The notes below the pieces were generated by a model that saw only the letters and a program-made list of their open reading frames with translations, did not search any database and was not told the DNA's origin. The position numbers were made by a program, and so were the translations under genes. From an uncultured Caryophanales bacterium (GTDB lineage Bacteria > Bacillota_I > Bacilli_A > RF39 > UBA660), in NCBI GenBank assembly GCA_946614095.1, contig CAMOGG010000006.1:1-51720 (forward strand): a stretch of DNA of 51,720 nt. Direction: 5' to 3'. This document shows positions 1 to 51,720 of this stretch, piece after piece. The stretch's first letter is position 1; every line of letters begins with the position of its first letter.

Positions 1-1532
1 TAAATGTTCATTACTTATCCATTCCTCTAACAATAGGAATGATTATGAGAATTCTATTTTTATTAATACTATTTTTAATTGTATTATTTTACTATCATAA
101 GCCAAAAGTAATAATACCATATTTAATAGTCGGGATATTGATGATATTTCATCTATTAGGAAATCAGCTATATAAAACAAATCCATCGAATTGGCAAGAA
201 TTACAAAATATAATGAAAACATTTTATTTTCCTTTGTTATTAGGAACAATTTATACAATAAAAGAAGATATTCAAATTAGTAATTTAACATTATTTACAT
301 CATTATTTTTATATCTAATCTTTATCTTTGTGCCATTATTATTAGGAGTAGGCTATAAAAGTTATAAAATTACAAAAGCTGGGACATTAGGTTTTTATAA
401 TTCGGCAAATGAAATAAGTGGCATTATTTCTATCTTAACTCCTATCATGTTTATTGTATTAAAAGAATCCAAAAAATGGATTCCTAGAATACTTTTAATA
501 ATAATGTATCTAACAGTAATTCTAATGATGGGTACCAAAACACCACTTTTAACTTTATGTTTTATTTCTGGAGCAACTTTAATGTACTTTTGGATTAGAT
601 GGAAAAAGAAAAAAGAAACAAAGAAGATAATTACATCTATTATCTTATTATTATTTAGTATCATAGGACTTAGTATTGTACTTCCTAAAACAAACTTTTA
701 TAAGAATATTGAAACTCATTTAGATTTCTTAGGAGTAGATAGTGTATTGGATGTATTAGAAAGCAAAGAATTAATGGATCATTTTATTTTTAGTCAGAGA
801 TTAACATTCTTACATAAAAAAGCAAGTATCTTTCATTCTGCTAATCTTTATCAAAAACTTTTTGGAATTGGTATCTTTCAAAATGGAGTAGAAACAAAAG
901 CAGTTGAAATGGATTACTTTGATATTTATTATAATTATGGATTGGTTGGATTCTTTATCTTCTTTGGAATTGTATTAACGATTCTTTATCAAATACTAAT
1001 AGAGGAAGAGGAAAAATCATTCAAACGATATATGATAAGAATCAGTCTATTATTAATAATAGTTCTATCTTTATTTACAGGTCATATCCTTGTTGCACCA
1101 TCAGTAAGTCTATTAGTAGTAACTATTATCTTATTATTAAATGATCAAAAGAAAAAGAGATACTTCATTAGTGGAAAAAAATTAGAAGAAAAAGATAACG
1201 ATATAATAGAAAAAATAAAAGGAAAAGATAATCTTCTAACAATCATCCAAGAAAATAAAGTTCCAAGAAATAAAATCTCTTTCTTATTTTTTAAAATTTT
1301 AAATTATCATAATTATGATAGTAGCTTTTATTTTTATAATACAGATGGAATAGGAAAAGACTTAGTAGAAGTAACTTCTAATCAAAGAATAATAGTAGTA
1401 AAGAGAATGAAACAAGAATATGAAGAATATGATTGGATTATTTGTAAAGAAAAAAGAAAAGTTCATTCTAAAAAAATAATTTATTCTGATGATAAGAAAC
1501 TTATGCAAAAAATTGAGTATCATGATAAATAA
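1..1532 (+). CDS. O-antigen ligase/polymerase-like membrane protein (5' partial)
   Basis: Multi-spanning membrane protein that resembles the Wzy/WaaL O-antigen polymerase/ligase family, which joins or ligates lipid-linked glycans outside the membrane. Many hydrophobic helices run through the first ~370 residues, with the loop 'TLGFYNSANEISGI' followed by a helix, as in this family; the last ~120 residues form a charged soluble tail. The frame is open to the first base of the window, and the ATG at 39 has no well-spaced ribosome binding site, so the gene probably begins upstream and 39 is not its true start. It is followed at once by a terminator. Its place next to rhamnose and glycosyltransferase genes fits polysaccharide assembly. 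The family call rests on topology and context; the polymerase versus ligase role cannot be decided. Confidence 0.65.
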   Translation, partial: NVHYLSIPLTIGMIMRILFLLILFLIVLFYYHKPKVIIPYLIVGILMIFHLLGNQLYKTNPSNWQELQNIMKTFYFPLLLGTIYTIKEDIQISNLTLFTSLFLYLIFIFVPLLLGVGYKSYKITKAGTLGFYNSANEISGIISILTPIMFIVLKESKKWIPRILLIIMYLTVILMMGTKTPLLTLCFISGATLMYFWIRWKKKKETKKIITSIILLLFSIIGLSIVLPKTNFYKNIETHLDFLGVDSVLDVLESKELMDHFIFSQRLTFLHKKASIFHSANLYQKLFGIGIFQNGVETKAVEMDYFDIYYNYGLVGFFIFFGIVLTILYQILIEEEEKSFKRYMIRISLLLIIVLSLFTGHILVAPSVSLLVVTIILLLNDQKKKRYFISGKKLEEKDNDIIEKIKGKDNLLTIIQENKVPRNKISFLFFKILNYHNYDSSFYFYNTDGIGKDLVEVTSNQRIIVVKRMKQEYEEYDWIICKEKRKVHSKKIIYSDDKKLMQKIEYHDK

Positions 1533-1542
1533 TAAAACAAAT

Positions 1543-1570
1543 AACCCAGAGAAAATCTGGGTTGTTTCTT
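1543..1570 (+). terminator. Rho-independent terminator
   Basis: Inverted repeat AACCCAGA / TCTGGGTT around a GAAAA loop, followed by a T-rich run. It closes the membrane-protein gene. Its right arm overlaps the -35 box of the next promoter. Confidence 0.85.
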
Positions 1571-1590
1571 TATGAAAAAAGGTTTATAAT
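1562..1590 (+). promoter_or_regulatory. Sigma-A promoter for the glycosyltransferase-rml operon
   Basis: TTGTTT at 1562-1567 and a perfect TATAAT at 1585-1590 with a 17-base spacer, 28 bases before the ATG at 1618. The -35 box lies in the tail of the preceding terminator. Confidence 0.7.
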
Positions 1591-1617
1591 AAAAGAGATG
1601 AAAGCGAGAATGTATAT

Positions 1618-2472
1618 ATGCAAAAGAAACTAGGAATGGTAATTGTAAACTATAACGATTTTAATATGACAAGTCGCTTACTAAAAAACGTAAGAAACTA
1701 TAAATGTTTAGATTTAATTGTTGTAGTAGATAACAATTCGCCAGATGATTCTTTTGAAAAGTTGAAAGAGTTTGAAAGTAACCGAATCACTATAATTAAA
1801 AATAAGTTTAGACAATACTCTTCGGGGTTAAATGTCGGTGCTAAATGCTTAATTAAAAAAGTAGGAGATTGTAATATTATATTTTCCAACTCAGATATCA
1901 TCATTAAAGGTGAGGAAGACTTAAAAAAACTTTCATCAAATATAAACTCGGATGTTGTAGTAGTAGGACCAACAGTAGATGAGCATGGTACATTAAATAG
2001 GGGATGGCACTTACCTAGTACCAATCAAGAAATACTATTCAATATCCCGCTTTTAAGCCGGTATTTTAAACAAAAATATCTACCATATAAAGAAGAAGAT
2101 TATAATAAGGATACTACCTATGTAGACGTTGTATCTGGCTGCTTCTTTATCGTAGATAGTAAATTTCTCATGGATAATGATTATTTTGACGAAACAACAT
2201 TTTTATATTATGAAGAACAAATTTTTGCAATGAAAGTAAAAGAAAAAAACAAAAAAGAATTAGTGGATAATACAGTAACCATTATTCATGATCATTCTGT
2301 ATCGATTGACAAAAGTATTAAAAGAGTAAAAAAACAAAAAATATTAAAGACGAGTCAAAGATACTTTGCAAAAAAATATCTAAAAGCGAATAAATTACAA
2401 ATGGCACTATTATACATAACAGATTATTTTTATCGAGGATTATTGTATCTAAGGTGTCTAATAGGGAGGTAA
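1618..2472 (+). CDS. GT2-family glycosyltransferase (rhamnosyltransferase-like)
   Basis: Family 2 glycosyltransferase, 284 residues, cytoplasmic face of the membrane. The N-terminus '[11 protein letters not shown]' followed by '[10 protein letters not shown]' is the nucleotide-binding start of the GT-A fold, and '[10 protein letters not shown]' sits where the metal-binding DxD region is expected. '[11 protein letters not shown]' resembles the ExD/E acceptor segment of rhamnosyltransferase-type GT2 enzymes. The gene ends one base before rmlA, so the two are co-transcribed and probably translationally linked. Use of dTDP-rhamnose is inferred from this linkage and not shown by the sequence. Confidence 0.82.
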
Positions 2473-2473
2473 C

Positions 2474-3349
2474 ATGAAAGGAATTATTTTAGCTGGAGGG
2501 TCTGGAACAAGACTTTATCCAATTACAGAAGGGATTAGTAAACAACTAATGCCAATTTATGATAAACCAATGATTTATTATCCATTATCAACACTTATGT
2601 TAGCAGGAATTAAAGATATCTTGGTTATCACAACTCCAGAAGATCAAGCATCTTTTCAAAAATTATTAAAAGATGGAACAACATTTGGTATCAATATTTC
2701 ATATGTTGTACAGCCATCACCAGATGGACTAGCTCAAGCATTTATTCTAGGAGAAGAATTCATACAAGATGACGAATGTGCAATGATACTAGGAGACAAT
2801 ATCTTCTATGGAAATGGCTTTAATGAAGCACTTCAGCGAGCAAAACAAAATGCAGAAGAAGGATATGCAACGATTTTTGGAAATCAAGTAAAAGACCCAG
2901 AACGATTTGGAATTATGGAATTAGATGGTGATAAGGTAATTAGTGTAGAAGAAAAACCTGAACACCCTAAGTCTAATTATGCTATTACTGGATTATATTT
3001 TTATCCAAAAGGAGTATCAGAAAAAGCGAAAGAAATTACTCCATCAGATAGAGGAGAATTAGAAATTACATCTCTTAATGACGTATACTTACAAGATAGA
3101 AAATTAAAAGCAGAAATATTAGGTGATGAATTCACATGGTTTGATACAGGAACATTTGATAGTGAATTAGATGCTGCTAATATGATTAGAACAATTGAAA
3201 ATAATAAGGATAAAGTCATTTGCTGTCCAGAACAAATTGCTTATTATAAGAATTGGATTAGTAAAGACAAGTTACAAGAAAGAGCAAAAGTATTAAGTAA
3301 AAATAATTATGGAAAATATCTACAAAAAGTAGTAGATGAAACAAAATAG
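2474..3349 (+). CDS. rmlA: Glucose-1-phosphate thymidylyltransferase RmlA
   Basis: First enzyme of dTDP-L-rhamnose synthesis: glucose-1-phosphate plus dTTP gives dTDP-glucose. The 291-residue length is typical. The signature '[11 protein letters not shown]' (residues 8-18) binds the nucleotide; '[16 protein letters not shown]' and 'ILGDNIFYG' are standard RmlA blocks, and '[20 protein letters not shown]' is the sugar-binding segment. A GGGAGG ribosome binding site overlaps the end of the upstream glycosyltransferase. The next gene's ribosome binding site overlaps this stop codon, so the rml genes form one operon in the order A, CD, B. Confidence 0.97.
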
Positions 3350-3359
3350 GAGGGTATGG

Positions 3360-4874
3360 ATGAATCGATTAGATTTTGAACAAGGTAGAGAAGAAGATAA
3401 ATGCGTAGATTTTAAATCAAATATTATTAAAACAAATTTAGAGGATTGCTATATCATTGAAGAAAATAGATTTGGAGATAGTAGAGGATATTTTACTTCT
3501 GTAACAAGCAAACAATTAGAAGCATTAGACTTTAGAAAATGGAGTCAAAAGAGTGAATCTATGTCTGCCAAAGGAACAATCAGAGGATTACACTTCCAAA
3601 AAGATCCTTATTGCCAAGCAAAAGTAGTAAGTTGTACCAAAGGAGCTGTTTTAGATGTTGTAGTTGATATGAGAAAAGATTCTCCAACTTATGGGAAGTA
3701 TACGGCTATTGAATTAACTCCAGAAAATGGAAGAATGTTATATGTTCCACGTGGATATGCTCATGGATTTTTAGCACTAACGGATGATGCAACTTTTAAC
3801 TATATGGTAGATAATGAATATGCTCCAAGAATGGAAGGAGGAGTTCTTTGGAATGATCCAGCCATCAATATTCCATGGGATGAAATCTTTGAAGAATATG
3901 GAATAGAAGAACCATTATTATCTGATAAAGATAGAGATAGAATCCCTCTATCAGAAAGTGAAGTAAATTTTTTAAGAAGACCAAAAAAGTATCTAGTAAC
4001 AGGAGTAAATGGTCAATTAGGATATGATATTGTAAAGGAACTAAATGAAAGAGGAGAATATGATGTTCTAGCTGTTGATAAAGAGGAAATGGATATTACA
4101 GATAGAGAACAAGTAATGAGAATTGTAAAGGCTTATCAACCAGATGTAATCTTCCATTGTGCTGCATGGACTGCTGTAGATAAAGCAGAAGAATTAAAAG
4201 ATGCTTGTCAAAATGTAAATGTAGAAGGAACAAAAAATCTAGCAGATGCTTCTATCGAAGTAGGTGCCAAAATTGTTTATATGTCAACAGATTATGTCTT
4301 TGATGGAGAAAAAGAAGGATTGTATAATGAAGAAGACACACCAAATCCAAAGAGCGTGTACGGACAAACAAAATTGGATGGTGAAGAAGAAGTTAGAAGA
4401 AATCCAAATCATTTCATTACTCGTATTTCATGGGTATTTGGAGAAAATGGAAACAATTTCATTAAAACTATGCTAAAACTAGCTGACAAATATCCAGAAT
4501 TAACAGTTGTAGATGATCAAATTGGTTCTCCAACATATACGGTAGATCTTGCTAAGCTTCTAGTAGAAATGGCAGAAACAGAAAAATATGGAACTTATCA
4601 TGTGAATAATGAAGGATACTGTTCTTGGGCAGAATTTGCAAGATATATTATGGAAAGTAATGATAAAAATACAGTTATTAAGCCAGTAACGACAGAAGAA
4701 TATTATGATGGAAAAGATACAACATTTATAGCATATAGACCACGTAATTCAAAATTGGATAAAACAAAATTAGAAGAAGAGTTTTATAGACTACCATCAT
4801 GGCAAGATGCTACAGATAGATATTGTAAGCAATTAACCAAATCAAAAAAATGGTGGTTAGAAAACTTAAAATAA
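3360..4874 (+). CDS. rmlCD: Fused RmlC-RmlD: dTDP-4-dehydrorhamnose 3,5-epimerase / reductase
   Basis: Bifunctional protein of 504 residues doing the last two steps of dTDP-L-rhamnose synthesis. Residues ~25-190 are RmlC: 'GTIRGLHFQ' with His78 and 'VPRGYAHGF' belong to the epimerase cupin. Residues ~209-504 are RmlD: Rossmann 'VTGVNGQLG', 'YMSTDYVFDG', and the YxxxK pair Tyr334/Lys338 in 'SVYGQTKLDGE'. The linker is only ~20 residues. The ATG at 3360 is preferred over one at 3336 because an AGGAGGG site at 3348-3354 is correctly spaced for it. No frameshift is visible, so the fusion is real. It lies between rmlA and rmlB with tight spacing. Confidence 0.95.
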   Translation: MNRLDFEQGREEDKCVDFKSNIIKTNLEDCYIIEENRFGDSRGYFTSVTSKQLEALDFRKWSQKSESMSAKGTIRGLHFQKDPYCQAKVVSCTKGAVLDVVVDMRKDSPTYGKYTAIELTPENGRMLYVPRGYAHGFLALTDDATFNYMVDNEYAPRMEGGVLWNDPAINIPWDEIFEEYGIEEPLLSDKDRDRIPLSESEVNFLRRPKKYLVTGVNGQLGYDIVKELNERGEYDVLAVDKEEMDITDREQVMRIVKAYQPDVIFHCAAWTAVDKAEELKDACQNVNVEGTKNLADASIEVGAKIVYMSTDYVFDGEKEGLYNEEDTPNPKSVYGQTKLDGEEEVRRNPNHFITRISWVFGENGNNFIKTMLKLADKYPELTVVDDQIGSPTYTVDLAKLLVEMAETEKYGTYHVNNEGYCSWAEFARYIMESNDKNTVIKPVTTEEYYDGKDTTFIAYRPRNSKLDKTKLEEEFYRLPSWQDATDRYCKQLTKSKKWWLENLK

Positions 4875-4884
4875 AGGAGAAAAT

Positions 4885-5889
4885 ATGAAATTTTTAATAA
4901 CAGGTGGAGCAGGTTTCATTGGAAGTAACTATTGTCACTATGTTGTAGATAAATATCCAGAAGACAAGTTTGTATGTTTAGATGCTCTAACCTATGCAGG
5001 TAATTATAATAATATTAAGTCTCTAGAAAATAAAGAGAATTTTAAATTTGTACATGGAGATATTACAGATAGAGATTTTATAGATAAACTATTTAGAGAA
5101 GAACAATTCGATGTAGTAATTAACTTTGCTGCAGAATCTCATGTAGATAATTCTATTAAAAATCCAGGCATCTTTCTAACAACAAATATCATAGGAACCC
5201 AAGTATTAATGGATGCATCTTTGAAATATAATGTAAAAAGATATCATCAAGTATCAACAGATGAAGTATATGGAGACCTTCCATTAGATAGACCAGACTT
5301 ATTATTTACAGAAGATACACCAATTCATACATCAAGTCCATATTCTTCATCCAAAGCAGGAGCAGATTTACTTGTGGGAGCTTATTATAGAACTTTTGGT
5401 CTTCCAGTAACTATCTCAAGATGTAGTAATAACTACGGACCATATCAATTTCCAGAAAAATTAATTCCAGTAATTTTTTCTAAAGCAATGAAAGATGAGC
5501 ATGTTCCTGTTTATGGAACAGGAGAAAATATAAGAGACTGGATTCATGTCCATGACCATAACGTTGGAGTAGACTTGATTGTTAGAAATGGTAAAGTAGG
5601 AGAAGTGTATAATCTAGGAGGGCACTCTGAAAGAAATAACTTAACTGTTGTAAAAACTATTTTAAAGCAATTAGGGAAAAGTGAAGACTTAATAGAATTT
5701 GTAGAAGATAGAAAAGGACATGACTTAAGATATGCCATTGATTCTACCAAAGCAGAAAAAGAATTGGGATGGAATAGAACTTACAATTTTGAAGATGGTA
5801 TCAAAGAAACAATTGATTGGTATTTAAACAATCAAGATTGGGTAGAAGACATCTTAAATGGTAATTATAAAAATGCTTACAAAGATTAG
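4885..5889 (+). CDS. rmlB: dTDP-glucose 4,6-dehydratase RmlB
   Basis: Converts dTDP-glucose to dTDP-4-keto-6-deoxyglucose, the second step of dTDP-rhamnose synthesis; an NAD-dependent short-chain dehydrogenase-type enzyme. Residues 7-13 hold the Rossmann 'GGAGFIG'; 'QVSTDEVYG' gives the catalytic Thr125/Asp126/Glu127, and Tyr153/Lys157 form the YxxxK pair. 'SRCSNNYGPYQFPEK' and 'GTGENIRDWIHV' are family blocks. The length of 334 residues is usual. It begins 10 bases after rmlCD with an AAGGAGA site and ends inside a strong terminator, so it is the last gene of the operon. Confidence 0.97.
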   Translation: MKFLITGGAGFIGSNYCHYVVDKYPEDKFVCLDALTYAGNYNNIKSLENKENFKFVHGDITDRDFIDKLFREEQFDVVINFAAESHVDNSIKNPGIFLTTNIIGTQVLMDASLKYNVKRYHQVSTDEVYGDLPLDRPDLLFTEDTPIHTSSPYSSSKAGADLLVGAYYRTFGLPVTISRCSNNYGPYQFPEKLIPVIFSKAMKDEHVPVYGTGENIRDWIHVHDHNVGVDLIVRNGKVGEVYNLGGHSERNNLTVVKTILKQLGKSEDLIEFVEDRKGHDLRYAIDSTKAEKELGWNRTYNFEDGIKETIDWYLNNQDWVEDILNGNYKNAYKD

Positions 5890-5905
5890 TAAGCATTTTT
5901 TTATT
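5871..5905. terminator. Terminator between convergent genes
   Basis: AAATGCTTAC at 5871-5880 pairs with GTAAGCATTT at 5889-5898 and is followed by T runs. The stem includes the rmlB stop codon. It ends the rml operon; the complementary strand is less T-rich on its far side, so activity for the convergent acyltransferase gene is uncertain. Confidence 0.85.
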
Positions 5906-6938
5906 TTTTCTTTCCTTCTAATATAGGAAGATAAATAGTAATCCTTTGAATAATAGGAGTATGGATTAAAAACTGAATAAAAGTAACAAGAATAGCATAA
6001 TAAGTAGAAGTCATAATCGGTTTTGATAGATGAAACATCTCAAAAAGAGTAATAGCAAAAACATTATGAGTAATATATTCTAATCCCATATGGGCCATAG
6101 TATGATTCCCAATCTCAGTAAGAATAGAAGAATTTGTCAAAAACGTAGAAAAATAAATCATGGTAATAATATTAATAAGAGATGTAACAATCAAATAATT
6201 CGTCTGGACAAAAGGATGATATTCCAAAATAATAGATAAATTAAAAATTTGTGAAATATTTTTAAAAAACAAAAATACAGATACAAAGAAAGAGAAAGTT
6301 CCAATCAAATGGAATATTTTAATATTCTTTTTGGAATCATTTCGATGTTGAATAAAAGAACAAATAGAAGAGAAGGAAACTGTTCCGAAACAATACCAAA
6401 ATAAATAATTTAGAGTAGACTCAATATAAAGATAATTAAATACGATATTAGAAGGAAAAGTAACTGGGAACAATCCATGTTTTCCAAAACAAACTAATAA
6501 TAAATAGGAGAGGATAAAGATTATTTTATCATTCTGAATATATTTTTTTAAAAGATAATAAGTAATAGAAATCATAAATAATGCGGGAAAAAACCAATAA
6601 TTAGGTTGTATATGTCGAATATCGGATATAGCATAAAAAAAGTCTTGAAGATGAACAGCAGAATCAAAATGATTCCAAATGAAACTAATAATTCCCCATA
6701 AAATCATAGGAATCAGTAATCCCTTTCCTTTTTTTATGAAATATTCTTTAAATGAATTCTTTTTTACACAGTCAATAGCAAAAAAACCAGAAAGAATAAA
6801 AAACAATTTTAAATGAAAAGAATAAGCAAAATCATGTAGATGAGGAGTATCCCAATGACCTAAAAATACAAATATAATTGCTAATGCTCTACAAATATCA
6901 ATCCATTCGATTCTTTCTTTTTTTACTTTTTGCCTCAT
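5901..6938 (-). CDS. Acyltransferase family 3 membrane protein
   Basis: Integral membrane acyltransferase of the OafA/WecH type (acyltransferase-3, ~345 residues), which adds acetyl or other acyl groups to surface sugars. The N-terminus 'RIEWIDICRALAIIFVFLGHW' holds the family's R-x10-H pattern, and 'FHLKLFFILSGFF' is the second conserved block. About ten hydrophobic helices follow. The ATG has a GAGAGAGGG ribosome binding site. It lies alone on the minus strand beside the rhamnose operon, so O-acylation of the wall polysaccharide is a reasonable inference. The substrate is unknown. Confidence 0.85.
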   Translation of the reverse strand: MRQKVKKERIEWIDICRALAIIFVFLGHWDTPHLHDFAYSFHLKLFFILSGFFAIDCVKKNSFKEYFIKKGKGLLIPMILWGIISFIWNHFDSAVHLQDFFYAISDIRHIQPNYWFFPALFMISITYYLLKKYIQNDKIIFILSYLLLVCFGKHGLFPVTFPSNIVFNYLYIESTLNYLFWYCFGTVSFSSICSFIQHRNDSKKNIKIFHLIGTFSFFVSVFLFFKNISQIFNLSIILEYHPFVQTNYLIVTSLINIITMIYFSTFLTNSSILTEIGNHTMAHMGLEYITHNVFAITLFEMFHLSKPIMTSTYYAILVTFIQFLIHTPIIQRITIYLPILEGKKK

Positions 6939-7006
6939 AAAAATCCCTCTCTCTCATTACAATAATTGTTATATATTTAATAAATAAAAAAGTCAAATAT
7001 TTCAGC

Positions 7007-7034
7007 TTGAAAAAATAAAGTTCAATGATATATT
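7007..7034 (+). promoter_or_regulatory. Possible promoter of the broken surface-protein gene
   Basis: TTGAAA at 7007-7012 and TATATT at 7029-7034 with a 16-base spacer, 28 bases before the ATG at 7063. The match is moderate. Confidence 0.4.
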
Positions 7035-7062
7035 GAATGCAAATAAAATAGTGAGGTGCAAT

Positions 7063-7831
7063 ATGAGAAAAAAATCTAAAAAAAATAGTATTGTTATTGA
7101 TTCTAAGTATATTTTTCATACCATTATATGGAAATGCTGAAGATAATATCTTTGTAAGCATTCAACCACCAGTGATAGGTGAGAACTTTCAAAATATGAT
7201 TTGGGGTAGTTTTTCTCCAGATGCCAATATTTCGCTAGAATTGTACAATAACACGGATCATGTAGTAGTTTTGGAGAATACAAGTATTAAAAAGAACAAG
7301 GACTATACATTAAGTGTACGACTAAATACCTTTGACAATGAACCTTGGGATAATAATAAAAATGTTTCAATCTATGATTATAATAATTCAGATTATTACG
7401 TCGATAAAACAGATGCTACAATAACAAATGATTCTTATGAATTTCAAATTCATTACAATACTAGACAAGAAAAGACAAAAATTTATGGATCTTTAAGATT
7501 ATCTTCATTTGGAAAACCATCTATAGGAAAGAATATTACCTACAATGAAATGAATAAATCTGATTCCAATAAAAGATATTATACCATTATCCAAGGATGG
7601 TATGAAGAAAACTCTAACACAAGATTAACAGAAAATGATGTATTCCAAGCTAATAAAACTTATGAATATCACATTTCCTTAATTCCAAAAGATGGATACA
7701 CATTTAGTGATTATTTAAATGTAGATAGTTACATTCTAAGAGAATCTGGTTATTATCAATATCATGAGAATGAAATAGTAACCAACACCAACAAGAACAG
7801 ATATCAAAAATTCACAGCCATTTGTGGATAA
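7063..7831 (+). pseudogene. Broken exported surface protein, frameshifted start and truncated end
   Basis: The ATG at 7063 has a good GAGGTG site, but its frame stops after 25 codons. One base removed from the run of eight A at 7078-7085 would join MRKKSKK to a clear signal peptide (hydrophobic 'VLLLILSIFFIPLYGNA') and to ~240 residues of exported protein. That body shows two possible sheet-rich modules ('VSIQPPVIGENF', 'GKPSIGKNI', 'YEYHISLIPKDGYTF') that I cannot assign to a family. Its end runs out of frame into a copy of the 3' tail of the ChW gene ending at 14780, so start, body and tail occupy three different frames. It is most likely a decayed paralogue that lost its ChW repeats. A length change in the A run (phase variation) or an assembly error could explain the first frameshift only. 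Confidence 0.6.
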
Positions 7832-7886
7832 AAAAGAACAAAATATTTTAAAATAGTGGAAAAGAAAGTAGAAAATACTTTCTTTT
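7786..7886 (+). repeat. Copy 1 of ~100-bp gene-tail/terminator repeat
   Basis: Nearly identical to 14710-14810, which is the final coding part, stop region and terminator of the large ChW gene. The few differences include paired changes in the terminator stem. Here the copy lies out of frame with the upstream coding body. Confidence 0.9.
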
Positions 7887-7888
7887 TT
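7863..7888 (+). terminator. Rho-independent terminator
   Basis: GAAAGTA / TACTTTC stem around GAAAA, followed by a run of T. It is homologous to the terminator at 14787-14810. Confidence 0.8.
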
Positions 7889-7911
7889 CTTTATAAAAAA
7901 GTGAAGAATGT

Positions 7912-7939
7912 TTGTAATTTAGAAAAAATGTGCTATATT
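7912..7939 (+). promoter_or_regulatory. Promoter with extended -10 for the papain-like protease
   Basis: TTGTAA at 7912-7917 and TATATT at 7934-7939 with a 16-base spacer, the latter preceded by TGC, an extended -10 element. It lies 22 bases before the start codon at 7962. Confidence 0.6.
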
Positions 7940-7961
7940 AATAATAGAGGAGAGTCGAAAA

Positions 7962-10900
7962 ATGAAAAAAAATCTGAAAATAATTCCTATAGTAGTCTTG
8001 ATAGTAGTTCTTGCATTGATGGCTACAAATAACCAAAGCCCTAAAAACAAAAATATTCAAAAAGTATTAAAGACAGAAGCTTATTCCTATCTCTCTAAAG
8101 AAGCAAAAGAATATATTGAAGAAGTCTATCAAGAAACGGGTACTATTGTCAGTACAGAAAAAAATAAAGAAGAAAATGTTCCTTACTTAAATCCTAAATA
8201 TGTTTCCTATTTATCATTAAGTGAAGAAGAAAAAGAGCAAGTAGAAGAAATACCTCAAGTTTACGCCATAGATTTTCCAAGTGAAGGAAGTAATGAAATA
8301 CTTCCAACTACTTATGATTTGAGAAATGTAAATGGAAAGAACTTTGTATCTCCAATTAGGAATCAAGATACACTAGATCTATGTTGGTCTTTTACAACAG
8401 CTGAACAATTAGAAAGCTATTTAATGGTAAAAAATAATCAAACTTATTCTAGCTCATCACAATTATTTTCTACAAGACAAATTGACTATGCAAGTAGTAC
8501 AAATGGAATAAAAGATTATAATAATGAAAACGGTACGAGAGAGTTAACAAAAGGAGGAAACTTCTTGGCTTCTACCTTAGTTATTTCCAATGGATTAGGT
8601 TTAGTAAGTGATTCCTTAATACCATTTACTTTAGATAAATCACAAAGAGAATTATCAGAAGTATTAAACTATAGTAGATCATTATATGAATTAGATAAAA
8701 GTATTTTGATGCCTACTATTACTTCAACTACAACGACAACAGCGAAAAATAACATTATTAAAGCAGTAAAACAACTTGTTATGGAAAATGGGGGAGCTTA
8801 TGTAGGAACACAAGGACCAGGATATTCTTGTAGTTCCAAAAACTCTGATGGAACTACAATTATTCGAGTAGATAATGGCTGTGAAGAGAATGCTGCTCAT
8901 GCGATGCAGATTATTGGTTGGAATGATAATTATTCATATGCTTATTGTAAAAGCAATAAAAAACATACAAATGACATTTCTTCTTGCAGTAGTAGTAATA
9001 TTGTTAGAGGAACAGGAGCATGGCTATTAAGAAACTCATGGGGAACAAACTATCCTTATGTTTATTTAGCGTATGATTCTTTACTAGATGATTATTATAT
9101 TTTCTCAGATATTTCATCTATGAGTACGAGAACTTGGGATAATAATTATCATAAGAAAGTAGACCCATTCTATATCTACTACAATGTGTATGACAATCAA
9201 TCATTTGAAAAGAAAATTAATACCCCAGAAAAAGTGGAAAAGGTAAAATTCTTCTCATTTGGATCAAACGGAACGTTTACATTATCCATCAAATCTGGTT
9301 CAAGAAACTATAATAGTATTAAAACTGCAACAGTAACTTATCCTGGAATTTATACCTTTGATTTAAGTGATAGTAATATTATTTTAGATGATAGTACTTT
9401 TGAAGTAACAATTAGTAGTAGCAATAATGTTTCTTTAATAAAACAAAGTATGGAAGTTTTTACATCGAATCAAACTAGTAATCCGCAAATAAAAAACAGT
9501 ACCAATGCTATTACTTTAGATGAATCTTCTTCTAATTATTCTTTTAGATTATATTCTCATACCAAAAACATCTCTTCTAATCAAAAACCAACCTATCAAT
9601 TAATAAATAGAAAAGGAGAAGATGTATCAAGTTATTTAACAGTAAAGAATAATACAATAGCAAAAAATGATGTTAACTCATTACTAGAAATATCCTCTTC
9701 CATTAAAACGGGAAGATATACTGTTAAAACCAATTATCAAGGTGCTTCTGATGAAATGAACCTAGTAATCGGAGTAGAAAAAGCAACAGTAAAATTCTAT
9801 GCAAATGATGGAACAAATAGGGTAAGTACTCAAACCGTGCCTATCTTTACATCATTCCAATTAAAAGCCAATCCATATACTAAGACAGGCTATAGTTTTA
9901 CAGGATGGAATACTAAAGCAGATGGAACAGGAGACCGCTATACAAACCTTCAAACGATAAATGAGATAGAAGAGGATTTAACTCTTTATGCACAATGGGT
10001 AGCCAATACCTATAAAGTTCAATATAACGCAAATGGTGGTACAGGAAATATGGCAGAGCAACAATTTAGCTATGATGTTTCCCAAACACTATTACAAAAT
10101 ACTTTTACACATAGTACATATAACTTTGTATCATGGAATACCAAAGCAGATGGAACTGGAACCTATTATCAGGATAAGCAAGAAGTGTCCAATCTAGTAA
10201 GTACTTCCAATGGTACCATCACTCTATATGCACAGTGGGATAGAGTACCAGATGTTTATTATCGCACACATGTCCAAGATATTGGTTGGCAATCATATGT
10301 TTATAATGGTGCTATGTCAGGAACTAGCGGTCAATCAAAAAGATTAGAAGCAATTCAAGTAAAATTACGAAACAAAGCATATACAGGAGATGTTGAATAC
10401 CGTACTCATGTGGAAGATTATGGATGGATGAGTTATGTCAAAAATGATGCCATGTCAGGAACCTCTCATCAAGCAAAGCGACTAGAGGCTATTCAAATTA
10501 GATTGACAGGAGATTTAGCAACTCATTATGATATTTATTACCGAGTACACGCTCAAGATGTAGGATGGATGAATTGGGCTAAAAATGATGAAATGGCAGG
10601 AACAGCAGGATATGGAAGAAGACTAGAAGGAATAGAAATTGTTGTAGTAGAAAAAGGGAAAAAACCACCAACAAGAACAAATTTAAAAACGACCAAAGCC
10701 TTTCTTCAAAAACAAGTGATGTATACCACTCATGTTCAAGATATCGGATGGCAAAGTGAAGTAGCCGATGGAACAATGTCAGGTACCAGCGGACAGTCAA
10801 AGAGATTAGAAGGAATCAAAATAAGATTATATAAACCTGCTTATAGTGGTAATATTCGTTATAAAACTCATGTTCAAGATATCGGTTGGCAAAACTTTGT

Positions 10901-11183
10901 CTATGATGGTGCAATGTCAGGTACAAGTGGGCAAGGGAAACGATTAGAAGCCATTAAAATTGAATTAACCGGAAATATAGCAAGTCACTATGATATTTAT
11001 TACCGAGTGCATGCTGAAACCTTTGGCTGGATGAACTGGGCTAAAAATGGTGAAAGTGCAGGAACAGCACATTATGGATATCGTCTGGAAGGAATTGAAA
11101 TTGTTTTAGTTGACAAAGGAGATAAGCCACCAACAAGATCTAACTTAAAAACAACAAAAGCCTTTATCGATAAAAATGCTTAA
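7962..11183 (+). CDS. Secreted papain-like (C1) cysteine protease with InlB and ChW repeats
   Basis: Exported protein of 1073 residues. Residues 1-22 are a signal peptide or N-terminal membrane anchor. Residues ~115-400 are a C1 peptidase domain: Gln135 and Cys141 in 'IRNQDTLDLCWSF', His313 in 'AAHAMQIIGW' and Asn358 in 'LLRNSWGTNYP' give the full Gln-Cys-His-Asn set. Residues ~607-763 hold two InlB (Listeria-Bacteroides) repeats, seen as 'GYSFTGWNTKADG' and 'LTLYAQW'. Residues ~765-1065 hold six ChW repeats in two groups of three. There is no LPxTG motif, so attachment probably relies on the repeats. The protease is predicted to act at the cell surface; its target is unknown. It has its own promoter and terminator. 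Confidence 0.9.
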   Translation: MKKNLKIIPIVVLIVVLALMATNNQSPKNKNIQKVLKTEAYSYLSKEAKEYIEEVYQETGTIVSTEKNKEENVPYLNPKYVSYLSLSEEEKEQVEEIPQVYAIDFPSEGSNEILPTTYDLRNVNGKNFVSPIRNQDTLDLCWSFTTAEQLESYLMVKNNQTYSSSSQLFSTRQIDYASSTNGIKDYNNENGTRELTKGGNFLASTLVISNGLGLVSDSLIPFTLDKSQRELSEVLNYSRSLYELDKSILMPTITSTTTTTAKNNIIKAVKQLVMENGGAYVGTQGPGYSCSSKNSDGTTIIRVDNGCEENAAHAMQIIGWNDNYSYAYCKSNKKHTNDISSCSSSNIVRGTGAWLLRNSWGTNYPYVYLAYDSLLDDYYIFSDISSMSTRTWDNNYHKKVDPFYIYYNVYDNQSFEKKINTPEKVEKVKFFSFGSNGTFTLSIKSGSRNYNSIKTATVTYPGIYTFDLSDSNIILDDSTFEVTISSSNNVSLIKQSMEVFTSNQTSNPQIKNSTNAITLDESSSNYSFRLYSHTKNISSNQKPTYQLINRKGEDVSSYLTVKNNTIAKNDVNSLLEISSSIKTGRYTVKTNYQGASDEMNLVIGVEKATVKFYANDGTNRVSTQTVPIFTSFQLKANPYTKTGYSFTGWNTKADGTGDRYTNLQTINEIEEDLTLYAQWVANTYKVQYNANGGTGNMAEQQFSYDVSQTLLQNTFTHSTYNFVSWNTKADGTGTYYQDKQEVSNLVSTSNGTITLYAQWDRVPDVYYRTHVQDIGWQSYVYNGAMSGTSGQSKRLEAIQVKLRNKAYTGDVEYRTHVEDYGWMSYVKNDAMSGTSHQAKRLEAIQIRLTGDLATHYDIYYRVHAQDVGWMNWAKNDEMAGTAGYGRRLEGIEIVVVEKGKKPPTRTNLKTTKAFLQKQVMYTTHVQDIGWQSEVADGTMSGTSGQSKRLEGIKIRLYKPAYSGNIRYKTHVQDIGWQNFVYDGAMSGTSGQGKRLEAIKIELTGNIASHYDIYYRVHAETFGWMNWAKNGESAGTAHYGYRLEGIEIVLVDKGDKPPTRSNLKTTKAFIDKNA

Positions 11184-11210
11184 GAACAGAGAAATCTGTT
11201 CTCTTTTTTT
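11183..11210 (+). terminator. Rho-independent terminator
   Basis: AGAACAGA / TCTGTTCT stem with a GAAA loop, then C and a run of eight T. It directly follows the protease stop codon. Confidence 0.9.
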
Positions 11211-11252
11211 TAATTTTATGTTAAAATGGTATCATAAGAGGGGAAGTAACTT

Positions 11253-14200
11253 ATGAAGAAGAAATTAATATTGATAATTCTTATGGTATTATTTTTAATA
11301 CCATTTAAAACCCAAGCTACAACTTACACAATAAACCAGTTAAAGGCATTGTATCCAGACGGAACTAAATTTACGGACACATATTCTTATCGATATACAA
11401 CAGACGAGAATCCCAATACAATAGTGAATATGGTTGAGACGAACTGTGCTGGATTTGCTGCAACAATATATTATAAGTTCTATGGATTAGATCATCATTG
11501 GGCAACTCAAAGTACAGACATTTTAAGTATTGAACCAGGTGATATTGTAAGATATCAAGAACCAAGCAAAGGCGCTAATACAAGTGAAGGACATAGTGTT
11601 TTTGTAATATCAAGATCAGGGTCAACAGTAACCGTAGCAGAAGCCAACTATGGTGAAGCAGGTGTGATAAAATGGGGACGTCAATGTGACATTTCAGAGT
11701 TTAATTATGGTTTTGATCACATTGACAAAGGACTATATACCATTGGTAGCGTATCTGTATCTCCAACTGTGGATATTCCACAAAATGTAAAGACATCTTT
11801 CAATGCTTTAACAGGGAAATTAAATGTAAATTGGACAAGAGTAAGTAGAGCATCTGACTATATTGTTTCTGTTTTCACAGAACAAGACGTGAAAAATAAT
11901 AATTTTTCAAATCCAATTGCCACTGAAAGACCAACTTATAATTTAGCCGTAAGTCCAACGATTACATTAACACAAACAGGATTGCTATACGTATATGTTC
12001 AAACTGTATTAGATGAATATAAATCAAGTTTTAGTAGTCCAATTATTTTGAAAAGAATCCAAATATCAAATTTAACAATCGATAACAAACCAACAGGAAA
12101 TATTTATGTTGGAGATGAATTCACTTTGAAAGCCATAAAAGAACCAAGTGATGCCAATTACCAAACAAAACTTACTTGGACAAGTAGTAATGAAAGTGTA
12201 GCAACCGTAACATCAGGATGTAAAGTAAACGTTATTGGTGAAGGAACCACAACAATAATGGTTGAAAGTGAAAACGGTATTAAAACAGGATATTCTTTTA
12301 CAGCAATGGACAATACACCAGTAGAAAGCATTACACTAAATAAGACAAGTAAAGAATTGTTAAAAGATGAAGAATTTCAATTAACTGCGACAATTCTTCC
12401 TGAAAAATTAGCTAATAAAGTAGTAAACTGGAATTCATCAGATTCTTCTATCGCAACAGTAGATTCAACTGGTAAAGTAAAAGCTATTGCGAAAGGTACT
12501 GCAATTATTACTGCATCAGTAGAAGATAAATCTGCTACTTGTACAATTATTGTTTCCAATACAGAAATAAAAGAAATTGATTTTTCTTTACCATTTGCTA
12601 TAGAAGGAGAAAGCTATTACATGAGAGCCTATGTAACACCAAATGATGCTAATGCAGATGGCTTGATTTGGACAAGTAGTAATCCTCAAGTATTAAAGGT
12701 AAGTTCATATGATGGTAGTGATGCATGGTTAGAAGGAATGCATTCAGGTACTGCAACAATTACGATTCAAGCATCCAATGGAGTAAGAACAGATGCAGAG
12801 ATAAAAGTTTATGCAAAAATAAAAAGTCTAGGAATTACTGGTCCAACAGATAAAGTATATGTAGGCGATGAATTTGAATTAAATTATAATATTACTGCAG
12901 ATGGAGAATACTATGATTATATGGCTCTAACATCTACCAATCCGGATGTAATAGAAGTAGATGGTTCAAAATTAATTGCCAAACAAGCTGGATCTAGTAT
13001 GATTAAGGCAACAGATTTTACTGGTAAAAAAACAGCTTCAACGACAATAGAAGTATATGATAGAAAACCAATTACGGATATAACTTTGTATGCCCCACAA
13101 AAAGAATTAACAGTAGGACAATCAGTAAAGTATCATGCAACTGTAGTTCCAGAAGATACAACAGATTCAAAAGAATTAACTTGGAAGAGTAGCGATGAAA
13201 GTGTTGCAACAATTGATTCAAATGGAACTATTAATGCACTATCAGCAGGCACAACAACTATTTCAGTTACAAGTAGTAATAATATAAAGAAAACATTTGA
13301 AGTAATGGTAAATAATTCCAATATAGCAGTAACAAATATTACATTGAATAAAACGTCATTATCTTTAAAAGAAGGAGAAAGTGAAACATTAACTCCAACC
13401 ATAACACCTGCAAATGCAACAGATAAAACAGTTACGTGGACAAGTAGTAATACAGCAGTTGCCACGGTATCCAATGGAACAGTAATAGCAAAAAAAGCCG
13501 GAACTGCAACTATTACAGCTCAAGCCGGAACAAAATCCACAACCTGCCAGATTACTGTAACAGCTAACGAAATACCAGTAACAAATATTACATTGAATAA
13601 AACGTCATTATCTTTAAAAGAAGGAGAAAGTGAAACATTAACTCCAACCATAACACCTGCAAATGCAACAGATAAAACAGTTACGTGGACAAGTAGTAAT
13701 ACAGCAGTTGCCACGGTATCCAATGGAACAGTAATAGCAAAAAAAGCCGGAACTGCAACTATTACAGCTCAAGCCGGAACAAAATCTGCAACCTGCCAAG
13801 TAACCATCACCGCAAAAGAGAATAAAAAACTATCTGTTGCATATATGACACATGTCCAAGATTATGGGGATCAAAAATATGTAAGAGATGGACAAATGGC
13901 TGGAACTAGTGGACAATCAAAAAGATTAGAAGCCATTCGAATAAAATTAGAAAATCAACCAGTTGATGGAGATATTGAATATAGAACACATGTAGAAGAC
14001 TACGGATGGATGAGTTATGTGAAAAATGGTGCCATGTCAGGAACATCACATGAAGCCAAAAGACTAGAAGCGATTCAAATCAGACTAACTGGACCAATAG
14101 CAGAACAATATGATGTTTATTACCGAGTACATGCCCAAGATGTAGGATGGATGAACTGGGCTAAAAATGATGAAATGTCAGGGACAGCAGGATATGGAAG

Positions 14201-14780
14201 AAGACTGGAAGGAATTGAAATTGTCATTGTTGAAAAAGGACAAAATCCACCAACAAGAACCAATACAAAAACCACAAAAGCATTCATCCAAAAACAAGTA
14301 TTGTATACCACTCATGTAGAGGATTATGGATGGCAAAGTGAAGTGGCAGATGGTGCCATGTCAGGAACATCTCATCAGTCAAAAAGACTAGAAGGAATCA
14401 AAATTAGATTATATAAGCCACAATATACAGGAGATATAGAGTACAGAACTCATGTTCAAGATATTGGATGGCAAGCTCCTGTCAAAAATGGACAAATGTC
14501 AGGAACAAGTGGACAAGCCAAAAGACTAGAAGCTATTGAAATACAATTAACAGAAGAAATGGCACAGCATTACGACATCTATTACCGAGTTCACGCAGAA
14601 CACTTCGGATGGATGAATTGGGCGAAGAACGGACAAAGTGCAGGAACAGCACATTATGGATATCGATTAGAAGGAATTGAAATTGTAATAGTGGATAAAG
14701 GAGAGGCTCCACCAACAAGAACAGATATCAAAAATTCACAGCCATTTGTGGATAAAAGAGAACAAAATATTTTAAAATAG
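11253..14780 (+). CDS. Giant secreted CHAP-like protein with Ig-like (BIG2) and ChW repeats
   Basis: Exported protein of 1175 residues with a signal peptide ending near 'PFKTQATT' (residue ~23). Residues ~55-165 look like a CHAP or NlpC/P60-type cysteine amidohydrolase: Cys65 in 'TNCAGFA', His114 in 'EGHSVFV' and Glu130/Asn132 in 'VAEANYG'. A fibronectin-III-like segment follows (~175-270), then about seven BIG2 Ig-like domains (~272-856), the last two nearly identical. Residues ~860-1163 carry six ChW repeats in two triplets; the first repeat has GD where GW is expected. Peptidoglycan cleavage is the likely activity, with the Ig-like stalk lifting or spacing the enzyme. The catalytic family is less certain than the repeat calls. 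Confidence 0.85.
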   Translation: MKKKLILIILMVLFLIPFKTQATTYTINQLKALYPDGTKFTDTYSYRYTTDENPNTIVNMVETNCAGFAATIYYKFYGLDHHWATQSTDILSIEPGDIVRYQEPSKGANTSEGHSVFVISRSGSTVTVAEANYGEAGVIKWGRQCDISEFNYGFDHIDKGLYTIGSVSVSPTVDIPQNVKTSFNALTGKLNVNWTRVSRASDYIVSVFTEQDVKNNNFSNPIATERPTYNLAVSPTITLTQTGLLYVYVQTVLDEYKSSFSSPIILKRIQISNLTIDNKPTGNIYVGDEFTLKAIKEPSDANYQTKLTWTSSNESVATVTSGCKVNVIGEGTTTIMVESENGIKTGYSFTAMDNTPVESITLNKTSKELLKDEEFQLTATILPEKLANKVVNWNSSDSSIATVDSTGKVKAIAKGTAIITASVEDKSATCTIIVSNTEIKEIDFSLPFAIEGESYYMRAYVTPNDANADGLIWTSSNPQVLKVSSYDGSDAWLEGMHSGTATITIQASNGVRTDAEIKVYAKIKSLGITGPTDKVYVGDEFELNYNITADGEYYDYMALTSTNPDVIEVDGSKLIAKQAGSSMIKATDFTGKKTASTTIEVYDRKPITDITLYAPQKELTVGQSVKYHATVVPEDTTDSKELTWKSSDESVATIDSNGTINALSAGTTTISVTSSNNIKKTFEVMVNNSNIAVTNITLNKTSLSLKEGESETLTPTITPANATDKTVTWTSSNTAVATVSNGTVIAKKAGTATITAQAGTKSTTCQITVTANEIPVTNITLNKTSLSLKEGESETLTPTITPANATDKTVTWTSSNTAVATVSNGTVIAKKAGTATITAQAGTKSATCQVTITAKENKKLSVAYMTHVQDYGDQKYVRDGQMAGTSGQSKRLEAIRIKLENQPVDGDIEYRTHVEDYGWMSYVKNGAMSGTSHEAKRLEAIQIRLTGPIAEQYDVYYRVHAQDVGWMNWAKNDEMSGTAGYGRRLEGIEIVIVEKGQNPPTRTNTKTTKAFIQKQVLYTTHVEDYGWQSEVADGAMSGTSHQSKRLEGIKIRLYKPQYTGDIEYRTHVQDIGWQAPVKNGQMSGTSGQAKRLEAIEIQLTEEMAQHYDIYYRVHAEHFGWMNWAKNGQSAGTAHYGYRLEGIEIVIVDKGEAPPTRTDIKNSQPFVDKREQNILK
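13327..13786 (+). repeat. Perfect 211-bp tandem direct repeat (BIG2 domains)
   Basis: Bases 13327-13537 and 13576-13786 read the same with no mismatch, at an offset of 249 bases (83 codons). Each copy encodes most of one Ig-like domain beginning 'VTNITLNKTSLSL'. The flanks of the two copies diverge after 'GTKS'. The identity points to a recent in-frame duplication or gene conversion. Confidence 0.97.
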
Positions 14781-14810
14781 TGGAAAAGGAAGTAGAAAAT
14801 ACTTCCTTTT
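14710..14810 (+). repeat. Copy 2 of ~100-bp gene-tail/terminator repeat
   Basis: Matches 7786-7886. Here it is in frame and encodes the last ~23 residues of the ChW protein, ending 'QNILK', plus the terminator. Confidence 0.9.
14787..14810 (+). terminator. Rho-independent terminator
   Basis: GGAAGTA / TACTTCC stem around GAAAA, followed by TTTT. Compared with the copy at 7863, a base pair has changed on both arms (A-T to G-C), which preserves pairing. Confidence 0.8.
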
Positions 14811-14895
14811 GATAGTATAAAAGTACTAGCCCTTAATAATGAATGTGCATAGAATAAGAAAAATTTTATCTTTAATATGATTTGTAATGGCTATT

Positions 14896-14923
14896 TTGAA
14901 AGTAAAAACGAATGTGTTATAAT
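14896..14923 (+). promoter_or_regulatory. Promoter with extended -10
   Basis: TTGAAA at 14896-14901, 16-base spacer, TATAAT at 14918-14923 preceded by TGT. It lies 20 bases before the start of the ATP-grasp/glycosyltransferase fusion gene. Confidence 0.75.
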
Positions 14924-14943
14924 GGAATCAGGAAGGTGAGAAG

Positions 14944-16677
14944 ATGATATCACAAAAAATAAAAGAACTTGATTATAAAGGAAAACTAAACTCTTTACCA
15001 GATAGTATTTATATAAGACTAAAGTATTATGCCGTATTTGGAAGACTTCCTAACTTGCATAATCCAAAACGATTTAGTGAAAAATTACAATGGTTAAAGT
15101 TACACGATAGAAAAGAGCTTTATACAAAATTATCAGATAAGTATGAAGCAAAAAAAATTGTAGGGAAAAAAATAGGAAAAGAGCACATTATTCCAACGAT
15201 AGGAGTGTATGATAACTTTGACAAAATAGATATAAACAAATTACCCAATAAGTTTGTGATGAAATGCACACATGATTCTGGCGGAGTGATAGTATGCAAG
15301 GATAAAAAGAAATTAAATTGGGAAGATGCGAAACAATTAATCAATAATAATTTAAAGTCTAATTTCTATATAGTAAGTAGAGAATGGCCTTACAAGAATA
15401 TTAAACCTAGAATTATTATTGAAGAATATATTGGAAGTGATTTAACCGATTATAGATTTTATTGCTTTCATGGTAAAGTAGAATACATTTATGAGTATAC
15501 TAATAAAGGAACAAAAGATAATCATAAACCAGAACCTACTCATTGTAACGTATATGATAGAAACTGGAAACAACAGAAATTTAGAAATAACTCAGGACCA
15601 ACAGAAGAACCTACTAAAAAACCAAAAAAATTAAAAGAAATGATTGAAATTGCAGAAAAACTATCAAAAGGACTAAAATTTATTCGAGTAGATTTATATA
15701 ATATAGGAGAGAAAATCTATTTTGGAGAATTAACATTTTATCCAGGAGCAGGATGGTCTATTTTTCATCCAGATACCTACGATTATAAATTAGGAAGACT
15801 ATTAAAAATAAAAGAGTCTAAGTCAAGAAAGTCACTTATAAAAAAAAGAGATAGAGTTCTATTAAAAGCAAAAGTTCCTGTTATGAGTGAACTAGTAGGA
15901 AAAGGAATTGAATATATCTATAAGCCAGGTTGTGTTGGAAGTGGAGAAGGATGGAAGTACTGGAGAAATTTTGGAAAATGGACAAGAAGTATTAAGAACT
16001 ACAAAGTAGTAGTTCTAAGTGAAAACTACTATAACTATGATGTTTCAAGATATATTAAACAAGTAAATCCAGATTGTAAAGTAATTTTATTCTTTTGGAA
16101 TAAACTAGTATTTGATTCATACTTTAAGGTAATAGAAGATCCAAACCTAGATGAAATATATACATTTGATGAGGAAGAAGCTGAAAAATATCATTTTAAG
16201 CATAACTCAACCTATTATTCAAAAAAAGTAAAGCTTCCAAAGAATAATATAGAAAATGATGTAGTATTTTTAGGACGGGCTAAAGATAGAGAAAAAGATA
16301 TTAGAGATTTAGAAAAAAAATTAAGAAAAAAGAAAATTAAGACAGATTTTAAAATAATTACAGATGAAAAAGATATCATTGGATATAAAGACTATTTGGA
16401 AATGATTTCCAAAGCAAAGTGTCTTTTAGATTTTAATGCATATAATCAACGTGGACTTGCTTTAAGAGTAATGGAAGGATTATTCTTTAAAAAGAAAGTC
16501 ATAACAACAAATAAATATGTGAAAGAATACGATTTCTACAATAAAAATAATTTCTTTATTATTGGAGAAGATGATTGGAAAGAGATTAAGAATTTTATAA
16601 ATTCTGATTATGAAGAAGTTGATCAAAAAATAATAGATTACTATGATTTTGAGCAATGGATAAAAAGATTTAAATAG
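14944..16677 (+). CDS. TupA-like ATP-grasp fused to a glycosyltransferase-like domain
   Basis: Cytoplasmic protein of 577 residues with two parts. Residues ~35-295 match the TupA-like ATP-grasp pattern: 'PKRFSEKLQWLKLHDR', 'FVMKCTHDSGGVIVCKDK', 'IIIEEYIG' and 'DYRFYCFHGK'. TupA is linked to teichuronopeptide synthesis, and relatives in capsule loci ligate amino groups to sugars. Residues ~325-575 look like a glycosyltransferase-type Rossmann module: 'YKVVVLSENYYN', 'DVVFLGRAKDREKD', then 'RGLALRVMEGLFFKKKVITTN', which resembles the nucleotide-sugar-binding end of GT-B enzymes or of CgeB-like proteins. The start has an AGGAAGGTGAG site. The ATP-grasp call is firm; the second-domain assignment is moderate. 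Confidence 0.75.
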   Translation: MISQKIKELDYKGKLNSLPDSIYIRLKYYAVFGRLPNLHNPKRFSEKLQWLKLHDRKELYTKLSDKYEAKKIVGKKIGKEHIIPTIGVYDNFDKIDINKLPNKFVMKCTHDSGGVIVCKDKKKLNWEDAKQLINNNLKSNFYIVSREWPYKNIKPRIIIEEYIGSDLTDYRFYCFHGKVEYIYEYTNKGTKDNHKPEPTHCNVYDRNWKQQKFRNNSGPTEEPTKKPKKLKEMIEIAEKLSKGLKFIRVDLYNIGEKIYFGELTFYPGAGWSIFHPDTYDYKLGRLLKIKESKSRKSLIKKRDRVLLKAKVPVMSELVGKGIEYIYKPGCVGSGEGWKYWRNFGKWTRSIKNYKVVVLSENYYNYDVSRYIKQVNPDCKVILFFWNKLVFDSYFKVIEDPNLDEIYTFDEEEAEKYHFKHNSTYYSKKVKLPKNNIENDVVFLGRAKDREKDIRDLEKKLRKKKIKTDFKIITDEKDIIGYKDYLEMISKAKCLLDFNAYNQRGLALRVMEGLFFKKKVITTNKYVKEYDFYNKNNFFIIGEDDWKEIKNFINSDYEEVDQKIIDYYDFEQWIKRFK

Positions 16678-16729
16678 ATAAGAAAGTAATATGTAAAATA
16701 ACTTGATAAAATAAGAATAGGAGGTTAAA

Positions 16730-19474
16730 ATGAAGGATTGGAAAAAAGGATTATTTTTATTTCTATTACTAGCGTTACTAGTATATTCTATTCCTGTTTT
16801 TTCGGAAGAAAAAGAACCAGTCGATAATAATTCTGAGGAAAAAATAGTGATACCTAATAATTCAGAACAAGAAGAAACAAAAGAAAAAGAAGAATCAGAA
16901 GAAAAGGAAATCATTACAGATAATGAAAAAGAAGAAAAAAAGACAACTGCTAATAATACGAAAAATGAAAAAACTATTTCAGTAACCTATCAAACTCATA
17001 TAGAAGGAATTGGCTGGCAATCCTACGTGAAAGATGGCGAAACATCAGGAACGTCTCATCAATCCAAAAGACTAGAAGGAATTCGAATTAAAATTGAAAA
17101 TTCAAAATATAAAGGAGATATTGAATATAGTACTCATGTTCAAGATATTGGTTGGCAAGATTATGTAAAAAATGGTGCTATGGCCGGAACAAGTGGACAG
17201 GCAAAAAGACTAGAAGCTATCCAAATTAGGCTAACAGGAGATCTTGAAAAAAACTATGATATTTATTATCGCGTTCATGCAGAAAACTTTGGTTGGTTAG
17301 ATTGGGCCAAGAATGGAGAAAAAGCTGGAACATCAAGTTATGCTTATCGATTAGAGGCGATTGAAATCAGAATTGTAGAAAAAGGAACAGCTACGACTTT
17401 AAAAACAACACAAGCTTTTATGAGACCCTATATCACTTATCAAACTCATGTGGAATCAATTGGTTGGCAAGGAAAAGTATTTGATGGTGATATATCAGGA
17501 ACTAGTGGAAAGGCACTAAGGTTGGAAGGAATTAAAATAGCTTTAAAGAATCCTGAACATACTGGTAATGTAGAATATAGAACCTTTGTGGAAGACATTG
17601 GCTGGCAAAATTTTGTTAAAAATGGAGAAATGGCTGGAACAAGCGGACAGGCAAAAAGATTAGAAGCCATTCAAATAAAACTAACAGGAGATATAGCAAA
17701 TTATTATGATATCTATTATCGTGTTCATTCTCAAGAATTTGGTTGGCTAGATTGGGCCAAAAACGGAGAAAGTGCTGGAACAGGAGGTTATTCTTATCGA
17801 CTAGAAGCCATTGAAATAAAGATGGTACAAAAAGGGCAATCAGCTCCAGGAAAGACAGATAAGCCATATATTAGAAGACTAATAAGATATAAAGCCTATC
17901 AAAATAATAAATGGACAGATTATAAATATGATGGTGGAATTCTAGGAACTTATGGACAACCATTAGAATCTATCAGAATCTCATCACTAAAAACAGAATT
18001 TCCAGGCACAGTTTCCTATTCAACCTATACAACTGAAGAAGGTTGGCAAAAAGTAATTTTACAAGAACAAATGAGCAATAAAAAAGGTTCTAAAATAGAA
18101 GCGATTAAGATAAATATTTCTGGTGAAATTGCTAATCATTATGATATTTACTATAGTACTTATATTTCAAATACTGGTTGGACTGGTTGGGCCAAAAACA
18201 ATGAACCTTGTGGAAACATTGGCTATGGGAACCATATTCAAGCCCTAAAGATTCAACTTGTTCCAAAAAATGGTTCACTCCCAGGAAATACAGCCAATGC
18301 TTTTAAAGAAGATATTTTACGTGTAAAATACACCAGTTACGTAGAAAAAACAAAATGGCAATCCTATGTTTCTAATGCTGCTACCTCTGGAACAACAGGT
18401 CAAGCAAAAAGCATTCAAGGGCTAAAAATATATATCAATAAAAAAGTTGCCGAAGGAGATATTCACTATAGTGCTCATGTCTCAGAAGTTGGTTGGCAAA
18501 GCTATGTTTCTAGTAATGCTCAAGCTGGTGTAGTTGGAAAAAAGATAGAAGCAGTAAGAATCAAATTAACAGGTGAAATAGCCAGTAAGTATGATATTTA
18601 TTATCGAGTTCATGTTTCAGAAGTAGGCTGGATGGGATGGGCCAAGAATGGAGAAAATGCTGGTACTTCCAAAGCAGGATTAGGAGTAGAAGCCATTCAA
18701 ATTCAATTAGTAGAAAAAGGAAAAGAAGCTCCAAAAAACACTGACAATTTAAATACTGACAAAGCATATCTTAGTGCTAGATGGGAAAAAGACTCAAATG
18801 GAAATCAATACTATTATGATATTTATGGAAATATGCTAAAAGGAGGAAAATTCATCATTGGAAATACAACTTATTATTTTTCTCCAACAGGAATATATTT
18901 AGGAAACAAAAATCTAGAAGTGATTGATGTATCAGCTCACAATGGAGTAATCGATTGGGAAAAAGTATCAAAAAGTGGTATCTATGGAGCAATTCTAAGA
19001 ATATCAGCTAGTGCCGTATATGAAGACACAAAACTAGCAGCAAACATAGAAGGTGTCAAAAAATATCATATACCATACGGAATTTATATATATAGTTATG
19101 CAGAAAGTTATACAGAAGGAGTATCATATGGTAACTTTACAAAAAATATGATTAGTAAATATGATATGAATCCAACTCTAGGAATATTCTTTGACCTAGA
19201 ATCAAACAGCATTACTCAATTTATGGGTCCAACAGAATATACCGCTGTAGTAAAAGGATACTTATCAGTTATCCCAAATGCTGAGTTATATACTTATGTA
19301 AGTTATGCCAATACTGCACTAAACACATCCTTTATGCGAAATAGAATTACTTGGATTGCTCATTATAATTCCTATTGTGCTTATACCGGAAGCTACAAAA
19401 TGTGGCAGTATACCAGTACAGGACGAGTATCCGGGGTATCTGGTGATGTAGATAAAAGCATTTTATATCGTTAA
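16730..19474 (+). CDS. Secreted GH25 lysozyme with twelve ChW repeats
   Basis: Exported wall hydrolase of 914 residues. A signal peptide ends near 'SIPVFSEE' (~residue 24), followed by a Glu/Lys-rich linker to ~residue 82. Residues ~83-665 hold twelve ChW repeats in four triplets; the third triplet is clearly degenerate. Residues ~683-728 resemble a choline-binding-type repeat ('YYYDIYGNMLKGGK'). Residues ~730-914 are a glycoside hydrolase 25 muramidase: Asp733 in 'VIDVSAHNG', Asp822 and Glu824 in 'FFDLES', and 'MWQYTSTGRVSGVSGDVD' at the end. It should cut the glycan strand of peptidoglycan. The start follows a GGAGG site. Confidence 0.93.
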   Translation: MKDWKKGLFLFLLLALLVYSIPVFSEEKEPVDNNSEEKIVIPNNSEQEETKEKEESEEKEIITDNEKEEKKTTANNTKNEKTISVTYQTHIEGIGWQSYVKDGETSGTSHQSKRLEGIRIKIENSKYKGDIEYSTHVQDIGWQDYVKNGAMAGTSGQAKRLEAIQIRLTGDLEKNYDIYYRVHAENFGWLDWAKNGEKAGTSSYAYRLEAIEIRIVEKGTATTLKTTQAFMRPYITYQTHVESIGWQGKVFDGDISGTSGKALRLEGIKIALKNPEHTGNVEYRTFVEDIGWQNFVKNGEMAGTSGQAKRLEAIQIKLTGDIANYYDIYYRVHSQEFGWLDWAKNGESAGTGGYSYRLEAIEIKMVQKGQSAPGKTDKPYIRRLIRYKAYQNNKWTDYKYDGGILGTYGQPLESIRISSLKTEFPGTVSYSTYTTEEGWQKVILQEQMSNKKGSKIEAIKINISGEIANHYDIYYSTYISNTGWTGWAKNNEPCGNIGYGNHIQALKIQLVPKNGSLPGNTANAFKEDILRVKYTSYVEKTKWQSYVSNAATSGTTGQAKSIQGLKIYINKKVAEGDIHYSAHVSEVGWQSYVSSNAQAGVVGKKIEAVRIKLTGEIASKYDIYYRVHVSEVGWMGWAKNGENAGTSKAGLGVEAIQIQLVEKGKEAPKNTDNLNTDKAYLSARWEKDSNGNQYYYDIYGNMLKGGKFIIGNTTYYFSPTGIYLGNKNLEVIDVSAHNGVIDWEKVSKSGIYGAILRISASAVYEDTKLAANIEGVKKYHIPYGIYIYSYAESYTEGVSYGNFTKNMISKYDMNPTLGIFFDLESNSITQFMGPTEYTAVVKGYLSVIPNAELYTYVSYANTALNTSFMRNRITWIAHYNSYCAYTGSYKMWQYTSTGRVSGVSGDVDKSILYR

Positions 19475-19496
19475 AATAAAAGAATTGAGGTGGAGT

Positions 19497-20696
19497 ATGC
19501 TAAATCTTTTAAGAAAAATTAGTACCATGTTAAGATTATGGAAAGATAGAAAACAATTAAAAAAAATAGAAGAGAGTAACTTATTTGATGCAGACTACTA
19601 TTTAAAACAGCATCATAATCTCAAGCAAAAGCCTCATATTCATTATTACTATTATGGATGGAAAAATTTGGATGCTCCAAGTTTTTCCTTTTCTACAAAA
19701 AAATACCTAGAAAGATATGAAGATGTCTTAAAAAAGAATATAAATCCACTAATTCATTATTTAGAAGTAGGAAAAAAAGAAAATAGAATCATTGAATTTG
19801 ATGAAAAAGCACCTACAATGAAAGATTGGTATCAAAAAAAATATCAAGAAAATTATGACTATCAAATAATGTATCAAGATAATCCAAAAAGAATACAATT
19901 ATTTTTAGAAAAAACAATTACAGATAAACTAATATCTTTCTTGAATGAATTAATAATAGAAGATTCTTATGAAATAAATATTATTAATTACCAAGGAGCT
20001 AAAGAAGATTTTAAGAGAATAAAAGGAAAGATATCTTATTGTAATTTAAAAGAAAATAATTATTTAGAATGTAGTCTAGAAGATATCTTTCTTACAACTT
20101 CTAAAAAAGTTGCGGAAGCACTTCTTCATACAAAAGCTTTGGATAATAAAATATTTTATTATGTAGAAGATAATACAAATGTAGAGCGTTTATCAGATTT
20201 ATTAATGAGTCAAAAAATAGTAATTCTAAGAAATAAAGAAAAATTAAATCTAAAAAAGACAAAGCTAGAGTTCCAATTAACAAGAAAAGAGATTCCTACT
20301 TCAGGAATTCTATATGTAGATATGGATTCACTAGGTATGATTGGACTTGATTTTCTAAATGAAATCTTCCTAAGAAATATTTTAAAAGCAAAAAAATGGC
20401 AAGTTTATTTTAAGGATAAAGAGATAGACTTTTTTCAATTAGACTGTCATGTATTAGTAAAAACAACTCCTCATCCAATCAATCATGTAAATTTCTATTG
20501 GAGAGATGAGAAAAAGGAAGATGAGACAGAACTTATTATTAAGAAGAAATACGAAGAATATCAAAAAGAGACAATTGATATAACCAATAAAAATAGTATC
20601 AAGAAACTAAAAAAAATAGAAAAAGATGATAAGAGTGATAATACTATTTTTGAACAATTGGAAGAATTATGGAAAGAGGATAGATACCATGTATAA
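19497..20696 (+). CDS. Glycosyltransferase-associated protein with HYxxxG repeats
   Basis: Protein of 399 residues beginning at the ATG at 19497, which has a GAGGTGGAG site; an in-frame TTG at 19485 lies inside that region and is rejected. Residues ~25-100 contain the repeated pattern 'FDADYYL...HYYYYGW' and 'KYLERYED...NPLIHYLEVG', a module often found at the front of bacterial capsule and rhamnan glycosyltransferases. The remaining ~300 residues do not show a donor-binding EX7E or DxD motif that I can recognise. The stop overlaps the next gene's start, implying coupled translation with that glycosyltransferase. It may be a partner or a degenerate enzyme. Confidence 0.6.
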   Translation: MLNLLRKISTMLRLWKDRKQLKKIEESNLFDADYYLKQHHNLKQKPHIHYYYYGWKNLDAPSFSFSTKKYLERYEDVLKKNINPLIHYLEVGKKENRIIEFDEKAPTMKDWYQKKYQENYDYQIMYQDNPKRIQLFLEKTITDKLISFLNELIIEDSYEINIINYQGAKEDFKRIKGKISYCNLKENNYLECSLEDIFLTTSKKVAEALLHTKALDNKIFYYVEDNTNVERLSDLLMSQKIVILRNKEKLNLKKTKLEFQLTRKEIPTSGILYVDMDSLGMIGLDFLNEIFLRNILKAKKWQVYFKDKEIDFFQLDCHVLVKTTPHPINHVNFYWRDEKKEDETELIIKKKYEEYQKETIDITNKNSIKKLKKIEKDDKSDNTIFEQLEELWKEDRYHV

Positions 20697-21858
20697 TATA
20701 AAAAATACAAAGCGATATGAATTATTAATGGTTTTGCCTTCTTTTTCCACTCGTTATGAAGAACTAATAAGGAGTAATAAAAAAAACATACTTTATGTGA
20801 AAGAAGTATTTGATCCAAGCACTTTTCGTTATAGAGCTTATAATGTAGAAGAGGCCATGAAAACAAGTGAAAAATATCAAATACATTACTTTTTAACAGA
20901 AGAAATAAAAAATCTTTATTCTCAAATAAATAAAATAAATATGGTAGTATTTCAGCGTGCTCAATGGACAATAGAATTAAATAACTTTATCAAAATATTA
21001 AAAAAGTATCACATCAAAATAATATTTGATGTAGATGATTTAATCTATAAACCCAAATACGTTTCTTCTTACTTAAATAGTATTTCTGATAATAGTGAAT
21101 ATAAATTAAATTCATTACTTGCTATTTCAGAAAGATTAGATATGGTTGCGAAAGAATGCGATTCCTTTATTACAACAACCTCATTTCTAAAAAAATCATT
21201 AGAAAAAGATTATCATAAGAAAGCACTTGTTTTACCAAACTTCTTGAATGAATCACAAGAAGAAATTGCAAAGGAAATTTTAAAAAAGAAAAAGGATCAT
21301 TATGATAAAAGTAAATTTATAATTGGATATTTTAGTGGATCAAACTCACACAAGAGAGATTTAGAAACAATAGAAGAAGACTTAATAAAAATGATGAAAA
21401 AGCATTCTGATGTTTATTTAAAAATTGTGGGTTTAATGGATTTAACAGAGCCATTAAAGTTATGGCAAAAAAAAGGAAGAATAATCATAGATGATTTTGT
21501 TCCATATGAAGAATTAGCATATAAGATTGCCAGTGTAGATGTAAATATTATTCCTCTTCAAAATAATAGTTTTAATGCCTGTAAATCAGAACTAAAATAT
21601 TTTGAAGCAAGTCTTGTAGAAACTCCTACTTGTGCTAGTAACAATGATGTTTACAGAACAATCATAAAAAATCAAGAAGATGGCTTTCTTTGCAATGAAA
21701 AAGACTGGTACCATACCTTAGAAACTATTTATCAGAATCAAGAAGATATGATAAAAGTAGGGAAAAAAGCCTATCAAAAATGTAAGAAATTATATAGCAG
21801 TAAAAAACAAAGAGAAAAAATAGAAGTAATCTATGACGAGCTATTTCAAGAAAAATAG
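20689..21858 (+). CDS. GT4-like glycosyltransferase
   Basis: Glycosyltransferase of 389 residues, cytoplasmic. The start at 20689 follows an AGAGGA site and overlaps the upstream stop by eight bases; an in-frame ATG at 20626 lacks a suitable site. Conserved stretches include 'STFRYRAYNVEEAM', 'IIFDVDDLIYKPKY', 'FIIGYFSGSNSHKRDL', 'VDVNIIPLQNN' and 'KSELKYFEASLVETPT', which match the GT-B domain in the first half of the protein starting at 25604. The 'E..K' pair in the last block is the typical donor-binding region. A terminator follows. Confidence 0.8.
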   Translation: MYNIKNTKRYELLMVLPSFSTRYEELIRSNKKNILYVKEVFDPSTFRYRAYNVEEAMKTSEKYQIHYFLTEEIKNLYSQINKINMVVFQRAQWTIELNNFIKILKKYHIKIIFDVDDLIYKPKYVSSYLNSISDNSEYKLNSLLAISERLDMVAKECDSFITTTSFLKKSLEKDYHKKALVLPNFLNESQEEIAKEILKKKKDHYDKSKFIIGYFSGSNSHKRDLETIEEDLIKMMKKHSDVYLKIVGLMDLTEPLKLWQKKGRIIIDDFVPYEELAYKIASVDVNIIPLQNNSFNACKSELKYFEASLVETPTCASNNDVYRTIIKNQEDGFLCNEKDWYHTLETIYQNQEDMIKVGKKAYQKCKKLYSSKKQREKIEVIYDELFQEK

Positions 21859-21885
21859 AGAAACTTATCTTGAGTTTCTTTTTTA
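21859..21885 (+). terminator. Rho-independent terminator
   Basis: AGAAACT / AGTTTCT stem followed by a run of T. It overlaps the -35 box of the next promoter. Confidence 0.8.
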
Positions 21886-21898
21886 AATCCTTTATAAT
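21870..21898 (+). promoter_or_regulatory. Sigma-A promoter overlapping a terminator
   Basis: TTGAGT at 21870-21875, a 17-base spacer, and TATAAT at 21893-21898. The -35 box sits in the loop and right arm of the upstream terminator hairpin. Confidence 0.7.
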
Positions 21899-21964
21899 GA
21901 AGATAGGGTGGATGATTGAAAATACTTTAATACAAAATAAAGCACTCTAAGATAAGGAGTTATT

Positions 21965-23140
21965 ATGGAAAAAATATGTGTATATACTTGTATTACCGGT
22001 AATTATGATATCGTAAATGAAATTGTGAACAAAGAAAAAGGAATTGATTATTATCTTTTTACAAATAATAAAAATATTACATCTAAAACATGGAAAGTAA
22101 TCTATATAGAAGATGAATCATTAGACAATCAACGATTATCAAGAAAAATAAAAATGTTGGGTCATCCTGAAATGAATGACAAATATCAGATATTCGTATG
22201 GATGGATGCATCCGTCATATGGAAAAAAAGTATTAAAGAGTTTGTTCAAAAATATTTAAAGAAAAATAATTTTGTAACCTTTAAACATGCCTTTCGAAAT
22301 TGCATTTATGAAGAAGCCTATGAATGTATAAAAATGAGAAAAGATAAAAAACAAACAATTTTAAAACATATCGATTTTCTAACGAAAGAAGGATTTCCAC
22401 ATGATTATGGACTATGTGAAATGACTGTATTTATTAGAAGAAAAGATGAATTAGTAGAGAAAACCATGAAGTTATGGTTTGATATGGTATGTAACTACAG
22501 CAAAAGAGATCAATTAAGTTTCATGTATTGTGTATGGAAGAATAATTTAAAATTAGATATTATCCGTAAAAACGTTTGGCATAATGAGTGGATAGATCAT
22601 GTAAAACATAACTATAAAAAAGAATTAACAGAATGTAGAATCTATTATGGAGATAGTAGTGTTAATGATGATAGTTATGATCCAAAGATGGATTGCTTAT
22701 ATACATACAAGAAAAAAAATTCTATTTACATGGTAAATGCTACAATACCAGGTGATACCAATATTATTGAAATAGAAGTAACAGATGTACCATGCTTAGT
22801 ATATTCAAATTTTCATTGTTCCTTACCATCTGATAAAGTATTTTTCTATAATACCATTCCCTATCAAAAGAAAAATATTTTTTATAACAATAAAGGAATC
22901 ATCCGTCTAGAAGGAACTTTTCGAAAAGGAGAAAAACTAAACTTTTCAATCGAATTAGAAGCCTTATCTGAAATAGAACAATATGGATGGATTAATAAGT
23001 TAAGTGACGAATTAATCATTCTATCAGAAGAGCATCAAAGAACGCAATATGAATTATATGAATTATCTAAAATCAAAAAGAGTATTTTTTATAAAATGTA
23101 TCTTCTAAAACAAAAGATTATTAGAAAGTTGAAAAAATAA
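21965..23140 (+). CDS. TOD1/DUF616-like glycosyltransferase
   Basis: Protein of 391 residues. Residues ~1-210 match the TOD1/MUCI70 (DUF616) glycosyltransferase-like domain: 'ICVYTCITGNYD', 'YYLFTNN', 'LGHPEMNDKYQIFVWMDASV' and the late 'PHDYGLCEMTVFIRR...RDQLSF' block. The 'WMDAS' segment probably takes the DxD role. Residues ~230-360 form a separate, apparently beta-rich module that I do not recognise, and the last residues are basic and helical. The start has a TAAGGAG site. It lies in the polysaccharide gene block, so sugar transfer to the wall polymer is likely. Confidence 0.78.
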   Translation: MEKICVYTCITGNYDIVNEIVNKEKGIDYYLFTNNKNITSKTWKVIYIEDESLDNQRLSRKIKMLGHPEMNDKYQIFVWMDASVIWKKSIKEFVQKYLKKNNFVTFKHAFRNCIYEEAYECIKMRKDKKQTILKHIDFLTKEGFPHDYGLCEMTVFIRRKDELVEKTMKLWFDMVCNYSKRDQLSFMYCVWKNNLKLDIIRKNVWHNEWIDHVKHNYKKELTECRIYYGDSSVNDDSYDPKMDCLYTYKKKNSIYMVNATIPGDTNIIEIEVTDVPCLVYSNFHCSLPSDKVFFYNTIPYQKKNIFYNNKGIIRLEGTFRKGEKLNFSIELEALSEIEQYGWINKLSDELIILSEEHQRTQYELYELSKIKKSIFYKMYLLKQKIIRKLKK

Positions 23141-23155
23141 TTTTTCAACTTTTTC
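23126..23155 (+). terminator. Rho-independent terminator
   Basis: AAAGTTGAAAAA pairs with TTTTTCAACTTT, followed by TTCTTT. The stem includes the last codons of the upstream gene. Confidence 0.7.
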
Positions 23156-23214
23156 TTTGAAGAAAAATAAGTAATAGGAAATCTATATAGAAAGTAGCAA
23201 AAAATAAGGATATA

Positions 23215-23223
23215 TGGTATAAT
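23215..23223 (+). promoter_or_regulatory. Extended -10 promoter for the exporter operon
   Basis: TGGTATAAT, a perfect extended -10, 27 bases before the ABC ATPase start. No convincing -35 box lies at the usual distance. Confidence 0.55.
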
Positions 23224-23250
23224 TTAAAAGAAATCTGTAAGGAGAGAAAT

Positions 23251-23997
23251 ATGAAAAAAAGAAATGAAACAAATAAAGCAATTGTCGTAAAAGACGTATA
23301 TAAAAGATTTAAACTAGTTTATGATAAACCATTTACTCTAAAAGAAAGATTAATTTTTTGGAAAAATACAAAAGTAGGTTATCATGAAGTATTAAAAGGA
23401 ATTAATTTAACAATAAATAAAGGAGAAACAGTAGCTTTAGTAGGAGTCAATGGTAGTGGAAAGTCTACTTTATTAAAGCTAATGACAAAGATTATTTATC
23501 CTACAACAGGAGAAATTAAGACTTATGGAAAGCTAACTTCTCTTCTAGAATTAGGAGCAGGATTTCATCAAGACTTTACAGGAAGAGAAAACATCTACTT
23601 CAATGCTTCAATCTTTGGACTTACTGCTGCAGAAATTGATAAGAGAGTTCAAGATATTATCGACTTCTCAGAATTAGGAGATTTTATCGAAGCTCCTGTT
23701 AGAACGTACTCATCTGGAATGTATATGAGACTTGCATTTTCTGTTGCAATTAATGTTGACGCTGAAATTCTTCTAATTGATGAAATTCTAGCAGTCGGAG
23801 ATAAACATTTCCAAGATAAATGTTATGCCAAGTTAGAAGAACTAAGAAATAGTGGAAAAACAATTGTTATAGTAAGTCATAATACAGGAGCAATAGAAAA
23901 ACTATGTGATCGAGCAATATGGCTATATGATGGTGAAATTAGAGAAGATGGTCCAAGTAAGAAAGTAATCAAAAAATATCTGGAGGTGTGCGGATAG
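23251..23997 (+). CDS. Polysaccharide ABC exporter, ATP-binding subunit (Wzt/TagH/RgpD-like)
   Basis: ATPase of a cell-wall polysaccharide or teichoic-acid exporter, 248 residues. Walker A 'GVNGSGKST', the signature 'YSSGMYMRLAF' and Walker B 'ILLIDEILAVGD' are all present, and 'LGAGFHQDFTGRENIYFN' is typical of the Wzt/TagH branch. It lacks the C-terminal carbohydrate-binding domain of O9a-type Wzt, so export need not depend on a chain-end cap. It is one base from the permease gene and probably starts a long operon that runs through the glycosyltransferases downstream. Confidence 0.93.
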   Translation: MKKRNETNKAIVVKDVYKRFKLVYDKPFTLKERLIFWKNTKVGYHEVLKGINLTINKGETVALVGVNGSGKSTLLKLMTKIIYPTTGEIKTYGKLTSLLELGAGFHQDFTGRENIYFNASIFGLTAAEIDKRVQDIIDFSELGDFIEAPVRTYSSGMYMRLAFSVAINVDAEILLIDEILAVGDKHFQDKCYAKLEELRNSGKTIVIVSHNTGAIEKLCDRAIWLYDGEIREDGPSKKVIKKYLEVCG

Positions 23998-23998
23998 A

Positions 23999-24766
23999 AT
24001 GATAAAAGAGCTTTATCAGTATAGACAATTATTAAAGAGTAACGTCAGAAAAGAAATAAGAGGAAAATATAAAGGCTCATTCTTGGGCGTATTATGGAGT
24101 TTTGTAAATCCATTATTAATGACTTTAGTATATGCCATTGTTTTCCCATTCTTATTAAGAAATAGTCAAGAACATTACACAACCTTCATTATCATAGGAA
24201 TTCTTCCTTGGAACTGGTTTACAACCTCTATCTCTCAGGGGACAAATTCTATTTTAGTAAATGGAGGTATTATTAAAAAGGTGTATTTTCCAAGAGCTAT
24301 CCTACCAATATCCATTATTGTAAGTGGTTTAGTAAACTTCTTAATCTCTTGCTTAATTATTTTTATCTTCTTAATCTGTAGTGGTATTGGATTTAGTTTT
24401 AATATTTTATATTTACCAATTATTATTCTCTTACAATTTATTTTACAATTAGGAATTATTTTAATAACATCAAGTATTGATGTCTATGTAAGAGATGCTG
24501 AGTATATTATTAATTTCTTTATTTCGTTATTGTTTTATGCTACACCAATTCTGTATTCATTAGATATGTTCCCACAGAAATTAAGATTTATATTACAATT
24601 AAATCCAGTAGCATCATTAGTAACAAGTTATAAAAACATTTTATATTACCAAATTGCACCAAACTTTATGCAATTAGGGTATGTCTTAGTATTATCATTA
24701 TTCCTATTATGGATTGGTATGAAAATATTTAATAAATTGGAAAAAGGTTTTGCAGAGGAATTATAA
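23999..24766 (+). CDS. Polysaccharide ABC exporter, permease subunit (Wzm/TagG/RgpC-like)
   Basis: Membrane subunit of the exporter, 255 residues with about six helices. The N-terminus 'LLKSNVRKEIRGKYKGSFLG' followed by 'LWSFVNPLLMTLVYA' is diagnostic of the ABC-2 polysaccharide permease family, and the late 'FYATPILYSLDMFP' block agrees. It pairs with the ATPase immediately upstream and carries lipid-linked glycan across the membrane. Its stop overlaps the next start (TAATGA type), showing tight coupling. Confidence 0.93.
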   Translation: MIKELYQYRQLLKSNVRKEIRGKYKGSFLGVLWSFVNPLLMTLVYAIVFPFLLRNSQEHYTTFIIIGILPWNWFTTSISQGTNSILVNGGIIKKVYFPRAILPISIIVSGLVNFLISCLIIFIFLICSGIGFSFNILYLPIIILLQFILQLGIILITSSIDVYVRDAEYIINFFISLLFYATPILYSLDMFPQKLRFILQLNPVASLVTSYKNILYYQIAPNFMQLGYVLVLSLFLLWIGMKIFNKLEKGFAEEL

Positions 24767-25611
24767 TGAAAGAGCTAAAAGTAGCAGGAGCTGTTGTATT
24801 ATATAATCCAACAGATGAAGATATTTTAAACATTAACTCTTATATTGATGATATTGACTTATTATATGTAATGGATAATTCCAAAGAAAAAAATAACAAT
24901 AGATTACCAAATAATAAAAAAATTAAATATATTTTTAATCATAATAATCTAGGAATAGCAGAGCCATTAAATAAAGCTGCAGAACTAGCAAGAAGTGAAA
25001 AATATCATTGGTTACTAACTATGGATCAAGACACTCATTTTAAGAAAAACGTAGTAAAAACTATAAAAAAAAGGATTTTAGAAAAAGATTGTTCTAAAAT
25101 AGGAATCGTAACTCCTTGGCACAAGACAAAATTAAAAATAGAAAAATCAAAAGATACAATAGACTACCCACTAGATGTAATGACTTCAGGTAATTTTGTA
25201 AACTTAGATATTCATAAAAAAATAGGTGGTTTCCAAAACGATTTGTTTATTGATGGAGTTGACATGGAATATTGTTTAAAACTAGCTAGAAACCATTATC
25301 AGATTATGCGTTTCAATGACTTAGAAATAGACCATAATTTAGGAGATATCTTTTATCGAAAATTTTTATGGAAAGATTTATTAATAACCAATCATTCTGC
25401 TATGAGGCGTTATTATCAATGTAGAAATTATCATTATATCAAAGAAGAATATGGAAAAGAATTTCCAGATTACTGTAATAGATTAGTAAAAATAAAAGCA
25501 ACAGTCTTAGGAATTCTATTATACGAGAATAACAAATTTGAAAAAATAATGGCCTATTATAAAGGATATAAAGATTATAAAAAGGGGAAGAAAGGAAGAA
25601 GTTATGAGTAG
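24766..25611 (+). CDS. GT2-family rhamnosyltransferase-like glycosyltransferase
   Basis: GT-A fold enzyme of 281 residues. 'VAGAVVLYNPT' followed by 'DLLYVMDNS' is the N-terminal pattern of rhamnosyltransferases of the RgpB/WbbL type; 'WLLTMDQDTHF' supplies the metal-binding aspartates, and 'IDGVDMEYCLKLAR' is the acceptor-side block. The gene overlaps both neighbours, so it belongs to the exporter operon. Rhamnose as donor is an inference from family resemblance and the rml genes. Confidence 0.85.
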   Translation: MKELKVAGAVVLYNPTDEDILNINSYIDDIDLLYVMDNSKEKNNNRLPNNKKIKYIFNHNNLGIAEPLNKAAELARSEKYHWLLTMDQDTHFKKNVVKTIKKRILEKDCSKIGIVTPWHKTKLKIEKSKDTIDYPLDVMTSGNFVNLDIHKKIGGFQNDLFIDGVDMEYCLKLARNHYQIMRFNDLEIDHNLGDIFYRKFLWKDLLITNHSAMRRYYQCRNYHYIKEEYGKEFPDYCNRLVKIKATVLGILLYENNKFEKIMAYYKGYKDYKKGKKGRSYE

Positions 25612-27757
25612 ATTAGTAGAAAAATCAATTAATACAATTAAAGAAGAAGGTATCAAATCATTTATTCAAAAAGGAACGAATTATATTAAATTAAGAACTG
25701 TAAAAGAAAAAGATATTTTTGGAGATATATTAATTATCAATGGTTGTACCTTACCACATCCACAAAGATATAGGGTTGATCATCAAGTAGAACAGCTACG
25801 AGCATCAGGTCTATATACGGATAGAATTGATTATGAAGCTTTAACACTAGATAAATTAAAGTATTATCGTGGCTTTATCTTCTTCCGTTGTCCAATTACC
25901 CCAATAGTAGAAGAATTTATCACAACAGCAAAGAAAGAAAACAAAGCAGTATTCTTTGATATAGATGATTTAGTAATTGATAGAAAATATACAGATACCA
26001 TAGAATTTGTAAAAAATATGTCAAAAGAAGACAAAGCAATTTACGATGATGGTGTAGAAAGAATGAATCGAACTCTACAAATGTGTGATTATTTAATTAC
26101 AACAACAGAAGCTTTAGCAAACGAACTAAAACAATATGGTAAAGAAGTCTATATCAATCGTAATGTTGCTAGTGAAAGAATGGTAGAATTATCTCTAAAT
26201 GCCATTAAAAAGAAAGAAGAACATGAAGATATTATCCTAGGATATTTATCAGGTTCTATTACTCATAATCCAGATATGGAAATGATTAAACCAGCTTTAA
26301 TCAAAATGATGAAAAAATACAAAAATGTAAAATTAAAATTAGTAGGAGAAATTGATCTACCAAAAGAATTAGAAGATTTAAAAGAACAAATTATCATAGA
26401 ACCATTTATGGATTGGGAATATCTTCCTAAAACAATTGCTTCTATAGATATCAATCTTGCTCCACTTGAAAAAAGTGTTTTTAATGAAGCTAAATCAGAA
26501 AATAAATGGACAGAAGCATCTTTAGTAAAAACAGTAACGATTGCTAGTGATATAGGTGCGTTTAATCAGATGATACATGATGGTAAAGATGGAGTTTTAT
26601 GTGAAAATAAAGTATCGTCTTGGGAAAAAGCATTGGAAAAACTTATTACAAATCAAGAATATCGTCAAACTTTAGCAGAAAATGCTTATCAAAGAGTAAT
26701 CAAAGAAAATGTTACAGTATATTCTGGTCATGGAATCAGTAAATTTATTAGACAACGTCTAAAGAAAAACATAGCTTTTGTTCTACCAACTACCAATATT
26801 AGTGGTGGAGTAAACGTTGTAATAAGACATATTGCCATGCTAAAAAAAGCAGGCTATGATGTTACTGTGATTAATATGGATAATAATAACGAAGACCTAG
26901 ATAGTAGATGGGGAAAAGTTCGCGTTTTAAAAAAACATAAAACAAAATATATGGGTCATTTTGATACAATGGTAGCTTCTTTATGGGCAACACTAGAATT
27001 TGTAAAGAAATATCCAAATGTAAAGAATAAGTTATATTTGGTTCAAAACTTTGAAACAGATTTTGCAGACTTTGGTAAGTACATGAGAATAGAAGCCAAT
27101 CAAACCTATGAAGATGATACCAATGTCAAGTATTTAACAATTTCAAAATGGTGTGAAAACTGGTTAAGAGATCGTTTTGAAAAAGAATCAAAATATGCTC
27201 CAAATGGTATTGATTTAGAACAATTTTCTTTCAAAAAAAGAGACTTTAAAGGAAAAATAAAAATATTAGTAGAAGGAAATAGTGAAGACTATTATAAAAA
27301 TGTAGATGAAAGCTTTAAAATAGTAGAAAAATTAGATAAAGATAAATATGAAATCCATTTCTTATCCTATCAAGGAGAACCAAAAAAATGGTATTATGTT
27401 GACAAATTTATGCACAAAGTCCCTTATCAAAAAGTAGGAGAAGTATATCAAGATGCAGATATCTTATTAAAATCAAGTATTCTAGAAAGTTTTTCTTATC
27501 CACCACTTGAGATGATGGCAACAGGAGGATTGGTTGTAGTTGCACCAAATGGTGGTAATATTGAATATATTAAAGACAATGAAAATTGCTTATTCTATGA
27601 GCCTGGTAATATTAGCGAAGCAGTAGAAAAAATAGAATTATTATCAAAAGATAAAAAATTAAGAGAAAAATTAATCAAGAAAGGTATAGAAACCGCAAAA
27701 TCAAGAGAGTGGAAAAAAATCGAAAAAGATATTGTAAGTTTATACGAGGAGAAGTAA
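25604..27757 (+). CDS. Two-domain glycosyltransferase, C-terminal half WsaF-like
   Basis: Protein of 717 residues with two GT-B units. Residues ~35-385 are paralogous to the enzyme encoded at 20689: 'VFFDIDDLVIDRKY', 'IILGYLSGSITHNPD', 'SIDINLAPLEKSVF' and 'SENKWTEASLVKT'. Residues ~390-717 open with 'IAFVLPTTNISGGVNVVIRH' and contain 'YLVQNFETDF', 'LTISKWCENWLRDRF' and the donor-site 'LESFSYPPLEMMATGG', which resemble the rhamnosyltransferase WsaF. A bifunctional polymerising enzyme that adds two sugars in turn is plausible. It overlaps the GT2 gene upstream by eight bases. Confidence 0.85.
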   Translation: MSRLVEKSINTIKEEGIKSFIQKGTNYIKLRTVKEKDIFGDILIINGCTLPHPQRYRVDHQVEQLRASGLYTDRIDYEALTLDKLKYYRGFIFFRCPITPIVEEFITTAKKENKAVFFDIDDLVIDRKYTDTIEFVKNMSKEDKAIYDDGVERMNRTLQMCDYLITTTEALANELKQYGKEVYINRNVASERMVELSLNAIKKKEEHEDIILGYLSGSITHNPDMEMIKPALIKMMKKYKNVKLKLVGEIDLPKELEDLKEQIIIEPFMDWEYLPKTIASIDINLAPLEKSVFNEAKSENKWTEASLVKTVTIASDIGAFNQMIHDGKDGVLCENKVSSWEKALEKLITNQEYRQTLAENAYQRVIKENVTVYSGHGISKFIRQRLKKNIAFVLPTTNISGGVNVVIRHIAMLKKAGYDVTVINMDNNNEDLDSRWGKVRVLKKHKTKYMGHFDTMVASLWATLEFVKKYPNVKNKLYLVQNFETDFADFGKYMRIEANQTYEDDTNVKYLTISKWCENWLRDRFEKESKYAPNGIDLEQFSFKKRDFKGKIKILVEGNSEDYYKNVDESFKIVEKLDKDKYEIHFLSYQGEPKKWYYVDKFMHKVPYQKVGEVYQDADILLKSSILESFSYPPLEMMATGGLVVVAPNGGNIEYIKDNENCLFYEPGNISEAVEKIELLSKDKKLREKLIKKGIETAKSREWKKIEKDIVSLYEEK

Positions 27758-27758
27758 A

Positions 27759-29156
27759 ATGGTAAAATTATCAGAACAAAAAATTTATATCTATCTAGCA
27801 ATAATTTTTGGTTTATTATTTGTCTTTATCACTCCACCTTTTCAGTCACCTGATGAAGATAGCCATTTTAAAAAAGCTTATTTAGCTTCGAAAGGAGTAT
27901 TATATCCAACCGTAAAGGATGAAAAATGTGGTAATGACTTACCAATAGATATGATTGATTATATTAAAGAAAAACTACATTATATTGGTGACCGGTACAA
28001 AAAATATCAATATACAGAGTTTGTAACCGATCAATATGGAACAATGAATCACGAAAAAAAAGCATTTAATGTATATTCAACTGCACAAGTTTTATTTGTG
28101 GCATATATTCCTGCTTCTTTAGGAATAATGGCATCTAAGTTCTGTGCAATACTCTTTGGTATGCAAAATGTATCCGTTCCCTATATGCTATATTTTGCAA
28201 GAGTATTTTCTTTAATAGTTTCAATTTTTATTGTCTATCACGCAATCAAAATAACACCAGTACTAAAGAAGACGATGATGGTTGTTGCTTTAATGCCAAT
28301 GAGTCTCTATTTAATGGGAATGGTAACATATGACAGTATCATTATTTCTCTATCATTGCTCGCGGTAGCTTATATATTAAGATTAATTTATGATAAAAAA
28401 ATCAAAGAAGTAAGAAAAAAAGACATATTAATTATCATTGCTTTAGGTTTTATGTTATTTAATTACAAAGTTGTTTATTCAACATTATTTATTTTATTAC
28501 TATTTATACCAAAAGAAAAATTCTCATCAATGAAGAAAAAAATAATAGATTTTATCATCATAGGATGTTCCATTCTACTGCTAACAATTATCTTTAAAAT
28601 ACCAATACTATTACTTCCAAAAGTAGTAGAAGGATCCGAAACCTTAGTAAGTAGTCAATTACATTTTGTATTAAACCACCTGTTTAGATTTATTCATATT
28701 TTATATAGAAATATAGTGGATCAACGAGCCACACAACTAACAGGAATGGTAGGAATGTTTGGTCTAGTAGACACCTTTTTACCATTACCAGTTATTTTCT
28801 TCTATTTAGGGTTACTAATATTTATGGCTCTTACAGAGAATAGTGATGATAAATATAGAATTACCAACTGGATGAAAATTTCGTTATTATTTGCAGTATC
28901 TTTAACAATAATTGGTACTTTTTCTGCAATGTATATTAGTTGGACACCAAAAATCTTTGGTAAAATTGGTACTTATGATTTAACAGGAGTACAAGGAAGA
29001 TATTTTATTCCAATACTATTCCCAACACTATTATTGTTAGCAAATAAAAAAATAAAAGGAAAATACCTTGATATAATAAAAGATAATTATATCATCGGAA
29101 TAATATTTACATTAGTAATATCTGAAATAACAATACTATTGAGATTTTGGATATAG
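27759..29156 (+). CDS. DUF2142 membrane protein, probable GT-C glycosyltransferase
   Basis: Multi-spanning membrane protein of 465 residues, about eleven helices. The first extracytoplasmic loop begins 'ITPPFQSPDEDSHFKKAYLA', the hallmark of DUF2142, where the acidic DED cluster resembles the catalytic loop of GT-C enzymes that use polyprenyl-phosphate sugars. The start lies one base after the preceding stop. Together with the GT2 and DUF2304 genes that follow it makes a unit expected to decorate polysaccharide outside the membrane. The catalytic role is inferred from fold and context. Confidence 0.8.
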   Translation: MVKLSEQKIYIYLAIIFGLLFVFITPPFQSPDEDSHFKKAYLASKGVLYPTVKDEKCGNDLPIDMIDYIKEKLHYIGDRYKKYQYTEFVTDQYGTMNHEKKAFNVYSTAQVLFVAYIPASLGIMASKFCAILFGMQNVSVPYMLYFARVFSLIVSIFIVYHAIKITPVLKKTMMVVALMPMSLYLMGMVTYDSIIISLSLLAVAYILRLIYDKKIKEVRKKDILIIIALGFMLFNYKVVYSTLFILLLFIPKEKFSSMKKKIIDFIIIGCSILLLTIIFKIPILLLPKVVEGSETLVSSQLHFVLNHLFRFIHILYRNIVDQRATQLTGMVGMFGLVDTFLPLPVIFFYLGLLIFMALTENSDDKYRITNWMKISLLFAVSLTIIGTFSAMYISWTPKIFGKIGTYDLTGVQGRYFIPILFPTLLLLANKKIKGKYLDIIKDNYIIGIIFTLVISEITILLRFWI

Positions 29157-29166
29157 GAGGTTCAAA

Positions 29167-29898
29167 ATGGCACAAAAAGTATTATTAATTATCCCCGCAT
29201 ATAATGAAGAGGAAAACATACTGAATACATACAATACAATCAAAAATTACAACAAAAAACAAAAAACAAACTATGATGTAATTGTAATTAATGATGGTTC
29301 AAAAGATAATACCAAGAAAATATTAGAAGATAATGATATTCCTCATATTAATTTACTTCATAATTTAGGAATAGGGGGAGCTGTTCAAACTGGTTATAAG
29401 TATGCATACTATAATAACTACGATATCGCTGTTCAATATGATGGAGACGGACAGCATGATGTAAGATATGTAAAAAATATTATTGAACCAATCATCAAAG
29501 ATAAAGCTGATTTAGTAATCGGATCAAGATTTGTAGAAAACATTGATACATTTAAGTCAACATTTGCAAGAAGAGTAGGTATAAAAATTATCTCTGCTTT
29601 TATGAAATTTTCAACAGGTAAAAAAATATATGACACAACATCTGGATTTAGAGCCTGCTCTAAAGAACTAATTTATGATTTTTCTTTATCATATCCAAGT
29701 GAATATCCAGAACCTATCACAACAGCAGAAATTTTAAAGAAAAAATATAGAGTATGGGAAATACCAGTAGAAATGAACGAAAGAGTAGGAGGAGTTTCTT
29801 CCATCCGTGCTTGGAAAAATATTTATTATATGATAAGTGTTTGTCTAGCACTCCTAGCCATTAAAATAAGGAGGTATAAAAAATGTCACAGAGTTTAA
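29167..29898 (+). CDS. DPM-like GT2 glycosyltransferase (polyprenyl-phosphate sugar synthase)
   Basis: GT2 enzyme of 243 residues. 'LLIIPAYNEEENI' and 'DVIVINDGSKDNT' start the GT-A fold; 'AVQYDGDGQHD' carries the metal-binding aspartates; 'LVIGSRFVE' and 'DTTSGFRACS' are blocks of dolichol-phosphate-mannose-synthase-like enzymes. It lacks the C-terminal membrane helices some relatives have, and the small membrane protein encoded next overlaps it, which suggests a separate membrane partner. It probably charges undecaprenyl phosphate with one sugar for the DUF2142 protein. Confidence 0.88.
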   Translation: MAQKVLLIIPAYNEEENILNTYNTIKNYNKKQKTNYDVIVINDGSKDNTKKILEDNDIPHINLLHNLGIGGAVQTGYKYAYYNNYDIAVQYDGDGQHDVRYVKNIIEPIIKDKADLVIGSRFVENIDTFKSTFARRVGIKIISAFMKFSTGKKIYDTTSGFRACSKELIYDFSLSYPSEYPEPITTAEILKKKYRVWEIPVEMNERVGGVSSIRAWKNIYYMISVCLALLAIKIRRYKKCHRV

Positions 29899-30233
29899 CA
29901 ATTACATTAATCGTATCTTCAATATTTTTAATGTTACTAACAACCTATGTATTAAAAAAAGGACGTATTCCAGAAAAATACTCTCTTTTATGGTATGTTT
30001 TTTCGTTAATCATTTTACTAGTAGGATTATTTCCTGATTTATTTACTTGGCTATCTAATAAATTAGGTTTTGAAGTGATGTCTAATCTAGTAATTGCTAT
30101 TATAATAGGGAGTCTATTACTACTAACAATGGCTTTAACAATAATGATTGCTGGACAAAAGAAAAAAACAACTCTGCTAATTCAGGAACTATCTATGTTA
30201 AAAGAAAAAGTAGAAAGAGAAAGTAGAAAATAA
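29883..30233 (+). CDS. DUF2304 small membrane protein (GacJ-like partner)
   Basis: Membrane protein of 116 residues with three hydrophobic helices and a charged C-terminal helix. 'GRIPEKYSLLWYVFSLIILLVG' is the DUF2304 signature. The start overlaps the GT2 gene by 16 bases and its AAGGAGG site lies inside that gene, so the two are co-translated. In streptococci the small protein GacJ stimulates the polyprenyl-phosphate sugar synthase GacI; the same job is inferred here. Confidence 0.85.
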   Translation: MSQSLTITLIVSSIFLMLLTTYVLKKGRIPEKYSLLWYVFSLIILLVGLFPDLFTWLSNKLGFEVMSNLVIAIIIGSLLLLTMALTIMIAGQKKKTTLLIQELSMLKEKVERESRK

Positions 30234-30234
30234 A

Positions 30235-31467
30235 ATGAAGAATAATCTAAAGAAAAATTTTATTTGGAATATGATAGGTACTACTTTTTCTTCCTTTAAC
30301 TCTTTATTTTTTATGATTATAGTAACTAGAATAAATGGAGTAAATGATGCTGGAATCTTTACCTTTGCTTTTTCTACAGCATGTCTTTTTTATGTCATAG
30401 GAATTTACAGCGGTAGGACATATCAGATAACAGATAATGATAAAAAAGTTACAGATAGTGATTACTTTTATGCTAAATTTCTAACTTGCTTATTGATGTT
30501 GATAGTATCACTTCTATTTTGTATTATCAGAGGATATCAGTTAGAAAAATTTATGATTATTATGGAACTAGTTTTATATAAATTATGTGAGGCATTTAGT
30601 GAAAGTACTTTTGCAATTCTACAGAAAAAAGATGAACTTCATAAAGTAGGAAAATCATTATTCATGAAAGCTATTTGTAGTCTCATATTATTTTGTATAG
30701 TAGATTATTGGACGAGAAATTTAATTTTATCTACTTCAATGATTATTCTATGGAATATCATTTTTATCTTATTCTATGATATAAGAAACTTAAAACAAAT
30801 AAACTTTAAATTAGAAAAAGTAAATCAATTGAAAGCAATAGAATTAGTGAAAAAGGGATTTTTTGCCTTTGGCTTTTCTTTTTTAACACTATATGTAATC
30901 AATGCCCCAAAATATGCAATAGATGTTCTATTGACCAATAAATACCAAACAGTTTTTGGGATAGTCGCAATGCCTGCTACAGTATTGATTTTATTTGGTC
31001 AATATATTATACAGCCATTTTTAATATCATTAAAAGAAAAATTAAATTCGAACATAAAAGATTTTATAAAATTAACACTTCAAATTAGTGGAATCATGTT
31101 TGGAATTGGAATGTTTTGTACTATAATAGCCTATTTTTTAGGAATACCAGTCTTAGAACTATTATATGGAATAGATCTAAGACGATACTTAATTCCATTG
31201 TTATGCATCATTGTTGGGGGAACCTTCTATGCTACTTCCTTTGTATTTTCGACTTCCTTAACGACAATGAGGCATACTATAGATCAGTTTATCATATTTG
31301 TTATATCATCAATCATTGCAACTGTATTATCTTATTTTTTGGTTCGAAATGGAAAAATTATGGGAGCTTGTCTTTCTTATATGATATCCATGTTATGTTT
31401 ACTATTCTTATTAATAATAGAATTTTTTATCAAAGTAAAAAAATATAGAGGTGAGTCTCATGACTAA
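30235..31467 (+). CDS. Wzx-like oligosaccharide flippase
   Basis: Integral membrane protein of 410 residues with about twelve helices, of the polysaccharide transporter (MATE/MOP-type) superfamily. The N-terminus 'KKNFIWNMIGTTFSSFNSLFFMIIVTR' and 'AGIFTFAF' follow the usual Wzx pattern. It would flip lipid-linked repeat units, a route distinct from the ABC exporter 6 kb upstream. It starts one base after the DUF2304 stop and has only a weak ribosome binding site, so it is probably translationally coupled. Substrate unknown. Confidence 0.85.
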   Translation: MKNNLKKNFIWNMIGTTFSSFNSLFFMIIVTRINGVNDAGIFTFAFSTACLFYVIGIYSGRTYQITDNDKKVTDSDYFYAKFLTCLLMLIVSLLFCIIRGYQLEKFMIIMELVLYKLCEAFSESTFAILQKKDELHKVGKSLFMKAICSLILFCIVDYWTRNLILSTSMIILWNIIFILFYDIRNLKQINFKLEKVNQLKAIELVKKGFFAFGFSFLTLYVINAPKYAIDVLLTNKYQTVFGIVAMPATVLILFGQYIIQPFLISLKEKLNSNIKDFIKLTLQISGIMFGIGMFCTIIAYFLGIPVLELLYGIDLRRYLIPLLCIIVGGTFYATSFVFSTSLTTMRHTIDQFIIFVISSIIATVLSYFLVRNGKIMGACLSYMISMLCLLFLLIIEFFIKVKKYRGESHD

Positions 31468-32251
31468 ATTACATACTTTCGTTGTTTTAGCATATAAAGA
31501 ATCAGATAAATTAGAAGAATGTATCAAGTCAGTATTGAATCAAAGTAAAAAAACAAATGTGGTGATTGCAACATCAACACCCAATTCTTATATCAAAAAA
31601 ATGGCAAAAAAGTATCAATTAGAAATGATTGAAAATCCAGAACCAGGAAAAGGAATTGGATATGACTTTGATTTTGCTTCAAACTGTGTAGACTCCAAGT
31701 TAATAACAATAGCGCATCAGGATGATATTTATGACTATGATTATGCTAAAAAAGTAATAGAAATGTATCAAAAATATCCAACTGCAACAATTATTTTTAC
31801 AGACTATTATGAAATTAAAGGAAAACAAAAAGAGTATACAAATACAAATTTAAAGATTAAAAGAATTCTTCTATTTCCATTAAGATGCCATGCTATATCA
31901 CAGCATAAATGGATAAAAAGAAACGCTTTAAGATTTGGTACACCAATTGGTTGTCCAGCTGTAACATTTGTGAAAAAGAATGTTCCAAAAGAAAAATTTC
32001 AATGTGAACTAAAATGTGATGTAGACTGGTATGCATGGGAAAAATTATCAAAAGAAAAAGGCCATTTTATTTACATTAAAGATAAACTAATGGGACACAG
32101 AATATCATTAGAATCTACTACAACAGAGATTATCAATAATGGAATTAGAACAAAAGAAGACCTAATCATGTTTCAAAAATTTTGGCCAAAACCAATTGCA
32201 AAATTAATCAATCATTTTTATATTAAATCAGAAAAAAACAATCATATATAA
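31460..32251 (+). CDS. GT2-family glycosyltransferase
   Basis: Glycosyltransferase of 263 residues. 'TFVVLAYKESDKLEECIKSVLNQS' is a GT2 opening, and 'LITIAHQDDIYDYDYAKK' supplies the donor-binding aspartates. 'IGCPAVTFVKKNVP' and 'CDVDWYAWEKL' are later family-like blocks. The ATG at 31460 is chosen because GAGGTGAG lies just upstream; an in-frame GTG at 31451 is part of that site. It overlaps the flippase stop by eight bases, so it belongs to the same operon. The sugar is unknown. Confidence 0.8.
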   Translation: MTKLHTFVVLAYKESDKLEECIKSVLNQSKKTNVVIATSTPNSYIKKMAKKYQLEMIENPEPGKGIGYDFDFASNCVDSKLITIAHQDDIYDYDYAKKVIEMYQKYPTATIIFTDYYEIKGKQKEYTNTNLKIKRILLFPLRCHAISQHKWIKRNALRFGTPIGCPAVTFVKKNVPKEKFQCELKCDVDWYAWEKLSKEKGHFIYIKDKLMGHRISLESTTTEIINNGIRTKEDLIMFQKFWPKPIAKLINHFYIKSEKNNHI

Positions 32252-32289
32252 AAAATATTCAAAGAAGTCACCAATTATTGGAGGATATT

Positions 32290-33210
32290 ATGAAAAAATG
32301 TGTAATAATAATGAACCCAGAAAGTGGTAAAAAGAAAAAAATAAAATCTTATGAAGAGTTTTATGATACATTGCGAAAATATGGATATGACACAGAAATC
32401 ATTTTTACCGAGTCCAAAGGGGATGCTAAAAAAATCATTCAAGCACTAGATAAAGACATTGATCTCGTCATCAGCGGTGGAGGAGATGGGACATTAAACG
32501 AAATTGTTGCGGGTAATATGAAAAGAGAAAAAAAACTAACAATTGCTCCATTACCACTAGGTAGTACAAATGATGTAGGAAACATGTATGGACTAAACAA
32601 AAGTGTTATGGAAAACTTAGAAATTATTCTAAAAGGAAAAGCAAAAAATATAGATGTTTGTTTTATTAATAATACACCATTTGTATATGTTGCTTGCTTA
32701 GGAGACTACATTGATATGGCATATGCTACTCCAAGAAATCTAAAAAAAAGATATGGAAAAATAGCCTATATTTTATATGGAATCCGACAATTAAGAAATA
32801 AAATTCATAGATATCACATAAAATATAAAATAGATGGAAAAGAACGTGAAGGGACATATTCCTTTATATTTGTATCAAATTCTTCAAGAATAGCAGGACA
32901 GCCAGATGTATACTATGATGTAAAATTAGATGATAATATGTTTGAAGTAGCTCTTGCTGATGTCAAAAACAAAAAAGACATGTTAAAAATGCTAGTGTTA
33001 GTAAGCACAGTAGATGTTAAAAAAATACCAGGTATCACATATTATCAAACCAATAATCTAGAGATTGAATTTCTAACTAGCCCAAAAAGTTCTTGGTGTA
33101 TTGATGGCGAAGAGTACAAAAGTTCTTCCATGAATTATGTTTTCAAAGTAGAACAAAGCATGAAGATGCTAGTTCCAAAAGAAAATGTGAATAAATTATT
33201 TGAAGAATAA
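32290..33210 (+). CDS. Diacylglycerol kinase-family lipid kinase
   Basis: Soluble kinase of 306 residues of the DagK/YegS family, which phosphorylates diacylglycerol or related lipids with ATP. 'NPESGKKKK' near the N-terminus, the nucleotide-binding 'SGGGDGTLNEIVAG', and 'LPLGSTNDVG' are all diagnostic; the C-terminal 'WCIDGEEY' closes the beta domain. The ATG at 32290 is preferred to an upstream TTG because the GGAGG site lies eight bases before it. DagK recycles lipid released by wall-polymer synthesis, which suits this position. Confidence 0.9.
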   Translation: MKKCVIIMNPESGKKKKIKSYEEFYDTLRKYGYDTEIIFTESKGDAKKIIQALDKDIDLVISGGGDGTLNEIVAGNMKREKKLTIAPLPLGSTNDVGNMYGLNKSVMENLEIILKGKAKNIDVCFINNTPFVYVACLGDYIDMAYATPRNLKKRYGKIAYILYGIRQLRNKIHRYHIKYKIDGKEREGTYSFIFVSNSSRIAGQPDVYYDVKLDDNMFEVALADVKNKKDMLKMLVLVSTVDVKKIPGITYYQTNNLEIEFLTSPKSSWCIDGEEYKSSSMNYVFKVEQSMKMLVPKENVNKLFEE

Positions 33211-33224
33211 GTAGGTGAACTTAT

Positions 33225-33944
33225 TTGAAGAAAAGAAAAACATTAAACCAAATTGTGAAAACTTGTTTTGTAATGATAATCATAATAGAATTTATCTTAC
33301 AAACAATCCACAAGGATTGGAGTAATGTTTTTCTTTGCCTTTTATCATTGTTCTTATGTTATTTACCAACAATAATTGTCAAAAAGTATTATCTGACAAT
33401 AACACCAATCTTTGAATCAATCATTTATTTTTTTATTTTTTTCGCAATACTGTTAGGAGAAGTTTTCAAATTTTATACAGCTGTTCCTCATTGGGATACT
33501 CTGTTGCATGCTTTGAGTGGATTCCTCTCCGCAGCCTTAGCAATATCAATATTAAAACAAATAGTAAAAGAAAAAGTAATTCTTTCTATCATAATTATTT
33601 CTATTTCCACAACAATAGGAGTATTATGGGAATTGTGCGAATTTAGTATAGACTATTACTTTCAGTTAGATATGCAAAAAGATCAAATAGTATCGAAAAT
33701 ATCAACCATTAAAATTAATCAACAAAAGCCAATTATTATAAAAAAAATTCAAAAAACAGTAATCGATACACCAACCAAAACGATTCAAATAGAAAATGGA
33801 TACTTAGATATAGGTTTAATAGATACAATGAAAGATTTATTTGTAACGATTATAGGAACAATTCTTTTTAGTATCTTATACAGTTTTGATAAAAAAAGAA
33901 AACTAATGAATATTTTTATCATTCAAAAGAAAAATATGATATGA
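33225..33944 (+). CDS. Integral membrane protein, DUF2238/YjdF-like
   Basis: Membrane protein of 239 residues with about five helices and a charged insert between residues ~150 and 190. 'HWDTLLHALSGFLSA' and 'TIGVLWELCEFSIDY' are typical of the DUF2238/YjdF membrane family, whose function is not established. It starts with TTG at 33225 after an AGGTG site, as no suitable ATG is near. It directly follows the lipid kinase gene. Confidence 0.7.
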   Translation: MKKRKTLNQIVKTCFVMIIIIEFILQTIHKDWSNVFLCLLSLFLCYLPTIIVKKYYLTITPIFESIIYFFIFFAILLGEVFKFYTAVPHWDTLLHALSGFLSAALAISILKQIVKEKVILSIIIISISTTIGVLWELCEFSIDYYFQLDMQKDQIVSKISTIKINQQKPIIIKKIQKTVIDTPTKTIQIENGYLDIGLIDTMKDLFVTIIGTILFSILYSFDKKRKLMNIFIIQKKNMI

Positions 33945-33967
33945 TAAAGAAGAATTGAGGAAATAAA

Positions 33968-34648
33968 ATGAAAAAGAAAGTACAGGAAAAAAGACTAGCA
34001 ATAAAAATGATGGTATGCTTAGTTTATCTAATAATAATTACCATACTTTTTGTATGTTCTTATAAACTATATGACAATACAAATAAAGTTGTATCATTCA
34101 AAGAGGTAGAAAAAGTAGATCATTACAGTTATATTGATATTTACAAAATGTCAGAGAAATTTGCCTTTTATGAAGAAAGTAATATTGGTATTCATTTTGT
34201 GATTGAAAAAGAACAAACTGGATTATGGCATACATATTTAATTGCTATTAATGAAGATGACTATGATAAGTACAAGAGTATTATTGATTATACTTATGAG
34301 AGAACAAATACTCCACCAGAACCAGTTCGAGTATATGGTTATCCCGTTATTATAAAAGAAGATATAAAACAATTAGCTATTAAAAATATTCCTAATTTTG
34401 TGCCAGCTGAAAATGAAGTGACAATTACAGAAGCAAACTATGAAAACTATTTAACCAATAGCTATTTAGATACAACAAAAGAAAGAAAATTTGATATTAA
34501 TATTTTACTAGGATTAACATTAATGATACTAGTAATCGTTATTTTATTACTAATATCGACCATATTAAATAAAGATACAATAGTAGATACAATTGATAAA
34601 AAAATAGATGAAGAATTAAAAAAGACAAAAAGATTCAAGAAGAAATGA
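33968..34648 (+). CDS. Hypothetical membrane protein with two transmembrane helices
   Basis: Protein of 226 residues that I do not recognise. One helix lies at residues ~13-32 and a second at ~178-198, enclosing a domain of ~145 residues that should be outside the cell; a charged tail rich in Lys and Asp ends the protein inside. The start has a TTGAGGAAAT site. It sits between an unassigned membrane protein and the FemX-like gene, so an envelope role is likely but no function is claimed. Confidence 0.7.
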   Translation: MKKKVQEKRLAIKMMVCLVYLIIITILFVCSYKLYDNTNKVVSFKEVEKVDHYSYIDIYKMSEKFAFYEESNIGIHFVIEKEQTGLWHTYLIAINEDDYDKYKSIIDYTYERTNTPPEPVRVYGYPVIIKEDIKQLAIKNIPNFVPAENEVTITEANYENYLTNSYLDTTKERKFDINILLGLTLMILVIVILLLISTILNKDTIVDTIDKKIDEELKKTKRFKKK

Positions 34649-34654
34649 TATAAT
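34646..34654 (+). promoter_or_regulatory. Extended -10 promoter before femX-like gene
   Basis: TGATATAAT, overlapping the stop codon of the upstream gene and 25 bases before the FemX-like start. No good -35 box. Confidence 0.4.
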
Positions 34655-34679
34655 AGAATTAGAAGACAGGAGGAATCAT

Positions 34680-35906
34680 ATGAATTTTCAAGAAATAACA
34701 GAAAAAGAATACAGAATATTTTGGGAAAATCATCCTTTAAAAACATTTCTATCTGCTCCTGAAATATCAAAGTTAAGAGAAAAATCAGGTTGGAAAACAT
34801 ATTATGTAGGAGTAAAAAAGAATAAAAAATTAATTGCCGCAACGATGTTGTTATCTCATCCAAGACACTTTGGTAAAGAAGAATTTTACTCTCCAAGAGG
34901 ATATCTATTAGACTTTAAAGATAAAGAATTAGTTGACTTTTTTACCAAAGAATTAAAAAAATATATCAAAGAGAAAAAAGGTTATGTTTTAAGAATTGAT
35001 CCCTATGTAATTTATAAAGAAAGAGATATTGATGGAAATATAGTAGAAGGTGGAGAAGATAACTCAAAAGTAGTAGATAATTTAATAGAATTAGGATTCA
35101 AAAAAGTTCCAGAAGAAAAAATGGAACAAGTGGGGTGGATGTTCTCTCTTGGATTAGAAGGAAAAACAGTAGAACAAATTCAAAAAGAGATGAAACCAAA
35201 TACTAGAAATACCATCCGAAAAGCTGAAAAATTTGGTATTACAGTAAATGAAATATCTTATGATGAATTAGATAGATTTCAAAGTATTATGGAAGAAACA
35301 TCAAAGAGAAAAGGATTCTCTAATAGAAAACTATCTTATTACCAAGAAATGTATAAATTATTTCATGATAAAAATGAAGTGAAATTCTTTATCACCGAAT
35401 TAAATTTAAAAGAATACACAGAACGACTAAAAAAAGAGAAAAAGGAAAAAGAAGAAAAAAGAGATAATCTAAGTGATGCGAAATATAATGATGGTGCAAA
35501 GAAAAATTTAACTAATGAGATAGAATCATTTAATAAAAGAATTAAAGAGTCAGAAGATATTATGAAGGATACTGGGAAAGATATTATTACTTTATCAGGA
35601 TCTATGTTTATGTTAATACACCCAGAAGTAATTTATTTATCTAGTGGTAATTATGAAGAATTTATGAAGTTTAATTCTCAATATTTAATTCAATGGGAAT
35701 TAATCAAGTATGGAATAGAAAATGGATTTAAAAAACATAACTTTTATGGAATACCAGCCAACATTAATGAACATCCTAAGGATTATGGAATTTATGAATT
35801 TAAACGAGGATTTAATGGATATGTAGAAGAATTAATTGGTGAATATGAGTTACCAATTACTTGGCATTATAAATTGATGAAACTAATACATAAAATAAAA
35901 AAATAA
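34680..35906 (+). CDS. FemA/FemX-like peptidoglycan aminoacyltransferase
   Basis: Non-ribosomal aminoacyltransferase of 408 residues that adds amino acids from aminoacyl-tRNA to the peptidoglycan side chain. 'WENHPLKTFLSAPEISKLREKSGWKTYYVG', 'YSPRGYLLDF', 'MKPNTRNTIRKAEKFGI' and the late 'YGIYEFKRGFNGYVEELIGEY' are FemABX blocks forming two GNAT folds. Residues ~240-305 are Lys/Glu-rich and match the coiled-coil arm typical of FemA. Its presence implies a cross-bridged cell wall. The start has a GGAGG site. Which residue it adds cannot be read. Confidence 0.92.
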   Translation: MNFQEITEKEYRIFWENHPLKTFLSAPEISKLREKSGWKTYYVGVKKNKKLIAATMLLSHPRHFGKEEFYSPRGYLLDFKDKELVDFFTKELKKYIKEKKGYVLRIDPYVIYKERDIDGNIVEGGEDNSKVVDNLIELGFKKVPEEKMEQVGWMFSLGLEGKTVEQIQKEMKPNTRNTIRKAEKFGITVNEISYDELDRFQSIMEETSKRKGFSNRKLSYYQEMYKLFHDKNEVKFFITELNLKEYTERLKKEKKEKEEKRDNLSDAKYNDGAKKNLTNEIESFNKRIKESEDIMKDTGKDIITLSGSMFMLIHPEVIYLSSGNYEEFMKFNSQYLIQWELIKYGIENGFKKHNFYGIPANINEHPKDYGIYEFKRGFNGYVEELIGEYELPITWHYKLMKLIHKIKK

Positions 35907-35928
35907 TAGAAGTAGGAAGTGAAGTATT

Positions 35929-36192
35929 ATGCAACATTACACATATCAACCTCAAGGTGTCTGTTCCAGACAAATAGATTTTGATATAAAAGATAATAAA
36001 ATATATAATTTAGTTGTTACGGGTGGTTGTAATGGAAACTTAAAAGGAATTGCCACATTAGTAGAAGGACAAGATATAAATCTTATAAAAGATAAATTAA
36101 AAGGTATTAATTGCAATGGTAGAGGTACATCCTGTCCTGACCAATTATCACTTGCGATTGAAGAATACCAAAACAAAATTAAGAGAGTGTAA
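35929..36192 (+). CDS. TSCPD domain protein (TIGR03905 type)
   Basis: Small protein of 87 residues. The TSCPD motif appears as 'GTSCPDQLSLAI' near the C-terminus, and four cysteines (in 'GVCSRQ', 'GGCNGN', 'INCNGRG' and 'TSCPDQ') could bind metal. The length and layout match the TIGR03905 family of stand-alone TSCPD proteins, whose function is unknown; the same domain occurs at the end of some ribonucleotide reductases. The ribosome binding site is a weak AGGAAGTGAAG. Confidence 0.9.
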   Translation: MQHYTYQPQGVCSRQIDFDIKDNKIYNLVVTGGCNGNLKGIATLVEGQDINLIKDKLKGINCNGRGTSCPDQLSLAIEEYQNKIKRV

Positions 36193-36208
36193 ATTTACAC
36201 TTTTTTAT
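36186..36208 (+). terminator. Rho-independent terminator
   Basis: A continuous palindrome AGTGTAAATTTACACT at 36186-36201 followed by T runs. It includes the TSCPD stop codon. Confidence 0.75.
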
Positions 36209-36267
36209 TTTATAATTTATTGCAAAAAAAATAATACAATATTTAAAATATAATCAGAGGTGATTTT

Positions 36268-37029
36268 ATGAATGAAAATGTAAAAGAAACAAAGAATAAA
36301 GGGTTAATTATTTTTACAATTACTTTATTGATAGCGTGTATAGGAATGGGAACATTTATTTTTATGAATAAAGATAAATTAATCGCTAAAGAAAGTGATA
36401 AAAATACTGAGAATAGTAGTAAAAAAACATCATCAAAAAATAAAAAAGAACAAGATACTAAAATAGAAACAGAAGCAACAGAAGATGAAACAGAAGAAGC
36501 GAAAGATTTAGATTTATCAAAAGCTTTAAATACTAGTGGCTATAATTATAGTGAAGTATCAGGTCAAGACCAAGATGCAGGCTTTAGTTTAAAAATAAAT
36601 GATGATAAGAAAAGCGTTACTGTTACTATTTATGAAAAAGGTTCAAAATTAATATCAGATGTCATACATTCAACATGGGGAACAGATCCAATTGACAAAC
36701 AAATAACAGGTTTTAATAAAAAAATTAAGTCTACTTATATTGGTGGTTTAGGACATGATAGCACTGGAACAATTTTCTATTTTATAATGGAAGATGGTAC
36801 AGTAACATATGCTAAATTATTTGAAAAAGCATTAAATGCAGACGGAACGATGTATTATAATACTAAAATATTAGAAAACCAATTGTCAATTAACACTATT
36901 GATAACATTGATGGAATTATCAAACTTTACGGAGCTAATGCCAGTGCTCCAATGTCAACAGGAGCTTATACCACGCTAGCTGCTAAAAAAGATGGTAGTT
37001 TCTACGATTTAGGTAAGATAATAAAATAG
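36268..37029 (+). CDS. Membrane-anchored extracytoplasmic protein of unknown function
   Basis: Protein of 253 residues. Residues ~14-34 form one membrane helix with a positively charged front, so the rest lies outside the cell. Residues ~40-90 are a low-complexity linker rich in Ser, Lys, Thr and Glu. Residues ~95-253 form a compact domain ('NTSGYNYSEVSGQ', 'VTVTIYEKGSKLISDVI', 'GLGHDSTGTIFYFIMEDGTV', 'LYGANASAPMSTGAYTTLA') which I do not recognise; repeated short beta strands suggest a propeller or sandwich fold. The start has a CAGAGGTGAT site. No close functional partner is evident. Confidence 0.75.
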   Translation: MNENVKETKNKGLIIFTITLLIACIGMGTFIFMNKDKLIAKESDKNTENSSKKTSSKNKKEQDTKIETEATEDETEEAKDLDLSKALNTSGYNYSEVSGQDQDAGFSLKINDDKKSVTVTIYEKGSKLISDVIHSTWGTDPIDKQITGFNKKIKSTYIGGLGHDSTGTIFYFIMEDGTVTYAKLFEKALNADGTMYYNTKILENQLSINTIDNIDGIIKLYGANASAPMSTGAYTTLAAKKDGSFYDLGKIIK

Positions 37030-37216
37030 ATTAATGAATAATATTGAATTATAGGGAAAAAACTATTTGCTAAAATTCCCATTAAAAGTAAGAGAGAAAC
37101 CATATGATTCTATATTCAAAGAGCAGAACATTTAAAAATATCCATTATTGTATCAGCATCTAAGGATAGAAATAAATTAACAGGAAAATAAGAAGATTAT
37201 TATTTAAAGTTAAAAT
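37030..37216. other. Intergenic stretch with no gene seen
   Basis: AT-rich sequence between the membrane-anchored protein and the metal-resistance operon. The longest frames are about 20 codons without good ribosome binding sites. I see nothing that can be supported as a gene or an RNA. Confidence 0.5.
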
Positions 37217-37240
37217 AGAGGAAATATTCCTCTTTTTTTC
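37217..37240 (+). terminator. Rho-independent terminator upstream of the metal operon
   Basis: AGAGGAA / TTCCTCT stem around TAT, followed by seven T. It would stop read-through into the arsR-type gene. Confidence 0.75.
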
Positions 37241-37269
37241 TTGACGTAATGCATAAACTATATTAATAT
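37241..37269 (+). promoter_or_regulatory. Promoter of the metal-resistance operon
   Basis: TTGACG at 37241-37246 and TAATAT at 37264-37269 with a 17-base spacer. The operator lies immediately downstream of the -10 box. Confidence 0.7.
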
Positions 37270-37272
37270 GAA

Positions 37273-37294
37273 TATATGAACAACTATTCATATA
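37273..37294. promoter_or_regulatory. ArsR/SmtB-type operator
   Basis: A perfect inverted repeat TATATGAA-CAACTA-TTCATATA, the classic form bound by CzrA, CadC and SmtB-type repressors (ATATGAA-N6-TTCATAT). It lies between the -10 box and the ribosome binding site, so bound repressor would cover the transcription start. Confidence 0.92.
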
Positions 37295-37305
37295 AAGGAG
37301 GATAT

Positions 37306-37602
37306 ATGAAAATACATAGTAAAGAATTATTATATGGGTTAAGTGAATTTTATAAAATATTTGGAGATCCTACTCGTCTTAGAATACTAGATGTCTTAAT
37401 CAACAAACCATTATGTGTCAATGAAATAAGTGAAATCTTAGATATATCTCCATCAGCTGTATCTCATCAGCTAAAGCATCTAAGAGCTTCTAATCTTGTA
37501 AAAACAGAAAAAATAGGTCAAAAAGTCTACTACAGTATTTCAGATGATCATATCAAAATCATACTAAAATATGGGGTTGAACATATTTCAGAGGTGATGT
37601 AG
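37306..37602 (+). CDS. ArsR/SmtB-family zinc-type metal sensor repressor
   Basis: Winged-helix repressor of 98 residues. 'FGDPTRLRILDVLI' opens the family fold, and 'ISPSAVSHQLKHLRASNLV' is the DNA-reading helix region. The last helix carries Asp80-x-His82-x10-His93-x2-Glu96, the alpha-5 metal site of SmtB/CzrA, which points to zinc or cobalt sensing. The start at 37306 has an AAGGAGG site; an ATG at 37276 lies inside the operator and is rejected. The stop is adjacent to the ATPase start codon. Autoregulation through the upstream operator is expected: metal binding releases the repressor. Confidence 0.95.
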   Translation: MKIHSKELLYGLSEFYKIFGDPTRLRILDVLINKPLCVNEISEILDISPSAVSHQLKHLRASNLVKTEKIGQKVYYSISDDHIKIILKYGVEHISEVM

Positions 37603-39393
37603 ATGAAAAAACAACATCATATAGAATTAATAAAAATAATGATAAGTATTCTATTATTAGGTATCACTTATTTTATATCAAAACCATATTCCATAATCTT
37701 TTTAGGATTTAGTTATTTGATTATATCTTATTCAATGTATATAGAAGCAATCCAAAATATTAGAAAAAAAGATTTCTTTGATGAAAATGTCTTAATGATT
37801 CTCGCAACACTTGGAGCTTTCTACATAGGAAGCAATTTAGAAGCAGTACTAGTAATGATTTTATTTCAATTAGGAGAATTTTTATCACACTTTGCGGTTC
37901 ACCAAAGTAAAGAGTCTATTACCAAAATGATGGATTTACGAGTAGAAGAAGTTGAGACAGAAGAAAAAGGAAAAATAAAAATAGAACAAGTAAAAGAAAA
38001 TGATATCTATATTGTAAAACCAGGAGAAAAAATTCCACTAGATGGAGTGATAGTAGAAGGAGAATCTTTCCTAGATACATCTTCTATGACTGGAGAAATA
38101 ACTCCAAAAAAAGTAAAAGAAAATGACTTTGTTTTAAGTGGTTGTATCAATAGAGAAAGTATTCTAAAAATAAAAGCAACTTCTACATATCGTACAACTA
38201 CTACTCAAAAAATAATTGATTTAATAGAAAAATCAAACGATAGAAAGTCGTCAACAGAAACATTTATTAGAAAATTTTCTAAGAAATACACCCCAATTGT
38301 AGTAGGAATTGCTATTTTATTAGTATTAATTCCTACCATACTAGGAGAAGATTTTTCTACTTGGTTATATCGTTCTTTAGTTTTTTTAGTAACTTCTTGT
38401 CCTTGTGCATTAGTTATTTCCGTACCATTAGGATATTTCTGTGGAATAGGAAAATCCTCTAAAGAAGGAATCATTGTAAAAGGTTCTAAAGAATTAGAAA
38501 ATTGTACAAACATTGATTATGTTCTTTTAGATAAAACTGGTACTTTAACAGAAGGTGTATTTGAAGTAACAAAAGTAAAAAGTAATCTTCCAAAAGAAGA
38601 GTTTATGAAAATAATCTCTTCTGCTGAAAAAAATTCCATTCATCCAATTGCTAAAGCCATTATAAAGAATAATAAAGATTTTTATTCAGTAAAAAAATAT
38701 AAAGAAATATCCGGAAAAGGAATATCTTGTGAAATAAAGAATAAACAAGTATTAGTAGGAAACTATGATTTACTAAAAGAAAATAATGTTTCATGTGAAA
38801 AAGTAGACGAAATGGGAACGATTATTTATGTTTCTATTGACAAGGAATATAGTGGCTATGTAGTGATATCAGATAAAATCAAAAAAGAAAGTAAAAAGTT
38901 AAAAGATAGCATAAGCCAAGAATTAATTATATTATCAGGGGATGAGGAAAAAATAACCAAAGAGGTAGCAAAAAGACTAGGAATTAAGAAAGCATATGGT
39001 AATTTGCTACCCCTAGACAAAGTAGCAAAAGTAAAAGAATACCAAAAAAAAGGAAAAGTATTATTTGTAGGTGATGGTATTAACGATGCTCCAGTGATTA
39101 AAACAGCAGATGTAGGAATATCTATGGGAGAAATGGGGAGTGATGCAGCCTTAGAAGCTAGTGATATTATCTTTATGAAAGAAGATATCACCAAAATAAA
39201 AACCATTATGGATATTGCCAATCTAACCAAAAGAAAAGTTACACAAAGTATTGTTTTAGCTCTTACAATCAAGTTTTTAGTCCTATTTTTGGCTACTATA
39301 GGAAAAAGTACAATCCTTCTAGCAGTATTTGCTGATGTTGGTGTCACTTTAATTGCTATATTAAATGTCTTAACAATATTTTTAAAAAAATAG
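37603..39393 (+). CDS. Heavy-metal P1B-type ATPase (zinc/cadmium exporter type)
   Basis: Metal-pumping ATPase of 596 residues in the plasma membrane. The CPC motif is at 266-268 ('SCPCALVIS'), the phosphorylated Asp310 is in 'DKTGTLTEG', 'HPIAKAI' is the HP motif and 'GDGINDAPVI' the hinge. The last helices carry 'ALTIKFLVLFLA' and 'VFADVGVTLIAIL', with the Lys and Asp typical of P1B-2 (Zn2+/Cd2+/Pb2+) pumps. It lacks an N-terminal heavy-metal-binding domain, starting directly with hydrophobic helices. It is fused in transcription to the repressor gene and is its expected target. The ion cannot be fixed from sequence. Confidence 0.94.
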   Translation: MKKQHHIELIKIMISILLLGITYFISKPYSIIFLGFSYLIISYSMYIEAIQNIRKKDFFDENVLMILATLGAFYIGSNLEAVLVMILFQLGEFLSHFAVHQSKESITKMMDLRVEEVETEEKGKIKIEQVKENDIYIVKPGEKIPLDGVIVEGESFLDTSSMTGEITPKKVKENDFVLSGCINRESILKIKATSTYRTTTTQKIIDLIEKSNDRKSSTETFIRKFSKKYTPIVVGIAILLVLIPTILGEDFSTWLYRSLVFLVTSCPCALVISVPLGYFCGIGKSSKEGIIVKGSKELENCTNIDYVLLDKTGTLTEGVFEVTKVKSNLPKEEFMKIISSAEKNSIHPIAKAIIKNNKDFYSVKKYKEISGKGISCEIKNKQVLVGNYDLLKENNVSCEKVDEMGTIIYVSIDKEYSGYVVISDKIKKESKKLKDSISQELIILSGDEEKITKEVAKRLGIKKAYGNLLPLDKVAKVKEYQKKGKVLFVGDGINDAPVIKTADVGISMGEMGSDAALEASDIIFMKEDITKIKTIMDIANLTKRKVTQSIVLALTIKFLVLFLATIGKSTILLAVFADVGVTLIAILNVLTIFLKK

Positions 39394-39418
39394 AAAGAAG
39401 GGAAATAATCCTTCTTTT
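39394..39418 (+). terminator. Rho-independent terminator
   Basis: AAAGAAGG / CCTTCTTT stem around GAAATAAT with a short T run, right after the ATPase stop. Confidence 0.75.
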
Positions 39419-39422
39419 AAAA

Positions 39423-39431
39423 TGATATAAT
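39423..39431 (+). promoter_or_regulatory. Extended -10 promoter for the second GH25 gene
   Basis: TGATATAAT, 20 bases before the start codon at 39452; no recognisable -35 box at 17 bases. Confidence 0.5.
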
Positions 39432-39451
39432 AATAATAGAAAGGAATTTCT

Positions 39452-40666
39452 ATGAAAAAAATAATAATGTTAACCTTCTCAATAATCTTTCTCTTATTAA
39501 TTTCCCTAGCAGGATATTACTGCTATAAAACCCATCGTATAAAACATGCAACAAAGTTAGTAGAATTAAAAACATCTGAAGTAGAAGTTTTTACAAAGAA
39601 AAAAGTAAAAGATATCATTCAAAACATGAATGGTACATTAATGACGAATCCTACCATTGATACAACAACCGTTGGTATACAAGAAGTAACATTCCAATAT
39701 AAAACAGACAATAACATTATTGTTCCCTATACGATTCATGTTAATGTTGTAGACAACACCCCACCATTAATTTCCTATCCAGGAACTTATCGAGTAGAGC
39801 CAAATTCCATAACGAGAAAAGAATTAAACAAACAGTTCTTCTGTGGAGATAACTACGATGACCATCCCAAATGTTTTGTAGAAGGAGAATACAATTTAAA
39901 AAAAGAAGGAGAATACAAGGTATCTTTAAAAGGAATAGATTCCTCTCATAACACTTCAAAAAATCCTTTTTTACTAGTAGTAAAGAAAGAAGAAAAAATA
40001 TCTAAAAAAGAAGAAAATATAAGTGAAGCGAAAACAATCAGTTTCGAAGAAATCAAAAAGAAATATAAAAAGAAAAATACTAAGATAGGAATTGATATTT
40101 CATATTGGCAAGGAAATATTAATTTTAAAAAACTAAAGAAAAGTAATGTAGAATTTGCCTATATAAGAGTTGGTAGAAGAGAAGAAATACATGGAAAATT
40201 AATCGAAGATGATAAGTTTGAAGAATACATCAAAGGTCTTAATAAAGTAAAAATACCTGTTGGAGTTTATTTTTATTCAAAAGCTAGTAATATAGAAGAA
40301 ATAAAAGAAGAAGTAAAATGGATTTTAAAGAGAATAAAAAAACATCAAGTTGATTTAGAAATAGTCATGGACTGGGAAAATTGGGATCATTATCAAGACT
40401 ATCAATTAAGCTTTTATCATTTAAGTAAATTATCTGATGCCTTTACTAAAGAAGTAGAAAAAAAAGACTATACAGGAATGTTATATAGTTCAAAGTATTA
40501 TCTAGAAACAGTCTGGAATCCAGAACATAAAAAAATATGGTTAGCTCATTATACAGATAAAACCGATTACAATCAAAATTTTAAAGTATGGCAAATCTGT
40601 AATAATGGTAAAGTACCAGGAATCGAAGAAAATCAGGTAGATATTGATATACGTTATGAATCATAA
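39452..40666 (+). CDS. Membrane-anchored GH25 muramidase with Ig-like domain
   Basis: Wall hydrolase of 404 residues, anchored by an N-terminal helix (residues ~3-22) or secreted. Residues ~35-180 look like a DUF5011/Ig-like module ('VVDNTPPLISYPGTYRVEP', 'EGEYKVSLKGIDSSHN'). A Lys/Glu-rich linker follows. Residues ~210-404 are the GH25 catalytic domain: Asp215 in 'IGIDISYWQG', Asp307 and Glu309 in 'VMDWEN', and 'FKVWQICNNGKVPGI' plus 'VDIDIRY' at the end. It has no ChW repeats, unlike the GH25 enzyme at 16730. The gene ends six bases into the convergent ylmH gene. Confidence 0.93.
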   Translation: MKKIIMLTFSIIFLLLISLAGYYCYKTHRIKHATKLVELKTSEVEVFTKKKVKDIIQNMNGTLMTNPTIDTTTVGIQEVTFQYKTDNNIIVPYTIHVNVVDNTPPLISYPGTYRVEPNSITRKELNKQFFCGDNYDDHPKCFVEGEYNLKKEGEYKVSLKGIDSSHNTSKNPFLLVVKKEEKISKKEENISEAKTISFEEIKKKYKKKNTKIGIDISYWQGNINFKKLKKSNVEFAYIRVGRREEIHGKLIEDDKFEEYIKGLNKVKIPVGVYFYSKASNIEEIKEEVKWILKRIKKHQVDLEIVMDWENWDHYQDYQLSFYHLSKLSDAFTKEVEKKDYTGMLYSSKYYLETVWNPEHKKIWLAHYTDKTDYNQNFKVWQICNNGKVPGIEENQVDIDIRYES

Positions 40667-41341
40667 GTACTGAAAAATTTGAATAACATAATGATTTTTT
40701 TTCGTTGTTTTCGTAATTCCATGATATCGAAATTTTCCAATTCTTCGAATACTAAAAATATCATTTTCCCTAAGACGATAAGAAGCATCCTTTAAATAAT
40801 CATAATTCAGTATAATATCTTTCTTAGAAATCATATGAAGAATCTCTTTACGATTACAATGACAAATAGAAGAGATAATAGTATCAATTCGATTACTAGA
40901 TACAATGAATTCTAATAATTCATAATTTCTTTGATAGTTTTCTAAGGTAGAAAGAGGAATTTCTTCCAATTCAATAGAAGCATTTTTAACCATTAGAAAA
41001 TTGGCTTCAAAATAGTTACGAATCATTGGTAAGATATAAACATAGTAATGATTATCAATAATTAAAATATCCCCAAATAATTCAGAAAGGATATCCAAAG
41101 AATACAGACTACCTAAAATATCTTGATGACGTACAGGAACATTTATTTTTATTTCATACAATAAAACTTCAGGAATTGATCCCGTATATAAAACCTTTTT
41201 TTCACTATCACAATAAGGAGCATATACTTGATATTCTCCTTTTTTTAATTTTTTCTGTACCTCTCGTAATTCTTTTGGATCTAGAAAATAGGTACTATGT
41301 AAATTGTGAAGTCTAGTCAAATTTTTTTGTACTGTATACAT
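40661..41341 (-). CDS. ylmH: YlmH-like S4-domain RNA-binding protein
   Basis: RNA-binding protein of 226 residues. 'STYFLDPKE' at the start, 'RHQDILGSLYSLDILSELFGDILI' in the middle and a C-terminal S4 domain ('VSSNRIDTIISSICHCNRKEILHMI', 'LRENDIFSIRRIGKFRY') follow the YlmH plan. YlmH is known from the cell-division gene cluster of Gram-positives and in Bacillus acts on stalled large ribosomal subunits. Here it stands alone, away from ylmEFG or divIVA. The start at 41341 is preferred because GAGGG lies seven bases before it; the TTG at 41347 abuts that site. Confidence 0.87.
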   Translation of the reverse strand: MYTVQKNLTRLHNLHSTYFLDPKELREVQKKLKKGEYQVYAPYCDSEKKVLYTGSIPEVLLYEIKINVPVRHQDILGSLYSLDILSELFGDILIIDNHYYVYILPMIRNYFEANFLMVKNASIELEEIPLSTLENYQRNYELLEFIVSSNRIDTIISSICHCNRKEILHMISKKDIILNYDYLKDASYRLRENDIFSIRRIGKFRYHGITKTTKKNHYVIQIFQYL

Positions 41342-41354
41342 AATCAATCCCTCT

Positions 41355-41383
41355 TTGTCATCACTATTATATCATGCTATAAT
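41355..41383 (+). promoter_or_regulatory. Strong sigma-A promoter
   Basis: TTGTCA at 41355-41360, a 17-base spacer and TATAAT at 41378-41383 with TGC in front (extended -10). It drives the gene starting at 41401 and lies opposite the ylmH start. Confidence 0.85.
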
Positions 41384-41400
41384 GAATGCATGGTGATAAA

Positions 41401-41709
41401 ATGATAAGAGAAATAGAAATAATGATAAAAAATGGTTGCCATATCACTCATCGAATACAAATGATACTAGAAGAGAAAAGATGGATAACAAATACAAAAA
41501 AAGTAATAGAAGATGAGCAAATAAAAAGATTACAAGATATAATGCTAAATTGGAAAAAGGAATATGGTAAGAGTAATGTGATAGATGCCGAAGAGTTTCA
41601 AATTAGAATAATATCTTCTAATTGGATAGAAGAATATCATGGTTGTGGAAACTATCCTGACAACTATCAAGAATTAAAAGAAATAATAGGTGAGTTAGAT
41701 GGAAGATAA
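41401..41709 (+). CDS. Hypothetical protein, first gene of a two-gene unit
   Basis: Small, charged, probably helical protein of 102 residues with no recognised domain. It contains 'NGCHITHRIQMILEEKRWI' near the start and 'IISSNWIEEYHGCGNYP' near the end. The ATG at 41401 has GGTGAT upstream; the in-frame ATG at 41386 would fall at or before the predicted transcription start and is not used. Its end overlaps the next gene by eleven bases, so the two products probably act together. Confidence 0.65.
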   Translation: MIREIEIMIKNGCHITHRIQMILEEKRWITNTKKVIEDEQIKRLQDIMLNWKKEYGKSNVIDAEEFQIRIISSNWIEEYHGCGNYPDNYQELKEIIGELDGR

Positions 41710-43651
41710 AATAATAAGATATTTAAATGGAAATGAATTACTTCAAAAAAATATTCCGCTTCTTCAAGAAATTTTTGTAAACTATTATGGAGAAGAATAT
41801 CGTGAAAGAATCACTCATATGATATCTCACACTCTTTGGATTGGTTTTCAATCACCGAATGGAATCAAAAGACAATTAAAAATATTGGAAGATAAGAAAA
41901 CAGAAGAACTAGGATTAAAAATACTAGAATCAACTCATTCTTCTTTGAATATACAAGACTTATTTGATGGAAATAGCTTTGAATTTATAAGAAACCATCC
42001 ATTAGAAAAATATCGACTTTTAAGAGAAAATTTCATATTAGGAATAGATGGTAGAAAAGAAGAATTAATCAAAGAAGGATTTGAAAGAATTTATAAGTAT
42101 GATAAAAGTCTAACTATAGAAAAATTTAGAAAAATCTTTGAAACAAAAATAATACCAGAAAAGTATCAAAAAAATAGTATAGTTTTAGAATTTATAAAAG
42201 ATTGTATCGATGAAGAAAAAATAAAAACAAGATATGAAGATACCTATAAAAGAGTAGAACCATTGTTAAAGAAAATAGACCATGAAATAACAGTTGAAAA
42301 CTTTGATGAACGCCTAAAAAACTCACAATTCGATATTATGAATCTACTCTTAATAAAATATCAAGAAGCAAAGCAAGAATATTTAAGGTACAAAGAAAAT
42401 TTTCAAATCTACTATAATCAACTAGCAGAGTTTGAAAAAAAACAACAAGAGTTAAAACATCATTATTACAATCTATTGGTATTAGAAAATATAGAATTGA
42501 TTCCAAAAAATAAACAACAAGAAGTAATTGATTATATAAAAAATAAATCAGATAAAAAAAGAAATTATAGATTAGAAGCAATGATGGAATCACTATTTGG
42601 TAGTTCAATATATAGAACAGGTGGAATTGATGCTTTCTCAGAAGGAAACGAACAAGAGAGGATAAGTAATGATTGGAAAAAAGAAATAATAGAAAAGAAA
42701 AGAGTGAACTTTTTCAAAGCTTATGGAATCGATTTAGGAGATTCTTATGAATCATATGAAAAAAATGAAGAAGCGAGTGAACGAATTCCTTCACCCATGG
42801 CTATAACGAAATTAGAAGAAACAAGAAAAAAATTGATTCAAGAATTTAATCATATGATATATAGTACTTTATCTACTCATCAAGAACTAAGAAGAAGAGT
42901 AGAAGATAGAAACCTATTAGATAAAGATGATTCAATCGATGAGCGTCTTTATTTATTAGGTCAAACGTTTATTAGTCCAAACATTACTAATAGAAATGGT
43001 AGAGCCGAATTATCACCATTATTAATCATTAATTTTGATAATATATATGAAAACTCACTAGATCACAACATTATTCACGAAATAAACCATTTAATTGAAT
43101 TAAGCTTATTAGACTATAATGAGACGATTTATACAACATCATGTGGGTGGGAAATTATAACATCAAATTTAGGCAGTAAGAAAGATTTTGATCAAAGTAA
43201 AAAAAGAGAGTTAAGAGACTATGAATTAATGAATGAAATAATCAATGAAAAGATTGCTCAAGAAATCAGTAGTCAAATGCACGAAGAAAAAATATTTATT
43301 TTTGATGATCCAGAAAAATCAAAATACAAAAATCAAACAAGCTATGAATATTATAATTTTTTAATAGAAGATTTCTATCATGAATTTAAAAAAGAAATAT
43401 TAGAAAGTAGAATAGATGGAAGAATTAATATTATTTGGGAAACAGTAGGAAAAGAAAATTTTGATGCTTTAAATAATCTCATAAAGGAGTTTGCAAAAAA
43501 AGTAGATGGTTATAAAATGGTTTCTCTAATTATATCATTAGAAAATAAGGAAGATACGGAATTAACAAAATTTTACAAAAAGGCAGTAGAAGAAAAAGAA
43601 AAAATATTAGAACAAATGAGAGAATATAAGAAAGAAAATATGATTCATTGA
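41699..43651 (+). CDS. Large protein with HExxH motif, possible metallopeptidase
   Basis: Protein of 650 residues without a signal peptide, so cytoplasmic. The only clear motif is His460-Glu461-Ile-Asn-His464, a zinc-binding HExxH on a predicted helix ('NIIHEINHLIEL'), preceded by 'LLIINFDNIYENSLDHN' and followed by acidic residues that could give a third ligand. Residues ~190-260 look like a coiled coil. The rest is charged and helical. I cannot name a family. It overlaps the small gene before it and ends 15 bases before the ASCH gene. Confidence 0.65.
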   Translation: MEDKIIRYLNGNELLQKNIPLLQEIFVNYYGEEYRERITHMISHTLWIGFQSPNGIKRQLKILEDKKTEELGLKILESTHSSLNIQDLFDGNSFEFIRNHPLEKYRLLRENFILGIDGRKEELIKEGFERIYKYDKSLTIEKFRKIFETKIIPEKYQKNSIVLEFIKDCIDEEKIKTRYEDTYKRVEPLLKKIDHEITVENFDERLKNSQFDIMNLLLIKYQEAKQEYLRYKENFQIYYNQLAEFEKKQQELKHHYYNLLVLENIELIPKNKQQEVIDYIKNKSDKKRNYRLEAMMESLFGSSIYRTGGIDAFSEGNEQERISNDWKKEIIEKKRVNFFKAYGIDLGDSYESYEKNEEASERIPSPMAITKLEETRKKLIQEFNHMIYSTLSTHQELRRRVEDRNLLDKDDSIDERLYLLGQTFISPNITNRNGRAELSPLLIINFDNIYENSLDHNIIHEINHLIELSLLDYNETIYTTSCGWEIITSNLGSKKDFDQSKKRELRDYELMNEIINEKIAQEISSQMHEEKIFIFDDPEKSKYKNQTSYEYYNFLIEDFYHEFKKEILESRIDGRINIIWETVGKENFDALNNLIKEFAKKVDGYKMVSLIISLENKEDTELTKFYKKAVEEKEKILEQMREYKKENMIH

Positions 43652-43666
43652 TAGGAGAAGATAATA

Positions 43667-44062
43667 ATGAAAACAATTACTATTAAACAACCATGGGCAA
43701 CATTAATCGCTGAAGGCTACAAAGAATATGAATTTAGAACATGGAAAACAAAATATCGAGGAGAAATATATATTCATGCCGGAAAAGGAATAGATAAAGA
43801 GGCAATGAAAAGATTTTCTCATTTAAATTTAAAGTATGAATATGGAGCAATCATTGCGAAAGCAAAAATAATCAATTGTATTTCAGTAGATAATAATTTT
43901 CGAGAAATGGCAAAAGAAAAAAATCCTTTAGTATATAAAAATATTATTGATAATCCTTCATGGCAAGGATATGGTTTTCAACTATCAGAAGTAAAAAAAA
44001 TAAAACCTATACCTGCCAAAGGAAAACTCAGTTTATGGGATTATCCTGCAAAAGAAAAATAG
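43667..44062 (+). CDS. ASCH domain protein
   Basis: Cytoplasmic protein of 131 residues. 'MKTITIKQPWATLIAEGYKEYEFRTWKTKYRGEIYIHAGKG' is a clear ASCH start with the conserved QPWA and the E-R-T-W segment, and 'YGAIIAKAKIINCISV' forms the central strand. 'WQGYGFQLSEVKKIKPIPAKGKLSLWDY' closes the fold. ASCH proteins are PUA-like and are thought to bind RNA or modified nucleosides; some cut nucleoside amides. The start has an AGGAGA site. It ends in a terminator shared with the convergent gene. Confidence 0.92.
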   Translation: MKTITIKQPWATLIAEGYKEYEFRTWKTKYRGEIYIHAGKGIDKEAMKRFSHLNLKYEYGAIIAKAKIINCISVDNNFREMAKEKNPLVYKNIIDNPSWQGYGFQLSEVKKIKPIPAKGKLSLWDYPAKEK

Positions 44063-44086
44063 TTCACGTTCTGTGAACTATTCTTT
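44060..44086. terminator. Bidirectional terminator
   Basis: TAGTTCAC / GTGAACTA stem with a GTTCT loop, followed by TTCTTTT on the plus strand and preceded by A-rich sequence that gives a T run on the minus strand. Confidence 0.8.
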
Positions 44087-44514
44087 TATAAGAATTCTTT
44101 TAATTTTTCTATATAAGATTGTTGCATCTTAACATATTCTTTACAAATTTTATGAACTTTCTTATCCATTGTTTTATTATTTAAAAGCTTTTGTCCTTCA
44201 ATAACACCCATATTTGTACCATTAATCAATAAATCTGCTACTTTAGAAACACTCTTATCTAAAACAACATCTTTATTGATTCCATACCATGTCATCATTT
44301 TTTCCATAATATTTGTCTCATGAATACTACTATCAGTATACTCTTGATATAAATCACTAATTTTATCAGATAAAACTTGATATTCATGAAGTTGCTTTTC
44401 TAATAATTCTCGAAATTTTTCTTCGTCTATTTTTTCAATGGTAAAGCTTAAGGCATCTATTCCCATACAACAACCTTTATTTAGTTCATCTAATGTATTA
44501 ATATTATTATCCAT
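44086..44514 (-). CDS. Four-helix-bundle protein, ferritin-like/DUF2383-type candidate
   Basis: All-helical protein of 142 residues. 'LNKGCCMGIDALSFTIEKI', 'FRELLEKQLHEYQVLSDKI', 'EKMMTWYGINKDV', 'SKVADLLINGTNMGVIEGQKLL' and a last long helix give four to five helices, the layout of DUF2383/DUF2202-like bundles found in Clostridia. Glu and His residues that could bind a metal are present but not in a full di-iron pattern that I can confirm. The start has GGGAGG. It stands alone on the minus strand. Confidence 0.65.
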   Translation of the reverse strand: MDNNINTLDELNKGCCMGIDALSFTIEKIDEEKFRELLEKQLHEYQVLSDKISDLYQEYTDSSIHETNIMEKMMTWYGINKDVVLDKSVSKVADLLINGTNMGVIEGQKLLNNKTMDKKVHKICKEYVKMQQSYIEKLKEFL

Positions 44515-44577
44515 ATAAATCCTCCCGTTTATAGTATGAGAAAATTATAAATATTTATACAGAGAATAATAGAAATA

Positions 44578-44606
44578 TTGTATCAAATGAGAAATAATGG
44601 TATAAT
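44578..44606 (+). promoter_or_regulatory. Promoter of mnmA
   Basis: TTGTAT at 44578-44583, 17-base spacer, TATAAT at 44601-44606 preceded by TGG. Confidence 0.8.
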
Positions 44607-44641
44607 AAGGCGACTGAAAAAAACGTGAAAGAAGGATTACC

Positions 44642-45742
44642 ATGAAAAAAGTAGTAATAGGAATGAGTGGCGGAGTTGATAGTAGTGTTGCAGCAATCAT
44701 ACTTCAAAAGCAAGGATATGAAGTGATTGGTTTATTTATGAGAAATTGGGATTCTTTGGCTGATGGAGAATTAAACGGACCAACGACTTCTTCAGGAATT
44801 TGTCCACAAGAAGAAGATTATGAAGATGCTAAAAAGGTTTGTGATAAACTAGGAATTCCTTTATACAGAAAGGACTTTGTGAAAGAGTATTGGGATTATG
44901 TATTCACTTATTTTTTAGACGAATTGAAAAAAGGAAGAACACCTAATCCTGATATCATGTGTAATAAATATATTAAATTTGATCAATTTGCAGAAGAAGC
45001 AAGAAAACTTGGAGCAGACTTTATCGCAACAGGTCACTATGCTAGAATTGAAAATGGAAAACTATTAAGAGGAGTAGATTCTAATAAAGATCAAACGTAT
45101 TTTTTATCACAAGTATCAAAAAAACAATTAGAAAATGTATTATTTCCAATTGGTGATATGGAGAAAAAAGAAGTACGAAAAATAGCTGAGGAATATGACC
45201 TTGTAACAGCAAAAAAGAAAGATTCAACAGGAATATGTTTTATCGGAGAAAGAAACTTTCGTAACTTCTTAAAAAACTATTTACCAAATCAATCAGGAGA
45301 TGTTATAAACATTGAAACAGGAGAAAAGATAGGAACACATATTGGACTAATGAATTATACGATTGGACAAAGAAAAGGATTAAATATCGGTGGAACCAAA
45401 GATAAAATGTTTGTCGTAGGTAAAGATTTAGAAAAAAATATTCTCTATATTTGTTTAGGAGAAGATAATGATTATTTAATAAGTGATTCTTGTGTGGTAG
45501 ATACACTAAATTATTTAAAAGATGAAAAATACACAGAATGTACTGCAAAATTTCGTTATCGAAGTAAAGATGTACCAGTTCAATTAGAATGGCAAGATAA
45601 TGAAGTAATTGTAAAATATCCTCAAGGAGTAAAAGCAGTAACACCTGGACAAGCCTGTGTCTTCTATAAAGATGAAGAATGTCTAGGTGGCGGAATTATT
45701 AAAGAAATTAGAAAAAATAATAAAAAATTATGGTATTTATAA
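44642..45742 (+). CDS. mnmA: tRNA-specific 2-thiouridylase MnmA
   Basis: Enzyme of 366 residues that thiolates uridine 34 of Lys, Glu and Gln tRNAs. The PP-loop 'GMSGGVDSSVAA' (residues 7-18) binds ATP; the catalytic Cys107 lies in 'PDIMCNKYIKF' and Cys199 in 'STGICFIGERNF'. 'YTIGQRKGLNIGG' and 'FRYRSKDVPV' complete the central and C-terminal domains. The length is standard and the start has GAAAGAAGGA upstream. Confidence 0.97.
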   Translation: MKKVVIGMSGGVDSSVAAIILQKQGYEVIGLFMRNWDSLADGELNGPTTSSGICPQEEDYEDAKKVCDKLGIPLYRKDFVKEYWDYVFTYFLDELKKGRTPNPDIMCNKYIKFDQFAEEARKLGADFIATGHYARIENGKLLRGVDSNKDQTYFLSQVSKKQLENVLFPIGDMEKKEVRKIAEEYDLVTAKKKDSTGICFIGERNFRNFLKNYLPNQSGDVINIETGEKIGTHIGLMNYTIGQRKGLNIGGTKDKMFVVGKDLEKNILYICLGEDNDYLISDSCVVDTLNYLKDEKYTECTAKFRYRSKDVPVQLEWQDNEVIVKYPQGVKAVTPGQACVFYKDEECLGGGIIKEIRKNNKKLWYL

Positions 45743-45764
45743 AAAATAGAAATAAGGGTTAAAC

Positions 45765-46871
45765 ATGTTCGGTTTAGAAATATTAGATTTAAAGAGGGAA
45801 AATGGTAGAAAATTTTTCTATAATAAAATAAAAATTCAAAAATTAGTAAAAGAGATAGAGGATTTTATAGAAGAAGAATCTTTTATGGATGACTTTAACT
45901 TTTCTAGAAAAATGATGTTATCATTAGAAATCAAAACAAACAATTCAATAGAAGGATTACATGATGATATTAGTAGTATAGAAGAAACTATTCGAAATAA
46001 TAATCATGGAACAGATACCAAAAGAATTATGAATTTGTATTATGGTTATCGTTATATCTTGTTAAATGGAATAATCAATAAAGATAATTTAAAAAAATTA
46101 TATAGTATTCTAAGTGAAGATTTATTAAGCGACTATTCCAAAGAACATATGGGAGAATACTATCGAAAAGAAGACGTTTTTATATTAGATAGTTCTCTAG
46201 ATCGATTAGTATTATCATTTGACAAAGGAATGAAACCAGAAAAAGTGGAAGAGTCCATGAATGACTTATTTACTTATCTAGATGAATCAGAAGAAAAGAA
46301 TTCATTAGATGTTTTTATAAAATCACAAATTATTCATTTTTACTTTGTCTATGTTCATCCATATTATGATGTCAATGGAAGAACCGCAAGAACTTTTTCA
46401 TTATGGTATCTCTTACAAAAAAAAGCCTATCCTTTTGTCATATTTAATAGGGGAATATCTCTTTCAAAAACAAAATACAAAGAAAGCATTAAAAAGTCAA
46501 GAAAAGGTAATATTACTCCTTTTTTAGAATATAGTCTAAAAACCTTAAAAAAAGAATTAGAAAAAGAAAAGACAATTTATAATATTAGAAATAATTTTGG
46601 AGAATCTCTTTCAAAATCAGAATACGAAATATTAGAGTATATTCTTACAGCAAAATCTCACAAGGTAAGAGATGTCATCCAATTATATAAAAGAAATAAT
46701 AATAGGATAGAAGATGAAGTAATATTATCAGAAAAAATATTTCCATTAATAGAAAAAGGAATCATAGTATTAAATGAAGAAGAACAAACCTTGAAAATCA
46801 ATAAAAAATTTATTACAATGGATAAAAAGAAAGTAAAAAAGCTTAGAATAAAGTCATATTTAACAGAATAG
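45765..46871 (+). CDS. Fic-family protein (AMPylator-type)
   Basis: Protein of 368 residues with the Fic signature 'HPYYDVNGRTAR' (His198 first), which usually transfers AMP to protein hydroxyls. The N-terminal 'NNSIEGL' with Glu63 corresponds to the inhibitory (S/T)xxxEG helix of class II Fic proteins, but Asn replaces the usual Ser/Thr. Residues ~280-368 look like a winged helix ('SKSEYEILEYILTAKSHKVRDVI'). The gene lies 22 bases after mnmA and just before an XRE regulator. Targets unknown; Fic proteins can act in regulation or as toxins. Confidence 0.92.
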   Translation: MFGLEILDLKRENGRKFFYNKIKIQKLVKEIEDFIEEESFMDDFNFSRKMMLSLEIKTNNSIEGLHDDISSIEETIRNNNHGTDTKRIMNLYYGYRYILLNGIINKDNLKKLYSILSEDLLSDYSKEHMGEYYRKEDVFILDSSLDRLVLSFDKGMKPEKVEESMNDLFTYLDESEEKNSLDVFIKSQIIHFYFVYVHPYYDVNGRTARTFSLWYLLQKKAYPFVIFNRGISLSKTKYKESIKKSRKGNITPFLEYSLKTLKKELEKEKTIYNIRNNFGESLSKSEYEILEYILTAKSHKVRDVIQLYKRNNNRIEDEVILSEKIFPLIEKGIIVLNEEEQTLKINKKFITMDKKKVKKLRIKSYLTE

Positions 46872-46881
46872 GAGTAGTAAG

Positions 46882-47577
46882 ATGGATCAAGAGAAGATTG
46901 GAAGATTTATAAAAAAAATTAGACAAGATCATAACTTAACACAAAGGGATTTAGCTGAAAAATTAGGTGTGACCTATCAAGCTGTTAGTAAATGGGAAAA
47001 TGGTAAGAATATTCCAGATATAGCAATCTTACAAGAAATCAGTAAAGAGTTTAATGTTAATATAGAAGAATTACTAAAAGGAGAAAGAAAAGCAAAGAGA
47101 CAAAACAAAATGAATATCTTTCTAGTAGTATTATTAATCATATTAGGAATAGGAATCATAATAACAGTAAATGTATTCTTAAGAAAAAATAATAATTTTG
47201 AGTTTAAAACAATTTCTTCCAAATGCTCTGACTTTAGAATAACAGGAAGTGCTGCCTATAATGAAAAACAAACAGCTATTTATATTTCTAATATAGAGTT
47301 CTGTGGAAAAGAAGATCATACTACTTATAAGAAAATTACTTGCACTTTATATGAAAACTTCGAAGATACAAAAACAAAAATTAGTAGCTGTCCATCAGAA
47401 AACAATAAAACATTAGAAGCATTTTTAAAAGAAACAAAAATAAATGTAGAAAACTATTCTAGTAATTGTAAAAAACTTACTTCTAATACATTATCATTAG
47501 AAATAAAAGCAATAAATGATGAATCAAAAGCAATTACTTATACAATTCCAATTAAATTAAATGATAGTTGTAAATAA
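46882..47577 (+). CDS. Membrane-tethered XRE-family regulator
   Basis: Protein of 231 residues. Residues ~5-62 form an HTH-XRE domain ('IGRFIKKIRQDHNLTQRDLAEKLGVTYQAVSKWENGK'), residues ~76-97 one membrane helix, and residues ~105-231 an extracytoplasmic domain with several cysteines and no recognised family. This plan allows a signal outside the cell to control DNA binding inside. It starts 10 bases after the Fic gene, so both may be co-expressed. Cysteines near residues 114, 136 and 148 may form disulfides. Confidence 0.88.
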   Translation: MDQEKIGRFIKKIRQDHNLTQRDLAEKLGVTYQAVSKWENGKNIPDIAILQEISKEFNVNIEELLKGERKAKRQNKMNIFLVVLLIILGIGIIITVNVFLRKNNNFEFKTISSKCSDFRITGSAAYNEKQTAIYISNIEFCGKEDHTTYKKITCTLYENFEDTKTKISSCPSENNKTLEAFLKETKINVENYSSNCKKLTSNTLSLEIKAINDESKAITYTIPIKLNDSCK

Positions 47578-47582
47578 ATAGA

Positions 47583-47612
47583 TTGAAAAAAAGAAGCATA
47601 TCGTTATATAAT
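47583..47612 (+). promoter_or_regulatory. Promoter of the thioredoxin-like lipoprotein gene
   Basis: TTGAAA at 47583-47588, 18-base spacer, TATAAT at 47607-47612, sixteen bases before the ATG. Confidence 0.6.
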
Positions 47613-47627
47613 AAAAGAGGTGGTAAA

Positions 47628-48332
47628 ATGAAAAAGTATCAAAATATTTTGTTATTAATAATTCTTTCTATGTTTCTTACATGTGCTTGTTCTATGAAGA
47701 AAGAAATAACAGACGCTGAAAAGTTTAAGACAGAATATGAAAGCATTAATGATCAAATAAATGAATCAAATGGAAAAAAATATCGATCTCTATCCATACC
47801 AAAAGAGAATCCTTTTATCTATGCAACAGCTGAAGATATAGTAGAGAAAATTAATAAAAAAGAAAGTTTTGTAGTTTATTTTGGTTTTAAGGAATGTCCA
47901 TGGTGTCGAAGTATAATAGAGCAATTAATCCAAGTTGCAAAAGATCAAAAAGTAGAAACAATCTATTATGTAGATGTTACTGGAATTCGAGATGTAAAAG
48001 AATTGAACGAAGAAGGAGAAATTATTACAACAGATGAGGGAACAGAGGCATATAAAACATTAATTGAAAAAATGGATAATGTCTTAGATAACTATACTTT
48101 AACGAAGGAAGATGAAAAAATTGAAGTTGGAGAAAAGAGAATTTATGCTCCAAATGTAGTTGCTATATCAAAAGGAAAAGCCATTCAATTAGAAACTGGT
48201 ATTAGTGAGAAGTTAAAAGATCCATATGCAAAATTGACCAAAAGTATTAAGAATTATTCTTATAAACAGTTTAAATGTTTACTAGATTGTCTAGAAGAAG
48301 AAAGTACAACTTGTCAAAAAGATATGTGTTAA
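47628..48332 (+). CDS. Thioredoxin-fold lipoprotein with CPWC motif
   Basis: Exported protein of 234 residues. The N-terminus is a lipoprotein-type signal ('ILLLIILSMFLTCACS'), with a lipobox that deviates from the consensus. 'FVVYFGFKECPWCRSIIEQLI' holds a thioredoxin-like CPWC active site, followed by 'YYVDVTGIRD' and 'APNVVAISKGKAI', where the cis-proline strand would lie. A Cys-rich tail ('CLLDCLEEESTTCQ') is unusual. It may make, break or reorder disulfides outside the cell. The start is at 47628 with AGAGGTGG upstream; a TTG at 47583 is part of the promoter. Confidence 0.82.
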   Translation: MKKYQNILLLIILSMFLTCACSMKKEITDAEKFKTEYESINDQINESNGKKYRSLSIPKENPFIYATAEDIVEKINKKESFVVYFGFKECPWCRSIIEQLIQVAKDQKVETIYYVDVTGIRDVKELNEEGEIITTDEGTEAYKTLIEKMDNVLDNYTLTKEDEKIEVGEKRIYAPNVVAISKGKAIQLETGISEKLKDPYAKLTKSIKNYSYKQFKCLLDCLEEESTTCQKDMC

Positions 48333-48337
48333 AAAGA

Positions 48338-48366
48338 AAGGATGAAGTAAAAAACTTCATCCTTAT
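48338..48366. terminator. Bidirectional terminator
   Basis: AAGGATGAAGT / ACTTCATCCTT stem with an AAAAA loop between convergent genes, with A/T-rich flanks on both sides. Confidence 0.85.
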
Positions 48367-49604
48367 TTATTTCGAATAATAGTTACTGTATAGTGAGTAA
48401 AGTCTAGTTCCATAATCGATTGTTTATATTCTTGATAAGTTAATCTTTCAACATCTTCAACTTTATCTAGATAGGGATAATGATACAAAACAATATTATT
48501 GATAAAAGGAGCAATCATAGACATAATATTTTCTTCACGTAGAATTAATCTAATAATAGATGCCTTTTTATCTAATTCAAAATTCTTTTTTGAAAAACAA
48601 TTTCTTTGTTGGAGAACATCTAAAATATTTTTTTGAAAAAGATCTGCATCATAAGTGTATCCACCAATATGAATATTAAGATAATGATGAATCATAGAAT
48701 GAGAACAGTGAATACCCGATGTAATAATTTTTTCTTCTGTTAATTGTTTATATAAAGGAGAAATTACTCCAAAGAATTGATGATAAAAACAATTTAAATA
48801 AAAATCTAAATCTAGTAAGCCTTGACTAGAATACTTACAAACATCAATTTTAAAAGAAAGACTAACATAATCAAGTGAAGTAGGATAATAGATGATTTCT
48901 CTTTTTTTTAAAACTGATAAATCTTTTTTGATAGGTAGTAAAGTAAGTTGATGTTTCTCAAAAGGGTGATGTGCATAAAAATTGTTGATTTCTTGTAGAA
49001 CTTTTTCTTTATCAAAATTTCCAGCTATTACAATAAATTGATTAGCTGGTTGATAAAACGCTTTATAACACAATTCTACTTCTTCTATAGTAGTATTTTT
49101 CACTTCTTCTATAGTTCCTCCAATACTTTGAAAATGTAATTGAGGAAATAAATTTTTCATAGAGGCAATTCCACTATGATAAAATTTACTATTACTCTTA
49201 CCACGAATTTCTTGACAAATAGGGTTCTTTAATTTTTCTAACTTTTCTTCATTAAATGATACATGATAAATTCCATTTAACATAGTTCGAATACCAAATT
49301 CAACTTCTTCAACTGCATCAAAATAATAACTAGTAATTTGATAATGAGTAGAAGCATTCGTATCCATCTGTCTTTGACCTAGTTCTTTAATAAAGTTTCC
49401 CTCATCATTACATTCAACAACATAATGTTCTAATATATGAGCAATTCCATCATGTAAATGATATTCCTGATCATCCAAAATAAAATCTTTACTAAGTCCT
49501 CCAAAATTAGTAACAAATTGAAAAAAAGTAGAGTGTCTTCTAGTGTCTAAATAAAGATAAATAGTCAATCCATTTTTCAATTGTATAGTTTCAATAGAAT
49601 TCAT
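48363..49604 (-). CDS. M16-family zinc metallopeptidase (YmfH-like)
   Basis: Peptidase of 413 residues. The inverted zinc motif HxxEH is His56-Ile-Leu-Glu59-His60 in 'GIAHILEHYVV', followed by 'NASTHYQITSYYF' as in M16 enzymes. 'FYQPANQFIVIAGNFD' marks the end of the first half. It overlaps the preceding M16 gene by an ATGA junction and has an AAAGGAGA site within it. In Bacilli the YmfF/YmfH pair works as a dimer with one active and one inactive subunit; this is the active partner. Confidence 0.92.
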   Translation of the reverse strand: MNSIETIQLKNGLTIYLYLDTRRHSTFFQFVTNFGGLSKDFILDDQEYHLHDGIAHILEHYVVECNDEGNFIKELGQRQMDTNASTHYQITSYYFDAVEEVEFGIRTMLNGIYHVSFNEEKLEKLKNPICQEIRGKSNSKFYHSGIASMKNLFPQLHFQSIGGTIEEVKNTTIEEVELCYKAFYQPANQFIVIAGNFDKEKVLQEINNFYAHHPFEKHQLTLLPIKKDLSVLKKREIIYYPTSLDYVSLSFKIDVCKYSSQGLLDLDFYLNCFYHQFFGVISPLYKQLTEEKIITSGIHCSHSMIHHYLNIHIGGYTYDADLFQKNILDVLQQRNCFSKKNFELDKKASIIRLILREENIMSMIAPFINNIVLYHYPYLDKVEDVERLTYQEYKQSIMELDFTHYTVTIIRNK

Positions 49605-50854
49605 ACAGCTTTCTCCTTTAAAAAATAAATGGTATCTAATGATAAACGTTTGATAAATTGACTAATCTGATCAGCTGATATTTTCTGAATCATTTCATAA
49701 TACTCTTCTAAAGTAAAGTCAATATTTAAATCATGAATAATAAAATCATCAAATAAAAAATACTTATTATCAAGTTTTCTCAATAAATTAATTCTTTTAC
49801 GTTCCTTAATATTATGAAGCAATGCCTCAATTACAGTAGTATCTTCTAATTCACTCATAACATCAAGCAAAGACTGATATACTTCTTTATAGTCATCCCT
49901 ATGAATAAAAGTAGTAATTTCCAAAGCACCGTATCGAAGATAAGCGATAACTTTAGAAGAATAGATTAAATCCTTTTCATCTCTTAATTTTTTACTCAAT
50001 AATCTAGACGATAAAGAAGATAACAAATCTCGAATTATAATTAAATACACTTTATCAGATATAGTCATATTTTTTACTTTATAAACAAAAGATAAGGATG
50101 AATCTTTAAAATTAGAATCTTCTTCAATCGTTTTTACTTTATCTCTAGGTTCTAAATAACAAGTAAAATTTCTTTCAACTTTTTGATAATGAGAATGTTT
50201 AATAGAAAGTATTTCTTCACAAATAGGAAGAATTTCTTTTGATTCTTCACTTCCCATGACATAAATAATAGGTCGTTGCTTTAAAATACAATTTATATAG
50301 AATTGATAAAGGCTATGCGACGTAACAGCATCTATCTGTTCTGGATACCATACAATATCTCTAGATAATACTCCAACAGTATCAATATATTTCCTAATAT
50401 AAATATCTTGATAAGAATGCATATTCAAAAAAGCATTATCGATAGCATTCCGTAAATTCTTCTTTTCACGATCTAATTCAAAAGTAGAAAAACCATCTTC
50501 AATAATCAAGGGTTCATAAATCATTTCTTTCAAAAATTGAATTTGTTTTCGATATAGCTTTTTCCCTAAAGCATTTTTATTAGGAATAGTTAAATCAAAA
50601 ATAAAACATCCAGTTGTTCCCATAATCACTTTATGACAACGTGCACTCAAAATATAAAGTTCTTTCTTAGCAGTTTGAAAAAGTTCTTCTTTTGGATATT
50701 TTTGATTCATATAATTTAGCATGCTAGGTAATAGAGAAATATTTGCTAAATCTTTCTCTTTTTCTTCAAAAGGAAATAATACTTTTACTTGAATTGTTTG
50801 AAAATCATTATTTTGATAAAAAACTGGTTTAGAAGGAATCAATTCAGTTGACAT
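49601..50854 (-). CDS. M16-family peptidase-like protein lacking the zinc motif (YmfF-like)
   Basis: Protein of 417 residues related to M16 peptidases but without HxxEH, so probably the inactive subunit. 'LFPFEEKEKDLANISLLPSMLNY' and 'ELYILSARCHKVIMGTTGCFIFDLTIP' match the YmfF opening, and 'SLYQFYINCIL' and 'IYVMG' resemble the later M16 halves. The start has TTGAGGTGAT and lies in a short divergent region with the threonylcarbamoyl-AMP synthase gene. Confidence 0.87.
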   Translation of the reverse strand: MSTELIPSKPVFYQNNDFQTIQVKVLFPFEEKEKDLANISLLPSMLNYMNQKYPKEELFQTAKKELYILSARCHKVIMGTTGCFIFDLTIPNKNALGKKLYRKQIQFLKEMIYEPLIIEDGFSTFELDREKKNLRNAIDNAFLNMHSYQDIYIRKYIDTVGVLSRDIVWYPEQIDAVTSHSLYQFYINCILKQRPIIYVMGSEESKEILPICEEILSIKHSHYQKVERNFTCYLEPRDKVKTIEEDSNFKDSSLSFVYKVKNMTISDKVYLIIIRDLLSSLSSRLLSKKLRDEKDLIYSSKVIAYLRYGALEITTFIHRDDYKEVYQSLLDVMSELEDTTVIEALLHNIKERKRINLLRKLDNKYFLFDDFIIHDLNIDFTLEEYYEMIQKISADQISQFIKRLSLDTIYFLKEKAV

Positions 50855-50915
50855 AAAATCACCTCAAGTATTATTATATCATAGGAAGAAATCATAAAAG
50901 AAGGAAGAAATAACA

Positions 50916-51512
50916 ATGGAATTAATCAAAGAATTAAATAGAGATAGTTTAGAAAAAATAAAAAGAGTTCTAGATTCAGATGGAATCATTATATTTCCCA
51001 CTGATACAGTATATGGAATTGGTTGTAATTGCTTTTCCACAAAAGCTTTAGATAAATTATTTCATTTTAAAAATAGAGATTACTCAAAACCAATTAATGT
51101 ATTAACAGATTCTGTGGATAAAATAGATTTAGTTGTGAAAAAGAAAAACCAGGTAGAAGAAAGACTCATAAAAGATTATTTGCCTGGAGACATGACTATC
51201 ATTCTAGAAAAAAAAGATACAGTTCCTAATCTACTTACAGCTAACTTAAAAACAATTGGTGTAAGAATTCCTAAGGATGAAATAGCCTTAAAAATATTGA
51301 AAGAATACCCATATCCTATCGCTACAACATCTGTAAATCTATCGGGAGAGTCTCCTGGAGTAGAAGTAAATGATTTTCTAGAAGAGTTTAAGGATAAGGT
51401 AGATATGATAGTTGATGGTGGAAAATCCAAAATAGGAATAGCTTCTACCATTGTTCAAGTAGAAAATGAAACAATAAAAGTATTACGTCAGGGAAATCTA
51501 AGGGTAGAATAA
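50916..51512 (+). CDS. tsaC: L-threonylcarbamoyladenylate synthase (Sua5/YwlC/TsaC)
   Basis: Makes threonylcarbamoyl-AMP for the t6A modification of tRNAs reading ANN codons. Protein of 198 residues: 'GIIIFPTDTVYGIGCNCFS', 'HFKNRDYSKPINVL', 'PGDMTIILEKK', 'IGVRIPKD' and 'PIATTSVNLSGESPGV' cover the YrdC domain. It lacks the C-terminal extension of full-length Sua5, so it is the short TsaC form. The start follows AGGAAGAAAT. Confidence 0.95.
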   Translation: MELIKELNRDSLEKIKRVLDSDGIIIFPTDTVYGIGCNCFSTKALDKLFHFKNRDYSKPINVLTDSVDKIDLVVKKKNQVEERLIKDYLPGDMTIILEKKDTVPNLLTANLKTIGVRIPKDEIALKILKEYPYPIATTSVNLSGESPGVEVNDFLEEFKDKVDMIVDGGKSKIGIASTIVQVENETIKVLRQGNLRVE

Positions 51513-51634
51513 AAATAAGTTTTTTAGTATAATACAGTTAAGATATGAAAATATTCACAGAACAATAATTTTATTTTCATATAATTTTCACAAAAAAAGT
51601 ATATATTGTATTAGAGAGTTAAAGAGGTGATAAG

Positions 51635-51720
51635 ATGTCAAAAAAGAAAACAGAGAAAGTAGAACAAGAAGAAAAAATAGAAGAAAATAAAGTAGAAGAA
51701 GAAACTACAGAAGATGAAGA
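51635..51720 (+). CDS. Acidic/basic N-terminus of an unidentified protein (3' partial)
   Basis: An AAAGAGGTGAT site precedes the ATG at 51635, and the frame is open to the window end, giving 28 full codons rich in Lys and Glu ('MSKKKTEKVEQEEK'). Such low-complexity starts occur in several unrelated families, so no function is claimed. Confidence 0.6.
   Translation, partial: MSKKKTEKVEQEEKIEENKVEEETTEDE

Follow-up and report, generated by a model that had tools for sequence, protein, structure and literature searches.

SLH and CWB2 domains, which are among the closest described counterparts of ChW repeats, work as triplets beside polymer loci and bind the polymer. The pairings of SLH with the secondary cell-wall polymer and of CWB2 with PSII of Clostridioides difficile resemble ChW in non-covalent attachment, repeats in threes, genes at a polymer locus, and varied cargo. 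However, these domains and ChW belong to separate Pfam families, polymer binding has been shown for SLH and CWB2 but only proposed for ChW, and ChW genes, unlike the others, also occur away from glycan loci. ChW surface proteins of Clostridium acetobutylicum and other Firmicutes share the Pfam family (PF07538), the triplet repeats, and a cargo of hydrolases and proteases with those described here. Passages of a 2018 review (PMC5817068) trace the proposal of ChW triplets to Sullivan 2007 and list the ligand of the module as undetermined. The literature searched yielded no description of ChW being coupled to rml or wall-glycan operons.

The window, meaning the whole 51,720-nucleotide stretch of DNA analyzed, begins on the forward strand with an O-antigen-ligase/polymerase-like membrane protein (39..1532; PF13425) and a GT2 glycosyltransferase recognized by Pfam (1618..2472), followed by a glucose-1-phosphate thymidylyltransferase-type RmlA (2474..3349; NTP_transferase, E 1.6e-73), an RmlC-RmlD fusion (3336..4874; PF00908 at 32-205 and PF04321 at 219-500), and a dTDP-glucose 4,6-dehydratase-type RmlB (4885..5889) with 85% identity to the RmlB of G181, a genome of the same family. 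A reverse-strand acyltransferase gene (5901..6938; PF01757) separates ChW genes A and B from rml, and terminator-like hairpins are found at the ends of rmlB and gene A; a promoter scan was uninformative (118 found versus 113 expected). The rest of the locus besides the ChW genes, all on the forward strand, comprises a TupA-like ATP-grasp protein (14944..16677; PF14305, E 3.6e-64, its C-terminal part without Pfam assignment), three genes at 19485..23140 (19485-20696 without assignment, 20626-21858 GT4-like, and 21965-23140 TOD1/MUCI70 glycosyltransferase-like), a Wzt/Wzm-type ABC exporter (23251..24766; PF00005 and PF01061, 74% and 53% identity to the G181 homologs), and, labeled by Pfam and by eye, more GT2 and GT4 enzymes, a DUF2142 gene, and a small DUF2304 gene assigned by eye (24766..32251). 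A membrane protein at 30235-31467 on the same strand appears flippase-like by eye and has no Pfam match. From their annotation, these genes probably make a rhamnose-containing wall polymer and export it through the ABC exporter; we infer rhamnose polysaccharide as the product from the rml genes.

As the sequence-only reading of this DNA had described, three ChW proteins stand among the rml, glycosyltransferase, and ABC-exporter genes, with PF07538 scores (345, 336, and 469 bits for A, B, and C) far over the Pfam cut-off of 22. Encoded on the forward strand, protein A (7962..11183; PF07538 E 1.4e-105) joins a papain-like protease (Peptidase_C1, E 4.4e-10) and two List_Bact repeats to 6 ChW repeats (2 triplets), protein B (11253..14780; E 1.5e-102) carries Big_2 repeats and likewise 6 ChW repeats (2 triplets), and protein C (16730..19474; E 2e-144) combines a GH25 lysozyme (Glyco_hydro_25, E 2.5e-18) with 12 ChW repeats (4 triplets, found by Pfam as 10 stretches), its gene ending 10 bp before the start of the next one downstream. 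The protease and lysozyme labels were thus confirmed, while the CHAP-like label of protein B comes from an NCAGFA / GHSVF / AEANYG pattern seen by eye at its N-terminus, where Pfam called no peptidase at E<=0.1. Repeat counts in the window are whole triplets, and a multiple of three was found in 127 of the 133 complete ChW proteins surveyed (one protein enters twice, through L093 and through L098). The claimed lack of LPxTG motifs also held, with no C-terminal LPxTG-type signal in any of the three or in the genome's eight ChW proteins overall (one cut on its N-side by a contig end); the genome has six sortase matches. The sole loose-regex match in the window's ChW proteins, an internal IPVTN in protein B, does not amount to a sorting signal.

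If ChW triplets belong with the polymer-locus anchors, their genes should occur at such loci above chance. Outside the window, 14 of 57 regions have a ChW gene no more than 10 kb from RmlC, against 4 of 58 random windows on the same contigs (p 0.011), which bears out the co-localization part of the genomic check suggested earlier. We give figures without the window because it was chosen for this very pattern; with its first 13,700 bases entered, 15 of 58 RmlC regions are ChW-positive, each from a different genome, and 43 have no ChW gene. These 58 regions, several of them cut by contig ends, are 60 RmlC places minus a duplicate with identical matches (G571, matching G483) and a stop-codon fragment (G572:C137). 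The random windows came from 30 long contigs, all carrying RmlC, and lie at least 10 kb from it; since the four that contain ChW begin or end 10-41 kb from an RmlC, the control errs on the conservative side. The named ChW genomes are drawn from the best 80 among 591 coding stretches; L096, L105, L112, L116, L121, L123, L130, L131, and L170 were left out of the RmlC/ChW genome survey because they were taken to be short or cut, and L098 as the same as G014.

Every ChW gene in these regions shares the strand of its nearest rml gene (21 of 21; 20 of 20 without the window), compared with 306 of 417 other genes and 151 of 176 glycan genes, the last recognized by profiles seeded from the window, L088, and L094. 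ChW genes make up 7 of the 134 genes that flank rml genes but 11 of 999 in random windows (p 0.003), and the ratio of ChW to other secreted genes, window excluded, is 20:37 near RmlC versus 11:92 (p 3e-4); all these probabilities are to be read with the genomes being related and the ChW genes within one cluster not independent. LytR-CpsA-Psr proteins served as a positive control, making up 10 of the 37 other secreted proteins near RmlC versus 3 of 92. The pattern is uneven, with ChW in only 1 of 12 RmlC regions of Coriobacteriia as assigned from record titles, and G603, a single-contig ChW genome outside the 58, has no ChW gene in its RmlC region. Overall, there is good support for ChW enzymes being coupled with wall-glycan operons, a coupling that we consider highly probable. 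The opposing view is that there is no direct link, with rml loci and ChW genes sharing variable, recombining surface islands where position reflects only which places tolerate such genes. The lack of a nearby rml gene at most of the 78 ChW loci fits that view, but the strand agreement and the 15 different genomes speak against it, as does the absence, by crude regular expressions, of any excess of LPXTG-like genes (4 RmlC regions versus 3 random windows, 58 of each) or of secreted genes (41 versus 45). We regard it as improbable.

Individual genomes argue in the same direction. In G599, a ChW/GH25 gene lies inside an rml operon (rmlA-rmlC-rmlB-ChW/GH25-rmlD, with gaps of 40 and 16 bp), which the no-link view does not readily accommodate, whereas its congener G600 has rmlA-C-B-D without a ChW gene; the two form a natural with/without pair. 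A ChW-GH25 gene overlaps rmlD by 4 bp in G472, and another adjoins Wzt/Wzm in the rml locus of G181. The RmlC loci of the family (L046-L062) span 3.0-3.6 kb, too short to reveal the occupant of the ChW slot. Strict rhamnose specificity is not supported because ChW genes lie in glycan loci of G014, G071, and G545, genomes in which the search for RmlC gave no match (gene labels of G599, G071, and G014 were checked by Pfam). Strains with ChW genes near an rml operon include Niallia circulans, Trichococcus, Jeotgalibaca, and Sellimonas.

Across whole genomes, the proposed co-occurrence of ChW with the glycan gene set was borne out in part, and less strongly than co-localization. In the family of G120, RmlC was found in 14 of 14 ChW-positive and 19 of 29 ChW-negative genomes (p 0.018; one of the 19, G593, is a fragment match only), and at least 8 of the 14 have ChW within 10 kb of RmlC among the matches listed. 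Eight of the 14 come from one genus, g124, without which the counts become 6 of 6 and 18 of 28 (p 0.15); in the class draw minus the window's genome, co-occurrence was 3 of 5 versus 47 of 241 (p 0.059). This weakness after correction favors the no-link view. ChW was rejected as a trait of the window's family, being present in 3 of 98 genomes drawn; only one of these three, the window's own, has RmlC, and 15 of the 16 genomes in this draw with RmlC over the cut-off are without ChW. Over the survey, RmlC was present in 52 of 60 ChW handles, or 51 of 59 distinct ChW genomes (completeness is given for few), and was not found in the remaining 8, three of which are the genomes above with ChW in other glycan loci; some of the 8 may be assembly gaps. 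Widespread ChW proteins in genomes without such loci had been named as the observation that would count against a matched system, and these 8 genomes, together with the many loci distant from rml, go part of the way there.

The suggestion that the locus is self-contained was rejected because ChW proteins are also encoded on three other contigs without recognized glycan genes. The 54 ChW matches of the window's genome spread over four contigs and include five further ChW proteins on these three, a distribution that again suits the no-link view; glycan-gene profiles found nothing in the stretches around them, one of which, contig C36, is 13.8 kb only and starts inside a ChW gene. The proposed matched glycan-and-ligand system is supported in part: as to ChW-rml co-localization, more weakly as to genome-level co-occurrence, and not as to self-containment. 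Similarity to the first triplet of protein B is 57-86% for triplets of C36 and C13, versus 44-80% for the window's triplets. For 45 of 135 triplets, the nearest relative is encoded by the same genome but on a different contig (3.4 expected), an excess that shows paralogy or homogenization and is uninformative as to which ligand is right. The similarity of distant and local triplets weighs against a scheme in which the operon serves protein rather than wall, the ChW proteins or their cargo being acceptor or modifier of the rhamnose glycan. S-layer-type glycosylation loci do use rml genes and ABC exporters, and the O-antigen-ligase-like gene would suit such a role; with LytR-CpsA-Psr wall-polymer ligases frequent near rml in the surveyed genomes, we give protein glycosylation very little credence.

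A more serious competitor arises from phage lysins. On profile comparison, ChW triplets are homologous to Lc-LysBD, the three-repeat, wall-binding domain found in lysins of Lactobacillus casei phages: when 33 triplets were compared with 7 Lc-LysBD sequences, hhalign gave a probability of 93.1 (E 3.2e-7, 125 columns), rising to 96.9 (E 1.9e-10, 107 columns) with two faecal-phage relatives added, whereas the best of 50 column-shuffled versions of the latter set reached 7.2. The lysin domains of AM12 and CL1 are of the Lc-LysBD family, with 62.5% and 93.4% identity to A2. A ChW triplet used to search phages retrieved two records, each an unannotated faecal phage contig, and neither the ChW stretch nor Lc-LysBD matched a solved structure (one match of the triplet profile, at E 0.2, is regarded as chance). 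According to passages of PMC4033162, the Lc-Lys-type domain binds amidated D-Asp peptidoglycan cross-bridges, and according to those of PMC10610939, binding of the CL1 domain increased after TCA extraction of walls. The earlier statement that the ChW ligand is not established agrees with the review listing (PMC5817068), but the peptidoglycan binding reported for these ChW-like domains qualifies it. By this account, ChW triplets would bind peptidoglycan, at the stem peptide or cross-bridge as in Lc-Lys, and their genes would sit near glycan operons because the peptidoglycan-cutting cargo reshapes the wall at sites of polymer attachment or release; peptidoglycan-cutting domains of six families in 10 of 19 scanned rml-near ChW proteins agree with it, as they do with docking on the polymer.

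Other observations count against peptidoglycan as the ligand. Identity between Lc-LysBD and ChW triplets is only 23-25% in these alignments, and Pfam calls no ChW in the A2 lysin at E<=1. Cross-bridge genes differ among ChW genomes: of 28 in a hand-chosen set, only 8 have FemAB over the cut-off, which excludes a single Fem-type bridge as the ligand throughout. The window encodes a FemAB of the peptide cross-bridge type (34680..35906, forward strand; PF02388, E 8.4e-107), and the three FemAB matches of its genome suggest a bridge type other than amidated D-Asp. Cargo varies while the ChW anchor is common, and peptidoglycan cutting is not known for some of it (papain-like, M4, CAP). Peptidoglycan hydrolases without ChW are inconspicuous near rml, Amidase_3 and Glucosaminidase each accounting for 1 of 37 among 25 of 32 families listed. 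We judge the odds of peptidoglycan being the ligand to fall a little short of even.

Our preferred reading, to which we assign a probability of roughly 45%, is that the triplet docks by recognizing the polymer or a polymer-bearing site, with ChW genes coupled to wall-glycopolymer operons. ChW triplets would hold proteins on the wall non-covalently, their genes being functionally tied to such operons, mostly those supplying dTDP-rhamnose; the lysozyme, the protease, and the third enzyme would be made alongside the polymer, secreted, and docked on the polymer-carrying wall, and ChW proteins from other parts of the genome would share these docking sites. This draws on the triplet architecture, gene content, rml co-localization, shared strand, one rml-operon insertion, and variable cargo computed here, from which we infer attachment of the polymer to the wall, co-transcription of the genes, and a role of the polymer itself as docking ligand. 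Counting against it are the lysin homology, the ChW genomes in which RmlC was not found, the RmlC regions devoid of ChW, and, in the window itself, the opposite-strand gene and the terminator-like hairpins.

The survey narrows the ChW ligand to two testable options, wall glycan and peptidoglycan. A matched anchor and polymer, if true, would offer a practical means of surface display in gut bacteria, and the domain of AM12, already employed in Lactococcus display, is a distantly related ChW triplet. Tentatively, and at odds somewhat below even, ChW triplets may join SLH and CWB2 as a third large class of anchors, reading a usually rhamnose-based wall glycopolymer from the adjoining operon, such that wall-bound enzymes would be swapped while one polymer-matched anchor is kept, and phage lysins would have re-tuned the fold to peptidoglycan cross-bridges.

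ChW enzymes are coupled with wall-glycan operons, a pattern that we consider real with a probability of about 0.8, and no paper describing it was found in the literature searched, whose reach excluded most subscription papers. In the window, contig C6 of a 1.38-Mb assembly that is 76% complete, three ChW proteins are interspersed between and among the glycan genes: an O-antigen-ligase-like gene, GT2, rmlA, a fused rmlC-rmlD and rmlB at 39-5889, and a TupA-like ATP-grasp protein, several glycosyltransferases, a Wzt/Wzm-type ABC exporter, DUF2142 and other genes at 14944-32251. Protein A (7962-11183) is papain-like with 6 repeats, protein B (11253-14780) carries Big_2 repeats and 6 ChW repeats, and protein C (16730-19474, plus strand) joins 12 repeats to GH25. 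Protein C starts 52 bp past the TupA-like gene and the next gene follows 10 bp past its end, all on the plus strand. The CHAP-like N-terminus that the sequence-only reading gave protein B was an impression by eye and lacks Pfam support; its claim that these proteins lack LPxTG motifs is correct, and a C-terminal sorting motif is absent from every ChW protein of this genome, which has six sortase matches. The TupA-like protein (14944-16677), between two ChW genes, has a C-terminal part without Pfam assignment. RmlC and RmlD are fused in a single open frame at 3336-4874; of the 16 genomes of the family draw with RmlC over the cut-off, half show a long frame of this size (483-513 aa) and half a short one (191-207 aa).

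The main test concerned the surroundings of rml genes, the dTDP-rhamnose supply genes. We compared 58 RmlC regions (20 kb or less around RmlC, the window and locus L095 included) with 58 random windows, drawn with a seed from 30 of these contigs. A ChW gene was present in 15 of the RmlC regions (14 of 57 without the window) versus 4 of the random windows (p 0.011 either way). Each of the 15 regions comes from a different genome, among them Niallia circulans (L174), Sellimonas (L179), Proteiniclasticum (L185), Jeotgalibaca (L218), Trichococcus (L222), genomes G472 and G578, and G181 of the window's own family. LPXTG-like genes occurred in 4 RmlC regions versus 3 random windows, and crudely defined secreted genes in 41 versus 45; with a stricter secreted filter and the window left out, the ratio of ChW to other secreted genes was 20:37 near RmlC versus 11:92 in random windows (p 3e-4). 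Among 134 genes that flank rml, 7 were ChW genes, versus 11 among 999 genes in random windows, and all 21 ChW genes near rml (20/20 without the window) shared its strand, versus 306/417 other genes and 151/176 glycan genes. Six loci (L179, L180, L201, L205, L222, L226) have a ChW gene as direct rml neighbour at 9-162 bp, and in L200 rmlD and a ChW-GH25 gene share 4 bp.

The family of genome G120 seems to hold Faecalibacillus (G571, the genome of locus L152, has the same matches as G483). Among the matches listed there, ChW lies within 10 kb of RmlC in at least 8 of 14 ChW-positive genomes (G120, G472, G597, G599, G604, G605, G607, G608; five of one genus); in the ChW-positive, single-contig G603, by contrast, no ChW gene comes closer than 10 kb to rml. 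In G599, rmlA, rmlC, rmlB, a ChW gene and rmlD follow one another on a single strand; the ChW gene (L298:6766-8580), separated from its two neighbors by 40 and 16 bp, carries GH25 like protein C. Its congener G600 (L299) has rmlA, rmlC, rmlB and rmlD without a ChW gene, and the pair represents a natural insertion of a ChW gene into an rml operon.

ChW is rare in the window's family: 3 of 98 genomes have it, and the window's is the only one of the three with RmlC. RmlC itself is found in 17 of the 98, in 16 of them over the cut-off. In the class draw, RmlC was present in 4/6 ChW-positive versus 47/241 ChW-negative genomes (p 0.018), or 3/5 positives without the window's genome (p 0.059). The G120 family gave 14/14 versus 19/29 (p 0.018); 8 of these 14 belong to genus g124, outside which the counts are 6/6 versus 18/28 (p 0.15). 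Of the 60 ChW handles supplied by the class and a scan of named genomes, 52 have RmlC (51 of 59 distinct genomes), Lachnospiraceae and Coriobacteriia being included without a baseline. The proposed co-occurrence of ChW with the glycan gene set holds for neighborhoods (14/57 versus 4/58), and the genome-level figures, once corrected to p 0.059 and 0.15, are thus only suggestive.

RmlC was not found in eight ChW genomes (G014, G071, G102, G233, G545, G556, G565, G566), yet in G014, G071 and G545 the ChW gene lies among glycan genes, with GT2 as a neighbor in G014, and UDP-galactopyranose mutase, a priming sugar transferase and DUF4422 in G071. The coupling is therefore to glycan loci, beyond rhamnose, and rml is the commonest marker tested. 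No glycan genes were found by profile near the fetched ChW loci of G556, G565 and G566 (L127, L140, L141), and the G233 contig is too short to judge. The ChW gene of G102 (L092:1415-5089) sits within a stretch that looks, by eye from translations, like a conjugative element.

Nineteen of the 21 rml-near ChW proteins were domain-scanned together (with one flippase), protein A separately, and a fragment at the end of L192 was left out. The 19 carry four GH73, two GH25, and one each of NlpC/P60 with PG_binding_1, CHAP, M23, Amidase_3, C39, M4, CAP and transglutaminase, with no catalytic match in five; 10 contain a domain that cuts peptidoglycan, and these domains represent six families. The ChW anchor is common to these proteins and the cargo changes. 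LytR-CpsA-Psr proteins attach polymers to peptidoglycan; as a positive control, they accounted for 10 of the 37 secreted non-ChW proteins near RmlC versus 3 of 92 in random windows, so some of these rml loci are probably wall-polymer loci.

Repeat number is divisible by three in 127 of 133 complete ChW proteins from fetched loci (one protein counted twice), and in the window's genome 9-11 residues separate the repeats within each group of three, and 21-31 residues separate one group from the next. Work in triplets was proposed earlier (Sullivan 2007, as cited in PMC5817068); what is new here is the count. In an alignment of 33 triplets (A1), the third repeat seems, by eye, distinct from the first two. 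The unannotated human faecal phage contigs MT837030 and MT838047 encode ChW stretches that share 46-60% identity with the window's triplet.

That the triplet holds the polymer is our tentative reading, at slightly under even odds; that it holds peptidoglycan beside the polymer is an alternative of only slightly lower probability, and the phage lysins speak for the latter. Profile comparison of ChW triplets with the Lc-LysBD family, which includes the CL1 and AM12 lysins treated as ChW in print, gave a probability of 93.1, or 96.9 with two relatives added, and none of 50 shuffled controls exceeded 7.2. Pfam makes no ChW call in the phage A2 lysin (L288:19810-20262, L291), although profile comparison points to a divergent ChW triplet as its wall-binding domain. 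Lc-LysBD (from L. casei phage lysins, also phage A2) is reported to bind peptidoglycan only with an amidated D-Asp cross-bridge (PMC4033162), CL1-CBD binds better after TCA extraction (PMC10610939), and the AM12 authors considered the membrane or lipoteichoic acid as target because they did not find their fusion in the wall fraction (PMC6700490). Therefore, the best-studied ChW relatives recognise peptidoglycan, or in any case something other than a polymer that TCA extracts. Against a cross-bridge ligand, cross-bridge genes differ among ChW genomes and FemAB exceeds the cut-off in 8 of 28 chosen ones, so one Fem-type bridge cannot serve them all.

The window's genome holds 54 ChW matches across four contigs. 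Of its five other ChW proteins, two have CAP and Big_2, one a C39-like peptidase, one LRR_5, Big_2 and a weak transglutaminase-like match, and one is cut by a contig end. Glycan-gene profiles found no match in the stretches fetched around them, where neighbors named by eye include Lon-, LysM- and leuS-like genes. A relative of the C39-like protein, with 58% identity, occurs in a second genus of the family (L033:8930-10840 and L089:3160-4788), and neither gene has recognised glycan genes nearby by these profiles. The locus had been read as a possible self-contained surface system; with ChW on four contigs and five proteins outside recognised glycan surroundings, the system is not self-contained, and the coupling pattern is wider than could be seen from the window's sequence alone.
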